Shown one piece after another: positions 1 to 64,000 of a DNA stretch of 64,000 bases. The notes under the pieces are model-generated. The model was not told where the DNA came from and did no database searches. It saw nothing but the letters and a program-made list of their open reading frames with translations. This stretch comes from Moraxella haemolytica. Lineage in GTDB: Bacteria > Pseudomonadota > Gammaproteobacteria > Pseudomonadales > Moraxellaceae. A program made the position numbers and the translations under genes. The DNA lies in NCBI RefSeq assembly GCF_030177935.1, contig NZ_CP089974.1, positions 186,001 through 250,000 on the forward strand, given 5' to 3'. Numbering within the stretch: the first letter of the stretch is position 1; each line of letters starts with the position of its first letter.

Positions 1-810
1 TGTGCGTACTCTTAGAATAAATCTTTGGCGTTCGGTAACCGATATTGCCCCACGAGCGTCAAGCAGGTTAAAACTGTGGCTTGCCTTTAACACCATCTCA
101 TAGGCAGGCAGTGGTAAGTTGACACCCACCAAGCGGTCAGCTTCTTTTTCATAAAAATCAAATAGTTCAAACAATTTATCCACATCGGCATATTCAAAGT
201 TATAAGTGGACTGCTCTACTTCATTTTGATGAAAAACATCGCCATAAGTAACCTTGCCAAATTCACCGTCTGTCCATACCAAATCATAGACGCTATCTAC
301 GCCTTGAATGTACATGGCAAGGCGTTCAAGTCCATAGGTAATCTCGCCTGTTACAGGAAAGCACTCAATGCCACCCACCTGTTGAAAATAGGTAAACTGG
401 GTAACTTCCATGCCATTTAGCCACACTTCCCAGCCTAGCCCCCATGCTCCTAAAGTTGGTGATTCCCAGTTGTCTTCTACAAAACGCACATCGTGAGTAA
501 GGGTATCAATCCCCAAAGCCTTTAACGAACCTAAATACAGCTCTTGAATATTGGCAGGATTGGGTTTTAGAATGACTTGAAACTGATAGTAATGTTGTAG
601 GCGGTTGGGATTTTCGCCATAACGACCATCGGTGGGGCGGCGAGAAGGCTGAACATAGGCAGCGTTCCATTTTTCGGGAGTTAATGCACGCAAAAAGGTG
701 GCGGTGTGAAAAGTCCCTGCACCCATTTCCATATCATAAGGCTGTAAGATTACACAGCCTTTTTCTGCCCAGTAGTTTTGAAGAGTTAGAATGATTTGTT
801 GGAAAGTCAT
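1..810 (-). CDS. glyQ: Glycyl-tRNA synthetase alpha subunit (3' end beyond window)
   Basis: Catalytic alpha subunit of the tetrameric bacterial glycyl-tRNA synthetase, which charges tRNA-Gly in the cytoplasm. The reverse strand reads openly from an ATG at 808-810 to the left edge, giving 270 codons of a protein usually near 300 residues, so only the C-terminus is missing. The N-terminus [14 protein letters not shown] and the internal stretches [19 protein letters not shown] and [20 protein letters not shown] are typical of GlyQ. glyS would be expected beyond the edge. Two tRNA-Gly genes lie about 4.3 kb away, but I infer no link. Identification is very secure. Confidence 0.97.
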
Positions 811-1079
811 GATAAATAGTACCCAATAATTGGTAAAAAATAATTTGATTAAAAAACTTATTACTGTACACAAAAGCGGTAAAATTAGCAACCGCTTTTT
901 GGTAAATGAGGCTGTTTGGATGATGCTGAAAATCTCTAAAAATTTGATTGATTTTTTTATTGGTAGGTATTATTATTGAACAGACAAATGGATTTTTTAG
1001 GTGCTGCAAATACAACCTTGTTTGCTTAGCAAACTAAAATTTGCTGTTATAAGCTAATGTTTTTATCAAAGGATGAAGT

Positions 1080-1582
1080 ATGAAAAAAACATTAAGTTTA
1101 GTTTCAATCGCTCTATTTGGCATGTTGTTTTATAATACATCTTATGCGGACTCTTCTGTCTTGAGCGATAATTCAAGTACTACCATCTCATCTTTGACAA
1201 TCCCATTTGCATCAGATAACATACCATTGGTATTGGTGGCGTTCAAAATATTGGAGGTTATAACGACCGATTTTTCGGTGAGGGTAATGATGCGTTTGCA
1301 AAGGAAAGATTGAGTGGGGCAGTCGGTTATCAAGAACCCAGCCAAGCTGCTGGTATTGGACAGCTAATAAGGCATTTTGGTATGGGTTATGAAATTGTAG
1401 ATACTACCTATGGAGTTGGCAAGCATTTCGTTGAGCGACAAAAAGAAAGATGGGATGAGCAAAAAGAAGAGAGAAAGATTAGAGACAGTGAGCAACAATA
1501 TAAGGAATGGCGTAGAGAATGTCGGACAGGATGCCAAATTCCGCCTAGGATAGAATATATGGAAAACGGTCTATTTAGATAG
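1080..1582 (+). pseudogene. Exported hypothetical protein, frameshifted
   Basis: Two reading frames together look like one secreted protein. The first opens at ATG 1080 (AGGATGAA upstream) with a signal peptide of about 23 residues ending in SYADSS. It runs through residue 48 (ASDNIP) and then loses sense, stopping at 1313. From about 1220 the second frame is open without needing a start and continues to 1582 as IGIGGVQNIGGYNDRFFGEG, then a charged Glu/Lys/Arg-rich region and a Cys pair near the end. A one-base deletion near 1220-1226 (ACC restored to AACC gives DNITIGIGG) would rejoin them into about 167 residues. No family recognised. It could be a real pseudogene or an assembly error. Confidence 0.6.
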
Positions 1583-1635
1583 CCATGAAACGCAATCAAT
1601 TTAATGTCAAGATAAGCAATGCAGGAGGAATGATT

Positions 1636-1950
1636 GTGAGCAATCTACTACTAAACCCACCCAAGCATCAGTGCCATGAATGTCAAAGCCAATGTGATTA
1701 CCATCTAAGCATTGGTAAATACGCCATTTTTAGCTGTCCAACTTGCGAATCTAAATTTTCAATTTGGCGAAGTTTTGCTTACTTTGCAGGTGTGTCGCTG
1801 TTGGTAAGGCTGATTTTAAGAATGCTGGGGATTACAAGCATTTCTGATACTTTTCTTGTTGCCTTGTTCGCTATTGGTATGGCGGTTTTGGTGGCATTTA
1901 GTGCTTTTGGCAATCATATTTGGACGCTGAAAATTAAAAGACTCGAATAG
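1636..1950 (+). CDS. Small zinc-ribbon membrane protein, unknown function
   Basis: A 104-residue protein of unknown function. Near the N-terminus are two CxxC pairs (CHEC and CPTC, about 23 residues apart) forming a likely zinc ribbon. Two hydrophobic segments follow (about FAYFAGVSLLVRLIL and FLVALFAIGMAVLVAFSAF) and a short basic tail. The start is decided by the AGGAGG at 1623-1628: it sits 7 bases before GTG 1636 but only one base before the in-frame ATG 1630, while the ATG at 1585 has no such site. It follows the frameshifted exported protein directly and may share its transcript. The architecture suggests a membrane-anchored metal-binding or redox role, which is inference only. Confidence 0.6.
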   Translation: MSNLLLNPPKHQCHECQSQCDYHLSIGKYAIFSCPTCESKFSIWRSFAYFAGVSLLVRLILRMLGITSISDTFLVALFAIGMAVLVAFSAFGNHIWTLKIKRLE

Positions 1951-1972
1951 TTTTGGGAATGATATTATCAAT

Positions 1973-2006
1973 AAAAAAGTTGCCTTATGATAGGGCAACT
2001 TTTTTA
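1973..2006. terminator. Bidirectional rho-independent terminator
   Basis: AAAAAAGTTGCC and GGGCAACTTTTTT form a stem around a short loop, with A/T runs on both sides. It lies between the converging zinc-ribbon gene (+) and pspC-like gene (-) and probably serves both. Confidence 0.85.
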
Positions 2007-2018
2007 TTTGATCAAGCA

Positions 2019-2276
2019 TCAATAAGGCTGATGCTCTATGGCGTAGGAGCTGGCAGTCGCTTCGGGCATGACCAGCCACATCAATAGATAGGTAAGTGTC
2101 GCCATTGGCAAAGTAACACCTGCACTAAAAATGATGATTGCCCAAAATAAAAGCCGAATATGGGTAGGCTTCCAACCTAGATACTCTGCCAATCCACCCA
2201 GCACTCCAGCGAGCAGGCGGTTCTTTTTTGAGCGATGCAGACGATGTAAACGATGCGATTTAATCAATTGTGCCAT
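2019..2276 (-). CDS. PspC-domain protein
   Basis: An 85-residue single-domain PspC protein. The family signature KKNRLLAGVLGGLAEYLGW is at about residues 17-35, after a basic His/Arg-rich leader. One or two hydrophobic segments follow (AIIIFSAGV and MATLTYLLMWLVMP). PspC domains in phage-shock proteins sense membrane stress, but short stand-alone versions like this are widespread and mostly uncharacterised. No pspA or pspB neighbour is present, so a phage-shock role is not supported by context. Confidence 0.85.
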   Translation of the reverse strand: MAQLIKSHRLHRLHRSKKNRLLAGVLGGLAEYLGWKPTHIRLLFWAIIIFSAGVTLPMATLTYLLMWLVMPEATASSYAIEHQPY

Positions 2277-2417
2277 AAAAACCTTATTTATTTTGTTAAA
2301 TTAGCGAATTGTCTGTATAATACAATGCGGTTAATCCATACACTTTACAAGCCGATTTGGGGTATATTCGCCTATTGTTACAAAATTCATACCCAACTTC
2401 ACCAATGACATTATATT

Positions 2418-3314
2418 ATGACAGCACATGGACTTCTTATTGGGCGATTTGCCCCATTGACCCAATCTCATCTACAATTCATCAATGACTTAGCAGGCAA
2501 GGTTGATGCCTTACACATCGTTGCTTTAGCTCCCAATCACGCCACCGTTACCGCTCAAGACACCGCCCGCTGGCTACAAGTATCCTATCAGGGTTTGGGT
2601 TTTATTCACATTCACACACTAGCAAGTCTGAATTTGACCAATGCTGATACAGATGCCATTTGTCAAGTGTTAAACCTTGACCGTCCTCAGCTCTTTGATA
2701 ATATCACCCCAACTACGATCCACTTTGAGACGCTTGCCCCTGCTTGTCGTTATTTTTATAGCACCAAAATCGCCATTGTTGGTGGAGAAAGCTCTGGCAA
2801 AACCACGCTGATTGGCAAATTAGCAGGGCATTTTGGGGCAGATGTTGTGCCAGAGATGGGGCGACTTTATGCAGGTACGCATCTTGGTGGAACAGAAGTG
2901 GGTTTGCAATACAGTGATTATACTGCCATCGCAACCAATCATGCCACTGCTATTTATCAGTCCTGCCAAAGTGCTTTGACGCTTATTGATACCGATTTTA
3001 TTACCACGCAGGTTTTTTGTGAGGTTTATGAAAACAAAACCCACCCTGTCGTTAATGCCTTTATTGATGAGTTTTATGATGACAACAACCCTTTTCAAAT
3101 AACCCATACCATTTATTTGGATAATAATGTCAAATGGGTTGCTGATGGCATGAGGCGACTTGGTAATCAACGAAGTGTTTTTGCCCAAAGGTTGTTGGAT
3201 AAATACGCCACTTATGACAGAACTTTATATGTCATTGATAGCGATGATTACCATCAAAGATATTTAAAAACGGCAGAAATCATCAATGATATTTTAAAAA
3301 ACAAAACTTATTAA
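2418..3314 (+). CDS. NadR-like ribosylnicotinamide kinase with shortened adenylyltransferase domain
   Basis: Probably phosphorylates nicotinamide riboside to NMN in NAD salvage. The C-terminal two thirds (about residues 115-298) are the NadR kinase domain, with Walker A GGESSGKT at 122-129. The N-terminal part begins like the NMN adenylyltransferase domain (LIGRFAPLTQSH, residues 7-18). However, it has T-Q-S-H where the nucleotidyltransferase family has HxGH or TxGH, and it spans only about 110 residues. The second ISSTR-type motif of that fold is not visible, and the HTH region of enteric NadR is absent. Adenylyltransferase activity is therefore doubtful. The gene is followed 9 bases later by a PnuC transporter, which supports riboside salvage. 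Confidence 0.85.
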   Translation: MTAHGLLIGRFAPLTQSHLQFINDLAGKVDALHIVALAPNHATVTAQDTARWLQVSYQGLGFIHIHTLASLNLTNADTDAICQVLNLDRPQLFDNITPTTIHFETLAPACRYFYSTKIAIVGGESSGKTTLIGKLAGHFGADVVPEMGRLYAGTHLGGTEVGLQYSDYTAIATNHATAIYQSCQSALTLIDTDFITTQVFCEVYENKTHPVVNAFIDEFYDDNNPFQITHTIYLDNNVKWVADGMRRLGNQRSVFAQRLLDKYATYDRTLYVIDSDDYHQRYLKTAEIINDILKNKTY

Positions 3315-3323
3315 GGGTAATAG

Positions 3324-4055
3324 ATGCGTATTCAATTTTTAGATAATTTATTGGACAAATGGGCGACAGCTTGGATAGTTGGTTGGTTCGTCTGTGGTGT
3401 GTGTGCATTGTTCGCAGGCTTTTGGCTAACGACAGAGCGAACTACTTTGGATTGGTTTTATCTTGGCGTATCTGTTGTTGGACTAATTTGCGTGTTGGGT
3501 TTATCATTTCGCAAAAATTTCGTGGGCAATGGCTTTGGTATGCTTGCCACAGCAGGAGAGGTTGTGGTGCAGGGTACAGCAGGGGCGGTTGGTCTGATGC
3601 TTGCTCCTATTTTTAACTTTTTTACGCACACTTACGGTATGATTAACTGGTGTGCATACACCAATGATGATGGTGAGATGTTGCCAAAGTCTTCTAATAA
3701 ATACATTTGGAGTATCACGGCGGTATTTATCGCTGCAGGCTTGATGTTATTTCCGATTATCAATGAGTGGCTTGTTGCCCAAGGCTATGGCATCGTTGAA
3801 GATGATGGCAGTAGGTTTTTGGGTGTGATCAGTTTCTTTTGGATAAATGTGGCTGCTTTTGTGTTGTCCATCACAGCACAAGTGGCGATGATTTTGCGAT
3901 ATTCATTTAACTGGTGGCTGTGGATTTTGGTGAATTTTGTGTGGCTGATTGTCAATATCATGTCGGGTAATATTATTTTTGCCATTCAGACAGTGATTTA
4001 TCAGATTAACGCCATTGTTGGTCTATACGGCTGGCAGCGTAGTGAGTACGACTAA
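3324..4055 (+). CDS. pnuC: PnuC-family nicotinamide riboside transporter
   Basis: A 243-residue inner-membrane protein with about seven hydrophobic segments. The C-terminal pattern FNWWLWILVNFVW followed by FAIQTVIYQINAIVGLYGW (Trp- and Asn-rich) is the PnuC signature. PnuC carriers bring in nicotinamide riboside by facilitated diffusion, trapped by phosphorylation. The upstream NadR-like kinase gene ends 9 bases before this start, so the two form a two-gene salvage operon. A terminator follows at 4084. Confidence 0.9.
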   Translation: MRIQFLDNLLDKWATAWIVGWFVCGVCALFAGFWLTTERTTLDWFYLGVSVVGLICVLGLSFRKNFVGNGFGMLATAGEVVVQGTAGAVGLMLAPIFNFFTHTYGMINWCAYTNDDGEMLPKSSNKYIWSITAVFIAAGLMLFPIINEWLVAQGYGIVEDDGSRFLGVISFFWINVAAFVLSITAQVAMILRYSFNWWLWILVNFVWLIVNIMSGNIIFAIQTVIYQINAIVGLYGWQRSEYD

Positions 4056-4083
4056 GTTATTGTGATGGGCAACTAAAATAAAG

Positions 4084-4110
4084 AACCCATCAAATAGCAG
4101 ATGGGTTTTT
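4084..4110 (+). terminator. Terminator of the nadR-like/pnuC operon
   Basis: AACCCATC and GATGGGTT pair around an 8-base loop and are followed by a T run, 29 bases after the pnuC stop. It lies between converging pnuC and pgsA. Confidence 0.85.
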
Positions 4111-4137
4111 GATATTTTTGGGCTTGAGTTGGTAGTA

Positions 4138-4785
4138 TCAGGGCTGTTTGAGATAGGGCCATGTCGCCTTTAAATAGATCATCATTGACCATAAGGTTAG
4201 CACGACTGCAATCACCATAAGTACATAACCAATGAGTTCTAGGCTTTGCCAATTTAGGAGTAGTACTGAGATGGCTATCATTTGGAATGTGGTTTTTAGT
4301 TTACCTACATAAGACACAGCGACACTTGTTCTTGCTCCAAGCTCTGCCATCCATTCACGCAGTGCAGATACTGCAATCTCACGAGAGATGATGACAATCG
4401 CACAAGTTGCCATAACGATGTTGGCGTGCCATTGCACCAAGATAACAAGGGCGGCTGCCACCATGAGTTTGTCTGCCACGGGGTCCAAAAACCGACCAAA
4501 TGCTGAGGTAATATTCATCTTGCGTGCCAAATAGCCATCAAGCCAATCGGTAATCGCTGCCAAAATAAAAACGAAGGTCAATAAAAAATGACGAAGCATG
4601 CTGTCGCTATATTCTAGCATACCAAGCCGTGCGATGGCGTTATTGGTGATGGCAGGTACACCGATACCCAGTGCAGGTGGCCAATAAGCAATGGCAATGA
4701 ATAGCGGAATCATGACAATGCGGGCGATGGTGAGATTGTTTGGCAGGTTAAAAATAGTGTCTTTAGACTGGCGATGGTCGGTCAT
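4138..4785 (-). CDS. pgsA: CDP-diacylglycerol-glycerol-3-phosphate 3-phosphatidyltransferase
   Basis: Makes phosphatidylglycerol phosphate from CDP-diacylglycerol and glycerol-3-phosphate at the inner membrane. The CDP-alcohol phosphatidyltransferase motif D-x2-DG-x2-AR-x8-G-x3-D-x3-D is complete: DWLDGYLAR from residue 80, then GRFLDPVAD. Several hydrophobic segments fit the integral-membrane fold. At 215 residues it is slightly longer than the usual 180-200, because of an insert at about residues 38-65. No operon partner is seen on this strand. Confidence 0.95.
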   Translation of the reverse strand: MTDHRQSKDTIFNLPNNLTIARIVMIPLFIAIAYWPPALGIGVPAITNNAIARLGMLEYSDSMLRHFLLTFVFILAAITDWLDGYLARKMNITSAFGRFLDPVADKLMVAAALVILVQWHANIVMATCAIVIISREIAVSALREWMAELGARTSVAVSYVGKLKTTFQMIAISVLLLNWQSLELIGYVLMVIAVVLTLWSMMIYLKATWPYLKQP

Positions 4786-5092
4786 GGACTTCTCTTTACT
4801 AGACTGGCTATGCGGTTGTTTTTGGTGGCTTATGATACCTTAATTTCTGCCATTTTTGGCGAATTATTTGTATATTTTGGTGAAATTGGTATTTTTTTGG
4901 ACTGCCATCAGTAAGATGGGGTCGTCTTATTGATGGTATTTTTCAACTGCTAGATAAACAATTAAGCAATCGCCATAATATTTTTGAAAAATTTAAATAT
5001 TTTTAAAAAAATATATTGACAACAAAATAAAAATCTATATAATACGCACCCATACAATGATTGTTAGATTTAATAGTTTGTTAAACTAAATT
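4786..5092. other. AT-rich intergenic region before the tRNA genes
   Basis: No gene is seen in this 307-base stretch. Its right part is very AT-rich and holds the tRNA promoter listed separately. Its left part must contain the pgsA promoter, which I could not place. Confidence 0.5.
5016..5043 (+). promoter_or_regulatory. Consensus sigma-70 promoter of the tRNA-Gly pair
   Basis: TTGACA at 5016-5021 and TATAAT at 5038-5043 are perfect -35 and -10 hexamers with a 16-base spacer, about 50 bases upstream of the first tRNA gene, in an A/T-rich setting typical of strong stable-RNA promoters. Confidence 0.85.
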
Positions 5093-5168
5093 GCGGGAAT
5101 AGCTCAGTTGGTAGAGCACAACCTTGCCAAGGTTGGGGTCGCGAGTTCGAATCTCGTTTCCCGCTCCA
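5093..5168 (+). tRNA. tRNA-Gly (GCC), copy 1
   Basis: A 76-base gene with encoded CCA. The acceptor GCGGGAA pairs with TTCCCGC. The D-loop is AGCTCAGTTGGTAGAGC, the anticodon loop is CTTGCCAAG (anticodon GCC) and the T-arm is GCGAGTTCGAATCTCGT. It is identical to the second copy 20 bases downstream. Confidence 0.97.
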
Positions 5169-5188
5169 AATTGCAACACTTAACTCAT

Positions 5189-5264
5189 GCGGGAATAGCT
5201 CAGTTGGTAGAGCACAACCTTGCCAAGGTTGGGGTCGCGAGTTCGAATCTCGTTTCCCGCTCCA
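5189..5264 (+). tRNA. tRNA-Gly (GCC), copy 2; island integration target
   Basis: Identical in sequence to copy 1, also with encoded CCA. Its 3' half is the left member of a long direct repeat whose other copy lies at 38382, so this gene is the attachment site of the island. The tRNA stays intact because the repeat restores its 3' end. A terminator hairpin follows at once. Confidence 0.97.
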
Positions 5265-5303
5265 AATTCTAAAAAGCCTAAATCGAAAGATTTAGGCTTT
5301 TTT
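5220..5303 (+). repeat. attL: tRNA-Gly 3' end plus terminator (left direct repeat)
   Basis: 5220-5267 is identical over 48 bases to 38382-38429, from the anticodon TTGCC through the CCA end. Similarity continues through the terminator to 5303 with only three differences (5268, 5269 and 5285). The tRNA lies outside the recombinase gene, as expected for a tRNA-integrated element. The crossover must fall within the identical 48 bases. Confidence 0.9.
5271..5303 (+). terminator. Terminator of the tRNA-Gly pair
   Basis: AAAAAGCCTAAATC and GATTTAGGCTTTTTT form a strong stem with a T tract directly after the second tRNA. A near-identical copy lies at 38433-38465 beside the right attachment repeat. 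Confidence 0.9.
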
Positions 5304-5478
5304 ATTGTTTAAATTCAATGGGTTATAATAAAAATTTATTTATAAAAAATTACTCAGGGAAAGAGAGGCGATTCGTGCTTAGAGCTTTGCGTGACCAAAA
5401 CGTGACCATCGTGAAAATTTCATATTTTTTAAAAAGCCTGAATTGACACCAACCCTCATTTTTCATTTCGCCTATTTT

Positions 5479-5694
5479 TTATTCATTTTCATCATCTTTT
5501 TCATAGATAATGATGTCTCCCGGTGTGCAGTCTAACAACTTGCAAAGCTCATTCAGAGATTCAAAATCTATACGAGTCACTTCGTTGTTGTACATTCTAT
5601 ACAATGTAGATCGTCCTAATTTTGACATTCGATCTGCATCGGCTACTCGTATGCCTTTTTGGGCAAATAAAACTGGTAAATTAAGCTTAATCAT
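5479..5694 (-). CDS. Xre-type HTH regulator of the integration module
   Basis: A 71-residue Cro/C1-type DNA-binding protein. It has the compact helix-turn-helix layout (VADADRMSKLGRSTLYRMYNN at about residues 17-37) and the C-terminal LDCTPGDIIIYE found in many small Xre proteins. The ATG at 5694 is preferred because residues encoded upstream of it (a longer frame reaches 5892) do not resemble the family. It is transcribed away from the excisionase/integrase genes across a 123-base AT-rich gap containing an inverted repeat, the arrangement of a lysogeny-type repressor controlling integration genes. That role is inferred. Confidence 0.8.
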   Translation of the reverse strand: MIKLNLPVLFAQKGIRVADADRMSKLGRSTLYRMYNNEVTRIDFESLNELCKLLDCTPGDIIIYEKDDENE

Positions 5695-5761
5695 CAAAAA
5701 AAATCCCATAAATGATAAAAAAATACTTTTAAATGATAATTTTATAAGATAAAATATGATC

Positions 5762-5788
5762 ATTAGTGATAATAAAGATATTACTAAT
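5762..5788. promoter_or_regulatory. Inverted repeat between xre and the excisionase gene
   Basis: ATTAGT and ACTAAT form inverted arms separated by 15 bases, in the divergent intergenic region 30 bases upstream of the excisionase-like start. Several AATGATAA-like repeats lie nearby. It is a candidate operator for the Xre protein. Confidence 0.4.
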
Positions 5789-5817
5789 GAAAACTTTATC
5801 TTAAATGGAGAGTCATT

Positions 5818-6033
5818 ATGACACAAACCTACCTCACAACTCAAGAGCTTTCCCATCGCATCAAGTATGATGAGAGAACCATTCGCAACCAATTAAAAGA
5901 CAGTGTTTTGCTTGAAGGTGTGCATTACATATGTCCCTTTGGTGGTCGTAAAATCCTGTACATCTGGGAGCGAATCGAAAAAGACATGGCGGAGTATTTT
6001 AATCAATCTTCACTTTGTATGGCATTACAGTAA
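5818..6033 (+). CDS. Small excisionase-like DNA-binding protein
   Basis: A 71-residue protein with an N-terminal helix-turn-helix-like stretch (LTTQELSHRIKYDERTIRNQ, residues 5-24) and a short wing (YICPFGGRKILYIWERI). GGAGAG lies 6 bases upstream of the ATG. It ends 11 bases before the integrase start, and such small wHTH proteins beside tyrosine recombinases often direct excision or control int expression. The assignment rests on size, fold and position; sequence alone does not separate excisionase from regulator. Confidence 0.65.
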   Translation: MTQTYLTTQELSHRIKYDERTIRNQLKDSVLLEGVHYICPFGGRKILYIWERIEKDMAEYFNQSSLCMALQ

Positions 6034-6044
6034 TAGGAGGCATT

Positions 6045-7305
6045 ATGGCCAGTATAAGAGAACGCTACGGGTTTCTTGTTGTGGACTTTCGTTACATGAA
6101 CACCCGCTGCCGAGAAAAAACCAATCTAACCGACACACCTGCCAATCGAAAGAAGCTTGCAAAGATTCTAGAGAGAATGGAGGCTGAAATATTACTTGGT
6201 AGTTTTTGCTATGAGCGGTATTTCCCAAAAAGCGACAAGGTTGACTATTTTGAAGATCTGGGTGAAAGACGACAAAACTTACAAAGTGGCGTACCACTCT
6301 TTGGAGAGTTTGTTTGGCAATGGTTTAATGAAAGGTGTATTGAATGGCGGGCAACTTATCAAGAAAAGCTTAGAATCATCATCAATAAGTATTTAATACC
6401 TGTCTTTGATAAGCGTGCCATATCAAGAATAGATAGAGCGGATGTGTTGGCGTTTCGTGCTTCTCTCGCCAAAGTGACCCACAAAACGACCAAACACACC
6501 CTGTCAGCTACCAGAATTAACTCAATCATGGCAACTTTGTACATGATACTAAAAGAAGCGTCAAAACGCTACAACTTTAATGATCCTACCGTTGACATCA
6601 GACAGCTTAAGGTTGAAAAAAGTGACATCACGCCACTAAGTATTGATGAAGTATGGCGTTTTATTGGTGCTATCAGAGCTGACTTTAAAAACTACTACAT
6701 CGTCCGATTCTTTACAGGAATGCGAACCAGTGAAATTGATGGATTGACATGGGAGCATGTAGACTTTGAGAAGCGTCAAATCAAAAGCAGACAGGCGCTG
6801 GTCAATGGTGTGATGGGCCCTCCTAAGACCACCGAATCCTCTCGTGAGATTGACATGGCTCCATTTGTGTATGAGGCACTCTTGGCACAAAAGAAAGTGA
6901 CCTTTGATAAGTCTGAATTTGTGTTTTGCACCCGTGATGGTGAACCACTCAGCTATCGCAATGTAAATCGCAGGGTCTGGCATCCTACTTTAAGGTTTTT
7001 TAAGACTACAAGCAAGAAGCACCTATCAGACACGTCATACAGCAGCCACGCTATGGCTTGCAGCAGGAGAGGCACCAGAGTGGATAGCTAAGCAGATGGG
7101 TCATGTTAACACCATGATGCTCTTTAAAGTCTACAGTCGCTACATACCTAATGCCACAAGACAAGATGGCAGCGCCTTTCATGCGCTGTTGATGCAAAGC
7201 AAACATGGTAAAGATGCGTTTTATTTGGCAAATTTACCCAAGCCAGATACCAACGATTTAACATGGGATAATCACGAATTTGTGCTAATTCCTCCAAATT
7301 TCTAG
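6045..7305 (+). pseudogene. int: Tyrosine-family integrase of the island, frameshifted
   Basis: Site-specific recombinase expected to integrate the island at tRNA-Gly. The start is ATG 6045, 5 bases after TAGGAGG. It has an N-terminal Arm-binding-type region, a SAM-like core-binding region (about residues 90-180) and a catalytic domain with the first Arg in FTGMRTSEIDGL. The frame runs off at 7091. Removing one T from the TTTTTT run at 6995-7000 joins it to the downstream frame, which carries YQTRHTAATLW (box II, Tyr where many have His), KQMGHVNTMM and the nucleophile in VYSRYI. As read, all box II residues and the active Tyr are lost. Its last 158 bases overlap the opposing helicase remnant. 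Confidence 0.85.
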
Positions 7306-7651
7306 CTTGATTTTTATCGCGTTTGATCTGTTTGATTTTCTCATCAATATCGGCAATCTCTTGTTCGCTTGCCTTTATTTTATCTTCCGCCCATTTATCC
7401 AGCCTTTGGCTTTCTTGACTTAATAACACACGCTGGCTTTCGCTGTGGCGTGCGGTGAGTGCAGAGATGGCTTGTTTGGCATTGTCAGCCAAATGGCTGG
7501 GCATTGTAGAAATGCTTTCGCCCATTGTTGCTGAAACACTCAATAATTTGCGACAAAAATCATCATCAAGCCATTCATTATGAGTATTTTGAGCGGTAAA
7601 AACAATTTCTTCATGTGTTTGTTTTTCGCCATAAAACTCCACTTTATCCAC
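7148..7651 (-). pseudogene. C-terminal remnant of the SNF2 helicase
   Basis: This frame continues directly from the helicase gene after a single in-frame TGA (7652-7654), so it is the original C-terminus cut off by a nonsense codon. It encodes VDKVEFYGEKQTHEEIVF, then a Glu/Lys/Gln-rich coiled-coil-like stretch (about residues 70-115). From about 7290 to 7148 it runs antisense to the integrase 3' end and no longer looks like helicase. I infer that the true helicase end was lost at the junction with the integrase. Confidence 0.7.
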
Positions 7652-9937
7652 TCAAAGCCAACTTGATTGCCCTTGATGTTGCTCAATAATGGACAGCTTA
7701 CTGTGATGATTACCATAATCAAATATCAAAGAAGCAATTGGCGTATCGGTATTTTGACACACTTGCAAACAATAGCCCAATGGGTGATTTAAGCGATAAT
7801 CATAGCCTTGCTGCCCATTTTTGGCTTGCAAAATATAAGTACCAGCCTGAAAATCTTGTGGCGGTCTATGTAAATAAAATTGACGATTTTGTGTATCAAA
7901 ATTGGCATTATCATTTAAAGCAAATAGCGTTGCCCACCAAAAATAACGACTGGTTTTGTCAAGCAGACTTTGGCTTTGTGATAATTGTAATTTGAGTTTT
8001 TCTTGCACATCTTCATCAAAATAATCCAAAATTTGACTGTTAGCTCGTTCTAAATTGGCTTGAATTTGGCTTTCTAACTCTTTTTGCAATTCATCAAAAG
8101 CGGTTTTGATTTCATCTGAAGTACGGCAATTTTCATAAATTTGATGAATGCGTTTTTCAAAATCCATACCATTTTCTATACGCCCCAATATTTCATCGGA
8201 TACACCAAAGACGCCATCAAATAATTTGAATTTTTCATCTAATAATTGCAAAATGCGTTGGTCGGCTTCATTTCTTTGATTTAAAAAATTGATGACCACC
8301 ACATCAAATAATTGCCCATAACGATGACACCGTCCAATTCTTTGTTCCACCCTTTGTGGATTCCACGGCAAATCATAGTTAATTAGTAAAGAACAAAATT
8401 GTAAATTTACGCCTTCGGAAGCTGATTCTGTGGCAATCATAATTTGGGCGGTATTTTCAAATTCATCAATTAAAGCACTTCTAACATCTACTGCTTTTGA
8501 ACCTGTGATTTTATGTTCATTGTTTGGATTGTTTTTCCATTGTTGGTAAATTCGCTGACTATTTTTGTCATTATTGCTGCCTGAAAAACAAACAATTTTA
8601 TTGTCATAACCATTATGACTCAAAAACTCAAATAAAAAGGCTGGTGTACGCACACTTTCGGTAAAAATAATGGCTTTTTGTTTTGCACCCAATTCACGCA
8701 TTTTATCAAAACCTGTTTTTAAAGCGTTTAATAAGGATTGGGCTTTACTGTCATTTTTTAATGCACTGGTTGCTTTGATAAAAGATTGAATTTGAGCAAT
8801 TTCTTGATTTAAAAGAGAAACATCAGTTTCATCAAAAACATCTTGATTGTCATCATCATTTTCCCATTCATCAAATTCTTGAGTAAAATCTCCTTCAATT
8901 TTATCTAATTGTGATAATAAATCTTTTTGCGGTAATTGATTTTTAATTGCCAGCAGTCTATCTAAAATCACTTGCAAAGTATCGGCAATGGCATAAGGGC
9001 TAGATGCCAAAAGTTTTCTTAAAATCAAGCCAATCAAATGGCGTTGGCGTTTTGGTAGAGCAATGCTGTGTTCTTTACGAATAAAATCAGAAATGGCTTC
9101 ATAAAGCTGTTGTTCATCGTCATTGGGATAAAAGTTTTGGGTAATGGTGTGGCGTTTGGTATAGCGAATGTATTCACTCACATCTTTTCTTAAAGTGCGT
9201 TTGACAACTGTTTTTAGGCGTGTTTTTAATTCAGCATTGTTTTGCCCACCCACAAACTCACGGCGAAAGCCTTTTTCATCGCCAAATAATTCATCGTCCA
9301 ATAAAGTGGATAAACCATATAATTCCATTAAACTGTTTTGTAGCGGTGTGGCGGTGAGTAATAATTTCTTACGCCCATTAAATGCCGTTTTTAAGGTTTG
9401 CCCCATTTTACTGCTAGAACGATGGGCATTTCTTAATTTATGAGCTTCGTCAATAATCACACAATCAAAATAATGCCCTGCCAAAGTATCGGCAAATTTA
9501 CTGGCATATTGATAAGAAACAATGACAATTTCTTTGCCCACTTTATCAGACAAGAATTGAAAAACATCATTGCCAAACGATTTTAATATCGGCTTATCCA
9601 AAATAATGCTGGGCAAACCAAATTTATTTGCCAATTCATTTTGCCATTGTTTTCTTAATACAGCAGGGCAAACGACCAACAATCGCCGTTTGCATTCTGC
9701 CCATAATTGACACAGCACCAAGCCTGCTTCAATGGTTTTGCCCAAGCCCACTTCGTCCGCCAATAAAACGCCTCTGTCCAACGGATTGTGCAGGGCAAAA
9801 ATGGCGGCATCAATCTGATGTGGATTTAAATCCACTTTGGCATTAAACAAACCTTGGCTAATGCGTTCTACACCAGTATCAGATTGACATAAAATGGCAT
9901 TGGCAAAATATTTGGCTTGGTGTGGCGTAATGTTCAT
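7652..9937 (-). CDS. SNF2/RapA-type DEAD-box helicase, C-terminally truncated
   Basis: Superfamily 2 ATPase of 761 residues. It has Walker A LADEVGLGKTIEAG (about residue 60), Walker B IIDEAHKLRN, motif III LLTATPLQNS, the C-terminal helicase motif ATESASEGVNLQFC and motif VI QRIGRCHRYGQ. Acidic and linker regions sit between the two RecA lobes. ATG 9935-9937 is chosen over the upstream TTG because it shares one base with the stop of the preceding gene (TAATG), implying translational coupling. An in-frame TGA at 7652 removes the last domain. Helicases of this type accompany R-M-like defence loci, and the upstream methylase and nuclease remnants support that here. Confidence 0.85.
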   Translation of the reverse strand: MNITPHQAKYFANAILCQSDTGVERISQGLFNAKVDLNPHQIDAAIFALHNPLDRGVLLADEVGLGKTIEAGLVLCQLWAECKRRLLVVCPAVLRKQWQNELANKFGLPSIILDKPILKSFGNDVFQFLSDKVGKEIVIVSYQYASKFADTLAGHYFDCVIIDEAHKLRNAHRSSSKMGQTLKTAFNGRKKLLLTATPLQNSLMELYGLSTLLDDELFGDEKGFRREFVGGQNNAELKTRLKTVVKRTLRKDVSEYIRYTKRHTITQNFYPNDDEQQLYEAISDFIRKEHSIALPKRQRHLIGLILRKLLASSPYAIADTLQVILDRLLAIKNQLPQKDLLSQLDKIEGDFTQEFDEWENDDDNQDVFDETDVSLLNQEIAQIQSFIKATSALKNDSKAQSLLNALKTGFDKMRELGAKQKAIIFTESVRTPAFLFEFLSHNGYDNKIVCFSGSNNDKNSQRIYQQWKNNPNNEHKITGSKAVDVRSALIDEFENTAQIMIATESASEGVNLQFCSLLINYDLPWNPQRVEQRIGRCHRYGQLFDVVVINFLNQRNEADQRILQLLDEKFKLFDGVFGVSDEILGRIENGMDFEKRIHQIYENCRTSDEIKTAFDELQKELESQIQANLERANSQILDYFDEDVQEKLKLQLSQSQSLLDKTSRYFWWATLFALNDNANFDTQNRQFYLHRPPQDFQAGTYILQAKNGQQGYDYRLNHPLGYCLQVCQNTDTPIASLIFDYGNHHSKLSIIEQHQGQSSWL

Positions 9938-11334
9938 TATGTTTCCCAAGTAACTGTATTCAAATAACTATCGTCCAAAATGGCATTGAATAAATGCTGT
10001 AAATAATCTATGCCATTGATATTTTCCATAAACAAAATATGTTTATCAGCAAAGTCTTGATAAGTTTTACCAAAATGATTTAATGCTCCTGTTTCTGCTG
10101 TATCGGTGCTTGGGGTAATGGATAAAATAAAACTATTTAAAGTCAATTTATCCAAATTTAGGCTGCCTGAAAATTTCTTTAATTCATCAAACAACATAAA
10201 TTTAGGGTCATCAAATGACAACTGGCGTATGCCTTTGGGGTCAATAAAGCTAAGCCATTGTTCATTGCTGTTTTTATCCACCAGCCACAATAAAAAATCA
10301 GGATAAAAATCGCCTGCCAGTGCAAATCCCAAGCCTTTGGCTTTATTAGACGCATTACGAAGCAGATACAGCTCTTTATCGCCTATCCACTGTTGTAATT
10401 TGCCTGTATTGCAAGCATTTTGCAGATCTTGCACAAATTTTCGTTCACTTTTTTCTTGCATTAGCAAAGGTTTTAATGAAAATGGCACATTGTCTTTATC
10501 GGCAAGACTGATGATTGGATAAAACAAATGCCTATCAAAACAAATGGCGTGTACATTACCATCCTTACCGTCCTTCTCAAAGCCCATTACTTTTGCCAAA
10601 TCTCCACTTTCTACCCAATTTTTTAATTCATTAAGTTTGGTTTGGTAATTTGGCACACCATCATCTTCATTGGGGCGTATTTCAAACACATAATTTTCCA
10701 ATAAGGCTTTATGATGATTGCCAATTTCTTGCATTTGATAAAATTGCCCTTCATATGCCCCTTTGAGTTTTTTATAAAAGGCTTCCACATAAATCAACAG
10801 CAAATCCAAAAGGATTTTCTCTTGTTTTTGAATGTCGGCAAAACTTTGTATTTGTAATTCACTTTGGGGAACATACAATTTATACCAGTCGGTTTTTTTG
10901 GCAAAATCCTTTAATTTGGCTTTGTCCAATTTAAGATTATTAAACGATTGCCACATTTTGTGGTTTAATAATGCCAAATAAACTTTATCCCAATTCACAA
11001 AATCAAAAATAAACGCATTTAAATGCCCTTTTTGTTTTTGGCTTTCGGTGATTTTCAAGGCATTATCACGACTGGTAATGGCCTCTATTTTCGGGTACAA
11101 ATCCAAAACCGCCACAGGCATTTTGATATTGGCGTATTTTTGGGGAATTTCAAATAGCGTTACCGTTTCACGGCGTTTAAAACTTTTTTCACGATTGCCT
11201 TTATAGGCTTCGTCCAATTGCAAAGTTTTTAGGGCAATATCTTTGGGCAAATTGGGCTTGGTATCAAAAAAAATGGTAATCACTTCGCTGGTATCTATGC
11301 CTTCATAGGATAAATAATCACGGAAAGTCTGCAT
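9937..11334 (-). pseudogene. C-terminal half of a type III-like restriction (Res) protein
   Basis: A 465-residue open frame that reads like the C-terminal part of a larger protein. Near the end, DFYPDFLLWL and SFIDPKGIRQL resemble the PD-(D/E)xK endonuclease core of type III Res subunits. No Walker A, DEAD-box or other helicase motif is present, so the ATPase half appears missing. The start is not supported by a good ribosome-binding site, and the frame abuts a methylase N-terminal fragment. The simplest reading is an internal deletion that removed the end of mod and the first half of res. It overlaps the helicase start by one base. Family assignment is moderate. Confidence 0.6.
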
Positions 11335-11588
11335 ATAAATCGCCCAAAAAAGGTGAGCAAATGGCGATACACGGCGTTTTGAATGTCGCTGTTTTCTTTG
11401 AGTTTTTTATTGGCGACTTGGGGAAGTGTGTGGTTGAGATAGTGCTCAATTTGCTCGTTTCGGCTGTTTAAAATGCGGTAAATGCCAAAGTCCAAATCGG
11501 CACGGTCAATTTGAAAGATTTCGGATAATTTTTGGGTGAGTTCGGTTAAGGCAGATATGGCGGTTCCTGTGTTTAGGGTAGTGGTATT
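11295..11588 (-). pseudogene. N-terminal remnant of a type III-like Mod DNA methyltransferase
   Basis: The open frame encodes TELTQKLSEIFQIDRADLDF then GIYRILNSRNEQIEHYLNH, the characteristic N-terminal segment of type III-like adenine methyltransferases (DFGIYRI motif). It becomes unrelated after NAVYRHLLTFF, where it meets the Res-like fragment in another frame. There is no ATG: two TAA codons precede the frame. No SAM-binding or DPPY motif remains, so it cannot be functional. Confidence 0.65.
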
Positions 11589-11773
11589 TTATTATACTAT
11601 ATAATGCCATATCTGTGAGATGCTATTCACTTATAGATTTTTCTGAGAACTTCAGCCCTGATCATGAAAGCCCTATTGTCGATGTTGTGCTATTTTTTAT
11701 TCTGTGGTAAAAAAGTAAAATGATAGAATTGAAGATTGGCACACATTGATTTGTGGTAGATTAAAGGTGATGT

Positions 11774-13497
11774 ATGAAGCTCAAAAAATTAAAAATTAAG
11801 AATTTTAGGAATTTTGATAATTGTGAAATTGAATTGTCAAATAAAAACCTAATTTTTGGCATGAATGATGTTGGTAAAAGCAATTTAATTTATGCTTTGT
11901 GCTTACTATTTGATCGCCGCACGAGAAATAGTCAAATTTTTGATACAGATTTCCATGCCTGTACTACATTTAAGCCTATAGAAATATCTTGTTATTTGGA
12001 CATATCAGAAGAAAATGAATTTAATGATATTATTATTGCTAAGGCTGAAAATGCGAGTGTGGACGATAATCAATATTTTATTATCAAATTGTCTATTGAG
12101 TTAGAAGATAATAAATTTATTAGCAATTTGTACTGGGGTTCTGAGAATGAAAATTTATTAGCAATTCTCATGCGCGGATTAAATCGTACCGTGCTAGATG
12201 ATATCTTTTATTGCGTATTTATTCCATCGCAAAATGACATGACATCTAAATTTAAAGAATTTAAAAAGAATTGTTAGGCAGCCATGAGAAACATGTCGAT
12301 GACAAAGATATTGAGCAAACAATACGAAATTTAAATAATTCAATCAATGTTGAGATATCAAAGCTGTCTACAGTAAAAACTATGGAATCAGATTTAAATG
12401 AACAGCTTGAAGTATTTGATAAAAATTATCAAATAAAGATATCACCAAATCATACTTTCGGTGATTTTCATAATAATTTAGATATTTATATGTTTGATGC
12501 AAAGCATGCAGAAGATGGGGTTGAAGCAAAAATATATCCCACATCAGGCGATGGAAGAGTCAGGAAGGTAATGTATTCTCTTATAAGTTATCTGCTTAAT
12601 AAGGGCCAAGCTGCCGATGGCAAGATTCCAATTTTATTAATAGAAGAGCCTGAAAATCATCTTTTTATTTCATCACAGATTGAGTTATCCAAAACTATTT
12701 TTAATAAAGAATTCAGCCCTTATTTATTTTTGGTCACTCATTCACCACAATTATTTTTTAAAATTAGTGATGAGGCTAATTTAATTCGTTTGTTTAAGCA
12801 AAAACAAAAGATAGCAATTCATTCAGAAATTGCCAATATAGGAGCTCAATACAACAGCCTTAAAAATATTTTAATGGAAAACGTAGCACAATGTTTATTT
12901 GTTAATAGAGTTTTATTGGTTGAGGGACCATCTGAGAAATTACTTTTTGAATGGGTATTAGATACATTAGGGTGCGATAGAACAGATATCATTGTGCAAA
13001 GTATTGCGGGCATCTATTTTGATAAGTATATTCAAATATTAAAAGGATTAGGTATTAAGATTATTATTAAAACAGATAATGATATTACTAAAGTTTCACG
13101 AAAAGATGAATTAACCGCATTAGGATTTAATCGTTGCATTGATTTATTCAATTTACTCTGTGATTGCGAAGAAAAAGAAAAGTTAGACAATATTGCCTTG
13201 GGACCTGATGCATCAGAATCTACCATTTTAGAAGCAAAAGAAGATTTTAGAAACAAAATTTTAAGCAATAAAAATTGTTTTGATGAGTTTTCTCGCTTAG
13301 GAATATATCTATCAAAAATTGATTTGGAGCATGATTTGGCAACATGCCTTGATAAAGACGATAAATTTGTTAAAGATTTGCAGGAGTCAAAATGGATAAA
13401 TATGTGGGAATTTACCAAAAATGCCACACATGCTGAAGCCAAGAAAATTTTTTATCATGAGAACTTTAAATGCTTAAAGGATTTGGTTGATGAATAA
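11774..13497 (+). pseudogene. gajA: Gabija GajA: OLD-family ATPase/TOPRIM nuclease, frameshifted
   Basis: Nuclease subunit of the Gabija anti-phage system. The first frame (11774-12277) carries the ABC-type Walker A FGMNDVGKSNLI near residue 30. The second (from about 12265) has Walker B PILLIEEPENHL, the H-loop LVTHSP, and a TOPRIM domain with LLVEGPSEKLL and IIIKTDNDITK. Adding one A to the AAAAA run at 12263-12267 joins them into 574 residues, close to the roughly 578 I recall for the founding GajA. It overlaps gajB by 8 bases. The region is much more AT-rich than its flanks, suggesting separate acquisition. It could be a real lesion, an assembly error or rare slippage. Confidence 0.85.
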
Positions 13498-14866
13498 TTT
13501 TAATCTAACAGATGAGCAAAAAGATATCGTTGAGTCAGAACAATTTTCATCAGCCATGATTATTGCTAATGCGGGTTCGGGAAAAACCAATACATTGGTT
13601 AGAAGAGCAATCAATCAGACCAAAGGAATTAAACCTTGGAAAAATATTGCAATTATTAGTTTTACTAACAAAAGTGCTGATGATATTTTGAAAAAAGTAA
13701 AAGAATTAAATGGAAGTCAAATTATTGCTATGACATTTCATTCGTTCTTGTTGCATCATGTTTTAGCGTTTAATGAATCTTTTAGAAGCCAAAAAATCTT
13801 ATTTGATTTTAATCCAGATAATAGCTCAAGTAGTTTAAAAGAGTGGTTAAGTAAGGTTATTGATAGAAAAATTATGACATCTAGTGGTGGAAAGTCAAAA
13901 AATGATTACTTATTTGAATACGCAATCAAATGCCTTGAACAAAATAAATATATCAGAAGATACTTAAAAATAAAATTTGAAGCAATATACATTGATGAGG
14001 CACAAGATAATAATTTCTTGCAGTATAAAATTGTAGAGTTATTTTTATCTTATGGTATACAAGTTGTTTTGGTTGGGGATCCACAACAAGCCATTTATGG
14101 ATTTAGAGGGGCTGATTCGCAAAAATTTAAAAGCATGGCAAACAATCCATATTTCAAAGACCAAGTTTATCAATTAAGCAGAAATTTTCGTTGCCATTCT
14201 TTAATTGATAGTTGTGCAAAAAGCTATGTTATCCCACAAGCAAATAGTATATCTTGTGAGGATGGAACTTCATACGGAGTATTTGCTGATATATCCGCTG
14301 AAAAACTTGTTGAGAAATTTAGTGAAGAAAAATTTAATAATGAAGGATTGTGTTTTTTATTTTGGAGTACAGGAAAAAGTCGAGCCATTATCAAGGAGCT
14401 TGATTTAGCTTTAGTAAAAATTCCTGATTTTATTGAAAGCCAACAAGACCCGCAGTATCAAAATTATTTAGATTCATTATTTAAATTGTATTTCTCAAAA
14501 TCAATAGAAGAAGTATACTTTAAGGAGAAGTTTTTATCCCATATTCATACAAGAATAGCTAGAAAATTAATACAAGACTTTAAAAACGATCTATGTATTG
14601 ATACACTAAAATCATTAAATGATCATGTTGGGATAATAAATCCCAGTCATTTTTCAGAAATTATAGATTGCATCAACCTTGATACTACAAAACAGTTTTA
14701 TCAGTTGGATAAAACACAGAATATTGCAATGACCATACATTCTGCCAAGGGGTTGGAGTTTAGAAATGTTGTTTTGCAGAAAAATGATTTTAGGGGGATG
14801 GATAGAAATGCCGAAATGTTTTATGTAGCGTGTACTAGGGCTGAAAAACGCTTGTTTTTTGTATAA
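13490..14866 (+). CDS. gajB: Gabija GajB: UvrD/Rep-like helicase subunit
   Basis: Superfamily 1 helicase partner of GajA, 458 residues. Motifs in order: ANAGSGKTNTLVRRA (Walker A, about residue 30), ISFTNKSADDI (Ia), YIDEAQDNN (II), VGDPQQAIYGFRGAD (III), LSRNFRCHS (IV), TIHSAKGLEF (V) and FYVACTRAEKRL (VI). The short 1B/2B regions fit the reduced GajB-type helicase rather than full-length UvrD. The start is ATG 13490, after AAAGGA, inside the gajA end (8-base overlap), so translation is probably coupled. GajB itself is intact. The Gabija call rests on the pairing with an OLD-TOPRIM gene of the right size. Confidence 0.88.
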   Translation: MNNFNLTDEQKDIVESEQFSSAMIIANAGSGKTNTLVRRAINQTKGIKPWKNIAIISFTNKSADDILKKVKELNGSQIIAMTFHSFLLHHVLAFNESFRSQKILFDFNPDNSSSSLKEWLSKVIDRKIMTSSGGKSKNDYLFEYAIKCLEQNKYIRRYLKIKFEAIYIDEAQDNNFLQYKIVELFLSYGIQVVLVGDPQQAIYGFRGADSQKFKSMANNPYFKDQVYQLSRNFRCHSLIDSCAKSYVIPQANSISCEDGTSYGVFADISAEKLVEKFSEEKFNNEGLCFLFWSTGKSRAIIKELDLALVKIPDFIESQQDPQYQNYLDSLFKLYFSKSIEEVYFKEKFLSHIHTRIARKLIQDFKNDLCIDTLKSLNDHVGIINPSHFSEIIDCINLDTTKQFYQLDKTQNIAMTIHSAKGLEFRNVVLQKNDFRGMDRNAEMFYVACTRAEKRLFFV

Positions 14867-14932
14867 AAATATATCTTAATAAAGAGTTGTCCGGCTCTGA
14901 AAAATAGTTAAGCTAGAACGCAATAAAGAGAC

Positions 14933-16158
14933 TTATCTAACCACAAGTAGCCCATTAATATCCGTTGTAAAGCAAGGACTCAAATGATCTCTTCTCATCT
15001 GCCAGTCTTTGTTTAATAATCCTGTGCCAAGGGTGATGCTGTTCTTTCCAAAGCGTGTCATCACCCCATCCCAAGCTGTTATTAATCTATCATCGTCAGA
15101 TGCTTCATCAAACAGCAATGACTGCTCAAAAGGTCCTTGGCTTAATCCACCAAGCATAATGCCGCACTTTTTATAACGATATTGAGGTTTGTATATCTGC
15201 TTTAATAATTCTTGAGCTGCTTGATGAAGGCGTATCACATCATCACTGGCATGAGGCAATCCGATGGTTTTTAACCCACTGTACTGCTCATCTTGTCTAA
15301 ATCTGTCTGTATGGATAAACACACTGATGGTATGAGCTTTGCTGTGCTCTTTTCTAAGTGCTTGCACACCGCTTTTAACATGATGCGTCACTGCTGACTG
15401 TAAAGCTTGTAAATCACCAACCAACTTACCAAAACTTCGACTGCGCACAATATGACGTCTGCTTTGTGCTTCTTCTAATGCCAAGCGGGATAAGCCTTTC
15501 ATCTCTAAATGTATCTTTGCCACAGTGATGTTAAAGTGATGTCTAATAAAGCTTTCGTCTGCTTGTACAAAATCCCAAGCTGAATGGATGTTCATTGCTG
15601 CCAATTCCCCAGATTTCACCCACAGGCTCGCTTTTTAAAGCGCGCTGCTGCACTCAAAAGACCAATCAGTCCACACCACAACCTTGCCAAAGTGCTTAGG
15701 GTGTTTTTTAGCAAGGTGATTGCAGAATTTGGCCAATGTCTTGGTCGGAGCAATGCCAACACAGGTGGGTATGCCCACCCACTGCATGACACGCTGTTTG
15801 ATCTGTCTGCCCAGCCCTTGTAAGTCTTTGATGCCGCTTAATTGCACAAAGCATTCATCAATCGAATAAATCTCAACAGCAGGCACCATACCCTCAATGG
15901 TTTTCACCATGCGATTAGACATGTCGCCATACAGTTCATAATTGCTGCTAAAAGCAAACAATGAGCCTTGAGACACCAGATGCTTAACCTGAAGTAAGGC
16001 ATGCCCATCTTAATGCCCAAAGCTTTGGCTTGTGCGGTGCGTGATACCACACAACCATCGTTATTGGATAAAACAACAACCACTTTATCTTTTAAGGCAG
16101 GTCTAAATACTTGCTCACAAGAACAATAAAAACTGTTACCATCAATCAAGGCATACAT
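14933..16158 (-). pseudogene. umuC: UmuC-like Y-family DNA polymerase V, multiply broken
   Basis: Error-prone polymerase fragments in three frames. The N-terminus from ATG 16158 (MYALIDGNSFYCSCE; then SNNDGCVVSRT) is lost at about 15992, where one T appears missing after CCTTAC. The middle piece (EIYSIDECFVQLSG, then PTKTLAKFCNHLAKK) is lost near 15654, where one A appears missing in TTTTGAAGTG. About 15605-15615 should encode the linker between EIWGIG and LAAMNIHSAWDF, but roughly 20-25 bases seem deleted, possibly between two copies of ATTGGC. The C-terminal piece (to 14933) is otherwise normal. It lies directly downstream of umuD in the usual operon order. Three lesions make this a true pseudogene. 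Confidence 0.85.
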
Positions 16159-16159
16159 T

Positions 16160-16810
16160 CTAGCGACCCCATGCGCCCCGTGTTTTTTTAATGACATGAG
16201 ACACCACGCCCACAATGGACCATTCATCACCATCACTGGGTATGAAGTTAGGATAATCGCCACTGTTGTTCTCAGAATGTAGCTCAAAGCCATGTGTGCC
16301 TTTTACCAAGCGTTTAATGGTAAACTCATTGTTCACATTTGCCAGCACAATGTCATTATGCTCTGTCATGGGCGATCGATCAACAATAAGCAGATCATCT
16401 AAATCAATGCCTGCATCTAGCATGGACAAACCACCACAGCGAATCATGATGGTTGCAGGTGGGTTAGTCACCAAAAGCTCATTTAAGTCAATCTTATTGG
16501 ATAAATACCCTTCAGCAGGACTGGGGAAGCCTGCAGCAACTTTCTCTTGATACAAAGGGATGTCTAATTTGCTTGGTGTGTTTGATAAATAAAGCACATC
16601 ATCAGGCAATCTGCCCATGTACTTTGATGGCTTAAGGTGATAAGAGGCTCTTTTGGTAGCCAATATATCATCGACAATAGGCACACAAGAAATGGGAATG
16701 CGTTTAACAACCGTCTTTTCACCCAAAGTCGATTTACGCCCAGCATTGGCTCTTTTACCGCCATGACCACAGCCTTTGGTCTTGTTTAAAGGTTATTTGA
16801 TATCAGACAT
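16160..16810 (-). pseudogene. umuD: UmuD-like S24 protease with premature stop
   Basis: Self-cleaving SOS protein. From ATG 16808-16810 the frame reads MSDIK, then TAA at 16793-16795, and continues in frame as a Lys/Gly-rich N-terminal extension (GHGGKRANAGRKST) like that of Acinetobacter UmuDAb. The rest is intact: cleavage site region EKVAAGFPSPAEGY, catalytic Ser in CGGLSMLDAG and Lys in FTIKRLV. AAA changed to TAA at codon 6 would explain the stop. Re-initiation at TTG 16726 could still give a 188-residue form lacking the extension. A perfect palindrome lies 16 bases upstream. It is followed one base later by umuC. Confidence 0.8.
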
Positions 16811-17121
16811 GACGCACAATCCAACTTGATTAAGTAACTTAATCAAATTTAAAGGAAAATCGCGTAAAAATCAACTTAAAAACCCATCAGCTTATCAATT
16901 CATTGGTTGTTTAAATATGTGTGAAGAGGGCGTCGGTGATGGAAATTTGAATTTATAAAATCAAAAAAAATTATAAGATCCCTAAAAGTGTTCTATATGG
17001 GAAACTTTCTTTTTTCAAATATGATTGTCAGATCAGGTCTGGACTAGTGCATCCAATATAATATATGAAAGGTGTTATTTAAGTTTATTTAATGGCTATC
17101 ATCTAATATCATGGAAGGATT
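16811..17121. other. Intergenic region between umuD and the LysR gene
   Basis: No gene is seen in these 311 bases. Its left end contains the umuD operator palindrome. The rest is AT-rich with no clear terminator or ORF. It marks the border between the decayed defence half and the intact catabolic half of the island. Confidence 0.5.
16826..16846. promoter_or_regulatory. SOS-type operator palindrome upstream of umuD
   Basis: TTGATTAAG-TAA-CTTAATCAA is a perfect 9-base inverted repeat with a 3-base centre. It matches the outer TTGA...TCAA halves of the UmuDAb-type damage-response operator of Acinetobacter as I recall it. Its place just upstream of the umuD ATG supports self-regulation. Confidence 0.7.
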
Positions 17122-18051
17122 CTAAGGGTTGGGTGGGCAGTTTAAAGTTATTTGTTTATTAATTCCGATTTGTTGGTAGATTATTTCAATAGTTTTTAGT
17201 AATAACTGAATGAATTCACCATCATCCCCATTTCGGAAAGACAAAAATATAGGGCTGACTGCACCGGCATCTAGTATGGGTAGATATTTTAGGTTTGCCA
17301 TTGAGATGGCTTTACTGTTTTGTGGCACAATGGATATACCTTCGCCAGATGCGACCATCCCAAGTGCGAGTTGGATGTTGGAAATATAACGAATGCCTTT
17401 TGGACTAAGACCGTGTTCAGCAAAAACATTTTTAATGTAGTTTGCGAAGGTGTGGTCGCCAACATTTGGATAGCACCAAAGCACTTCATCAGTGACATCA
17501 CTCAAATATACCCCGTCAAAACCGATAAAACGTGGTTCGCATTCATTGACTGCTAGCACCAAGGATTCATCTCTGAGCAAAATTCTTGCGATGGAAGGAT
17601 CGCTAAATTTTAACCGACCAAAACCTACATCAATTTTTCCCGATTTGAGCGCCTCGATTTGTTCTAAAGTGCCCATTTCAACGAGTTCGATATTGATGTT
17701 GGGCAGCAGTTTTCTGAATTCAAAAATAACTTGTGGTAATAACCCTAAAAGCAGCGAGCCGACAAAACCTACCTTTAAGGTTTTATCGGCTTGTCCAACT
17801 CTTCTTGTCATGGAAACCATCTGTTCCATATTGCCCAAAATTCTTTTGGCATATTGATAAAAAAATTGCCCTGCTTCTGTTGTCTTAATAGGTCGGCTAC
17901 CGCGTTCTAATAGTGGCAAGCCTAACTCATCTTCTAGATTTTGGATTTGTCGACTTAGCGGTGGTTGAGCGATGAATAGTCGTTCGGAGGCCTTAGTAAA
18001 ACTTTGCTCTTCTACAACAGCAACAAAGTATTTAAGATGACGAATATCCAT
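17122..18051 (-). CDS. BenM/CatM-type LysR regulator
   Basis: Activator expected to respond to cis,cis-muconate (and, if BenM-like, benzoate). It has 309 residues, with an N-terminal winged helix MDIRHLKYFVAVVEEQSFTK to about residue 60 and a periplasmic-binding-protein-like effector domain. Stretches such as AQPPLSRQIQNLEDELG, LKVGFVGSLLLGLLPQVI, KIDVGFGRLK and LALGMVASGEGISIVP closely follow Acinetobacter BenM and CatM. Acinetobacter carries both; only one is present here, so I cannot choose between them. It is divergent from benK and has near-consensus LysR sites in the gap. Confidence 0.92.
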   Translation of the reverse strand: MDIRHLKYFVAVVEEQSFTKASERLFIAQPPLSRQIQNLEDELGLPLLERGSRPIKTTEAGQFFYQYAKRILGNMEQMVSMTRRVGQADKTLKVGFVGSLLLGLLPQVIFEFRKLLPNINIELVEMGTLEQIEALKSGKIDVGFGRLKFSDPSIARILLRDESLVLAVNECEPRFIGFDGVYLSDVTDEVLWCYPNVGDHTFANYIKNVFAEHGLSPKGIRYISNIQLALGMVASGEGISIVPQNSKAISMANLKYLPILDAGAVSPIFLSFRNGDDGEFIQLLLKTIEIIYQQIGINKQITLNCPPNP

Positions 18052-18101
18052 GTCTTAATTCCATAATTTTGTATTTATATCTATAGGATATCAAAAATAT
18101 T

Positions 18102-18240
18102 ATATTTTTAAAGTATTTTTTTATAGGAGGCTCATCTTAAAATTATTGAAAAAAATAAAAAAATTAATAATTTCAATTAATTACATAATATATTTATTTT
18201 TTCTTGTTTAAACAAGTATGGTTTTATACCAAAATAGTCT
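18102..18240. promoter_or_regulatory. Candidate BenM/CatM sites between the regulator and benK
   Basis: Two near matches to ATAC-N7-GTAT lie in this divergent region: ATAT-N7-GTAT at 18102-18116 and ATAC-N7-GTCT at 18226-18240, one mismatch each. A 14-base perfect palindrome CTTGTTTAAACAAG is at 18203-18216 and a smaller GTCAAA-A-TTTGAC repeat at 18304-18316. The whole 335-base gap (18052-18386) is strongly AT-rich and has no gene. Confidence 0.5.
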
Positions 18241-18386
18241 AAATCCATATTTATTTGATTTTGCAATTTGTTTAAAAATCAAATAAATTTGCACCTACAG
18301 CTAGTCAAAATTTGACAAAATTTAGCTAGTTGAATTGTAAAGAGATTTTTTGAAAATTTTACCATATTTTTAACTAAGGAGTGGTT

Positions 18387-19730
18387 ATGAGTGAACAGGT
18401 TCTCCAAACAGCAGCCAATAAACCCGAGCGGGTGAGTATTGATGATTTTATTGACCATGCTAAATTTACACCATTTCATTGGAAGGTGTTGTTGTGGTGT
18501 TTACTTATTATTATTTTTGATGGATATGATTTGGCTATTTACGGGGTGGCACTACCCTTGTTGATGGAGCAATGGAGTTTGACATCGGTGGAAGCTGGAT
18601 GGCTTGCCAGTTCTGCATTGTTTGGTATGATGTTTGGAGCGATTGGCTTTGGGACATTATCCGATAAGCTGGGGCGCAAAAAAACGATTATGCTGTGCAT
18701 TTTGCTTTTTGCAGGGTTTACTTTTTTGGGTGCATTTGCTGAGACTCCCGTACAGTTTGCTGTATTGCGTTTCATTGCTGGGCTAGGGATTGGTGGTGTT
18801 ATGCCTAATGTGGTTGCGCTGACAACCGAGTTTGCTCCAAAGCGCATGAAAAGTACGCTAGTGGCGGTGATGTTTAGTGGTTATGCCATTGGAGGCATGG
18901 CATCAGCTTTGCTTGGTAAGGCTCTTGTGCCAGTGCATGGTTGGCAGATTGTGTTTATGCTGGCCGGTATTCCTGTGCTTTTATTGCCAATCATTTGGGC
19001 GATGTTGCCAGAATCGTTATTTTATCTAAAACGCAAGGGGCGTGATGCAGAGGCTAAAAAGATCATTGCTAAAATAGACCCTGCGTACGCTAATAAAGAT
19101 TATGAGATTGAACCGATTGTTGTAACTTCAGAGGATTCTGCTCCTTTAAAAGCTTTGTTTCAGCAGGGCAGAACGGTCAGCACCATCATGTTTTGGGTTG
19201 CTTTCTTTATGTGCCTGTTAATGGTTTATGCACTTGCGAGCTGGTTGCCTAAGCTGATGATTGGTGCAGGGTATTCATTGGGGGCGAGTATGCTGTTTTT
19301 GTTTGCTTTGAATATCGGTGGTATGATTGGCGCGATTGGCGGTGGTGTTCTTGCTGACCGTTTTCATATCAAGCCTGTATTGGTATCGATGTTTGCGCTA
19401 GGTGCGGCCTCACTTATTCTGTTGGGGTTCAATAGTCCAGCTCCTGTATTATATACACTTATTGCCATTGCTGGTGCAGCGACCATTGGTTCTCAAATTT
19501 TACTTTATACTTTTGTTTCGCAATACTATCCATCTGCGGTACGTTCGACAGGCATGGGATTTGCCTCTGGTGTAGGAAGGATTGGAGCAATCGTTGGTCC
19601 TGTGCTTACAGGTGCTTTGCTTGGCTTGCAGCTTGCTCATCAAATGAACTTTATGGCAATTGCAATTCCTGGTCTAATTGCAGCAGTGGCGATATTCTTG
19701 GTGGACATCAAAAATTCTAGCACTAAGTAA
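18387..19730 (+). CDS. benK: Benzoate/aromatic acid:H+ symporter (AAHS family, BenK-like)
   Basis: Major-facilitator importer of 447 residues with 12 predicted membrane segments. The AAHS signature DGYDLAIYGVALPLL is in TM1, with its charged Asp, and the MFS loop 2-3 motif GTLSDKLGRKKT follows. The start is ATG 18387 with AAGGAG 7 bases upstream. It sits between the BenM/CatM-like regulator and the cat/ben genes, and has its own terminator (19743), so it is a separate transcript from the catB operon. Benzoate is the most likely substrate by homology and context; muconate or 4-hydroxybenzoate cannot be excluded. Confidence 0.85.
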   Translation: MSEQVLQTAANKPERVSIDDFIDHAKFTPFHWKVLLWCLLIIIFDGYDLAIYGVALPLLMEQWSLTSVEAGWLASSALFGMMFGAIGFGTLSDKLGRKKTIMLCILLFAGFTFLGAFAETPVQFAVLRFIAGLGIGGVMPNVVALTTEFAPKRMKSTLVAVMFSGYAIGGMASALLGKALVPVHGWQIVFMLAGIPVLLLPIIWAMLPESLFYLKRKGRDAEAKKIIAKIDPAYANKDYEIEPIVVTSEDSAPLKALFQQGRTVSTIMFWVAFFMCLLMVYALASWLPKLMIGAGYSLGASMLFLFALNIGGMIGAIGGGVLADRFHIKPVLVSMFALGAASLILLGFNSPAPVLYTLIAIAGAATIGSQILLYTFVSQYYPSAVRSTGMGFASGVGRIGAIVGPVLTGALLGLQLAHQMNFMAIAIPGLIAAVAIFLVDIKNSSTK

Positions 19731-19742
19731 GACTTGGATGCT

Positions 19743-19770
19743 AAAAAAACCGCTTTTAAAGCGGTTTTTT
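19743..19770 (+). terminator. Terminator after benK
   Basis: AAAAAACCGCTTT and AAAGCGGTTTTTT form a compact stem with a T tract, 12 bases after the benK stop. It separates benK from the catB transcript. Confidence 0.9.
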
Positions 19771-19792
19771 GTTGGTGAAAAATTGAGTGTTT

Positions 19793-19872
19793 ATACTCAA
19801 TAACTATACTTATAAAGTATAAAAAAATGCAAAAATGATATTTGTTTTTTTATTTATATTCTTTTAGAGTAT
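19793..19872 (+). promoter_or_regulatory. BenM/CatM operator cluster upstream of catB
   Basis: ATAC-TTATAAA-GTAT at 19806-19820 is an exact match to the site-1 consensus ATAC-N7-GTAT. ATTC-TTTTAGA-GTAT at 19858-19872 matches the site-2 form ATTC-N7-GTAT. A third, one-mismatch site (ATAC-N7-CTAT, 19793-19807) overlaps the first. The 52-base spacing and position 64-130 bases before the catB start suit tetrameric LysR binding. This is the only such strong cluster I found in the pathway region. Confidence 0.8.
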
Positions 19873-19935
19873 AAATATGCCCATCCCAAGCAAGGAAGGC
19901 AATATAAATTGAGTTAAAAAATAATCGGGAATACT

Positions 19936-21048
19936 GTGTATCAATTAGAAACGTTCATCTTGGACATACCAACCATTCGTCCACATAAGATGTCAGTGGC
20001 AACCATGCAAAAGCAAACCCTTGTGTTAGTGAAGATAACCTCTGCTGAAGGGATTGTGGGTTGGGGTGAGGCGACAACCATTGGTGGTTTGTCCTATGGC
20101 GAAGAAAGTCCTGAGAGTATCAAAACCAATCTGGACATGTATTTCGCTCCCTCATTAACCAGTATCAGCGGCGAGATGAACATTGCTCAAATTACGCAGA
20201 TGCTTAATAAAAACATCATTGGCAATCGCTTTGCCAAATGCGCGGTACAAACAGCATTGTTTGATATTTGGGGTAAAAAATTAGGTTTACCTGTCAGTGA
20301 GCTATTAGGTGGTCGGATGCGTGATAGCTTACCTGTGCTGTGGGTGCTTGCCTCAGGCGACACTGACAAGGATATTGCTGAAGCCAAGCAGATGATTGAT
20401 AGTGGTCGGCATAATATTTTTAAGCTAAAAATTGGTTCAAAAGCGGTAGAAGAAGATGTGGCACATGCTGTCGCTATCAAAAAAGCACTTGGGCGGGATG
20501 TAAGTATCCGTGTGGATGTTAATCGTGCGTGGAGTAAAATGCAATGCATTAAGGGTATACAAGCATTGCAAGATGGTGGCATTGATTTAATTGAACAACC
20601 CTGTGCTATTTTTGATACCGAACTTTTAAAATATCTAACCGACCGTTTTGATGTGGCGATTATGGCAGACGAAGCAGTTATGGCACCACAAAACGCCTAC
20701 ACACTTGCCAAAAATCGCTGTGCTGATGTGTTTGCTGTCAAGATAGAGCAAGCGGGCGGACTAATGGAGGCATGTGATATTGCCAAAATCGCTCAATTTG
20801 CAGGGATTGATTTGTACGGTGGCACCATGCTAGAAGGGGCGGTGGGGACGATTGCATCCGCTCATGTATTTAGCACCTTTGAGAGTTTAGCTTATGGTAC
20901 AGAGCTGTTTGCACCGTTGCTTTTGACCGAAGAAATTCTAAAAACTCCTCTGGCTTATGAGAATTTTGAATTAAAAGTACCAAAGGGTGCAGGGCTTGGC
21001 ATTGAGCTGGATGAGGAAAAAATATTGTCATTAGCACGACATTCGTAA
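19936..21048 (+). CDS. catB: Muconate cycloisomerase I
   Basis: Converts cis,cis-muconate to muconolactone in the catechol ortho-cleavage pathway. Enolase superfamily, 370 residues. The N-terminal capping domain is followed by a barrel with the catalytic KLKIGSK lysines (about residue 165), metal ligands in VDVN, DLIEQP and MADEAV, and the distal Lys in VFAVKIEQAGG. The start is GTG 19936 (CGGGA 5 bases upstream), which fits the family N-terminus. It is the first gene of a 16-gene co-directional run, preceded by consensus BenM/CatM sites. Confidence 0.95.
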   Translation: MYQLETFILDIPTIRPHKMSVATMQKQTLVLVKITSAEGIVGWGEATTIGGLSYGEESPESIKTNLDMYFAPSLTSISGEMNIAQITQMLNKNIIGNRFAKCAVQTALFDIWGKKLGLPVSELLGGRMRDSLPVLWVLASGDTDKDIAEAKQMIDSGRHNIFKLKIGSKAVEEDVAHAVAIKKALGRDVSIRVDVNRAWSKMQCIKGIQALQDGGIDLIEQPCAIFDTELLKYLTDRFDVAIMADEAVMAPQNAYTLAKNRCADVFAVKIEQAGGLMEACDIAKIAQFAGIDLYGGTMLEGAVGTIASAHVFSTFESLAYGTELFAPLLLTEEILKTPLAYENFELKVPKGAGLGIELDEEKILSLARHS

Positions 21049-21085
21049 GATGTTAATATAGTTAGACAAAACATAAGGAGGTATT

Positions 21086-21376
21086 ATGCTTTATCATGTA
21101 AAAATGGATGTCAACATTCCAGTTGACTTTGACAAACAAAAAGCTGATGAGATTAAGGCAATCGAAAAAGCCTACTCGCAGGAACTTCAAAAACAAGGTA
21201 AATGGCGACATTTATGGCGAATCTCTGGCCAATATTCTAATATCAGTATTTTTGATGTGGAGAGTAATGAGGAGTTGCACACCATATTGCAGGGATTACC
21301 ACTCTACCCTTTTATGAACATAGAGGTTATGCCTTTAAACCGTCATCCGTCATCTATTCGTGATGATGATAGCTGA
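21086..21376 (+). CDS. catC: Muconolactone delta-isomerase
   Basis: Isomerises muconolactone to beta-ketoadipate enol-lactone. It has 96 residues, the family's usual size. It begins MLYHVKMDVNIPVDFD and contains the conserved basic GKWRHLWRISGQYSNISIFD and the C-terminal PLYPFMNIEV. AAGGAGG lies 6 bases before the ATG. It lies 37 bases after catB and acts on the CatB product. Confidence 0.96.
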   Translation: MLYHVKMDVNIPVDFDKQKADEIKAIEKAYSQELQKQGKWRHLWRISGQYSNISIFDVESNEELHTILQGLPLYPFMNIEVMPLNRHPSSIRDDDS

Positions 21377-21476
21377 TTTTTAATTTACAAAAGTGGCTAT
21401 GCACTCTCATAGCAATTAACCCAACCGTAGCCAGCCATTTGGAGATGCCAGCTACACCATGACAAGGAGAAGAAGT

Positions 21477-22400
21477 ATGAACCGTCAAGAAATTGATGCT
21501 TTGGTTAAAAAAATGAATGTGGACACCGCTACAGGTGAAGTGGACGCTCGTGTGCAAGAGATTGTGGTTCGTCTTTTGGGTGATTTGTTTGAAGCCATTG
21601 TGGATTTGAACATCACCCAAACTGAGCTTTGGAAAGGCATGGAGTACCTTTCTGATTTGGGCCAGGCCAACGAAGTAGGATTGCTTGTACCTGGTCTTGG
21701 TTTAGAGCACTTCATGGACTTGCTTGAAGACGAAAAAGACCGTCAAGCTGGCGTAGAACAAGGCGGTACACCTCGTACCATCGAAGGCCCACTGTATGTG
21801 GCGGGAGCTCCTGAGAGCGTGGGCTTTGCCCGCATGGACGATGGCTCTGAATCTGACAAGATTGACACGCTCATCATTGAGGGTGTGGTGACTGATGTGG
21901 ATGGCAACATCGTACCAAATGCCAAAGTGGAAATGTGGCACGCTAACGGTCAGGGCAACTATTCATTCTTTGATAAATCACAATCTGATTTCAACCTTCG
22001 CCGTACCATTTATACCGATGAAAACGGTCGCTATCGTGCCCAAACTACTATGCCAGTTGGTTATGGTTGTCCACCGAATGGACCAACGCAAGCCCTGCTT
22101 GACAAGCTAGGTCGTCATGGTCAGCGTCCATCGCATGTTCACTACTTCATCACGGCTGACGGCTTCCGTAAGCTCACCACTCAGTTTAACATCGAAGGCG
22201 ACAAATACCTCTGGGACGACTTTGCGTTCGGTACTCGTGAAGGCTTGGTTGCTACTGCTACCGACAAATCAAGTCCAGAAGAGCTTGCCAGATATGGACT
22301 AGACAAGCCATTTAAGCACATCACCTTTGATTTTAAACTAACCAAAGACACCCAAACCGCCCCAACTACCGAAGTGGACAGAAGACGAGCTCAGGGCTGA
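21477..22400 (+). CDS. catA: Catechol 1,2-dioxygenase
   Basis: Intradiol Fe(III) dioxygenase that cleaves catechol to cis,cis-muconate. It has 307 residues. An N-terminal helical dimerisation domain is followed by the catalytic beta-sandwich with the iron ligands visible: Tyr in GNYSFFD, Tyr in MPVGYGCPP and the two His in RPSHVHYF. The ATG at 21477 follows AAGGAGAAG. The codons are richer in C-ending choices than its neighbours, consistent with high expression. In Acinetobacter catA is separate from catBC; here it directly follows catC. A hairpin without a T tract follows the stop. Confidence 0.97.
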   Translation: MNRQEIDALVKKMNVDTATGEVDARVQEIVVRLLGDLFEAIVDLNITQTELWKGMEYLSDLGQANEVGLLVPGLGLEHFMDLLEDEKDRQAGVEQGGTPRTIEGPLYVAGAPESVGFARMDDGSESDKIDTLIIEGVVTDVDGNIVPNAKVEMWHANGQGNYSFFDKSQSDFNLRRTIYTDENGRYRAQTTMPVGYGCPPNGPTQALLDKLGRHGQRPSHVHYFITADGFRKLTTQFNIEGDKYLWDDFAFGTREGLVATATDKSSPEELARYGLDKPFKHITFDFKLTKDTQTAPTTEVDRRRAQG

Positions 22401-22415
22401 TCGTTGTTATCGGTA

Positions 22416-22449
22416 GATTGTATCTTAGCAATAGGGTTAAGATACAATC
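22416..22449 (+). promoter_or_regulatory. Intercistronic stem-loop after catA
   Basis: GATTGTATCTTA and TAAGATACAATC are perfect 12-base arms around a 10-base loop. No T run follows, so a leaky terminator, or an mRNA processing or 3'-end stabiliser of the catBCA segment, is more likely than a full stop. Confidence 0.6.
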
Positions 22450-22487
22450 CCCATAATCCACAACATAACCTACAAAAGGAGTGGTAA

Positions 22488-23531
22488 ATGAGTTATCAAG
22501 TTACAAAAGGATTGTCTGTTTTGGCGGTGTCGGCATTGTCCCTAAGTCTGATGGCGTGTTCGACAACATCGGTTTCGTCCCAATCGGCTGTTCAGGCAAA
22601 TCCTGAATACCTACACGCACCAAGCACCCACCCAGCACGCCTTGCCCCAAAAGAAGGTGAAATGAGAGTAACCTTATTGGGTACAGGTAGCCCAGTGCCG
22701 AGCGTTCATCGCTATGGATCTGCAACTTTGGTACAAGCTGGTGGTCTTAATATTTTGATTGATGCAGGGCGTGGCAATGCGGTGCGTTTGACCCAAGCGG
22801 GTGTACCACTTGGCAAAATTGATGCGGTATTTTTTACCCATTATCACTCTGACCATACCAATGGTTTGGGCGATTTGTGGATGACGGGTTATATTCCTGC
22901 GTTTGGTGGTCGCAGTAGCGGTGCATTAAATGTTTATGGTCCGACTGGGGCAAAAGCATTGGTTGAAGGCTTAAAAATCGCCCATGCTGATGACATTAAA
23001 GTGCGTGTTGCTGATGGCGAACTAAAAGCGGAAACGACGGGGCTTGTTGCTCATGAATTTGAGGGTGAGGGCGTCGTGTTTAACCAAAATGGTGTGGTGA
23101 TTACCGCCTTTGATGTGCCACATGATACCAAAGGAGCGATTAAGCCAAACTTGGGCTATCGTGTGGATTATGCAGGGCGTTCGGTGCTCATTAGTGGCGA
23201 TACCATTCCCTCGCCAAATGTCATCAAATACGGCAAAGGTGTAGATTTGCTCATTCACGAAGTGGCTGAATTTAAAGACACCAATGCCCTACCGCAAGTC
23301 TATGCTCATCATACCAACCCACGCCAAGCAGGCGAGATTTTTAGCCAAACCAAGCCAAAAATGGCGGTTTATACCCATGTTGTCAATGGCGTATCGGCAA
23401 AAATCATCGGTATTCCTGACGAAGAATTGATTGAGCGTACTCGTGCCAATTATCAAGGAGCGTTAAAGGTTGGACGGGATTTGATGAGTTTTTCGCTCAA
23501 CGCAAATGGCGTTGAGGTGTATGAACCTTAA
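22488..23531 (+). CDS. Metallo-beta-lactamase-fold lipoprotein hydrolase
   Basis: A 347-residue protein exported as a lipoprotein: a basic hydrophobic leader and lipobox LSLSLMACST with Cys at about residue 24. The mature part is an MBL-fold hydrolase with the metal motif FTHYHSDHTNGLGD (HxHxDH), a later LISGDT and C-terminal HTNP/THV histidines. The GTGSPVPS start of the fold resembles the RNase Z/arylsulfatase-like branch rather than beta-lactamases. It sits between catA and benA on the same strand, and I know no such gene in characterised ben/cat clusters. Substrate unknown. An ester or lactone of an aromatic acid, hydrolysed in the periplasm, would fit the context but is a guess. Confidence 0.8.
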   Translation: MSYQVTKGLSVLAVSALSLSLMACSTTSVSSQSAVQANPEYLHAPSTHPARLAPKEGEMRVTLLGTGSPVPSVHRYGSATLVQAGGLNILIDAGRGNAVRLTQAGVPLGKIDAVFFTHYHSDHTNGLGDLWMTGYIPAFGGRSSGALNVYGPTGAKALVEGLKIAHADDIKVRVADGELKAETTGLVAHEFEGEGVVFNQNGVVITAFDVPHDTKGAIKPNLGYRVDYAGRSVLISGDTIPSPNVIKYGKGVDLLIHEVAEFKDTNALPQVYAHHTNPRQAGEIFSQTKPKMAVYTHVVNGVSAKIIGIPDEELIERTRANYQGALKVGRDLMSFSLNANGVEVYEP

Positions 23532-23585
23532 TTGTTATTTCATTTAAATTGTATTTGACCCCAGCTTGTGCAAGGAGAAAATAAA

Positions 23586-24971
23586 ATGCCAAAGATTCCT
23601 GTTGTCAATACCAGTCATTTAGACCGCATTGACGAGCTTTTAGTAGAAAATCCAGAAACTGGCGAATATAAAGTTCATCGCTCTGTATTTACCGACCAAA
23701 CTTTATTTGATTTGGAAATGAAATATATCTTTGAGGGCAACTGGGTGTATTTGGCACATGAAAGCCAAATTCCAGAAATCAACGATTATTATACGACTTA
23801 TATTGGTCGCCAACCAATCATCATTGCTCGCAACAAAGATGGCGAATTAAATGCGATGATTAACGCCTGTTCACATCGTGGGGCTCAGCTTTGCCGTTAC
23901 AAAAAAGGCAACAAATCCTCCTATACCTGCCCATTTCACGGTTGGACATTTAACAACTCTGGCAAACTTTTAAAAGTCAAAGACCCTAAAGACGCAGGTT
24001 ATCCTGAAAGTTTTAATAAAGACGGTTCGCACGATTTAAAAAAAGTCGCTCGTTTTGAAAGCTACAAAGGCTTTTTGTTTGGCAGTTTAAATCCTGATGT
24101 CCTGCCACTTGAAGAATATCTTGGTGAAGCGACCAAAATCATTGACATGATTGTCGGTCAAGCTCAAGATGGCTTAGAAGTTCTTCGTGGTTCTTCAACT
24201 TACACTTATGAAGGTAACTGGAAGCTCACCGCCGAAAATGGTGCCGACGGATACCATGTGTCTGCAGTACATTGGAACTATGCTGCCACAACCCAACAAC
24301 GCAAAGAAAAGCAAGCGGGAGAGGATAAAATCCGTGCTATGAGTGCAGGCGGTTGGGGCAAACAAGGCGGTGGCTCATACGGTTTTGAACATGGGCATAT
24401 GCTTCTTTGGACACAATGGGCAAACCCAGAAGACCGTCCAAACTACGCCCAATACGACACTTATAAAGAGCTCTACGGCGAGGCGATGGCAAAATGGATG
24501 ATTGAGCGGTCTCGCAATCTATGCTTATACCCTAACGTATATCTGATGGATCAATTTGGATCCCAAATCCGGGTACTGCGTCCGATTAGCGTTAATAAAA
24601 CTGAAGTAACCATTTATTGTATCGCACCTGTGGGTGAGGATGCAGAGGCTCGCCAAAGACGTATTCGCCAATATGAAGATTTCTTTAATGCATCAGGTAT
24701 GGCGACCCCAGATGATCTAGAGGAGTTCCGCTCTTGCCAGGTGGGCTATGCCGGAATTGAGCTTGAATGGAATGACATGTGTCGTGGAGCAACTCATTGG
24801 GTGCATGGACCTGATGAGGTTGCTGATGAAATCGGATTAAAGCCTAAACTAAGCGGTGTCAAAACCGAAGATGAGGGATTGTATTTAGCACAGCACGAGC
24901 ATTGGATAGAAATGATGAAGCGTGCCATTTCTAATGAACGCAAGCTTGAAAAACATGGAGAAGTTGCATGA
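23586..24971 (+). CDS. benA: Benzoate 1,2-dioxygenase, large (alpha) subunit
   Basis: Oxygenase component that dihydroxylates benzoate to 1,6-dihydroxycyclohexa-2,4-diene-1-carboxylate. It has 461 residues. The Rieske cluster ligands are C95/H97 and C115/H118 (CSHRG and CPFHGW), and the mononuclear iron region is [14 protein letters not shown]. As far as I remember them, it follows Acinetobacter BenA almost throughout, including the N-terminus and [19 protein letters not shown]. The presence of benD below argues against anthranilate dioxygenase, which needs no dehydrogenase. The start is ATG 23586 (AAGGAGA upstream). It overlaps benB by 4 bases. Confidence 0.96.
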
Positions 24972-25477
24972 ATAATGTACCAGTAGTATCAGCAGAATTA
25001 CAGAATAAAATCAGTCAGTTTTTGTATCAAGAAGCTCGCTTTTTGGACGATGAGCAGTGGGACGATTGGCTAAACTGTTATGCTCCAGAAGCATCTTTTT
25101 GGATGCCAGCATGGGACGATGATGATACCCTCATCACAGACCCAATGGCGGAAATTTCCTTGATTTATTACCCAGATCGTCAAGGGTTAGAAGACCGAGT
25201 GTTTCGTATCAAAACTGAGCGTTCATCAGCAACCATTCCCGATACTCGCACAAGCCACAATATTAACAACATTGAGGTAGAAAGTGTAGAAGGTATCAAG
25301 GCAACGGTACGCTTTAATTGGCATACGCTTAGTTTTCGCTATAAGACGATTTCTCAGCATTTTGGTATGTCTCGTTACGAAATCGATGTTTCAGGCGACA
25401 GCTTTAAAATTTTGAGCAAATATGTCGTTCTAAAAAATGACTACATTCACCAAGTCATTGATGTTTATCATATTTGA
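24968..25477 (+). CDS. benB: Benzoate 1,2-dioxygenase, small (beta) subunit
   Basis: Structural beta subunit of the alpha3beta3 oxygenase, 169 residues, with the family's NTF2-like fold. It has [20 protein letters not shown] near the N-terminus and SRYEIDV with a C-terminal [17 protein letters not shown]. The start ATG overlaps the benA stop in ATGA, so translation is coupled and subunits are made in step. A strong hairpin follows before benC. Confidence 0.95.
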
Positions 25478-25479
25478 TA

Positions 25480-26593
<1,114 letters not shown>

Positions 26594-26709
26594 GATGGCG
26601 GCAAAATGGATTGCTTGTAAATTTCATAAAAGTCATTAAAATCTTTTTTACCCCTAGTGGTCAGTACCTAATGGCTGAAATTTGTCATCATCTATCAAAA
26701 GGAGTAAAT

Positions 26710-27906
26710 ATGTCCCTGTCTAATACCATTGCTATAAACCCGCAGCATTTGAGTGATTTGATGAGCGAACAGGCGTTTTTTGCGAACATTCGCCAAACCA
26801 TCCACCAAAATCCTGAGCTGGGTTTTGAAGAGGTTGAAACCAGTAATCTCATCGCCAAGTACCTGACCGAATGGGGCTATACGCTACATCGTGGACTTGC
26901 CAAAACAGGCATTGTCGCCACCCTAAAAAACGGTAACGGCGATAAAGTCATCGGACTGCGTGCCGACATGGACGCTTTGCCCATCGTGGAAAAGACGGGC
27001 AAACCTTATGCCAGCCAAGTCGCAGGCAAATTTCATGGCTGTGGGCATGACGGACACAGCACCATTTTGCTTGCTTGTGCCAAACAGCTTGCCAAAACTC
27101 GCAATTTTAATGGTGCGGTGCATTTGATTTTTCAGCCTGCCGAAGAGCTGCTTTATGGCGGTCGTGTCATGTTAGAGGACGGCTTGTTTGACAAATTTCC
27201 TTGCGATGTGATTTTTGCCATGCACAACATGCCACGCCTAGCGACAGGCGAGTTTTATTTTAAAACTGGGGCGGTCATGGCGTCCTCCGACACTTTGTAT
27301 GTCCATGTCAAAGGCGTGGGCAGTCATGGGGCGATGCCTGAATACGGCATTGATGCGACTTTGGTGGCGTGTCATATCGCCATTGCCCTCCAAAGCATTG
27401 TCTCTCGCAATGTCAGTCCGCTTGAGCAAGCGGTGATTACGGTGGGGCAACTCACCTCTGGCAATGTCCCCAATGTGGTCAATGATTCTGCCCTGTTAAA
27501 ATTAAGCGTTCGCACCCTAAATGCTGAAGTGCGCAAAAAGGTGCTATCTCGCATTACAGAAGTGGTGGAATTTCAAGCCAAAAGTTTTGGAGCAAGTGCC
27601 GAAGTCGAACACATCAACGGCTGTCCGCCCACCGTCAATGGCAGTGATGCGACCGAATTTGCCGTCAAAGTCGCCCAAAATTTGGTGGGCGAGGACAAAG
27701 TGCATACAGGCATTGCTCCGCTTATGGGAAGCGAGGATTTTGCCTTTATGCTAGAGGCTAACCCCAACGGCAATTACTGCTTTGTCGGCAATGGGGGTGG
27801 TGATTCTGCGTGCATGGTGCATCACCCAGAATACGATTTTAATGATGAGATTATCGCTACGGCTGGGGCGTACTTTTGTGGTCTTGTGGAAAACTATTTG
27901 AAGTGA
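26710..27906 (+). CDS. hipO: M20 amidohydrolase, probable hippurate hydrolase
   Basis: Likely cleaves hippurate (N-benzoylglycine) to benzoate and glycine. It has 398 residues of the M20D/HipO type, with metal-site motifs GLRADMDALPI, HGCGHDGHSTILL, QPAEELLYGG, FAMHNMP and LMGSEDFAFM. A lid/dimerisation domain is in the middle (GVGSHGAMPEYGIDA). The ATG at 26710 follows AAAGGAG 5 bases upstream. M20 enzymes also act on other N-acyl amino acids. The assignment to hippurate comes from its location inside the benzoate operon between benC and benD, followed closely by a transporter. Substrate confidence is moderate; family is certain. Confidence 0.82.
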   Translation: MSLSNTIAINPQHLSDLMSEQAFFANIRQTIHQNPELGFEEVETSNLIAKYLTEWGYTLHRGLAKTGIVATLKNGNGDKVIGLRADMDALPIVEKTGKPYASQVAGKFHGCGHDGHSTILLACAKQLAKTRNFNGAVHLIFQPAEELLYGGRVMLEDGLFDKFPCDVIFAMHNMPRLATGEFYFKTGAVMASSDTLYVHVKGVGSHGAMPEYGIDATLVACHIAIALQSIVSRNVSPLEQAVITVGQLTSGNVPNVVNDSALLKLSVRTLNAEVRKKVLSRITEVVEFQAKSFGASAEVEHINGCPPTVNGSDATEFAVKVAQNLVGEDKVHTGIAPLMGSEDFAFMLEANPNGNYCFVGNGGGDSACMVHHPEYDFNDEIIATAGAYFCGLVENYLK

Positions 27907-27925
27907 TTTAAAAAAAGGATTTTTT

Positions 27926-29320
27926 ATGACAACAACACAAACACAAAATGAGTTTCGTGGCAACGACAAACTGCTCATCGGCATGGTGCTGGGGGTTTTG
28001 ACCTTTTGGCTGTTTTATCAGTCGATGTTTAATGTCGTGCCGTCCATTCAAAAAGATTTGGGCATGAGTGATACATCGCTCAATGCGGTAATTAGCCTAG
28101 GCTCACTGTTTTCTGGCTGTTTTATCATTTTAATGGGCGGATTGGCGGATAAATTTGGGCGAGTGCGTTTGACTTATGTGGGCTTTACTCTAAACATCAT
28201 CGCCTGTTTGGTGCTGTATTTTAGCACCAATCCTTTCACCTTTGGGCTTGGGCGAGTGCTTCAAGGTCTGTCGTCCGCCTGTATCATGCCAGCGACTTTG
28301 TCCATCATCAAAAATTATTATCACGGAGCCGAACGACAAAGGGCGTTTAGCTTTTGGTCGATTGGCTCGTTCGGTGGTTCAGGGCTTTCGTCTTTTGTCG
28401 GTGGGGCAATCGCCACGAGCATGGGCTGGAAAAGCATTTTCTTGCTGTCAATCGCCATTTCGGTGGTCGGTATGCTTCTCATCAAAGGCACGCCAGAGAG
28501 CAAGTCGCACGAGGTTTCTACCAGTCGTTATGACTATGTGGGGCTGTTTAGCTGTGTGATTGGGCTTTTGTGTTTAAATTTGCTCATCACCAAAGGGTTT
28601 GGGCTTGGGTTTACGAATGGTTTTACGCTAACCATGCTCGCTGGGGCGGTGGTGATGGGGATTGTGTTTTTTCGCACCGAAATCAAGAAAAAACATCAGG
28701 CATTTTTGGATTTTTCGCTGTTCAACAGTCGTGGTTATAGTGGGGCGTGTTTGTCCAACTTCTTATTAAACTGCATGGCAGGCACGATTATCATTATCAA
28801 TACCTATTTGCAAAAAGGACATGGCTTGACTGCATTTCAAGCAGGGGTCAAATCTTTGGGCTATGTCGTCATGGTCATGATTATGATTCGTGTGAGCGAA
28901 AAACTGCTACAAAAATTCGGCTACAAAACCCCAATGTGGCTCGGCACGGCAATCACGGCGGTTGGAGCATTGGGGCTGTCCATGACCTTTGTGTCGCACG
29001 AAGTGTATATGTGGTGGGTCATTGTGTCTTTTGCGGTGTTTGGCTTTGGTTTGGGTTGTTATTCTACCCCTGCGGCGGACTGTGCGATGGTCAATGTGCC
29101 TCTTGATAAAGCAGGCGTGGCGGCAGGTGTGTTTAAAATGGCAAGTGCTTTGGGTGCGTCCTTTGGCATCGCCACAGGAGCGACTATTTTTAGCACCTTT
29201 AAGGATGCTGGCGTGCATTTGGCAGGTCAATATGCCCTCTTGACGATGGTGGCTTTTGGTGTACTAGCAACATTGGCAGTGCTGGTAATGATTCCTAAAA
29301 AGACTGCGCAATCGGTTTAA
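27926..29320 (+). CDS. DHA2-like MFS transporter, possible hippurate carrier
   Basis: A 464-residue major-facilitator protein with 12-14 hydrophobic segments. The loop 2-3 motif is LADKFGRVRLTYVG and TM4 has GRVLQGLSSACIMPATLSII, typical of the DHA2 drug:H+ antiporter branch. It starts 19 bases after hipO, so the two are co-transcribed. DHA2 members are mostly exporters, but several catabolic clusters recruit them. By context it may bring in hippurate or another N-acyl substrate, or export a toxic aromatic. Direction and substrate cannot be read from the sequence. Confidence 0.75.
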   Translation: MTTTQTQNEFRGNDKLLIGMVLGVLTFWLFYQSMFNVVPSIQKDLGMSDTSLNAVISLGSLFSGCFIILMGGLADKFGRVRLTYVGFTLNIIACLVLYFSTNPFTFGLGRVLQGLSSACIMPATLSIIKNYYHGAERQRAFSFWSIGSFGGSGLSSFVGGAIATSMGWKSIFLLSIAISVVGMLLIKGTPESKSHEVSTSRYDYVGLFSCVIGLLCLNLLITKGFGLGFTNGFTLTMLAGAVVMGIVFFRTEIKKKHQAFLDFSLFNSRGYSGACLSNFLLNCMAGTIIIINTYLQKGHGLTAFQAGVKSLGYVVMVMIMIRVSEKLLQKFGYKTPMWLGTAITAVGALGLSMTFVSHEVYMWWVIVSFAVFGFGLGCYSTPAADCAMVNVPLDKAGVAAGVFKMASALGASFGIATGATIFSTFKDAGVHLAGQYALLTMVAFGVLATLAVLVMIPKKTAQSV

Positions 29321-29397
29321 CGCCGCTATGTAGGGATTTAAAAGACCCTTCTATTTTAAATCAAAGCATGACAACATGAAGTATAACAGGAGTAATC

Positions 29398-30198
29398 ATG
29401 TCGAGAACCAAGCGTTTTAAAGATAAGGTGGTGATTGTGACAGGTGCAGCTCAGGGAATTGGGCGTGGCGTGGCTTTGCAAGTCGCCAAAGAGGGGGCAA
29501 ATGTGGTGCTGGTGGATTTTTCGGATTTTGTGCAAGAAACCGCCGATGAGATTGCCAAATTACAAAAAACTGGCAAAAAAGGCGATCATCTCATCGTCAA
29601 AGCCGATTTGGAACAGTATGCAGGAGCCCAAGAAGTTGCCAAGCAAACCCTTGAAAAATTTGGGCGCATTGATGTGCTGATTAACAATGTCGGTGGGGCG
29701 ATTTGGATGAAGCCGTTTGAGGAATTTGCCGAAAATGAAATCATCAAAGAAATCAACCGCTCGTTGTTTCCAACTTTGTGGTGTTGTCATGCGGTGCTAC
29801 CTTGTATGATTAGCCAGCAGTCAGGCGTGATTGTCAATGTGTCGTCCATCGCCACTCGTGGCATTCATCGCATTCCTTATTCTGCGGCAAAAGGCGGGGT
29901 AAATGCCTTGACCGCAAGTTTGGCATTTGAACACGCCAAAGACGGCATTCGTGTCAATGCGGTGGCGACAGGCGGTACAGACGCTCCGCCACGCAAAATC
30001 CCAAGAAACACCAACCCCCAAAGCGAGGACGAAAAACGCTGGATGCAAGAGGTGGTTGAACAAACCATTGACCGCACCTTTTTGGGGCGTTATGGCACGA
30101 TCGACGAGCAGGTTAATGCGATTTTGTTTTTGGCGTCCGATGAGTCGTCCTATATGACAGGCGCGGTCATGCCTGTGGGCGGTGGCGATCAAGGATAG
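29398..30198 (+). CDS. benD: 1,6-dihydroxycyclohexa-2,4-diene-1-carboxylate dehydrogenase
   Basis: Oxidatively decarboxylates the benzoate cis-diol to catechol with NAD+. Short-chain dehydrogenase of 266 residues. It has the glycine motif TGAAQGIGRG (residues 15-24), NNVGGA, catalytic Ser in VNVSSIATRG and the YSAAKGG Tyr/Lys pair. The C-terminal TGAVMPVGGGDQG is typical. It closely resembles BenD. The hipO/MFS pair separates it from benABC, unlike the usual contiguous benABCD order. Confidence 0.94.
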   Translation: MSRTKRFKDKVVIVTGAAQGIGRGVALQVAKEGANVVLVDFSDFVQETADEIAKLQKTGKKGDHLIVKADLEQYAGAQEVAKQTLEKFGRIDVLINNVGGAIWMKPFEEFAENEIIKEINRSLFPTLWCCHAVLPCMISQQSGVIVNVSSIATRGIHRIPYSAAKGGVNALTASLAFEHAKDGIRVNAVATGGTDAPPRKIPRNTNPQSEDEKRWMQEVVEQTIDRTFLGRYGTIDEQVNAILFLASDESSYMTGAVMPVGGGDQG

Positions 30199-30242
30199 CT
30201 TTTTACCCATCACTGGAAAAATATGGCTGACACGGAGTGTGG

Positions 30243-31424
30243 ATGATGAGCGTATTTAGGGATTTTAAGCAAGATTTTTCTTTGTCGGCAATGGTGGCGG
30301 GTTTGCTTGCGGTAACGATTTCTTACGCAGGACCGTTGGTGATATTTTTTCAGGTGGGGCAGTCGGCAGGTGTGGATAACGCCATGATGATTTCATGGAT
30401 TTGGGCGGTGTCAATTAGCTCGGCAGTTGGCAGTATTTTTTTATCTTTACGCCACAAAGTGCCGATTTTGCTCGCTTGGTCAATCCCTGGAACGGCACTT
30501 TTGGTCAGCCTGTTTCCCAGCATTAGCCTTAATGAAGCGGTGGGGGCGTATCTCATCGCAGGCGTGATGAGCCTTGCCATTGGCATGAGTGGCTATTTTG
30601 ATAAGGTATTGCATTGCATTCCGCAGGGCATTGCAGGTGGTATGATGGCAGGGATTTTGTTTGGTTTTGGCGTGGGAGCGTTTTCGTCATTTAGCAGTGA
30701 ACCGATGTTAACCTGTGCCATGCTGGCAAGTTTTTTGGTTGCCAAACGCTTTTTGCCTCGTTATGCGATTGTGTGGGTGCTTTTGATAGGGCTTTTGGTG
30801 GCGTGGTTATTGGGACTCATAAATGGTAGCCAAGCTTTTGAATTGAGTGTTGCCAAGCCCATATTTATCGCCCCAGAATTCTCGTGGCAGGCAGTGTTTA
30901 ATTTGGCATTGCCGTTGGTGATTTTAAATTTAACAGGGCAATTTTTACCTGGAATGGCACTCATTAAGCTTAATAATTATCAAGTATCCAGTCAGCCCAT
31001 CATCAATAGTGCAAGCCTACTGTCGCTCGCTGTGGCGGTGTTTGGGGGCATTAGTATTGTGCTGGCGGCGGTAACATCGGCTTTGTGCATGGGCAAAGAT
31101 TGCCACGAAAACTCTGACAAACGCTACATCGGCGGTGTGTTTAATGGCGTGTTTTATCTGGTGGGAGCGGTGTTTGCAGGTTCTTTGGTGGGCTTGTTTG
31201 CCATGCTTCCCAAAAGTTTAATCGCCATGCTGGCAGGCTTGGCGTTGCTTGGGGCATTATTGACCAATCTTGGCATTGCCATGCAACACAGCGAACAAAA
31301 AGAGCCTGCGTTAATCACCTTTTTGGTAACAGCCTCAGGCATGAGCTTGTTTGGGTTAAGTTCGGTGTTTTGGGGCATTGTATTTGGCATGGCGAGTTTT
31401 TATTTTTATAAGCTGAGATGGTAA
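30243..31424 (+). CDS. benE: BenE-family benzoate transporter
   Basis: Inner-membrane benzoate importer with about 12 hydrophobic segments, 393 residues. BenE features include GPLVIFFQVGQSAG near the N-terminus, AWSIPGTALL and IPQGIAGGMMAGILFGFGV. CGGAG at 30233-30237 favours one of the adjacent ATGs at 30243/30246 over the GTG at 30237. It follows benD by 44 bases, as in Acinetobacter. Together with BenK, the island carries two benzoate carriers of unrelated families. Confidence 0.92.
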   Translation: MMSVFRDFKQDFSLSAMVAGLLAVTISYAGPLVIFFQVGQSAGVDNAMMISWIWAVSISSAVGSIFLSLRHKVPILLAWSIPGTALLVSLFPSISLNEAVGAYLIAGVMSLAIGMSGYFDKVLHCIPQGIAGGMMAGILFGFGVGAFSSFSSEPMLTCAMLASFLVAKRFLPRYAIVWVLLIGLLVAWLLGLINGSQAFELSVAKPIFIAPEFSWQAVFNLALPLVILNLTGQFLPGMALIKLNNYQVSSQPIINSASLLSLAVAVFGGISIVLAAVTSALCMGKDCHENSDKRYIGGVFNGVFYLVGAVFAGSLVGLFAMLPKSLIAMLAGLALLGALLTNLGIAMQHSEQKEPALITFLVTASGMSLFGLSSVFWGIVFGMASFYFYKLRW

Positions 31425-31479
31425 AAATAAAAAGGATTGATTTATTGATGTGGTAAATGATTTGGCAATGGAGTGAATT

Positions 31480-32880
31480 ATGGCGCAAAAAAACGAAACT
31501 TTGTATCAAGGAGGTTTTGCCAAAACCCCAAAAAAGATCTATCGTGGCATTGGTATTATTTCCATAGCAGCAGTCGTTGCCTATCTTTTATATGCTGTGA
31601 TTTTACCATTTGATGCTAATGCCAATAAAGGGCTTGCCATTTTGTTTTTTATTGGGGTGTTATGGTTGACTGAAGCAGTGCATATCACCGCAACAGCTCT
31701 GTTTGTTCCTGTTTTGGCGGTATTGGCTGGTGTGCCAGAATTTAATACCAAGTCGGCGTTTGCTAATTTTGCGGATCCAATTATTTATGTGTTTGTCGGC
31801 GGGTTTGCGCTAGCAGCAGCGTTAAGTGTGCAAAAACTTGACCGAAAAATTGCCCTTTGGATTATGCGTCTATCAAATGGACATTTGGGACGAGCGGTAA
31901 TGATGATGTTTTTGGCGACCGCAGGACTGTCGATGTGGATTAGTAATACCGCCACAGCGGCGATGATGGTGCCATTGTCACTGGGGTTGCTTACACAGCT
32001 TGATAGAGAAAAAGACAGAAATACCTGCATTTTCATCTTGCTTGGTGTGGCCTATTCGGCAGGGATTGGTGGCATTGGGCTGCTTGTGGGTTCACCACCC
32101 AATGGCATTGCTGCCAAACAGCTTGGCATGGATTTTATGGATTGGCTAAAAGTGGCTTTACCATTACTTGTGGTGTTATTGCCCACCTTGATCGCTACCA
32201 TGTATTTGATTTTAAAACCAAATTTGAATCAAAAAATCGTGGTTAGTGATGAAGAAATTCCTTGGACGCCTGCTAGAATTTTAACGATTGTTGTTTTTGT
32301 CATAACGGCGACCTGTTGGATTTTTGGTAAGCAGATTTCAGGGTATTTTGGTTTTGATAGCCCTGACACCATGATTGGTATGATGGGAGCCTTAAGTGTG
32401 ATGGTACTTGGTCTTGCTACTTGGAAACAGGTCAGCGAGCGTACCGAATGGGGTGTTTTATTGTTGATTGGTGGCGGTTTTACCTTATCAAATGTGATGA
32501 AGCATTCAGGAGCTTCAGCGGTGCTGGGCGAACAACTTGCCACGCATTTGGCGGGTATGCCTGTGATTTTTATTATTTTTGTGACCGCTTGTTTTATGAT
32601 TTTCTTGACTGAATTTACCAGCAATACAGGTTCAACCGCCTTGATGGTGCCAATTTTTGCGTCTGTTGCCACACAGCTTGGTTTGCCAAATGAGCTTTTG
32701 GTGATGGTTATTGCCATTGGTGCATCTTGTGCCTTTATGATGCCTGTTGCTGCCCCGCCTAATGGCATTGCTTTTGCTACGGGCTATATGGCTCAAAAAG
32801 AGATGGTAAAGGTCGGTTTTTTCTTAAACTGGGTTGCTATTGGAATTGTTACGCTGTGGGCGTATGTGTTGTTGATATAA
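31480..32880 (+). CDS. SLC13/DASS-family sodium:dicarboxylate symporter
   Basis: A 466-residue carrier with the two SNT signature loops of the family: WISNTATAAMMVPLS and FTSNTGSTALMVPIF. The matching hairpin regions carry SPPNGIAA and APPNGIAF. Such proteins import succinate, fumarate, malate or sulfate with sodium. Inside this operon, between benE and catI, it may take up a dicarboxylic pathway intermediate such as beta-ketoadipate or muconate, or succinate. That substrate is inferred from position only. Confidence 0.85.
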   Translation: MAQKNETLYQGGFAKTPKKIYRGIGIISIAAVVAYLLYAVILPFDANANKGLAILFFIGVLWLTEAVHITATALFVPVLAVLAGVPEFNTKSAFANFADPIIYVFVGGFALAAALSVQKLDRKIALWIMRLSNGHLGRAVMMMFLATAGLSMWISNTATAAMMVPLSLGLLTQLDREKDRNTCIFILLGVAYSAGIGGIGLLVGSPPNGIAAKQLGMDFMDWLKVALPLLVVLLPTLIATMYLILKPNLNQKIVVSDEEIPWTPARILTIVVFVITATCWIFGKQISGYFGFDSPDTMIGMMGALSVMVLGLATWKQVSERTEWGVLLLIGGGFTLSNVMKHSGASAVLGEQLATHLAGMPVIFIIFVTACFMIFLTEFTSNTGSTALMVPIFASVATQLGLPNELLVMVIAIGASCAFMMPVAAPPNGIAFATGYMAQKEMVKVGFFLNWVAIGIVTLWAYVLLI

Positions 32881-32899
32881 TTTTTAAAAGGAGTAAACA

Positions 32900-33586
32900 A
32901 TGATTGATAAATCCAGCCAATCACTCACCCAGGTGATGAGTCAAATCAAAGACGGCTCAATCATTCTCATCGGCGGTTTTGGACCGGCAGGTCAGCCTAC
33001 CGAGCTGATTGATGCACTCATTGATTGTAATGTCAAAGATTTGACAATTGTGAGTAACAATGCAGGCAATGGCGATTATGGATTGGCACGCCTGCTAAAA
33101 ACAGGAGCGGTGAAAAAAATCATCTGCTCATTTCCTCGTCAAGCTGACTCGTATGTCTTTGATGAGTTGTATCGTGCCGGTAAGATTGAGCTTGAAGTTG
33201 TTCCGCAGGGCAATTTGGCTTGCCGTATTCAGGCGGCAGGTATGGGGCTTGGGGCGATTTATACGCCAACAGGGTTTGGTACACTGCTTGCCGAAGGTAA
33301 AGAGACTCGTCATATTGAGGGCAAGGATTATGTGCTTGAATACCCAATCAAAGCCGATTTTGCCCTTATCAAAGCCCATAAAGGCGACCGTTGGGGCAAT
33401 TTGGTGTACAACAAATCGGCTCGTAATTTCGGTCCTATCATGGCAATGGCGGCTGATGTTACCATTGCTCAGGTGGGTGAAGTGGTAGAGCTTGGTGAGC
33501 TTGACCCTGAACACATCATCACGCCAGGTATCTTTGTGCAGCATATCGTTGAGCTAACCTCTGTAACGCACGCCATGACAGAATAA
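32900..33586 (+). CDS. catI: 3-oxoadipate CoA-transferase, subunit A
   Basis: Alpha subunit of succinyl-CoA:3-oxoadipate CoA-transferase, 228 residues. The CoA-transferase family I start is DGSIILIGGFGPAGQPTELI with the GGFGxxGxP motif. NNAGNGDYGLARLL is typical of PcaI/CatI. AAAGGAG precedes the ATG. It is followed 11 bases later by subunit B. The pathway order catIJFD after the transporter matches the Acinetobacter cat cluster, hence the symbol. Confidence 0.94.
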   Translation: MIDKSSQSLTQVMSQIKDGSIILIGGFGPAGQPTELIDALIDCNVKDLTIVSNNAGNGDYGLARLLKTGAVKKIICSFPRQADSYVFDELYRAGKIELEVVPQGNLACRIQAAGMGLGAIYTPTGFGTLLAEGKETRHIEGKDYVLEYPIKADFALIKAHKGDRWGNLVYNKSARNFGPIMAMAADVTIAQVGEVVELGELDPEHIITPGIFVQHIVELTSVTHAMTE

Positions 33587-33597
33587 GGGAAAATATC

Positions 33598-34248
33598 ATG
33601 ACTTATCAAAAACTAAGCCGGGACCAAATCGCAAGCCGTATCGCCAAAGACATTCCAGAAGGGGCGTATGTCAATCTAGGTATAGGACTGCCAACCAAAG
33701 TGGCCAGCCACTTACCCAAAGACAAAGAGATTTTTTTACATTCTGAAAACGGTTTGCTCGCCTTTGGTCCGCCCCCAGAAGCGGGGCAAGAAGACCCAGA
33801 GCTTATCAATGCTGGTAAAGAGTTTGTTACCATGCTCACAGGTGGTTCGTTCTTTCATCATGGCGATTCGTTTACGATGATGCGTGGCGGTCATTTGGAT
33901 ATTTGTGTATTGGGTGCTTTTCAAGTTGATGAAGATGGCGACCTTGCCAACTGGCACACAGGCGAGAGTGATGCTATTCCTGCGGTAGGCGGAGCGATGG
34001 ATTTGGCAGTGGGAGCAAAACAGGTGTTTGTTGCAACCGAACATACAACCAAAAAGGGCGACCCCAAAATTGTCAAAAACCTCACCTACCCAGTAACGGG
34101 CAAAAAATGCGTGGATAGAATCTACACTGACCTATGTGTGATTGATGTTACACCGGAGGGTCTAAAAGTCATTGAAAAAATTGAAGGTTTGGCTTTTGGG
34201 GAATTACAACGACTCACAGGGGCAAGTCTGATTGATGCAACCATTTAA
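33598..34248 (+). CDS. catJ: 3-oxoadipate CoA-transferase, subunit B
   Basis: Beta subunit of the CoA-transferase, 216 residues. The catalytic Glu lies in LHSENGLLAFGP (the SENG motif), after YVNLGIGLPTKVASHLP. The C-terminal half has GGHLDICVLGAFQVDEDGDL. It forms an alpha/beta heteromer with CatI and activates beta-ketoadipate at the expense of succinyl-CoA. Confidence 0.94.
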   Translation: MTYQKLSRDQIASRIAKDIPEGAYVNLGIGLPTKVASHLPKDKEIFLHSENGLLAFGPPPEAGQEDPELINAGKEFVTMLTGGSFFHHGDSFTMMRGGHLDICVLGAFQVDEDGDLANWHTGESDAIPAVGGAMDLAVGAKQVFVATEHTTKKGDPKIVKNLTYPVTGKKCVDRIYTDLCVIDVTPEGLKVIEKIEGLAFGELQRLTGASLIDATI

Positions 34249-34268
34249 ATAAAAAATTAAGGGGAATT

Positions 34269-35477
34269 ATGATGCAAAACGCTTATATTATTGATGCCAT
34301 TCGCACACCATTTGGGCGTTATGGTGGGGCATTGTCAGGCATTCGTGCTGATGACTTGGGGGCAACTGTTATCAAGGCAATCATGGAACGCAATGGCAAT
34401 GTAGATTTTAGTCAGGTTGATGATGTGATTTTTGGTTGTGCCAACCAAGCAGGTGAGGACAACCGCAATGTTGGTAGAATGTCTGCTCTACTGGCAGGAA
34501 TGCCAACAACGGTACCTGCAACGACCATAAACCGTCTATGCGGTTCATCACTTGATGCCATTGCAACCGCCAATCGTGCCATTAAATCAGGCGAGATGAA
34601 TCTCATCATCGCAGGTGGGGTGGAGAGCATGAGCCGAGCCCCTTTTGTGATGGGTAAGGCACAGACGGCGTTTGGGCGGTCTCATCAACTAGAAGATACC
34701 ACGATGGGTTGGCGGTTTATTAACCCTAAACTAAAAGAGCTTTATGGCGTGGATACCATGCCACAGACCGCAGAAAATGTCGCCGAGCAGTTTAACATCA
34801 GCCGAGCAGACCAAGATAAATTTGCTCTAAGAAGCCAGACACTTACCAAAACCTCCCAAGATAAAGGTTTTTTTGATAAAGAAATCATTTCGGTGTCTAT
34901 TCCACAAAAAAAGGGCGAGCCAATTTTGGTGGATAAAGATGAACACCCACGAGCCGATACAACCCAAGACGCTTTGGCAAAACTCAAACCTGTGGTTAAG
35001 CCAGATGGCACGGTTACCGCCGGCAATGCCTCAGGTATCAATGATGGGGCGTGTGCGGTACTGATAGCCTCTGATGAAACGGTAGAAAAATTTAATCTTG
35101 TCCCACGAGCCAAAATTATTGCTAGTACAACCGTTGGTATTGAGCCACGCATTATGGGTTTTGCCCCTGCTCCTGCCATTAAAAAACTGCTTGCCATGAC
35201 TGGGCTTGGTCTTGATGACATGGACGTGATTGAGCTTAACGAGGCTTTTGCTGCCCAAGCCCTAGCGTGTACTCGTGAGTTAGGTTTGGCTGATGATGAT
35301 AGCCGTGTCAATCCCAATGGCGGTGCGATTGCCTTAGGACACCCATTGGGTGCGTCAGGGGCAAGGCTGGTAACAACTGCTTTAAATCAGCTTGAACAGA
35401 CAGGTGGTAAATATGCTCTATGCAGTATGTGCATTGGGGTGGGTCAAGGGATTGCGTTGATTATTGAGCGAGTTTAA
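34269..35477 (+). CDS. catF: 3-oxoadipyl-CoA thiolase
   Basis: Cleaves beta-ketoadipyl-CoA to succinyl-CoA and acetyl-CoA, the last pathway step. It has 402 residues. The thiolase nucleophile Cys is in NRLCGSSLDAI (about residue 90). The second His/Cys pair is in GGAIALGHPLGASGARL and CIGVGQGIALI. The PcaF-type start YIIDAIRTPFGRYGGALSG favours 3-oxoadipyl-CoA over acetoacetyl-CoA thiolase. The start may be either of two adjacent ATGs (34269/34272). Confidence 0.94.
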   Translation: MMQNAYIIDAIRTPFGRYGGALSGIRADDLGATVIKAIMERNGNVDFSQVDDVIFGCANQAGEDNRNVGRMSALLAGMPTTVPATTINRLCGSSLDAIATANRAIKSGEMNLIIAGGVESMSRAPFVMGKAQTAFGRSHQLEDTTMGWRFINPKLKELYGVDTMPQTAENVAEQFNISRADQDKFALRSQTLTKTSQDKGFFDKEIISVSIPQKKGEPILVDKDEHPRADTTQDALAKLKPVVKPDGTVTAGNASGINDGACAVLIASDETVEKFNLVPRAKIIASTTVGIEPRIMGFAPAPAIKKLLAMTGLGLDDMDVIELNEAFAAQALACTRELGLADDDSRVNPNGGAIALGHPLGASGARLVTTALNQLEQTGGKYALCSMCIGVGQGIALIIERV

Positions 35478-35487
35478 GGGGTGCAAT

Positions 35488-36264
35488 ATGCCAATTTTTA
35501 CCAATAATGAAGTCAGTTTAAATTACCAAACTTTTGGTGATAAGACAAAACCGGTCTTGATTTTTTCCAATTCATTGGGAACAAATCAAAACATGTGGCA
35601 AGCCCAAATTGACGCTCTACAAACAGACTTTTTTATTGTCTGTTATGACACACGTGGACATGGCGACAGCTCCACACCAGAGGGGAGCTACACCATAGCA
35701 CAACTTGGGCAAGATGTGGTGGATTTGTTGGATTATCTTGACATTAGACAGGCGAATTTTTGTGGTATTTCTATGGGTGGTTTGACGGGTATCTGGCTTG
35801 CCATTCATCACCCAAGCTACTTTAATAAGATCATCGTCTCAAATACCGCCGCCAAAATTGGCAACCAAACCGCTTGGCAAGAACGAGCAGACAGCGTACG
35901 TGCTAATGGCTTGCAAGGCATTGCTGATACCGCCCCCAGCCGATGGTTTACTGATACTTTTATCAAAAACAACCCTGAGAATGTCAAACATCTTAGCCAA
36001 AACCTTGCCAAAGGCGACAAAGATGGTTATGCCAACTGTTGTGAAGCATTGGCGATTGCCGATTTGCGTGATGACCTAAAAGATTCGCAAGTGCCAATGC
36101 TGGTCATTACGGGCAGTGCTGACCCTGTAACCACTGTCGCCGATGGTGAATTTATTGTGGAGCATGCCCCCAATGCCAAACTTACCATTATTGAGGCTTC
36201 GCATATTGCTAATGTTGAGAAAGCAGAGGTATTTAATCAGACTATTAAATCTTTTTTAAATTAA
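35488..36264 (+). CDS. catD: 3-oxoadipate enol-lactonase
   Basis: Hydrolyses beta-ketoadipate enol-lactone to beta-ketoadipate. Alpha/beta hydrolase of 258 residues. The oxyanion region is IFSNSLGTNQNMW, the nucleophile elbow NFCGISMGGLTG (Ser), the acid Asp is near GSADPVT and the final His in EASHIANVE. ATG 35488 follows GGGGTGCAAT and suits the family N-terminus better than the in-frame upstream start inside catF. It is the last gene of the 16-gene run. No clear terminator follows before the IS element. Confidence 0.93.
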   Translation: MPIFTNNEVSLNYQTFGDKTKPVLIFSNSLGTNQNMWQAQIDALQTDFFIVCYDTRGHGDSSTPEGSYTIAQLGQDVVDLLDYLDIRQANFCGISMGGLTGIWLAIHHPSYFNKIIVSNTAAKIGNQTAWQERADSVRANGLQGIADTAPSRWFTDTFIKNNPENVKHLSQNLAKGDKDGYANCCEALAIADLRDDLKDSQVPMLVITGSADPVTTVADGEFIVEHAPNAKLTIIEASHIANVEKAEVFNQTIKSFLN

Positions 36265-36322
36265 TTAAGGTTAGGTGAGGTAATTAGCATAGCTAAATTC
36301 AGCCTGTACCAGCCAGCTATTT

Positions 36323-37178
36323 TCAAACAACCTCTAAGAAGGTTTTGTTAAAAAACTGTCGTTCTTTTTCGACAGGGCTTAGGTAGTTATTAAAGCTGTG
36401 GGTCTGATTTGACTGTAATAGCCATGGATATAACTTGCCGAATCTACTTTTGCTTCATGAATGTTCTCATAGCCATGTTTTGGCATCCATTCGGTTTTAA
36501 AACTTCGAAAGAAACGTTCTGTTGGTGCATTATCCCAGCAATTGCCTTTTCTACTCATACTGTGTGTCATCTTACATCTGGCAATAGCATCGGCAAAGGT
36601 TCGACTGGTGTAATGCGTTCCTTGATCTGAATGAAATAACACACCAGTTGGTTGAAAGCGTATGGTATAAGCCATAGCCAATGCTTTAGTGGTCAGCTCA
36701 ATGTTTGGACGATCACTCATGGCAAAGCCAATGATGTGTCTGGCATATAAATCCATCACCATTGCCAAATAACAAAATCCTGCTTTGTTGTGAATATACG
36801 TCACATCCGATACCCACACTTGATTGGGTGCAGCTGGTGCAAACTGTCGTTTTAGCAAGTTGTCATGCACTGTATGTGCTTGATCAGCCATACGATAGTG
36901 CGATGCTTGATGCTTTGGCGACTGATGAGTCCTTGTGCTCTCATTAATTGACGCGCTTTATAGCGTGTTAGTTTAATCTGATGAGCACGACTGACCATAG
37001 CAGCAATACTTCTAGATCCTGCCGATCCTTTAGAGCAATCAAAGGCTTGTTTTACCCATAAGCGTAGCTCAATCTCTTTGCGTGTTGGCAATCTGATTCT
37101 TTGCTTGGCATAATAAGTACTTCGGTAAATACCAAATAACTGACACAGCTTTGCTTTACTGATGCTGTATTGCCCCAT
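36323..37178 (-). pseudogene. IS3-family transposase orfB, two frameshifts
   Basis: DDE integrase-type transposase. The first frame (from 37178) has the HTH_21-like MGQYSISKAKLCQLFGIYRS. It shifts near 36905, just after GLISRQS. The second carries the catalytic core: VSDVTYI (first Asp), LFHSDQGTHYTS (second Asp) and GNCWDNAPTERFFRSFKTE (Glu). A base missing near 36401 throws off the end, which would read RPHSFNNYLSPVEKE to a TGA at 36323. Two lesions make it non-functional as read. Confidence 0.8.
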
Positions 37179-37189
37179 CAATTGCTCTA

Positions 37190-37498
37190 TTAGCGGGATA
37201 GTAAGTTGTCTTGAGCCAATAGAGCGGATGCCTTTTTTAAAATATCTCGCTCAAGTCTTAGCTGGGTATTTTCTTTACGAAGTCGTTCAAGCTCTCGTTG
37301 TTCTGGTGTTAGAGCATGACCTGTGGCTAATGGCTTGCCTTGAAGTTCAAGACGATAACGTTTAAGCCAGTTTTCTAAAGTAGATTTACCGATATCATAT
37401 TGCTTAGCAACATCAACAACACGCTGATTCTGCTCTTCAATGAGTTTTACCATTTCTAGTTTAAATTCGGTGCTGTACTGCTTACGCTGTTTTGTCAT
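37190..37498 (-). CDS. IS3-family transposase orfA
   Basis: A 102-residue DNA-binding subunit. It has an N-terminal helix-turn-helix (YSTEFKLEMVKLIEEQNQRV and VAKQYDIGKSTLENWLKRYR) and a C-terminal leucine zipper typical of orfA (ELERLRKENTQLRLERDILK). It ends 12 bases before the orfB start, so the usual OrfAB fusion would need frameshifting. The orfA frame is intact, but orfB is broken. Confidence 0.88.
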   Translation of the reverse strand: MTKQRKQYSTEFKLEMVKLIEEQNQRVVDVAKQYDIGKSTLENWLKRYRLELQGKPLATGHALTPEQRELERLRKENTQLRLERDILKKASALLAQDNLLSR

Positions 37499-37510
37499 GA
37501 GAGATTACTC

Positions 37511-37690
37511 CTAGTTTGGGGTAATATAACCTCTTATGGGGTTATCATTCTTAAGGGGGATGCAAATCCCCATGAATTCGACATTAGTCAGGGAGGCAAG
37601 TGCCAAAAAATATTCCCGTAATAAGTAAGCGTGACTATTGTTATTGGGCAATAAATGAGCCAATGCTAATCGGATATCATGCTCATCCAT
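37511..37690 (-). CDS. Small hypothetical protein, possibly cut by the IS
   Basis: Starts at ATG 37690 with GGAGAG upstream and overlaps the preceding frame by 8 bases (ATGGATGA), so it is the second gene of a pair. It encodes MDEHDIRLALAHLLPNNNSH and a helical LLREYFLALASLTNVEF. The last 20 or so residues come from sequence next to the IS and may not be native. No family recognised. Confidence 0.45.
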   Translation of the reverse strand: MDEHDIRLALAHLLPNNNSHAYLLREYFLALASLTNVEFMGICIPLKNDNPIRGYITPN

Positions 37691-38118
37691 GTAGACTCTC
37701 CTCAATAAGATCAGCAAAGGTGGGCATGGGGATGTTCTTTGGGGCTTTGGCTAGATAGTAATCCCAGCTTTTCCTGCTAATATTTTTTGGTTAAAATTTT
37801 TTGAATGGTGGGCTTGCCACCGAGTATATCAATAACTGTACTAGAGGGGCATTCGGACAGTAATTTTGGGAAGATGTGCAAACTAACATTTGACACAAGA
37901 AACACGTCAAACAAATGATTCCAAGCCTTCTTATTGACTTCGTTATCGCTAAGCGTTACTTCCTTGACATAGATTTTATCCCCATTCTTTATTTTTAGGC
38001 AGGATGAAAAATTGGTATAGAAGTAATAGCGACTCTCTCGGTGAACTACTTCGATATAGGAAGTGTCAGAGGTGGAGAGTGGTAGATTGGCAGAATTTTC
38101 AATACAAATTGATAGCAC
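37683..38118 (-). pseudogene. Hypothetical protein with one-base frameshift
   Basis: The frame from 38118 ends at 37777 after GGKPTIQKILTKKY. Dropping one A from the six-base run at 37783-37788 continues it as ILTKNISRKSWDYYLAKAPK and then IPMPTFADLIEESLHG to a TGA at 37683. That C-terminus overlaps the next gene in classic operon style, which argues it is real. The restored protein would be about 144 residues. No family recognised, and the N-terminal start is uncertain. It is the last gene pair before attR. Confidence 0.5.
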
Positions 38119-38381
38119 TTTTTTGCATGTTGATGGACTATCAGATTGTCGTGGACAATTATCAATTTGACGTGCGTTTTTTTGTTAGCGGATTTTATTT
38201 TTTGTGTGCAATTAAAATTAGGTTGGTATAATTTTACCCTAAATTTAGGGTGTCTGCAACGACACAAAATTAAATAAATTATGTATTAGTAAATGAAAAT
38301 ATATTAAAAAAATTCCATCAAAAGCCTTTAAAATACTAGCTTTACATATAATATAGGTTTATATAATTTAGGTGGCTGACA

Positions 38382-38465
38382 TTGCCAAGGTTGGGGTCGC
38401 GAGTTCGAATCTCGTTTCCCGCTCCAAATCTTAAAAAGCCTAAATCAAAAGATTTAGGCTTTTTT
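38382..38465 (+). repeat. attR: displaced tRNA-Gly 3' end and terminator (right direct repeat)
   Basis: The first 48 bases equal 5220-5267, the 3' part of tRNA-Gly from the anticodon to CCA, with no tRNA 5' half before it (it is preceded by GGTGGCTGACA). The following stem AAAGCCTAAATC...GATTTAGGCTTTTTT is the terminator copy, with one base change in its loop. This is the original chromosomal 3' end displaced by integration. Confidence 0.9.
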
Positions 38466-38605
38466 GTTATTTAGCCTGACTAAACTAGAAAAATTAATAA
38501 GATGTAACTTGAGTGCCATCATTTGCTAGCAGAATAACAATCTGGTGGGTCTAGCATGGGCATTCTCCAATGATGATAACTTAAAATTCATTGGCAACGA
38601 CAGTG
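38466..38605. other. Intergenic region right of attR
   Basis: No gene or clear signal seen. Short scattered open frames only, probably part of the same decayed stretch as the next feature. Confidence 0.4.
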
Positions 38606-38910
38606 ATGGATAATAAATTGATGGATGGTTTGGCGGTATCCTTAGATTATGACGCCCTTGCTTTTATTAACAAAATGGCAAAAGTTACTGACTTTGATAA
38701 TCATACTTTTATTGTTCATTGCCACCGCTAGGCTAAATGATGAGATTGAGCGAATGATGAATAACCGATAGATAAATACGATAATGTTAGCTTTGCTGAT
38801 GCAATGATTAATCAAGTGCAAGTTTCCATCAAAACATCATAAAAAATACAGCAAGATTATCAGCTTGTCAAAGCATTAGTAAGATTGACTGAGGATGGTT
38901 TTGATGTATA
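38606..38910 (+). pseudogene. Decayed gene of unknown function, several frameshifts
   Basis: Short frames follow one another in the same direction and look like one broken protein: a 41-residue piece from ATG 38606 (MDNKLMDGLAVSLDYDALAF; then KMAKVTDFDNHTFIVHCHR), then RLNDEIERMMNNR, then KYDNVSFADAMINQVQVSIK, then DYQLVKALVRLTEDGFDV. Each is separated by a stop or shift. No family recognised. A 62-residue open frame at 38895-39083 follows but has no supporting feature. The stretch lies just outside the island. Confidence 0.4.
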
Positions 38911-39219
38911 AATACAATCTTGACGGCATGTTAAGATTTAATTGTGACAAAAAGTGTTTGTTGGAGTCAAAATTGCATTGTTATCGTAAATTAGGCAGTT
39001 CGCTTCATCTGCCAAGACCGGATTTTAAAGCTGTTATACCCAAGATTATTAAGGATTTAATGCAAATAGTTATACAAAAGTAAGCCGATAACCATCACCA
39101 AATTTTTATAAAAATAAAAAGGAGTTACAGATTTTATTTTGGATTATGATACAATGTCTGGCATTCTTTTGCACCTTGCGTGCTTGTAATTCACCAACTG
39201 ATTTAGGGATAAACAATTT

Positions 39220-40764
39220 ATGAATGAAAATTCTAAATCAAGCGATTTTAAAACGCTTGACATCGCCTTTATGGGGCACCCAAAACCCTTGCGTTCTTTA
39301 TTTTTCACTGAGATGTGGGAGCGTTTTTCTTATTATGGTATTCGTCCGCTTCTTGTATTGTTTATGACGGCGGCCATTGCACAAGGTGGCTTGGGTATTG
39401 ACGATGCCAATGCGTCATCGATTTATGGTATTTTTGCTGGGTCAATGTATTTGATGCCGATTTTAGGAGGCTGGCTTGCCGATAATTGGCTTGGGCAGGA
39501 GCGAGCGTTGTGGTGGGGGAGTATCATCATTGCGTTAGGGCATTTGTCCATTGGTATGTCAGCATTTTTGTCTATTCAGTTTTTCTTTTTGGGGCTTGTG
39601 CTTTTAGTCATTGGCTCAGGATTATTTAAAACATGTATTTCAGTCATGGTTGGGGCATTATATGATAAAAATGACGCTAGGCGTGATGCAGGCTTTACAC
39701 TATTTTATATGGGAATTAATTTAGGGGCGTTCTTAGCACCTTTAATTACAGGGATTTTTAAAGAGCAACAAATGTGGCACGCAGGCTTTACAGTGGGCGG
39801 TGTGGGCATGCTGATCTCTTTGGCAATTTATAAACTTTTTGGTAAAAAAAATCTCACCGAATTTGCTAACGCTAAAAATACAGCCGCCAGTTGGGAGCAG
39901 CCCAAGCAGGTGCGAGCCAATGTTGGTAAATTTGTTGGGGTTGGCGTCATTGCTTTATCAGCATTTATCATACTGGTGATGATGGGTGTGATAACGCTAA
40001 ATCCTGTTTTGATTGCATCTGTTATGACCTATGTGATTGCAGGGTCGGTAAGCCTTTATTTTGCCTATTGTTTTGTGTCGCCAGTTTTTACCAAACCTGA
40101 AAAATTACGATTGCTTGTGTGCTTTTTGCTTGTGGTTGGTTCAACCTTTTTTTGGTCAAGTTTTGAGCAACAGCCAACCTCTTTTAATTTATTTGCTGAG
40201 CGTTATACTGATTTAAATGCTTTTGGCATGAAGATTCCTACTGTATGGTTTCAGTCGTTAAACTCTTTGTTTATTTTGGTATTTGCACCGATTGTGAGTA
40301 TCATGTGGGTAAGACTTGCTGCCAAAAAAATCCAGCCTAACAGCATGGTTAAGTTTGCCTTAGGTATGTTTTTTGCCGCTGCAGGTTTTGTCCTAATGAT
40401 TATTGCCAGTCAAGGCGTGGTGAATAACGGTGGCTTAGCATCGCCTTGGTGGCTTGTAGGTAGCTTGTTTTTATTGACAATTGGTGAGCTTATGTTAAGT
40501 CCTGCGGGACTATCTAGCATGACCAAACTTGCTCCCGACCGTATGCAGGGTGTGGTGATGGGATTATTTTTTGCATCTATTGCATTGGGCAGTCTTGTGG
40601 CATCATTCTCTGGTGGCTCGGTATCGGCAGATACGATTGAAAACTTGCCAAAACTATTCACCACACTGACCATTTTCTTAGTGGTGTGTGGCGTAATTTT
40701 AATAGCGGTGAGTCGTCCTGTAGCACGAATGTTGAAAGAAGCTGATAATAATGTAGAAATATAA
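39220..40764 (+). CDS. POT-family proton-dependent di/tripeptide transporter
   Basis: Peptide:H+ symporter of 514 residues with 14 predicted membrane segments. The family motif EMWERFSYYGIRPLLVLF (ExxERFxYY) is in TM1. The second signature is FTLFYMGINLGAFLAPLI, and SFEQQPTSFNLFAERYTD resembles the DtpA-type loop. It is monocistronic, with its own terminator at 40770. The exact Dtp paralogue cannot be told. Confidence 0.93.
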   Translation: MNENSKSSDFKTLDIAFMGHPKPLRSLFFTEMWERFSYYGIRPLLVLFMTAAIAQGGLGIDDANASSIYGIFAGSMYLMPILGGWLADNWLGQERALWWGSIIIALGHLSIGMSAFLSIQFFFLGLVLLVIGSGLFKTCISVMVGALYDKNDARRDAGFTLFYMGINLGAFLAPLITGIFKEQQMWHAGFTVGGVGMLISLAIYKLFGKKNLTEFANAKNTAASWEQPKQVRANVGKFVGVGVIALSAFIILVMMGVITLNPVLIASVMTYVIAGSVSLYFAYCFVSPVFTKPEKLRLLVCFLLVVGSTFFWSSFEQQPTSFNLFAERYTDLNAFGMKIPTVWFQSLNSLFILVFAPIVSIMWVRLAAKKIQPNSMVKFALGMFFAAAGFVLMIIASQGVVNNGGLASPWWLVGSLFLLTIGELMLSPAGLSSMTKLAPDRMQGVVMGLFFASIALGSLVASFSGGSVSADTIENLPKLFTTLTIFLVVCGVILIAVSRPVARMLKEADNNVEI

Positions 40765-40769
40765 AATAT

Positions 40770-40798
40770 TAAAAATCCGCCTGAAGGCGGATTTTTTG
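40770..40798 (+). terminator. Terminator after the POT transporter
   Basis: AAAAATCCGCC and GGCGGATTTTTT form a compact stem with loop TGAA and a T tract, 6 bases after the stop. Confidence 0.9.
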
Positions 40799-40899
40799 AT
40801 TAATACTGGTGTTATATTGATTAAGTATTATTAATAAATACTTGTGGGATTTATCATCTTATATGGTTAAGATGAAGACAGCAAAAAAAGATAATAAAA

Positions 40900-41739
40900 C
40901 TAGTATAAGCTGTTCACCCGCCCAATCTTTTGCCCCATTTTTACGACCGACCTATGAATGAATTCATCGCCCCATACGGCATGGGCAGACTTTGGTAAGA
41001 CGATGATGGCGGTAGAACCCAAGTAGAATCGTCCAAGTTCATCGCCTTTTTTTAGGGCGATGTCATGTGTGCGGTGCTGAATATAAGGCGTGCGTTTGAT
41101 GTCGCCTGTTGCTACTGAGCTAATCCCTGCAACAATCATCGCTCCAACCAACACGACGAATGCACGCCCAAATTTGGTCTCAAATTCACACACCAAGCGT
41201 TCATTGCGAGCAAATAGGTCGGGTACATGTAAGGCGGTGGTGTTATTGACCGAAAACAGTGTTCCTGGCACATAGCGTGTGGCGACTAGTCGACCATCAA
41301 AAGGCATATGCACACGGTGATAGTTCGTTGGGGCAAGATAAATGGTGGCAAACGAGCCATCGGTAAACGCCTTGCCTACTTCAAAATCTGCCAATAACTG
41401 ACCGACATCATAATCACGCCCCTTAGCTTGAATCAGCTGACCATGTTTGATGGCTCCAATCTGGCTGATTTTGCCGTCAGCAGGGCAAGCAATGCCATCT
41501 GGTGTGCTGTCTATGAGACGAGCACCTGCCTTTAATTCACGAGTAAAAAAGTCGTTGAAGCTATCATAATCATCAAGACTGCCACGCTCGTATTCTGCCA
41601 AATCAATACCATAAGCACGGGCAAAGCCATGCACAAAGGCTTTTTTGATGATGGGGTTGTCGCTTTTGGCAAGATGACCTGCTACTTTAGATAATGTTTG
41701 TTGTGGGACGATGTTTTGGGCAATCGTAAATAGGTTCAT
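40900..41739 (-). CDS. psd: Phosphatidylserine decarboxylase
   Basis: Makes phosphatidylethanolamine from phosphatidylserine at the inner membrane. It has 279 residues. The self-cleavage site that generates the pyruvoyl group is in GRFYLGSTAIIVLP (LGST; the Ser becomes pyruvoyl). HRVHMPFDGRL and the early DYDSFNDFFTRELK are typical of proteobacterial Psd. Monocistronic. Confidence 0.96.
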   Translation of the reverse strand: MNLFTIAQNIVPQQTLSKVAGHLAKSDNPIIKKAFVHGFARAYGIDLAEYERGSLDDYDSFNDFFTRELKAGARLIDSTPDGIACPADGKISQIGAIKHGQLIQAKGRDYDVGQLLADFEVGKAFTDGSFATIYLAPTNYHRVHMPFDGRLVATRYVPGTLFSVNNTTALHVPDLFARNERLVCEFETKFGRAFVVLVGAMIVAGISSVATGDIKRTPYIQHRTHDIALKKGDELGRFYLGSTAIIVLPKSAHAVWGDEFIHRSVVKMGQKIGRVNSLY

Positions 41740-41889
41740 GGTATTTCCAACTGGTTAAATTGTTTTATTTTAACCGATATTTGCTATAATGGATATTTTT
41801 ATTTGTATCACACCAAGCTAAGCGTCTAGGTATGCCTATCAGTGTCAATGATTGCTTAACCAAATATTTTTAACTGACAAGGTGAAAAC

Positions 41890-42342
41890 ATGAAAGCCTT
41901 AATTCAACGAGTCAAGTCTGCTCATGTGGCGGTAGATGGTCAAATCATCGGTAAAATTGATGCTGGCGTGCTTGCCTATATCGGTATTGGCAAAGAAGAT
42001 GATGATGAGACAGCACGCAAGCTCATTGATAAGATTTTGACCTATCGAATTTTTGAAAATACCACCGAAGCTGACAAATTGGGCAAAATGGATAAATCCG
42101 TATCTGATGTTCAAGGTGGTTTATTGCTGGTTTCGCAATTTACGCTGATGGCTAAGACGGATAAGGGTCGCCGTCCTGATTTTGCTCCTGCCATGCCGCC
42201 AAGTGATGCAAAAGCATTATTTGAACAATTGGTGGATTATACCAGATCGGTTTACCCTAATGTCCAAACTGGCGAATTTGGGGCAATGATGGCGGTCAGT
42301 AGCATCAATGATGGGCCAATTAACTTTTTGTTGGAAGTGTAG
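41890..42342 (+). CDS. dtd: D-aminoacyl-tRNA deacylase
   Basis: Hydrolyses D-aminoacyl-tRNA (and Gly-tRNA-Ala), preventing D-residues in proteins. It has 150 residues. The conserved LLLVSQFTLMAKTDKGRRPD carries the SQ-T active-site segment, and NDGPINFLLEV carries the Gly-Pro cross-subunit motif (usually NGPVT-like). The start MKALIQRVKSAHV is standard. It converges on a D-amino-acid dehydrogenase-like gene 57 bases away. Confidence 0.96.
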   Translation: MKALIQRVKSAHVAVDGQIIGKIDAGVLAYIGIGKEDDDETARKLIDKILTYRIFENTTEADKLGKMDKSVSDVQGGLLLVSQFTLMAKTDKGRRPDFAPAMPPSDAKALFEQLVDYTRSVYPNVQTGEFGAMMAVSSINDGPINFLLEV

Positions 42343-42399
42343 TCTCTTTGGTTTGTCTCGCCCCAATTCGCTTAGCTGTCATTGTTTTGGTTGTTTGTG

Positions 42400-43734
42400 C
42401 TATTTATGACCGACAAAAGCAAAATCTACAGGCGGTGTTTGCCCTGTCATTAAGTGCGATAACGCCCTTGCTGAACCGCACGCATGGGTAAAGCCAAGTG
42501 TGCCATGCCCTGTGTTTAGCCACAGATTATCAATCAGATTATCAGAAGTCCTGCCGTGCCAAACATTGCCCAAATAAGCACGCCCAATCAGTGGCACATT
42601 TGATGGGGTCATCGGACGCAGACCCGCCCAATAGTTCGGCTCGTCATAGTTTAGGGCATCACCAAACAGTGCTTGTACTCGCTGAGTTAGTGCCTGACAG
42701 CGAGTCGGGTCAAGGTCGGTATTATAGCCATTAAACTCTGCCGTGCCTGCCACACGCAAAACATCACGCTCATAAGTAGTAAAGCGACTCATCACCAGTT
42801 TGTATTCATCATCAATTAGACTAATCTGTGGCACTCGAGTGCCATCACGCACCGAATAAGTCGCTGAATAACCCTTAGCAGGAAAAATGGGCAGGTGTAC
42901 GCCAATTGGGTCAAGTAGGCGTTTACCATAGCTTGCCAGACATATAACATAGTGGTCGCTTTGATGGGTCTGTTGGGTGATGCCTTGGCGAATTGTGATG
43001 TGGCTGACGTGTTTGTCATCTAAAGCGATGTTGTCAATGTGGGTGTCATAAAGAAAAGTTACGCCACGACTTTGACAATAGCTGGCAAGCTTATTGGTAA
43101 AAATATGGGCATTGGCAGACAGATCGGCATCTGTATAAGTCGCTCCAACAAGGGTACTGCCCAGTGCGGACAAGGAAGGTTCTAGAGCGACCGCTTCATT
43201 GGGCGAGATGAGTGTGCGATGACAGCCTAGTGTTTGCATGCGTTTGGTGGGAGCGATGGCGGATTGGTATTCGCTGACACTGGTATAAAAATGCATGATG
43301 CCCTGCAACCGTTGTTCAAAATCTAGTGGTAGGTTTGCCATCAGCTCTTTTAGAGTGCGTCTAGAATATAGCCCCAATTTGACCATTTGCTGTAAGTTGG
43401 CATCGGCACGGCTGGCACGACATTCTTGCAAAAATCGCCAGATAAAGCGTAGCTGTTCAGCATTGGTATTTAGTCGATATAATAGCGGTGCGTTTGGTTT
43501 GCTAAGCCATTTTAGTGCTTTTATTGGAGTGTTAGGGTTTGCCCAAGGAGTTGCATGGCACACTGAAATTTGCCCTCCATTGGCAAAACTCGTCTCCATT
43601 GCAGGCTGACTTTGACGGTCAATGACTGTAACATCAAAACCCGCCTCTAACAGATACCATGCACTTGCAACGCCTGTAACGCCTGCCCCGAGTACCGTAA
43701 CACTGGGTTTGGCTGTCTGATGGGCATTAGCCAC
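42400..43734 (-). CDS. FAD-dependent D-amino-acid dehydrogenase (DadA-like)
   Basis: Membrane-associated oxidase-type flavoprotein of the DAO family, 444 residues. The FAD motif VTVLGAGVTGVASAWYLLEA is near the N-terminus, then ETSFANGGQISVCHATPWANP, typical of DadA. The C-terminus is WLNTGHGTLGFTHACGSARAL. I chose GTG 43734 because AGGTGG lies 8 bases upstream and the start overlaps the ygfZ stop by 8 bases, so translation is coupled. It likely deaminates D-alanine or related D-amino acids to 2-oxoacids. Confidence 0.85.
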   Translation of the reverse strand: MANAHQTAKPSVTVLGAGVTGVASAWYLLEAGFDVTVIDRQSQPAMETSFANGGQISVCHATPWANPNTPIKALKWLSKPNAPLLYRLNTNAEQLRFIWRFLQECRASRADANLQQMVKLGLYSRRTLKELMANLPLDFEQRLQGIMHFYTSVSEYQSAIAPTKRMQTLGCHRTLISPNEAVALEPSLSALGSTLVGATYTDADLSANAHIFTNKLASYCQSRGVTFLYDTHIDNIALDDKHVSHITIRQGITQQTHQSDHYVICLASYGKRLLDPIGVHLPIFPAKGYSATYSVRDGTRVPQISLIDDEYKLVMSRFTTYERDVLRVAGTAEFNGYNTDLDPTRCQALTQRVQALFGDALNYDEPNYWAGLRPMTPSNVPLIGRAYLGNVWHGRTSDNLIDNLWLNTGHGTLGFTHACGSARALSHLMTGQTPPVDFAFVGHK

Positions 43735-44464
43735 GAGATACACCACCTGTGAGTGGCTTGGGCAGGTCGAGCAGTTGCCCTGCCTGGGCAACATCTGTTG
43801 GTGTACCGATGACTAGGCAGTCGTAACCGCCATCTACCGCAATGCCATTAACGATGTGTACTTTGCCGATTTTTTCACCAGATATCACTGTGTTTGTTGT
43901 GTTGTCTAGGGTGTTAGCTGTTAGTAGCACACGGTGTAGGTATACCTTAGGGCTGGCTTTAAAGTACAGTCGAGCGATGATTTCTTGTCCTAAGTAGCAA
44001 CCTTTATCATAGTCCACTCCCCCGCGCTGATGCAGGCGAAGCTCTTGGGGTTGAAACAGCCCTTGGGTAAAGGTGGTTATCCAGTAGTTGCCTGTTTTGA
44101 TGCTCAAGCTTGCCCAAGCATCAAAGTCGGCGCAAGATGGATTGTCATCAAAGGTTGGTAAATTGTCTATGATGGCAGGATAAATGGCGATGGGCTTGGT
44201 TGTGGTAAATTTGGAGAAGACGCCGTATTTGTTGATATGGGCAACCAAATCTTCCATACAATCAGCACCAGTGATGAGCGTAAAGGTGTCATCACTGGTG
44301 CGAGCGACCCACAGTCCAAACCTGACTCTCCCCTTGAGATCGCTGATGGCACAAGCTTGGTATGCCTTGCTTAGCGTATCAACATTGACGGTCAGTTGAC
44401 CTTGTAGGAATTTAGCGGCATCTTGACCTGCTAGGGTGATTGCTTGAAAATGTGTGGTTGTCAT
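43727..44464 (-). CDS. ygfZ: YgfZ/GcvT-domain folate-binding Fe-S maintenance protein
   Basis: Tetrahydrofolate-binding protein that helps keep certain [4Fe-4S] enzymes active. It has 245 residues. The YgfZ signature KGCYLGQEIIARLYF (KGCYxGQE with the key Cys) is about two thirds along. The N-terminal FLQGQLTVNVDTLSK and the VRFGLWVAR segment fit the family. ATG 44464 is preferred over an upstream in-frame start because MTTTHFQAITLAGQDA matches the family start. It overlaps the following DadA-like gene by 8 bases. Confidence 0.92.
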   Translation of the reverse strand: MTTTHFQAITLAGQDAAKFLQGQLTVNVDTLSKAYQACAISDLKGRVRFGLWVARTSDDTFTLITGADCMEDLVAHINKYGVFSKFTTTKPIAIYPAIIDNLPTFDDNPSCADFDAWASLSIKTGNYWITTFTQGLFQPQELRLHQRGGVDYDKGCYLGQEIIARLYFKASPKVYLHRVLLTANTLDNTTNTVISGEKIGKVHIVNGIAVDGGYDCLVIGTPTDVAQAGQLLDLPKPLTGGVSRG

Positions 44465-44628
44465 GGTGTTATTTCTGCGATGATGAAAATTGGAAAATAT
44501 TAAAATCATGGTTTTTGTGCTTATTATTGTAGCATTTTTAGGTTAAGATTAACATTTTGTATTAACAAAAAACCGCTAAAGTCTGCTATACTAAACGATT
44601 ATTTTTTTATGATGATTTAGGAATGACG

Positions 44629-44967
44629 ATGAGCCTACCTACCTGCCCAAAATGCAATGAAGATTATACCTATGCCGATGGAGAGCTGTTGATTTGTCCA
44701 ATGTGTAGCCACGAGTGGATCGCAGGGGAGTTACAAGCTGATGTACCTACCATCAAAGATGCGGTGGGTAATGTGCTTGCTGATGGCGATAGCGTAACTG
44801 TGATTAAGGATTTGAAGGTTAAAGGTTCGTCCACGCCAATTAAGGTTGGTACGAAAGTTAAATCCATTCGCCTGATTTATGATGCACCTGATGACCATGA
44901 CATTGATTGTAAGGTTGATGGCTTTGGGGCGATGAAATTAAAATCATCTGTCGTAAAAAAGGCTTAA
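44629..44967 (+). CDS. yjdM: YjdM/PhnA-family zinc-ribbon protein
   Basis: A 112-residue two-domain protein. The N-terminal zinc ribbon is [19 protein letters not shown] (CxxC...CxxC, completed by CSHEW). The C-terminal KOW-like beta domain has [20 protein letters not shown], the YjdM/PhnA signature. The ATG at 44629 sits 6 bases after AGGA, whereas the ATG at 44623 touches it, so 44629 is preferred. Function is not established despite the old link to phosphonate genes. Confidence 0.92.
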
Positions 44968-45037
44968 TGCCTAACCATTATTTTATATCGCCTTAGAAAT
45001 TCACTCGTGGAAGTTGAATCAGCCATAAGGAGACGCA

Positions 45038-46333
45038 ATGACTCAAGTAACTGCCGACCAAATATTATTTGAAAAAGCCAAACGCCATATCCCAGGGGGG
45101 GTTAATTCTCCTGTTCGTGCCTTTACTGGTGTGGGGGGTACGCCTGTTTTTATCAGTCGTGCAAAAGGGGCGTATATCTATGACACCGAAGATAAGCCCT
45201 ACATAGATTATGTTGGTTCATGGGGACCTATGATTTTGGGTCATGCTCATGATAGCGTCATTGAAGCGGTTAAAATGGCTGCTGCTGATGGCTTGTCGTT
45301 TGGTGCACCAACGCCGTTTGAGACGACAATGGCGGATTTGATTTGTGAGTTAATTCCGCACATTGAACTGATTCGCATGGTGTCATCTGGCACAGAAGCA
45401 ACCATGAGTGCCATTCGTCTGGCTCGTGGCTATACAGGGCGAGATAAAATCGTTAAATTTGAAGGCTGTTATCATGGTCATTCTGATAGCCTGCTGGTAA
45501 AGGCTGGTTCTGGTATGCTAGATATTGGCGAACCGACATCAAAGGGTGTGCCTGCCGATTTTGCTAAGCATACCGTTACCTTGCCCTATAATGATGTAGT
45601 GGCATTAAAACAAGCCTTTGCAAAGTTTGGTGGCGAGTTTGCCTGCGTTATTTTAGAGCCGATTGCAGGCAATATGAACATGGTCATTCCATCTCAAGAG
45701 TTTCATGATGCCTTGCGTCAGCTGTGCGATGAGCATGGTGTGGTATTGATTTTTGATGAGGTTATGACAGGTTTTCGTGTGGGATTAAAAGGGGCAAGTC
45801 ATCATTTTGGCATTACGCCTGATTTGACCACCTTTGGCAAAATCATCGGAGCAGGTCTGCCTGTTGGAGCATTCGGCGGAAAGCGTGAGATTATGGAACA
45901 TATCGCCCCTTTGGGTGGAGTATATCAAGCAGGTACGCTCTCTGGAAACCCACTTGCCATGCGTGCAGGCAAGGCGATGTTTGATGAGCTTGTTTGCCCA
46001 AACTTCTATGAAGAACTGACCTCTAAAACCAAGTATCTACTAAAGGGCTTGCAAGAAAAAGCAGACAAACATGGCGTTGTCTTTACTACTTGTTCGGTAG
46101 GCGGTATGTTTGGTATGTTCTTTAATGATACCTTGCCAAAGAATTTTAACGATGTGGCAGGTGCAGATACCAAGCGGTTTAATCAGTTTTTTCACGCCAT
46201 GCTCAAGCAGGGTGTGTATCTTGCTCCATCTGCTTTTGAGGCGTCGTTCATGTCATCTGCTCATACTTATGAGGATTTAGACCGAACCATTGAATGTGCT
46301 GACAGGGCGTTTGGTGAATTGGCATCAGGTTAA
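45038..46333 (+). CDS. hemL: Glutamate-1-semialdehyde 2,1-aminomutase
   Basis: PLP enzyme making 5-aminolevulinate from glutamate-1-semialdehyde for haem synthesis. It has 431 residues. The PLP lysine is in [18 protein letters not shown]. Other motifs: [13 protein letters not shown] at the N-terminus, [18 protein letters not shown] and [17 protein letters not shown] precedes the ATG by 7 bases. It appears monocistronic. Confidence 0.97.
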
Positions 46334-46493
46334 GAATGAGCTACCAAGTCAAGCAGTCTGGTGGTTTATCAATGATAAAATGAGACTTATATCTGATGGA
46401 TGTATGTAGAGTCTCCCTTGATTTTTTATCATCAATAACCATCAATCATTATTATAAAAAAATTTTGCCCTATGCAATTTGGAAAGATTAACC

Positions 46494-49292
46494 ATGTTAA
46501 GTAAAATTATTGGTAGTGTTATCGGTACTAAAAATGAGCGTGAACTAAAGCGTATGCGTAAGATTGTGGCGACAATCAACGCCCTAGAGCCTAGTATTTC
46601 TGCGTTATCTGATGATGAATTACGCCAAAAAACCACCGAGTTTAAAGAGCGTCATGCTAACGGTGAAAGTTTAGACAAGCTACTACCAGAGGCGTTTGCG
46701 GTGTGTCGTGAAGCATCTAAACGAGTCAATGGTATGCGTCATTATGATGTACAGCTCATTGGTGGCATCACACTCCATGAGGGCAAAATCGCTGAGATGA
46801 AGACAGGTGAGGGTAAAACCCTGATGGGTACGCTAGCCATGTACATCAATGCCATCAGCGGTAAAGGCGTGCATGTTGTTACGGTTAATGACTACTTGGC
46901 AAGCCGTGATGCGGAGCTAAATCGCCCGTTATTTAATTTCTTGGGGCTAACGGTTGGCGTGATTTATAGTCAGCAGCCGCCACATGAGAAGTTTGACGCC
47001 TATCGTGCTGACATCACTTATGGCACAAACAACGAATACGGCTTTGATTATCTGCGTGATAACATGGTATTTAGCCTTGATGAGAAAAAGCAGCGTCCTT
47101 TGAACTACTGTATCATTGATGAGATTGATAGTATTTTGATTGACGAGGCTCGCACACCACTGATTATCTCAGGTCAGGCAGAAGATTCTGCCGAGCTGTA
47201 CTCACTAATCAACACCATCGTGCCACGCTTGATACGCTCAGAAGATGAAGAGGCGAACAAGGAGAATAAAGATGGTGATTTTTGGATTGATGAGAAAAAC
47301 CGTGCCATTGAGATTAGCGAAAAAGGCTACGAGAAGATAGAGAAATTTTTAATAGAGGTGGGTGAGCTTGGCGAAAAAGAAAGTTTGTATAGTCCTGCTC
47401 GCCTACCGCTATTGGCTCATGTACAAGCTGCCATCAGAGCACACCATATTTTCATCAAAAATATTCACTACATTGTCCATGAAGGTGAGGTCATCATTGT
47501 TGATGAAAATACAGGCCGTACCATGCCAGGGCGTCGTTGGAGCGAAGGTCTGCATCAAGCGGTAGAAGCCAAAGAAGGGGTTGAAATACAAGCTGAAAAC
47601 CAGACGATGGCAACCACCACTTTCCAAAATTACTTCCGTCTATATGACAAACTATCAGGCATGACAGGTACGGCAGATACCGAAGCGGCAGAATTTAAGT
47701 CTACTTATGATTTGGATGTGGTCATCATTCCAACGCATCGTCCGATTGCTCGTATTGACATGGATGACCAAATTTTCTTAACCAAACTGGGCAAATATCA
47801 AGGCATCATCAAAGAGATTCAGCAAATCACTGCCAAAGGTGCTCCGGTACTGGTAGGTACGGCGACCATTGAAGCATCTGAAGAGCTATCACATCTACTT
47901 GATCAAGCAGGCATTGTCCATAATGTCTTAAATGCCAAGCAACACGAACGAGAAGCGGAAATTATCGCTCAAGCAGGCAGACCCCGTGCTGTTACCATCG
48001 CCACCAACATGGCAGGTCGTGGTACGGATATCATTTTGGGTGGCAACTGGCAAGCTCAGGTTGAAAATCTACACGAATTGACTGAGAATCAAAAAGCTGA
48101 GCTACAAGCTGACTGGCAGATTAAGAACGAGCAGGTGAAAGCAGCAGGCGGTCTGCATATCATCGGTTCAGAACGCCACGAATCTCGCCGTATTGATAAC
48201 CAGTTGCGTGGTCGTGCTGGTCGTCAGGGCGACCCTGGTCAGTCAAGGTTTTTCCTATCTTTAGAAGATGACTTGATGCGTATTTTTGCAGGCGAGCGTG
48301 TGGTTAATATGTTCCGTGCGATGGGTCTAAAAGAGGATGAAGCGATTGAGCATAAGATGGTTTCTCGTTCCATTGAGGGTGCTCAGGGCAAGGTTGAGGC
48401 ACGAGACTTTGATGCCAGAAAAAACCTACTCAAATACGATGATGTTGCCAATGAACAGCGTAAAGTTATTTACTCGCAGCGTGATGATTTACTTGGTCAA
48501 GCCAATCTAAAAGAATCCATCAAAGAGATGCACCATGAGGTATACAATGCTTTGATTGCACAGTTTGTGCCACCTGGCTCGGTTGATGACCAGTGGAATA
48601 TTGATGGGTTAGAAGATGAGATTGAAGACGCATTTCGTTTTTATATGCCAATCAATGATTGGCTTGATGCTGACCGCCGTCTTGATGAAGAGGGTTTGCG
48701 TCAAAAAGTGGTGGAGACGGCAATCGCTCGCTATGAGGACAGAAGAGCTCAGATGGGTGAGGACAGTGCGGTTCAGCTTGAGCGTCATTTTATGCTACAA
48801 AGCCTTGACCGCCATTGGAAGGAGCATCTTACCCAGATGGATCAGTTGCGTAAGGGCATTCATCTTCGTAGTTATGCTCAAAAGAATCCAGAACAAGAGT
48901 ATAAGCGTGAGTCTTTTGAGTTATTTCAATCCATGCTTGGTGCGATTAAATCAGATGTGGTGCAGGACTTGGCTCGCATCCATGTGCCAACACCAGAAGA
49001 ATTGGCTGCTTTAGAAGAAGAACGCCGCCGACAAATTGAACAGATGCGAATGCAGTTTGAACACGAAGTGGCGGGTGCGAGTGATGAGACGGCACGCAAT
49101 GTATCTAATGAAGGACAGCCTGTCTTTACTCAAAATATCACCTTTGTGCATACGCCTACTGCCATTGATGAAACCCAAGCAGAGCGTATGGCAGATGAAG
49201 ATGTCATCATTCCGCCAAACATCAACCGTAATGCACCTTGTCCGTGTGGCAGCGGTCTAAAATATAAGCAGTGCCATGGCAAGATTTCTTAA
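46494..49292 (+). CDS. secA: Preprotein translocase motor ATPase SecA
   Basis: Drives post-translational export through SecYEG. It has 932 residues. NBD1 Walker A is [17 protein letters not shown] (about residue 103), Walker B region [17 protein letters not shown] and NBD2 [32 protein letters not shown] is present. The C-terminal zinc-binding tail is [17 protein letters not shown] 46494 is preferred over an upstream in-frame start because GGAAAGA precedes it and [19 protein letters not shown] matches the family. Confidence 0.97.
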
Positions 49293-49484
49293 TGGGCTGT
49301 AAAAAGGGCGTTTGGAATGATGGTTACAATCTTTTTGATTACCCATAAATAGACGGGTATTCGCCTGTCTGGTTTTTATTTTTTGATGTGCTGATTTAAA
49401 TAATAAAAGCCATCTTTCCATATGGGCTATGATATCATAAAATAGACACCTTAGTGATGATAGCGATTGGTTTTGGAGAGGGTG

Positions 49485-49757
49485 ATGCAAAAGTTTGTTT
49501 ATGCGGTATTAAGTTTGGTGGTTATGGTGAGTGCCTGTTCAAAAACAGAAGAATCGCCGATAGAAAAAGCAGAAATGATGGAGGTTGTGCCAATGTCTGC
49601 CGAGCCTGCCGAGCCGACTGTACGACCTGCTACTGATGATGAGACCGTAGATATTGATACGAACAACCAAGCATTAACAATGACCGATCAAGATGAGATG
49701 GAGCAGGAAATCATAGAATCAGTGGATGGGGAAATCCCATCGGAGCTGATTCGGTAA
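49485..49757 (+). CDS. Small acidic lipoprotein
   Basis: A 90-residue predicted lipoprotein. The start is ATG 49485, with GGAGAGGG just upstream. The leader MQKFVYAVLSLVVMVSAC ends in a VSAC lipobox, with the Cys at residue 18. The mature part is about 72 residues, strongly Glu/Asp-rich, with repeated AEPAEP and no globular signature. No family recognised. Confidence 0.7.
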   Translation: MQKFVYAVLSLVVMVSACSKTEESPIEKAEMMEVVPMSAEPAEPTVRPATDDETVDIDTNNQALTMTDQDEMEQEIIESVDGEIPSELIR

Positions 49758-50079
49758 GCAGTGAGATTGACTTAATAAAACCAAAAGACTGTTTGTTGTA
49801 AAACACACCCCAAAAGTTAGATGCTAAACTAACCTTTGGGGTGTTTTTAATGGCAAATACATATTAGTTTTTACCATGATGGACACCGTGAGGTAAGCTC
49901 AAATACATTTTATAACAATTTCATAGCAAAACTTGGTGATTTATGTGATGAAATTGAGTTAAGATGACAGTGTAATTCTTGCTGACAGTCTTTTTTGACT
50001 GATAGATAGATAATTTTAATTTAGACTGCTTTAAGTTTGGAATTTATCAGTGGTCTTATCAATAAATGGGAGTTTTATC
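49758..50079. other. Intergenic region with terminator and an unexplained fragment
   Basis: Besides the terminator at 49799-49848, the segment 49863-49967 stays open in one forward frame (SFYHDGHREVSSNTFYNNF; then IAKLGDLCDEIELR) without a usable start. It may be debris of a former gene. Otherwise no feature is seen. Confidence 0.35.
49799..49848 (+). terminator. Terminator after the small lipoprotein
   Basis: ACACCCCAAAAGTTAG and CTAACCTTTGGGGTGT form a long stem with one bulge around a short loop, followed by TTTTT. Confidence 0.8.
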
Positions 50080-50562
50080 ATGAGTATTTTTAGTTTTGCC
50101 AAAGAAATCGGCGACAAGATTTTTAATCGCAATAAACAAGAACAAATATCTACTGATGCTACACCAGTGACCACCGAACCAACCGCACAAGAAATTGCTA
50201 ACTTGCTACTTGCTCGCATACAAGCCAATGCTAATATTAACGCCCTAAAGGTCAGCTACAATGGCGATACTGACACGGTGGTACTGACAGGTGAGGCGGC
50301 ATCACAAGCCGATCGTGAAAAAGCAGTGCTAGCAGCAGGTAATGTACAGCATGTTGCACAAGTGGACGACCAGCTGACTGTGGCAACGCCAGAGCCTGAG
50401 TCTCGTTTTTATACCGTACAATCTGGCGATACACTATCTAAAATCGCCAAAGAAATGTACGGCAATGCCAATGAATACAATAAAATCTTTGAGGCAAATC
50501 GCCCACTACTTACGCATCCTGATAAAATTTATGTTGGTCAGGTGCTTCGTATTCCTGCATAA
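50080..50562 (+). CDS. kbp: BON-LysM protein, potassium-binding Kbp family
   Basis: A 160-residue YgaU/Kbp-type cytoplasmic protein. A short N-terminal region (MSIFSFAKEIGDKIFNRN) precedes a BON domain (about residues 35-95; SYNGDTDTVVLTGEAASQAD). A C-terminal LysM domain follows (YTVQSGDTLSKIAKEMYG, about 109-126, to the end). In E. coli this protein binds K+ and helps growth at high osmolarity. ATG 50080 follows GGGAG, and upstream in-frame codons do not match the family. Confidence 0.9.
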   Translation: MSIFSFAKEIGDKIFNRNKQEQISTDATPVTTEPTAQEIANLLLARIQANANINALKVSYNGDTDTVVLTGEAASQADREKAVLAAGNVQHVAQVDDQLTVATPEPESRFYTVQSGDTLSKIAKEMYGNANEYNKIFEANRPLLTHPDKIYVGQVLRIPA

Positions 50563-50572
50563 GTCGTAGATT

Positions 50573-50603
50573 AAAAAGACCGTTATAGAACGGTCTTTTT
50601 TAT
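50573..50603 (+). terminator. Terminator after kbp
   Basis: AAAAAGACCGTT and AACGGTCTTTTTT form a stem with a 4-5 base loop and a T tract. The next gene converges on it from the other strand. Confidence 0.9.
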
Positions 50604-50624
50604 GAGTATTGTGAGCGGTTTTTA

Positions 50625-50963
50625 TTATTGGCAGTGAGCTTGTAATGCTTGTTCTGTTTGGGTTTTTCTGTCATGTATTTGTTTGGCAGTCATCTCGTGG
50701 CGACTGCCTTTAGCGTCAATCTCGTATATTACACCATTGGCACTAAGTGCAGCTAAGTTATCACGCAGGGTCTGGCATTGTTGCTGTTTGATGGGGTCGT
50801 GAGTGATTGGGGTCTTGTGATGAAAGTGCAGAACCTGAAAGCTACCTTGTGGCGGTAGCTGACTATAACGAGGCTCGCCATGCGTGCCAATGCTATAATA
50901 AATCGGCAGGGCGAATGTGTGCATGGACAGGCAGATGGCAAGCAGTGATAGATATCTTATCAT
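50625..50963 (-). CDS. Secreted DUF4124-like protein
   Basis: A 112-residue exported protein. ATG 50963 starts a signal peptide, MIRYLSLLAICLSMHTFA. The mature N-terminus has YYSIGTHGEPRYSQLPPQGS, which matches the G-x-YS-x-PP pattern of DUF4124. The C-terminal half is polar and helical with a Cys pair (QQQCQTL...AHCQ) that could form a disulfide. A longer frame reaches 51122, but its extension is not signal-like. Function unknown. Confidence 0.75.
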   Translation of the reverse strand: MIRYLSLLAICLSMHTFALPIYYSIGTHGEPRYSQLPPQGSFQVLHFHHKTPITHDPIKQQQCQTLRDNLAALSANGVIYEIDAKGSRHEMTAKQIHDRKTQTEQALQAHCQ

Positions 50964-51457
50964 AAGGTCTGATGAGCAACTAGATGGGTTTATTGTAGCA
51001 TGATTAGCTGGGAGTATGATGAAATAGTGGGTATTCTTTGACCTTAATCTGGCATTTAAAATGGAAATCATGTATTCAATAATTGTTAAAAATAGATAAA
51101 AAGCAGTTGGCAAAATGCTCATTTTAGGGTAATATACTCAAATTGATTTTTAATAACTTATTATTCAAGAAGTTATTTATTTTATAAACAATAGTTATTG
51201 ATTGATAATTATTGAACAATTCAATAAAAGTCGGCGTAGCTCACTCAACAGCTCCGTTTGTTATCAAACCATGAACAAATTACCGTTTGCTTGTGCGTTT
51301 TTTAACATTGCTTGGACTTATCGGTCTGCAAGATAGTAGAAATTCATCCTTTCTTTGCCCTGTGGGGCTGTCTTTATATGCCTTTTGTCCTTTTGGGTCT
51401 GTATCGAGCCATGTCTATTTGGTAAATTTATCCCATGTTGGATAAAAAGGATACACC
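50964..51457. other. Long ilvI leader region
   Basis: 494 bases without a confident gene. The left part is very AT-rich with runs such as AAGTTATTTATTTTATAAAC, suitable for promoters. Two tiny frames with starts exist: 51270-51335 (MNKLPFACAFFNIAWTYRSA) and 51378-51425 (MPFVLLGLYRAMSIW). The second contains Val, three Leu and Ile and ends 32 bases before ilvI, so it is a weak candidate attenuator peptide. No clear terminator/antiterminator pair was identified. Confidence 0.35.
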
Positions 51458-53236
51458 ATGACATACAGTGCATTTCATGAAAATCAAGCCAAACTTGCTC
51501 GTGGCGAAACCGTTACCATGAGTGGTGGCGAGTTACTTGTACAAGCCTTGGTAGATGAAGGCGTAACACACATTTTTGGCTACCCTGGCGGGGCGGTACT
51601 GCATATCTACGATGCCCTGTTTAAGCAAGATAGAATTGAGCATATCCTAGTTCGCCATGAGCAGGCAGCAGGACATATGGCTGATGCCTATAGTCGTGTA
51701 ACAGGGCGTACTGGTGTTGTGCTTGCCACATCAGGACCTGGTGTAACCAATACCGTTACCGCTATTGCCACTGCCTTTATGGATAGTATTCCGATGGTTG
51801 TTTTGGCAGGACAAGTGCCAAGCACGCTGATTGGTGATGATGCTTTCCAAGAGTGTGATATGGTTGGCATTTCTCGCCCTATTGTCAAGCACAGCTTTGT
51901 GGTGAGAGACCCAAAAGACATTCCTGCCATCATCAAAAAAGCCTTTTATCTTGCAAGCTCTGGTAGGCCCGGACCTGTGGTTGTTGATATCCCTAAAGAC
52001 ATGACCAATCCTGCCGATAAGTTTGATTACTTCATGCCAGAGTCGGTCAATCTGCGTTCTTATCAGCCCAACCTTAAAGGTCATGCCGGTCAAATCAAAA
52101 AGGCGGTGGATTTACTGCTATCTGCCAAACGCCCTATACTGTATTCAGGGGGTGGTGTGGTTCAAGGTGGTGCTTCTGATGAGCTTCGTGAGTTTGCCAA
52201 TCTATTAAAACTACCTGTAACCAGCACCTTGATGGGGCTTGGGGCATATCCTGCCACGAGCGAGCAGTTCGTTGGTATGTTGGGTATGCACGGCACCTAT
52301 GAAGCCAATATGACCATGCATCATGCTGATGTTATTGTGGCGGTAGGGGCAAGATTTGATGACCGTGTTACCAATAATGTCAAAAAATTCTGCCCAAATG
52401 CGACCATTATCCATATTGACATTGACCCAACTTCTATCTCAAAAACCATTACCGCTCATATCCCTATTGTCGGTGATGTCAAGCCTGTCTTGACAGAGAT
52501 GGTGAATGTCATCAAATCAAGCGACAGACGCCTTGATGAGCACGCTCTGAATGATTGGTGGAAGCAGATTGGTGAATGGCGTAAGCGTCATGGACTGCGT
52601 TATGGTGCTGACACAGACGCACCCATTCACGCCATCATGCCGCAGCGTGTGGTTGAGACGCTTTATAAACTGACAGACGGCAAGGCAATCATTACATCTG
52701 ATGTTGGTCAGCATCAGATGTTCACCGCTCTTTATTATAAATATGACGAGCCACGCCAATGGCTAAACTCTGGTGGACTTGGCACGATGGGCGTGGGCTT
52801 GCCTTATGCGATGGCGGCCAAACTTGCCCGCCCCGAAAAGACGGTGGTGTGTATCACAGGCGAAGGCTCAATCCAGATGAATATCCAAGAGCTGTCCACC
52901 TGTTTGCAGTACAATCTGCCTGTTAAGATTTTGAATTTAAATAATGCTCAGCTTGGCATGGTAAAACAGTGGCAAGATATGCTCTATGAGGCTCGCCATG
53001 CCCAAAGCTATATGCAATCGTTGCCTGATTTTGTCAAACTTGCCGAAAGTTATGGGCATAAAGGCGTCAAAATCACCAATCCTGCAACGATGGAAGCCGA
53101 GCTAAAAGCAGCCTTAGAGATGGACGGCTTGGTGTTCATTGATGTCTATGTGGATAAGGCAGAGCATGTCTATCCAATGCAAGTGGCAGGACAATCCATG
53201 CGTGATATGTGGTTATCAAAAGGGGAGCGTACCTAA
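51458..53236 (+). CDS. ilvI: Acetolactate synthase large (catalytic) subunit
   Basis: TPP-dependent first common enzyme of branched-chain amino acid synthesis. It has 592 residues. The TPP-activating Glu is in [15 protein letters not shown] (about residue 68). The central FAD/ROK-like domain is followed by the TPP motif [38 protein letters not shown] is characteristic. AAAAGGA lies upstream of the ATG. The stop overlaps the ilvH start in TAATG. Confidence 0.96.
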
Positions 53237-53748
53237 TGGCACAAGTACAAAAACATCTGATTTCTGTGTTGATGGAAAACGAAGCAGGCTCGCTGTCTCG
53301 TGTGGTTGGGCTATTTAGCCAGCGCGGTTATAACATTGATACGCTCAATGTGGCGGCGACCGAAGACCCTACGCTATCACGACTAACCTTGACCACGATT
53401 ACCACCGCTGATAAGATTGAGCAGATTACCAAACAACTGCACAAACTCATTGAAGTCGTCAAAGTCCAAAACCTATCTGAGGTCTCTGGTGGTAATCAGA
53501 TTGAGCGTGAGCTGATGCTCATCAAAGTGCGAGCGACTGGGGCATACCGTGAAGAGGTGTATCGCACGGTGGATATATTCCGAGCCCAAATCGTGGATGT
53601 GTCCGCAAACCTTTATACCATTCTTATCACAGGCGATGCAGGCAAGTTGGACGGCTTTATTGAAGTTGTTGGGCGTGATAAAATCCTAGAAGTAGTACGC
53701 TCTGGCGTGATTGGCATTGCACGAGGCGAGCGGACTTTAAGCCTATAA
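53236..53748 (+). CDS. ilvH: Acetolactate synthase small (regulatory) subunit
   Basis: Regulatory partner conferring valine feedback, 170 residues. The N-terminal ACT domain is KHLISVLMENEAGSLSRVVG followed by RGYNIDTLNVAATED. The C-terminal ALS_ss_C domain is RELMLIKVRATGAYREEV. Its ATG shares one base with the ilvI stop, so the subunits are translationally coupled. The upstream in-frame start is inside ilvI and is not favoured. Confidence 0.95.
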   Translation: MAQVQKHLISVLMENEAGSLSRVVGLFSQRGYNIDTLNVAATEDPTLSRLTLTTITTADKIEQITKQLHKLIEVVKVQNLSEVSGGNQIERELMLIKVRATGAYREEVYRTVDIFRAQIVDVSANLYTILITGDAGKLDGFIEVVGRDKILEVVRSGVIGIARGERTLSL

Positions 53749-53852
53749 TGCCAAAAGTTGTCTAAAAGGTCGTGCCATCATCTCCAAGACCAATCGGCAG
53801 GTTGTTTTAGATGTACCGAACACATTGGCTGATGCTTAAAGATAAGCTTTGA

Positions 53853-54977
<1,125 letters not shown>

Positions 54978-54996
54978 TCTTTTTTGATTGATTGAC

Positions 54997-55028
54997 AAAA
55001 CAGCTGTCCTTTAAGACGGCTGTTTTGT
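54997..55028 (+). terminator. Terminator after ilvC
   Basis: AAAACAGCTGTC and GACGGCTGTTTT pair around CTTTAA, followed by GTTTTGGTTTTTTT. Confidence 0.85.
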
Positions 55029-55133
55029 TTTGGTTTTTTTGATTAAAAATTCTATGTGCTGTGTTAAATTTTAATAAAATTCATGTAAAATAATGGCTTT
55101 TTGGGTGTAAATGTATGAGTAAAGGGGTGTGCG

Positions 55134-55553
55134 GTGTTGGTAAGTTTTGAGCAGATGTTTGTCATGGCAAGTGCTGTTGTGGCGGTGTTGGTGTGGATTG
55201 AATCAAGCTGGACCTTAAAAAATGCAGGCAAACTTCCTGAAGTGAGTGCGTTTGCTATCATCAGTCTGATCAGCTCAGCATGGTTTGTGGCATCTGGCTT
55301 GGCGTTGTTTTTCTTGGAGCTGGACAACCTGCAAATGAGCGTGGCGGCTGTTTATGGTCTGTACTGTGTGGCAGGCTGGTTTTATAGCGCCAAACTCATC
55401 TCGGCAACGAATATTGATGACCCTAGGGATTTGGTTATTCCTGAAAAGTATCTTAATTTTAGCCGTTCATTTGCATTGGTTTTTTTGGCGTTGTGCATCT
55501 TTGTGCTTTTGGTGCCAAAACTGCCCATTGTCACCGCCTTTGGTTACAAATAA
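55134..55553 (+). CDS. Four-helix membrane protein, unknown function
   Basis: A 139-residue integral membrane protein. The start is GTG 55134, with AAAGGGG 7 bases upstream. Four hydrophobic segments run at about residues 6-22, 40-60, 66-86 and 112-135, with a polar loop SATNIDDPRDLVIPEKYLNF between the last two. No family recognised. The opposite strand also has a small open frame (55064-55327), but its codons are not convincing. Confidence 0.65.
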   Translation: MLVSFEQMFVMASAVVAVLVWIESSWTLKNAGKLPEVSAFAIISLISSAWFVASGLALFFLELDNLQMSVAAVYGLYCVAGWFYSAKLISATNIDDPRDLVIPEKYLNFSRSFALVFLALCIFVLLVPKLPIVTAFGYK

Positions 55554-55596
55554 ATATGCAATCGGTAAAAATAATCCCCAATTTCCCCGCAGAATC

Positions 55597-55605
55597 TGCT
55601 ATAAT
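55597..55605 (+). promoter_or_regulatory. Extended -10 promoter of the cold-shock gene
   Basis: TGCTATAAT is a perfect TGn-extended -10 element. No good -35 is seen, which extended -10 promoters do not need. It lies about 270 bases before the start codon, giving the long 5' leader usual for cspA-type mRNAs. The leader (55606-55872) has no convincing gene. Confidence 0.5.
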
Positions 55606-55872
55606 TAAACTTGACTTCGGTCGTGGTATTTATGTATCTTTGTTTTTACCAAACGCTTAGGCGAGTGTTAAAACGACTTTGAAACTTGCGGACAAGTGGG
55701 TTTTAGGGCGTATTTGAACCATCTGTGAACTTGTTGAACTTAGTGATAGCTTGATTTATTGTATTGGTTGAGTAAGCGTCTTTCTACATTTAGGCTTATT
55801 TTGCAGTTTTGGCAACATAAATATTTATTTTCGGTAATTTTGCCATTTTCAATCATATATAGGAAAGTTCTC

Positions 55873-56085
55873 ATGTCAAACAAAGTTCAAGGCACAGTAA
55901 AGTGGTTCAATGAAGCCAAAGGTTTTGGTTTTATTGCCCAAGACAATGGCGGTCAAGATGTTTTCGCTCATTACAGTGCTATTGTAGACAGCGGTTTTAA
56001 AACCCTAGCTGAAGGTCAAAAAGTTGCTTTCATTCTAGGCGAAGGCAAAAAAGGTCTACAAGCTGAAGAGATTAAAAAACTTTAA
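55873..56085 (+). CDS. Cold-shock domain protein
   Basis: A 70-residue single cold-shock domain, an RNA chaperone. RNP1 is KGFGFIAQ and RNP2 VFAHYSAI, after the start [27 protein letters not shown] lies 6 bases before the ATG. A longer upstream frame exists but is not protein-like. The long leader and strong terminator suit a cspA-type gene. Which csp paralogue it is cannot be told. Confidence 0.95.
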
Positions 56086-56105
56086 TCTTATAAAGTAATC
56101 TTTAT

Positions 56106-56137
56106 AAAACACCCAAATATTTTTTGGGTGTTTTTTT
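56106..56137 (+). terminator. Terminator after the cold-shock gene
   Basis: AAAACACCCAAA and TTTGGGTGTTTTTTT form a stem around a short AT loop with a long T tract. Confidence 0.9.
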
Positions 56138-56464
56138 ATGGACATTGTTTGCGAGTGATTTTTGGTATGGAGATTTTATGTGTTGGTATTGCTTGATGGC
56201 TATGGGACGGCTTTAGGTGCTAAGATGTATTTGGGGCTATCTTGGCGATTGGTGCTTTAAGAGATGATGGCGTAAGAGACAATAAGACAAGAAATAATAA
56301 GATAAAAATCTTGGTGCGTCATTTATGAATCATGACCGCCCATTCACACGAACAATTTGACCAAAAATTATAAATTTTAGATAATCTGTCATGGCACAAA
56401 GCTAATAAATGTGATATATTCTTAGCAGTTATCATTTCTTAAACGACTAAAAACGGAGTGAACC
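56138..56464. other. Intergenic region before etfB
   Basis: No gene or clear regulatory site is seen. ACGGAG lies just upstream of the etfB start. The middle part (about 56270-56320) is purine-rich. Confidence 0.4.
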
Positions 56465-57214
56465 ATGAAGGTATTAGTTGCTGTAAAGCGTGTGGTTGAC
56501 CACAATGTGAAAGTACGAGTTAAGGCAGATGAATCAGGTGTGGAATTGACCAATGCCAAGATGAGCATTAACCCATTTTGTGAAATCGCCATTGAAGAGG
56601 CGGTGCGCCTAAAAGAAAAAGGCATTGCAACAGAAATCATCGCCGTGTCTATTGGGGCAACTCAATCTCAAGAACAGCTTCGCTCGGCATTGGCACTGGG
56701 TGCAGATCGTGGCATATTGGTTGAGACTGATGCCAAGACCTATCCGCTACAAGTCGCCAAAATCCTAAAAGGTGTGGCGGAGTCTGAAGGTGCAAGCATC
56801 ATTTTGTTGGGCAAACAAGCCATTGATGATGACAACAATCAAACAGGTCAAATGCTGTCGGCACTTATGAATGCTTCCCAAGGTACTTTTGCTTCAGAGG
56901 TGGTGGTGAATGGCGATAAAGTAACGGTAACTCGTGAGATTGATGGCGGATTGCAGACGGTTGAGCTGTCTTTGCCTGCCATCATCACAACTGACCTGCG
57001 TCTAAACGAACCTCGTTTCCCAAAACTGCCAAACATCATGGCGGCCAAGAAAAAATCTTTGGATATCAAAACGCCTGCTGACTTTGGGGTGGATATGAGT
57101 TCAAAATTAAGCACTCTAAAAGTAGTAGCTCCTGCTGAGCGTAGTGCAGGCGTGAAGGTAGCGAGTGTTGATGAGCTGATTGATAAACTTAAAAATGAAG
57201 CCAAAGTCATCTAA
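56465..57214 (+). CDS. etfB: Electron transfer flavoprotein beta subunit
   Basis: AMP-binding subunit of ETF, which carries electrons from acyl-CoA dehydrogenases to the quinone pool. It has 249 residues. The N-terminus is [20 protein letters not shown]. The family signature is VEGQ-like region [20 protein letters not shown], followed by [20 protein letters not shown]. It is followed 45 bases later by etfA. Confidence 0.96.
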
Positions 57215-57259
57215 GATGGTGTATGATTATCACAAAGTCGGTCAAAAAAGGATAAAAAT

Positions 57260-58192
57260 ATGAGTATATTAGTCTATGCTGAACACGATAATAATGAACT
57301 AAAATCTGCAACCTTATCAGCTATCACGGCAGCTGGTCAAATTGATGCTGATGTGCATGTTTTGGTGGCAGGTGCAAACGCACAAGCTGTCGCTGATGCC
57401 GCCACTCAAGTGGCAGGCGTGAGCAAGGTGCTTTTGGCGGACAACCCTGCTTTTACTCATCAACTGGCTGAGAACATTGCACCATTGGTGGTAGAGCTAT
57501 CAGGTATGTATAGCCACATCATCGCCCCTGCAACCACAACAGGCAAAAACTTTTTGCCACGCACGGCAGCCCTTTTAGATGTCAGCATGGTATCAGACAT
57601 CACGGCGGTCATTGATGCCAAAACCTTTGAACGCCCAATTTATGCAGGCAATGCCATCGCGACTGTACGAAGTGAAGAAGAGAAGATTGTCCTAACTGTG
57701 CGTACAACTGCCTTTGATGCCGCTGCTACCACTGGCGGTAGTGCAAGCATTGAGAATGTCGGTGTTGGCAATGATGCAGGCAAATCGCTATTCATTAAAG
57801 AAGAGCTTGCCAAATCCGACCGACCAGAGTTAACCTCGGCAGATATCGTGGTATCTGGTGGTCGTGCCTTAGCAAGTGGTGAGAACTTTACCAAATATAT
57901 CGAGCCACTGGCGGATAAATTGGGTGCGGCAGTGGGTGCAAGCCGTGCAGCAGTAGATGCAGGATTTGTACCAAACGATCTACAGGTTGGTCAAACAGGC
58001 AAAATCGTTGCACCCAATCTATACATCGCTGCAGGTATCTCAGGTGCGATTCAGCACTTGGCAGGCATGAAAGACTCTAAGGTCATCGTGGCGATTAATA
58101 ATGATCCAGAAGCACCGATTGCTCAAGTAGCGGATTATTTCTTGGAAGCTGATATTTTTACTGCACTGCCAGAGCTGACTGAGAAGCTATAA
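57260..58192 (+). CDS. etfA: Electron transfer flavoprotein alpha subunit
   Basis: FAD-binding subunit, 310 residues. The C-terminal FAD domain carries GVGNDAGK..., VVSGGRALAS, GASRAAVDAGFVPNDLQVGQ and then TGKIVAPNLYIAAGISGAIQ, the ETF alpha signature. AAAAAGGA precedes the ATG. It forms the operon etfBA with the preceding gene. ETF dehydrogenase is not in this window. Confidence 0.96.
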   Translation: MSILVYAEHDNNELKSATLSAITAAGQIDADVHVLVAGANAQAVADAATQVAGVSKVLLADNPAFTHQLAENIAPLVVELSGMYSHIIAPATTTGKNFLPRTAALLDVSMVSDITAVIDAKTFERPIYAGNAIATVRSEEEKIVLTVRTTAFDAAATTGGSASIENVGVGNDAGKSLFIKEELAKSDRPELTSADIVVSGGRALASGENFTKYIEPLADKLGAAVGASRAAVDAGFVPNDLQVGQTGKIVAPNLYIAAGISGAIQHLAGMKDSKVIVAINNDPEAPIAQVADYFLEADIFTALPELTEKL

Positions 58193-58271
58193 ACCGAGAA
58201 GTTACAATAAGCTAAAAATGCTAAGCCATTAAGATGCTAGATCATCAATATGGCACGCATGAATCAGTAAC

Positions 58272-58306
58272 AAAAATCCCTATCTTGGATGATGGGGATT
58301 TTTTTG
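58272..58306. terminator. Terminator between etfA and the phosphoesterase gene
   Basis: AAAAATCCC and GGGGATTTTTTT pair around a 13-base loop that has its own weak pairing. It lies between two converging genes and is best oriented for etfBA. Confidence 0.75.
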
Positions 58307-58307
58307 G

Positions 58308-59168
58308 TTAGTCGTTAGGTATGGTCAAAAATACTAATTCTGGACGATTAAAGATTCTGGGGATAAAGCGTGTGGATTTTGTGGCAAGTCCACGACTGAC
58401 GATGAACTGGCTGTGTTGGCTGTAAGATTGGCTGTTGTCAAAGTGATATTCACCGCCTGCGTATTTTGGAAACAAGCCTTGATTTGGGGCGAATAAGCCA
58501 TTTAGCACATAAGGAATGCGCCATTGACCACCGTGTGCATGACCGCTAACGATAAAATCAAAGGGGTACTGTAGATAGCTATCAATATATTCAGGGCGAT
58601 GAGCGAGTAGGATATTGATGTTGCTTGGATTGGCAGACTGTCCAACCGTGCGTAAGTCTTGATGAAATTTTTCTATCAGAACAGGGTCTGATACGCCATG
58701 AATGCGTAAATTACTGGCTTTGCCATCAATCGGCACAACCGCACTTTCACCGTGTAGAATCTTAATGCCGTAGCGTTGGATTTTTTGTTCTATCTTGGCA
58801 TACTCGCTAGCTGGCAGATATAGCTCGTGATTGCCATTGACATAGTACACATTCGGTGTGATGGCGGTGAGCTGACTAAGCAGAGTATCGGTGTGCGTTT
58901 GTGGCATTTGATCATCATAAATATCGCCACCCAATAAAATCATCTCAGGGCGTCTGTCTTTTAGTGGTTTAATCAACTCAATCTGCCCATCGCCATAAAA
59001 ATTACCATGTAAGTCGGTGATGATGGCGACGGTGATGCTCTGATCATCTGGCGTGCCTTGATGAGCGTGGTATTCTTTGATGATGAGTCTATCATCGATG
59101 GCGATGAGTGTGATGACGGCTAAGATAACAAAGCTCATCAGTAATCTTGGGGTTAGTCTGTATTTCAT
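58308..59168 (-). CDS. Membrane-anchored metallophosphoesterase (YaeI-like)
   Basis: A 286-residue calcineurin-like phosphoesterase. An N-terminal hydrophobic anchor (LLMSFVILAVITLIAI) puts the catalytic domain outside the membrane. Metal-site motifs in order: ITDLHGNF, LGGDIYDD, YVNGNHELY, LLAHRPE and VSGHAHGGQWRIP. This set matches the UDP-2,3-diacylglucosamine pyrophosphatase/YaeI type. Its substrate is unknown; phospholipid head groups or lipid phosphates would fit. The start MKYRLTPRLL follows a weak site. Confidence 0.85.
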   Translation of the reverse strand: MKYRLTPRLLMSFVILAVITLIAIDDRLIIKEYHAHQGTPDDQSITVAIITDLHGNFYGDGQIELIKPLKDRRPEMILLGGDIYDDQMPQTHTDTLLSQLTAITPNVYYVNGNHELYLPASEYAKIEQKIQRYGIKILHGESAVVPIDGKASNLRIHGVSDPVLIEKFHQDLRTVGQSANPSNINILLAHRPEYIDSYLQYPFDFIVSGHAHGGQWRIPYVLNGLFAPNQGLFPKYAGGEYHFDNSQSYSQHSQFIVSRGLATKSTRFIPRIFNRPELVFLTIPND

Positions 59169-59174
59169 GATGTT

Positions 59175-59966
59175 TTATGATGAGATGGGTGGCTTGGCAA
59201 ACTGACGCTGACGCAGTATCTCATACAGGCATACACTGCCTGCTACGCCGACATTTAGGCTTTCTTGTCCGTATTGGGGTAGGGTGAGAGGGGTGGCACT
59301 CTCTAGTAGTAGCCTGTCCACGCCAGAACCTTCATGCCCCATGATTAGTGCCAACGGCTGGGTCAAGTCTTTATGGTAGATCAGTCCATCTGCGTGCGAG
59401 GTCGTGGCGTATAATGGCACTTTGACGAACTCAAAAATCTCATCAATACTCACATTGTCATAGATATCTAAGCTAAAATTCGCCCCCATACCGGCCCTAA
59501 GCGTCTTAGGATTATAGGTGTGGGCTGTGCCTGTGGTGCAGATTACAGTATCAAAACCTGTGGCACTGGCTGTTCTAAGTAGTGTGCCTAGATTGCCTGT
59601 GTCTTGAATGCCATTGATGATCAAACAGTCTTTGATTATCTTTTGGTGTAGTGTCAAATTTGGTATCGTGATGACCGCCATGATTGGCAAGCACTCGCCT
59701 AGCGTGCGGATGTTTTTATATAGAGTGTCGCTGATGATGACAGGCTGTTTATTGAGTCTGCTTATCAAATCTTGGATTTCGGCATTTGCCAAACCGCTTT
59801 CGCTGATGATTGTGGTGATGGGTGTTTTATTTGCTTTTAGGTAAGCGTCTAATAAATGCACTCCTTCAATGACCGTTTGAGCTAATTTTTTGCGTTTTTT
59901 TGGGTCGGTGAGTAGGGCGTGGGCGGTTTTGATTAGGGGGTTGTCTTTACTTGTGATTAAGTTCAT
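59175..59966 (-). CDS. SPOUT-family RNA 2'-O-methyltransferase (TrmH/SpoU-like)
   Basis: A 263-residue methyltransferase for rRNA or tRNA. An N-terminal substrate-binding domain (EGVHLLDAYLKA) precedes the knotted SAM domain. Motif 1 is NGIQDTGNLGTLLRTASATG, motif 2 LALIMGHEGSGV and motif 3 LNVGVAGSVCLYE. ATG 59966 is preferred, as MNLITSKDNPLIK is a normal family start and the upstream residues are not. Target nucleotide unknown. It lies 6 bases before the phosphoesterase start, so the two are likely co-transcribed. Confidence 0.88.
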   Translation of the reverse strand: MNLITSKDNPLIKTAHALLTDPKKRKKLAQTVIEGVHLLDAYLKANKTPITTIISESGLANAEIQDLISRLNKQPVIISDTLYKNIRTLGECLPIMAVITIPNLTLHQKIIKDCLIINGIQDTGNLGTLLRTASATGFDTVICTTGTAHTYNPKTLRAGMGANFSLDIYDNVSIDEIFEFVKVPLYATTSHADGLIYHKDLTQPLALIMGHEGSGVDRLLLESATPLTLPQYGQESLNVGVAGSVCLYEILRQRQFAKPPISS

Positions 59967-60037
59967 TGTGATGACCGTTTTTGAAAAAATAAAAACCGAC
60001 AAATTGATGGTTTTTATTTGTATGAAGTTGATTGCAA

Positions 60038-61036
60038 TTATGCAGGCTCACCATTTGCCAAAATTCCTGCCTGATCGTGTAGTGCCTTGACATACGACAC
60101 TTCTTCTTTTGCACCCAGTACCACAGGGATACGCTGATGGATACTGGTAGGCGTGATGTCCATGATACGCTGTACACCATCTCTACTGGCACCGCCTGCT
60201 TGTTCTATGATGAAGCTCATGGGGTTGGCTTCGTACATGAGACGAAGTTTGCCAGCTTTGCCGGCAATCTTGGTATCAAATGGATACATAAATACCCCGC
60301 CACGCATCAAGATGCGATGCACATCGGCAATCATCGCTGCCACCCAACGCATATTATAATCTTTGTTGCGTACACCTGCATCGCCTTGAGTTAGCTCTTC
60401 AATGTACTGTGCAATGGGCGGTAGCCAATATCGGCGATTAGAAGCGTTGATGGCGTATTCGGCGGTATGTACGCTGATTTGGACATCATCGTTAATGAGT
60501 ATGTAGCTTTGGGTGGCAGGGTCTAGGCTAAACATCGCCACACCTGACCCAAAAGTTACTGCTAGCATGGTGGAAGTGCCATAGATAAAGTAGCCAGAGG
60601 CGACTTGGTGTTTGCCTGCTTGTAAAAAGTCTGTCTCTACTGCTTGTTGTCCTTGATTATGATAAGGCAAGATAGAAAAAATCGTACCAACAGTCATGTT
60701 GATATCAATATTGCTTGAGCCATCTAGCGGATCAAAAGCGACTAGTAGTGTGCCACCAGCATTGGCAGGGCTAATCTCGTCAAGCTCTTCACTTGCCACA
60801 CCTGCACAGTTGGGGTTGGCAAGTAAGGCATCGAGCAGTAGATCGTTAGAGATGACATCAAGTTTTTTTTGGGTTTCGCCCTGCACATTCATGGCATCTG
60901 CTTCGCCATGAATACCCGCCAATGCCCCTTTATCAAGCAGGTGGCTGATGGCGATACTGGCTTTAGCAAGCGTAGTCATGGTGCTAGCAATCGCTGAAGT
61001 GGTGTGGGTTTCTAGGTATTGGGCAAGGGTGGCCAT
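60038..61036 (-). CDS. fbp: Fructose-1,6-bisphosphatase, class 1
   Basis: Gluconeogenic hydrolysis of fructose-1,6-bisphosphate. It has 332 residues. Metal and substrate motifs: [27 protein letters not shown] (the class 1 signature) and a C-terminal [11 protein letters not shown] with [23 protein letters not shown] 61036 follows AAGGACAC and is preferred over the in-frame upstream start. Gluconeogenesis is needed when growing on acids such as benzoate, but it is a core gene. Confidence 0.96.
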
Positions 61037-61509
61037 GTAGTGTCCTTTATATAGATACATCAGTATAAATGCTCACAAGCATTCGCTTATGAAAGACTGG
61101 ATATTTGTTATGTTTAGGGTTGGTCTTAGTTGGACAATCAGGTTGTTTGAATGTGATTATTTTAACATGATTTGGCAGGCTTTGGCTAATGTTTCAAGGT
61201 TTTTATCCAGTCAGTCAAGCCAAACACGGATACCAATTAGGCAAGGATAAAAACTAAGCTAAAAAACTAAGCCTTGTTAGTCAAGCAATCTAGTTCTTAG
61301 TCTTAGTTTTGCGACCTAATCTTTAATGTGCCATCTAAGATTGTAAGGTGTGGTTCATGGGTGTGGTTTATTGATGTGCAATCATTTTAAGTTTTTGCTA
61401 AATGTATAATAACATCTTGTTGGTTGTAAAGATAAAAGACAAATGGACTGTGTTCTAGATGTTAGTCTAGCCAAAGACCTATAAGTGGTAATCTGTGAGA
61501 AGTGCCACA
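61037..61509. other. Intergenic region between fbp and the AraC gene
   Basis: 473 bases with no gene recognised. It contains an inverted repeat made of AAAACTAAG (near 61249) and CTTAGTTTT (near 61301), with extra ACTAAG copies between. It could be a transcript end for the araC-like gene or a regulatory structure. No clear T-tract terminator. Confidence 0.4.
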
Positions 61510-62391
61510 CTATGTGAGCCGATAAGTACTTGGAGAGACGCCATAGTGTGCCTTAAATGCACGATTAAAATGTGTCTGTGAGCCAAAACCTGTCTCAATG
61601 GCAATTTGCAAGACCGACTGCTGATTGGTACGCAAAAGCTTTGCGGCATATTCAAGACGCATGGTTTTGACAAAGGTATGTGGTGCTACTCCCAATGTTT
61701 TTTGAAATAGCCTAACGAGTGTTGAGCGAGATAAATGCAATTGTTCGCACATTGCAGATATACTAAAATCATCGTCAGGTTTGCTAGCAATCTTTGCAAT
61801 CAATTCTGATAATCTAGGATGCTGATATGCCCTTAATACACCGCCTAGTTTTTCGGCAGGCAAGGCACGCAAAACATATACGAGTATTGACTGAGCTAAA
61901 TTATCAACCAAAAACGCATTACCCATTTGCTTGGGATTTTGAGATTCGTCAATCATCAATGCTACTAACGGATGTAGCGTTTGTTCATTTAAAGTTACAA
62001 TAAAAAAATCTGGCAGGCTTGCCAATAAGGTACTGTGCTTATCTGCATAAAAGTTTAAGCAAAGCATTGTACAATCGGTCTGATTGCTAATTTGATTGAC
62101 CAAAAACGCCCCTGACATACTTTGAATGGCACAAGTGGTATCAACCAAACGATGCGTACCAGTATTGACATTTTGTATGCAGTGGTTTATTCCACAAAAT
62201 AAGGCGATATCACCAGCTTTTAAGATATAAGTTTTGTTTTTTACCACAAGCTGTACTGTGCCTTTGGTTACGATGTGTAGCATGGTTTGCCCTGCTGTGG
62301 GCTGTTGTTCTATTTGCCACTCACCCCCCAAACGACAATCTATATGTACGCCTGCATGAAGTTGTGCCAGCGTTAATAAGCTATCTAACAT
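61510..62391 (-). CDS. AraC-family regulator
   Basis: A 293-residue activator/repressor. The N-terminal half is an AraC/cupin-like sensor (QTMLHIVTKGTVQLVVKNKT; GDIALFCGINH). The C-terminal 100 residues carry two helix-turn-helices (SISAMCEQLHLSRSTLVRLF and VLQIAIETGFGSQTHFNRAF), ending in the family YGVSPSTYR. ATG 62391 follows GGAAGG and is preferred over an in-frame start 31 codons upstream. It is divergent from the AhpD-like/cysteine-hydrolase pair across 149 bases, so it probably controls them. The cupin resembles the cupin_6 sensor of CMD-linked AraC proteins. Confidence 0.88.
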   Translation of the reverse strand: MLDSLLTLAQLHAGVHIDCRLGGEWQIEQQPTAGQTMLHIVTKGTVQLVVKNKTYILKAGDIALFCGINHCIQNVNTGTHRLVDTTCAIQSMSGAFLVNQISNQTDCTMLCLNFYADKHSTLLASLPDFFIVTLNEQTLHPLVALMIDESQNPKQMGNAFLVDNLAQSILVYVLRALPAEKLGGVLRAYQHPRLSELIAKIASKPDDDFSISAMCEQLHLSRSTLVRLFQKTLGVAPHTFVKTMRLEYAAKLLRTNQQSVLQIAIETGFGSQTHFNRAFKAHYGVSPSTYRLT

Positions 62392-62540
62392 AAACCTTCC
62401 TAATGAATTAATTGTACTATTTTTTGAAACAAAAAGATAAGTACAACAAATAAATATCTTTATAATAGCACCATCGCAACGCAATTATACTTTAATATTG
62501 CGACCAATCAAAAACTAATTTTTAATAAAGGAGACTGCCC

Positions 62541-62879
62541 ATGTCTTTTGCTGACTGGAAACACATCACCAACCACACCAAACAATCTTTTGGCAAACTG
62601 GGTAAAACCAACCCAAAAATGCTAGAAGCCTATCAGGTTTTAGATAGTGCAGCTGCCGCTGAAGCTCTGGACGAAAAAACTCGTGAGCTCATCGCAATCG
62701 CTGTTGCCATAACCACTCGTTGTGAAAGCTGTATTGGTGTACACGCTCAAAAAGCTCTAGCTGCAGGAGCAACTGATTCGGAAATTGCAGGGGCATTGGC
62801 AACAGCCATCTCATTGAATGCAGGTGCTGCTTATGCTTATTCACTGCGAGCCTTAGAAGCGATAGAATCCCACAAATAA
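62541..62879 (+). CDS. AhpD-like carboxymuconolactone decarboxylase-family protein
   Basis: A 112-residue single-domain CMD protein. The redox motif TTRCESCIGVHAQKALAAGA has the CxxC and the downstream His proton relay of AhpD-type peroxidase partners, so it is a redox enzyme rather than a true decarboxylase. AAGGAG precedes the ATG. It is the first gene of a pair with a Tat-exported cysteine hydrolase, under a divergent AraC regulator. Despite the family name, it is not part of the catechol pathway 25 kb away, which runs through CatC. Confidence 0.9.
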   Translation: MSFADWKHITNHTKQSFGKLGKTNPKMLEAYQVLDSAAAAEALDEKTRELIAIAVAITTRCESCIGVHAQKALAAGATDSEIAGALATAISLNAGAAYAYSLRALEAIESHK

Positions 62880-62948
62880 GATGTCTTGTCATTGATTGTT
62901 TTCTATCAACATTGTTTAATTTAAAAAGTAGTTATTTTAGAGGTAGTC

Positions 62949-63812
62949 ATGCAAAATACAGACATCAACCAATCGCAATTACCAGATGATGGAGCAAAAA
63001 TTGATCAAAACCGCCGTGATGCGTTGGGTTTTGGTACAGTCGCAATGGCAGCTGGTGTGATGGGTGCATTGGGTATTGGTGGTCATGCTCACGCCAAAAC
63101 AGCTGCGACAATAGTGGCCGACCCTTATGCTGAACCAAAGCAGTATGGGCTAGAGCGATCTGGTATGACCATCAATCCTAAGCGAGTAGCTTTGGTGGTT
63201 GTGGACCCACAAAATGATTTTTTGAGCCCAAATGGTGTCATGTGGGAAGTCTTAAAAGACAGTATCCAACAAAACAACACCGTAGAAAATATTGAAGCTC
63301 TGTTTCAGGCTGCAAAAAAGGTTGATATGCCTGTCTTTGTTTCGCCACACTACTATTACCCCACCGACCATCAGTGGCAGTTTATGGCACCGGGCGAAAA
63401 TTTTATGCACACAACCAATATGTTTGCTCGCAAAGGTGCTTATACCATGGAAGGTTTTGAAGGTTCTGGTGCTGATTTTGTTGAGCGCTATAAAAAATAT
63501 ATCTATGACGGCAAAACTGTCATCGCATCGCCACACAAAATTTTTGGTCCAGAGACTAATGATGTGGTGTTGCAATTACGCAAGCATAAAATTGACCAAG
63601 TCATTTTGGCGGGCATGGCAGCAAATTTATGCATTGAATCGCATTTGCGTGAACTTGTAGAGCAGGGTTTTGAGGTCGCTGTTGTTAAAGATGCTACCGC
63701 AGGACCACGCATTCCTGAAGGTGATGGTTATTTGGCGGCATTAATTAATTATCGTATTATTGCCAACGACCTTTGGACAACCAAAGAAGCTGTTGCCAAA
63801 ATGGGTGCATGA
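62949..63812 (+). CDS. Tat-exported isochorismatase-like cysteine hydrolase
   Basis: A 287-residue isochorismatase-fold hydrolase with the Asp-Lys-Cys triad visible: VVVDPQNDF, ASPHKIFGPETND and GMAANLCIESHLREL. The N-terminus has a twin-arginine signal (NRRDALGFGTVAMAAG, ending near HAHAK), so a periplasmic enzyme is predicted. This is unusual, since most family members are cytoplasmic. It is 69 bases after the AhpD-like gene. Substrate unknown; amides or small ring compounds are typical for the family. Confidence 0.85.
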   Translation: MQNTDINQSQLPDDGAKIDQNRRDALGFGTVAMAAGVMGALGIGGHAHAKTAATIVADPYAEPKQYGLERSGMTINPKRVALVVVDPQNDFLSPNGVMWEVLKDSIQQNNTVENIEALFQAAKKVDMPVFVSPHYYYPTDHQWQFMAPGENFMHTTNMFARKGAYTMEGFEGSGADFVERYKKYIYDGKTVIASPHKIFGPETNDVVLQLRKHKIDQVILAGMAANLCIESHLRELVEQGFEVAVVKDATAGPRIPEGDGYLAALINYRIIANDLWTTKEAVAKMGA

Positions 63813-63824
63813 TATTCTTTTATC

Positions 63825-63855
63825 AAAAACGCACAAATCTTTTTGTGCGTTTTTG
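63825..63855 (+). terminator. Terminator after the cysteine hydrolase
   Basis: AAAAACGCACAAA and TTTGTGCGTTTTT pair around a 4-base loop, 13 bases after the stop, with T residues following. Confidence 0.9.
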
Positions 63856-63887
63856 TTTTTGGGTTATTGGCTAATAAAGAGAAGTGT

Positions 63888-64000
63888 ATGCACACCAATC
63901 ATGGGTTTTTTGATAAGTTATTGCTACCACCTATCGCTTTTTTTGGCATACCAATGGGTCTAGGGGCGTTAAGTATTGCGTGGTATCGTGCCGAAAATGT
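63888..64000 (+). CDS. TehA/SLAC1-family transporter (5' part; runs off the right edge)
   Basis: From ATG 63888 the frame stays open to the edge (37 codons). It encodes MHTNHGFFDKLLLPP, then IAFFGIPMGLGALSIAWYRA. The PxxxFGIPxGLGGL-like start of TM1 is typical of the TehA/SLAC1 voltage-gated-anion-channel-like carriers (tellurite resistance, C4-dicarboxylate or nitrate efflux). AAAGAGAAG lies just upstream. With 37 residues only, family is likely but not certain. Confidence 0.65.
   Translation, partial: MHTNHGFFDKLLLPPIAFFGIPMGLGALSIAWYRAEN

Follow-up and report, generated by a model that had tools for sequence, protein, structure and literature searches.

A probable composite island at a tRNA-Gly gene carries a complete benzoate ortho pathway in Moraxella haemolytica

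Islands at tRNA genes can grow by accretion, several elements coming to occupy a single tRNA, where att sites are repeated and integrases decay. In Acinetobacter and Psychrobacter, genes for benzoate degradation occur as chromosomal ben-cat clusters in the order benM-catBCA-benABCDE-catIJFD, an order that was whole in 15 of the 38 named loci examined, several of which were cut by contig ends. Members of the ICEclc family, as described in a 2023 review, use the 3' end of tRNA-Gly as insertion site and have a tyrosine integrase beside attL and an aromatic cargo (PMC9960961). The degradation routes that this review assigns to ICEs are meta-cleavage routes, with the exception of chlorocatechol on ICEclc (PMC9960961). 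Here, we describe an island of 33 kb in a window of 64 kb (the whole stretch of DNA that was analysed), which shares the gene order of the chromosomal clusters as well as the insertion site, integrase position and type of cargo of the ICEclc family. Its border repeat agrees at 17 of 18 letters with the ICEclc att core that the review quotes (PMC9960961). No literature account of this island was found among titles and abstract openings.

ARAGORN called two tandem tRNA-Gly (GCC) genes on the forward strand (5093..5168 and 5189..5264), the second being the attachment gene, and no third tRNA in the window. A 48-bp stretch corresponding to the tRNA-Gly 3' end (5220..5267, +; attL-like) recurs at 38382..38429 (+; attR-like). 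As the sequence-only reading had claimed, letter-by-letter reading found the two copies identical and the terminator repeated too: each copy is followed by a hairpin and T run, to about 5311 and 38473. The wider repeat (5217-5311 versus 38379-38473) has 94% identity across 95 bp. Such duplication of a tRNA 3' end, with one copy at each border, is characteristic of integrative islands; the other direct repeats listed within 4800-39500 comprise a single family of 21 bp with two copies.

A tyrosine integrase gene (6015..7091, +; Pfam Arm-DNA-bind_2 and partial Phage_integrase) lies 0.75 kb behind the attachment tRNA-Gly, the adjacency expected of an integrative island, and is preceded by a divergent Cro/C1-type regulator (5479..5892, -; Pfam HTH_26). 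A relative of this regulator adjoins all ten of the relative integrase copies fetched, with 26 residues only in G013. Across 22 genomes of the genus, 11 of the 12 copies of the integrase family begin 0.70-0.95 kb behind a tRNA-Gly repeat, and these pairings are spread over nine genomes. The family is tied to tRNA-Gly, and the earlier claim of a tRNA-Gly-targeted island with an integrase module is borne out. In viral contigs, two remote relatives were found (25%). A three-frame view places an interruption of the window integrase ahead of its last catalytic part, a C-terminal motif that we take to be the catalytic one. A functional enzyme is not predicted, and mobility of the island through its own integrase seems unlikely because the frame breaks before this part.

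Behind the integrase are remnants of a defence module (7148..11334, -), consisting of a DrmD-like SNF2 helicase (7652-9949, -) and a partial type III restriction enzyme (9937-11334, -), each covering only part of its profile. They are followed by a Gabija system (11774..14866, +; PADLOC; 29.6% G+C), which is not whole, since gajA is split over two frames (11774-12277 and 12271-13497) next to a gajB with a single ORF (13487-14866). The umuD and umuC region (14933..16726, -) comprises umuD (16160-16726, -) and a umuC in three ORFs. Of the defence genes, the first element of the relative G009 shares no more than part of the DrmD-like gene.

The catabolic block starts with a BenM/CatM-type LysR regulator (17122..18051, -), for which BenM was the best match (382 bits, below the cut-off of 600), and an aromatic acid MFS transporter (18381..19730, +; TIGR00895, 410.6 bits, below the cut-off of 418.55). 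Then come, all on the forward strand, catB, catC and catA (19936..22400), an MBL-fold hydrolase (22488..23531) matched in G009 and unmatched in G005, G003 and G020, benA, benB and benC (23568..26593), an M20 amidohydrolase (26611..27906) and an MFS transporter (27926..29320) that lie together between benC and benD, benD and benE (29398..31424), a DASS transporter (31480..32880) unmatched in the G009, G005, G003 and G020 clusters and having a 75% relative in that of G019, and catI, catJ, catF and catD (32900..36264). The genes benA-benE and all cat genes exceed curated cut-offs, and the 11 enzymes (BenABC, BenD, CatA, CatB, CatC, CatD, CatIJ and CatF) all have open frames and pass those of NCBIfam, so that the benzoate ortho (beta-ketoadipate) pathway is complete by gene content. 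Relatives of benA belong to Moraxellaceae. Read from curated family matches, the block would take up benzoate, convert it to catechol through BenABC and BenD, carry this to 3-oxoadipate through CatA, CatB, CatC and CatD, and end in succinyl-CoA and acetyl-CoA through CatIJ and CatF. The earlier claim of a full ben/cat set inside the repeats was therefore sustained. That of a route beginning with hippurate held from benzoate to TCA intermediates; for the hippurate entry, the finding is M20 amidohydrolase kinship, since the enzyme passes only the cut-off of a general subfamily (TIGR01891), and YxeP and an IAA-amino-acid hydrolase were the best matches to it among solved structures. This possible hippurate-type hydrolase might release benzoate from an N-benzoyl amino acid.

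Comparison with related species of the genus showed that the order and orientation of the block vary. It lies between tRNA-Gly repeats in G000, G003 and G009. In G009, three tRNA-Gly repeats frame two tandem integrase-bearing elements: the second carries the same ben/cat block as the window, inverted, and the first has no ben/cat genes, contains the part of the DrmD-like gene mentioned above and ends on the right like the window island. In G003, a stretch of 42 kb between tRNA-Gly repeats holds an open integrase, umuDC with an open umuC, and ben/cat genes. The catabolic cargo is not whole everywhere, because the amidohydrolase gene of G003 has two stops. 

The right end of the island bears the marks of a junction. 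An IS3-family remnant (36304..37542, -), with orfA, an orfB in two frames and about 24 bp missing at one tip, separates the catabolic genes from the right end (37543..38381), which is 97% identical to the right end of the first G009 element. At the meeting point, seven bases (ATGGGGT, 37536..37542) are common to the IS end and the G009-type element end. The right end thus looks like a fusion of an IS3 remnant to such an element, although a 7-bp common junction can also stem from chance or another route. IS3 pieces occur at or near the ben/cat block of the window and those of G009 and G003; at the other edge of the window block (near 17122), no IS tip was found. The palindrome TGTACCGGTACA was also considered as a recombinase site, a candidate that was dropped since, in IS copies, one end has it or a near form as its outermost 12 bp (without mismatch in two of five distinct copies); the opposite end reads TGTACCGGTCA in six of nine. 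Against this interpretation as an IS end, IS sequence adjoins, by eye, just 4 of the 17 exact TGTACCGGTACA sites, for which reason "scar" is an interpretive label for the remaining ones. A plasmid search gave four records. Three are from Acinetobacter and cover 9-10% of the query with about 75% identity; the fourth, from Moraxella osloensis, matches the IS (142 bp, 92%).

Within the catabolic segment, DNA identity to G009 changes from gene to gene, with 96.4-99.3% for catA, the MBL gene and benC-benE and 80.9-86.5% for catB, benB, catF and catD, and with sharp breakpoints near 21.4, 24.45, 25.5 and 31.3 kb. As a baseline, the window secA is 79% identical to that of G009 and 78% to that of G005, this core comparison omitting an ORF (1585-1950) that is unmatched in G009, G005 and G001 and 98.3% identical in G015. 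A divergent patch with the 3' part of benA and benB (24450..25500, +) has 76-86% identity to G009 as well as to G005, whose mutual identity there is 95-97%. These values indicate a recombination mosaic, which would have arisen by homologous recombination, parts of catA-benE presumably having been swapped recently between species, including with a copy outside islands. For 17 of the 18 cluster genes (those with a G009 match), dN was 0.005-0.088 and dS 0.012-1.18, indicating that the benzoate genes, whose frames are open, are under purifying selection.

Taken together, we consider it likely that this is a composite, grounded island at a tRNA-Gly hotspot, whose catabolic cargo was retained and refreshed by recombination. 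As the genus comparison shows, a tyrosine integrase family with a divergent HTH regulator inserts elements at the tRNA-Gly 3' end, where they can stack in tandem. The right end of the island is of one such type of element, and its left end represents the same integrase family. Judging from the junctions, an IS3-linked rearrangement would have placed the catabolic block between element ends, and a final microhomology deletion would have fused the IS to the right end. The integrase, umuC, gajA and transposase would have broken afterwards, and because all four are broken over frames or ORFs, self-driven movement of the island has probably ceased; meanwhile, the benzoate genes have stayed open, parts of the catA-benE core having presumably been exchanged between species. 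This order of events is drawn from a few species other than that of the window. The integrase, umuDC and ben/cat genes held within repeats in G003 count against the composite reading and would also fit an old single unit shuffled later; the missing IS tip near 17122 and the stops in the G003 amidohydrolase gene likewise weigh against it. More tentatively, and perhaps with somewhat less than even chances, the tRNA hotspot may be a mere parking place, in which the block is shifted and flipped among stacked elements through the IS with palindromic tips, while homologous allele replacement among island and non-island copies is the main means by which the catA-benE core passes between species, the pathway staying modern as its carriers decay.

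An unlikely alternative is that the ben/cat genes have long resided in the genus, once located near tRNA-Gly and gltX, and that beside them tRNA-Gly elements landed and then engulfed the block. In a quick BenA tree (36 rows), the five genus proteins form one clade (SH-aLRT 99) beside 18 Acinetobacter-group rows (support 85); the G005 cluster adjoins a gltX-like gene at a locus without a tRNA-Gly repeat, G015 has a gltX-like gene about 3 kb from tRNA-Gly, and the genes are arranged as in ordinary chromosomal clusters. Yet benA is absent from 16 of the 22 genus genomes, including the closest relative, G015 (88% complete), and the block is flanked by tRNA-Gly repeats in three genomes. A recent import of benA from Acinetobacter was set aside because the genus sequences form their own clade. 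In a catI+catJ tree (22 rows), from which G009 was left out as its catI aligned only partly, Psychrobacter was placed among Acinetobacter rows.

That a single tRNA-targeted mobile unit delivered the whole pathway along with the defence and SOS genes in one event, as the sequence-only reading had proposed, now appears improbable. The exact repeats with the integrase module, and the G003 stretch with its open integrase and umuC, speak for such a unit, but it was not adopted as the main reading in view of the G009 arrangement, the mosaic identity and the fused right end; in addition, the block order and orientation in G003 differ as well, and Gabija is scarcely matched elsewhere (one 27% match among the islands compared). 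The predicted empty-site junction was looked for and not found: a tRNA-Gly free of the island and of this integrase is present in G015, G005 and at one G008 locus, but its right neighbours differ from those of the window, and at none of these loci is it joined to the window right flank. This flank (38474-39219) gave only short partial matches among the genus genomes. Finally, two tandem tRNA-Gly genes in the window and a flank rearranged relative to G015 beyond the right repeat might suggest that this repeat is no att site and is instead a broken third gene of the tRNA-Gly cluster, split off by chromosome rearrangement, an explanation made scarcely credible by the position of 11 of 12 integrase copies behind the same repeat and by the three repeats framing two integrase-bearing stretches in G009.

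Compared with the ICEclc family, whose members have about 103-174 kb according to the review, the window island is small (33 kb) (PMC9960961). Its integrase is broken, unlike those of that family, and of the relaxase and type IV secretion genes that characterize the family, none was recognised with NCBIfam or Pfam in the longer island ORFs scanned, nor was any other conjugation gene. Its cargo, a whole benzoate ortho route, contrasts with the meta-cleavage routes that the review reports on ICEs (PMC9960961). Because chlorocatechol on ICEclc is the only exception named there, a tRNA-Gly island with this route, though not an ICE, would extend the ortho-cleavage list (PMC9960961). Relative to the chromosomal clusters of Acinetobacter and Psychrobacter, the window block contains extra genes: an amidohydrolase and an MFS transporter separate benC from benD, an MBL gene follows catA and precedes benA, and a DASS gene separates benE from catI. 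It is also enclosed by tRNA-Gly repeats. The likeness to accreted tRNA islands, seen in G009, lies in the stacking of elements, the repetition of att sites and the decay of integrases; the difference is that here an IS3-family element, with the tips given above, can be identified as the likely joining agent. The locus cautions that tRNA repeats and cargo do not prove a one-step gain, and offers a clear example of the way in which a whole benzoate ortho pathway may reach a tRNA island through stacking, IS-linked fusion, decay of mobility and recombination between species.

The 33-kb island lies behind a pair of tRNA-Gly(GCC) genes (5093-5168 and 5189-5264), the second of which is repeated over 95 bp at 38379-38473 with 94% identity. 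As the sequence-only reading had described, the repeat contains an exact core of 48 bp (5220-5267 and 38382-38429), and a hairpin with a T run is found 3' of both copies. The integrase gene adjoining the tRNA-Gly encodes an Arm-DNA-bind_2 domain and part of a Phage_integrase domain (Pfam), and is followed by defence-type genes, umuD with pieces of umuC, and the ben/cat set (17122-36264). The presence of an integrase module and a full benzoate-to-TCA enzyme set between the repeats was likewise borne out, with all 11 enzymes (benA, benB, benC, benD, catA, catB, catC, catD, catI, catJ and catF) scoring above NCBIfam cut-offs. The LysR-type regulator of the cluster best matched BenM, at 382 bits, which is below the cut-off of 600. 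The amidohydrolase of the cluster is of the M20 type, and hippurate as its substrate would be a guess. G+C content is 44.3% in the ben/cat block, 29.6% in the Gabija stretch and 41.8% in the window.

Overall, we hold it quite probable that this is a composite, grounded island, and it would appear, from its sequence, to work like a tRNA-Gly genomic island whose own mobility has been lost. The frame of the integrase is lost upstream of the part holding HxxR and the Y motif, which we take to be the last catalytic residues, gajA and the IS3 orfB are each split over two frames, and umuC is broken into three ORFs. All catabolic genes of the window have open frames. G009, another genome of the genus with two tandem elements at tRNA-Gly, likewise has a broken first integrase, and its second one is truncated at position 61561. 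Open integrase frames of 398-421 residues, with no stops, occur in G003 (two copies), G010, G012 (one of two), G019 and G020. Seventeen of the 18 cluster genes match in G009, the DASS transporter gene being the exception, with dN values of 0.005-0.088 and dS values of 0.012-1.18 (for catI, just 120 of 228 codons could be aligned). Counter to an intact cargo, two stops interrupt the amidohydrolase gene of G003.

Across the genus, site-specific insertion at tRNA-Gly is habitual, since in 11 of 12 related integrase genes the matched stretch begins 0.70-0.95 kb downstream of a like-oriented tRNA-Gly repeat. These 12 genes, found in 9 of the 22 genomes compared, match the window integrase at E <= 1e-20, two rows of G009's first copy being taken as one. 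The match of the twelfth (G013) begins just 394 bp into its contig, too close to the edge to show its neighbour. The small Cro-like regulator encoded at 5479-5892 is likely part of the integration module: a relative adjoins all 10 relative integrase copies fetched, G012's second copy being left out (only 26 residues in G013), and another occurs in G001, a genome without an integrase match. G008 has a further tRNA-Gly repeat with an integrase on a separate contig, and umuDC also stands behind the integrase in G010, which has no benA.

A benA gene was detected (E <= 1e-50) in six of the 22 genomes: the window's own (G000), G003, G005, G009, G019 and G020. In G009, the tRNA-Gly is followed by a first element of 50 kb without ben/cat, a second repeat, the cut integrase, an inverted ben/cat block and a third repeat. 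The island's left end resembles each of the two integrase ends of G009 (94-95% identity), and on the right, 37536-38473 is 97% identical to the corresponding end of the first G009 element. G003 carries 42 kb between repeats, holding int, umuDC with umuC as a single open frame, an IS3 piece and ben/cat in an order and orientation unlike the window's. In G020, one contig has ben/cat then a repeat and another has tRNA-Gly and int, the two being unjoined in the assembly. In G005, ben/cat is located at 2.0 Mb, adjoining a gltX-like gene (named by eye) and with no repeat, and no integrase accompanies the tRNA-Gly at 0.219 Mb. G019 has a distinct benA (73%) at another location.

The MBL-fold hydrolase gene (22488-23531), between catA and benA, is unmatched in G005, G003 and G020, and the DASS transporter gene (31480-32880) has a 75% relative in G019, at a different position within a cluster that is otherwise distinct. 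Two large ORFs in G009's first element (L095-L097), of 1622 and 1723 residues, share their N-terminus and precede many small ORFs; by eye this looks like a CdiA/haemagglutinin-type array. Beside the benzoate cluster of G003 (C24:5920-10829, L100-L102), genes judged by eye to be dehydrogenase- and transporter-like accompany a second M20 amidohydrolase gene, 39% to that of the window.

DNA identity to G009 is high for catA (98.0%), the MBL-fold hydrolase (99.3%), benC (98.7%), the amidohydrolase (98.3%), the MFS transporter (98.6%), benD (98.2%) and benE (96.4%), and lower for benA (90.2%), benB (84.3%), catB (80.9%), catF (81.6%) and catD (86.5%), with steps near 21.4, 24.45, 25.5 and 31.3 kb in a binned comparison. 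At 24.5-25.5 kb, G000 was likely the receiver, because G009 and G005 agree there (95-97%) while the window differs from both (76-86%); the bin at 34.5 kb has a like pattern (94% versus 74-75%). Core genes are distant, secA being 79% identical to G009 and 78% to G005, and dS exceeds 2 or is saturated for two genes to the left of the tRNA. This baseline comprises three genes rather than the whole genome. Since parts of the cluster are near-identical while core genes are far apart, pathway pieces appear to have been recently exchanged between species, and this includes the G005 copy that lies outside an island; natural transformation may be the route.

The right border appears to be fused. At 37536-37542, IS and G009-type element sequence meet in a common ATGGGGT, and about 24 bp of the IS tip are absent relative to whole IS copies, which fits a putative deletion between an IS copy and the adjacent element. 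The claim that the whole route was gained in one piece with defence and SOS genes is not supported, given the differing order and orientation in relatives, the mosaic identity and this apparent fusion. The 12-bp palindrome TGTACCGGTACA, similar to an IS3-family element's outer tip, forms one IS end, exactly in two of five distinct copies and otherwise in near forms, the opposite end being TGTACCGGTCA in six of nine. A genus scan recovered 17 occurrences in 6 of the 22 genomes and none of the reversed pattern, with IS sequence beside only four (by eye); the exact 12-mer is absent from G000, which has a degenerate form at 36304. Six copies are in G009, five of them in its tRNA-Gly region, where two flank ben/cat. 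The solo copies are probably IS scars, and may also act as inversion points. Rare elsewhere, the palindrome marks joints of unrelated pieces in the tRNA-Gly region of G009 (51360, 54000, 61561, 77122 and 80811 in L095-L099 joined), and it also occurs in stretches L115-L123 and L130.

The predicted empty site, an intact tRNA-Gly joined directly to the right flank, was not seen among the genus genomes, and this flank is rearranged, because G015, G005 and G008 have other neighbours at tRNA-Gly and a search of the 21 other genus genomes with 38474-39219 yielded only three matches, each 25-41 bp long. Past the right repeat (38474-40764), 746 bp with short partial matches only in the genus precede a POT transporter gene, relatives of which (E <= 1e-30) occur in only 4 of the 21 other genomes. 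G015, the closest relative by secA (87%), is colinear with the window at 1-5309 and 40917-49642, and has between these flanks a conserved gene for a 228-residue protein, a gltX-like one and further genes (names assigned by eye); relative to G015, the insertion may extend as far as about 40.9 kb. No ben/cat was found in this 88% complete genome (benA search, E <= 1e-50). The top gltX-like match of G000 is at 1.87 Mb. A 224-residue gene stands directly 3' of tRNA-Gly in G005 and G008, with relatives in 18 of the 22 genomes and none in G000.

Of 38 named loci examined, 15 have the complete order benM-catBCA-benABCDE-catIJFD, from the Acinetobacter group (13) and Psychrobacter (2). Five BenA proteins of the genus form one clade beside Acinetobacter, and G000, G003, G005, G009 and G020 all have an amidohydrolase and an MFS gene paired between benC and benD. 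One study found benAB in 92% of the Acinetobacter strains it tested (PMC10149724). For the P. stutzeri A1501 pathway, transfer was proposed on the grounds of adjacent rRNA and tRNA genes, with no mobility genes (PMC2907835). We keep the island out of the ICEclc family, since none of the island ORFs scanned was recognised as a conjugation gene; the likeness rests on the att target, both using tRNA-Gly, with the window repeat agreeing with 17 of the 18 ICEclc att letters.
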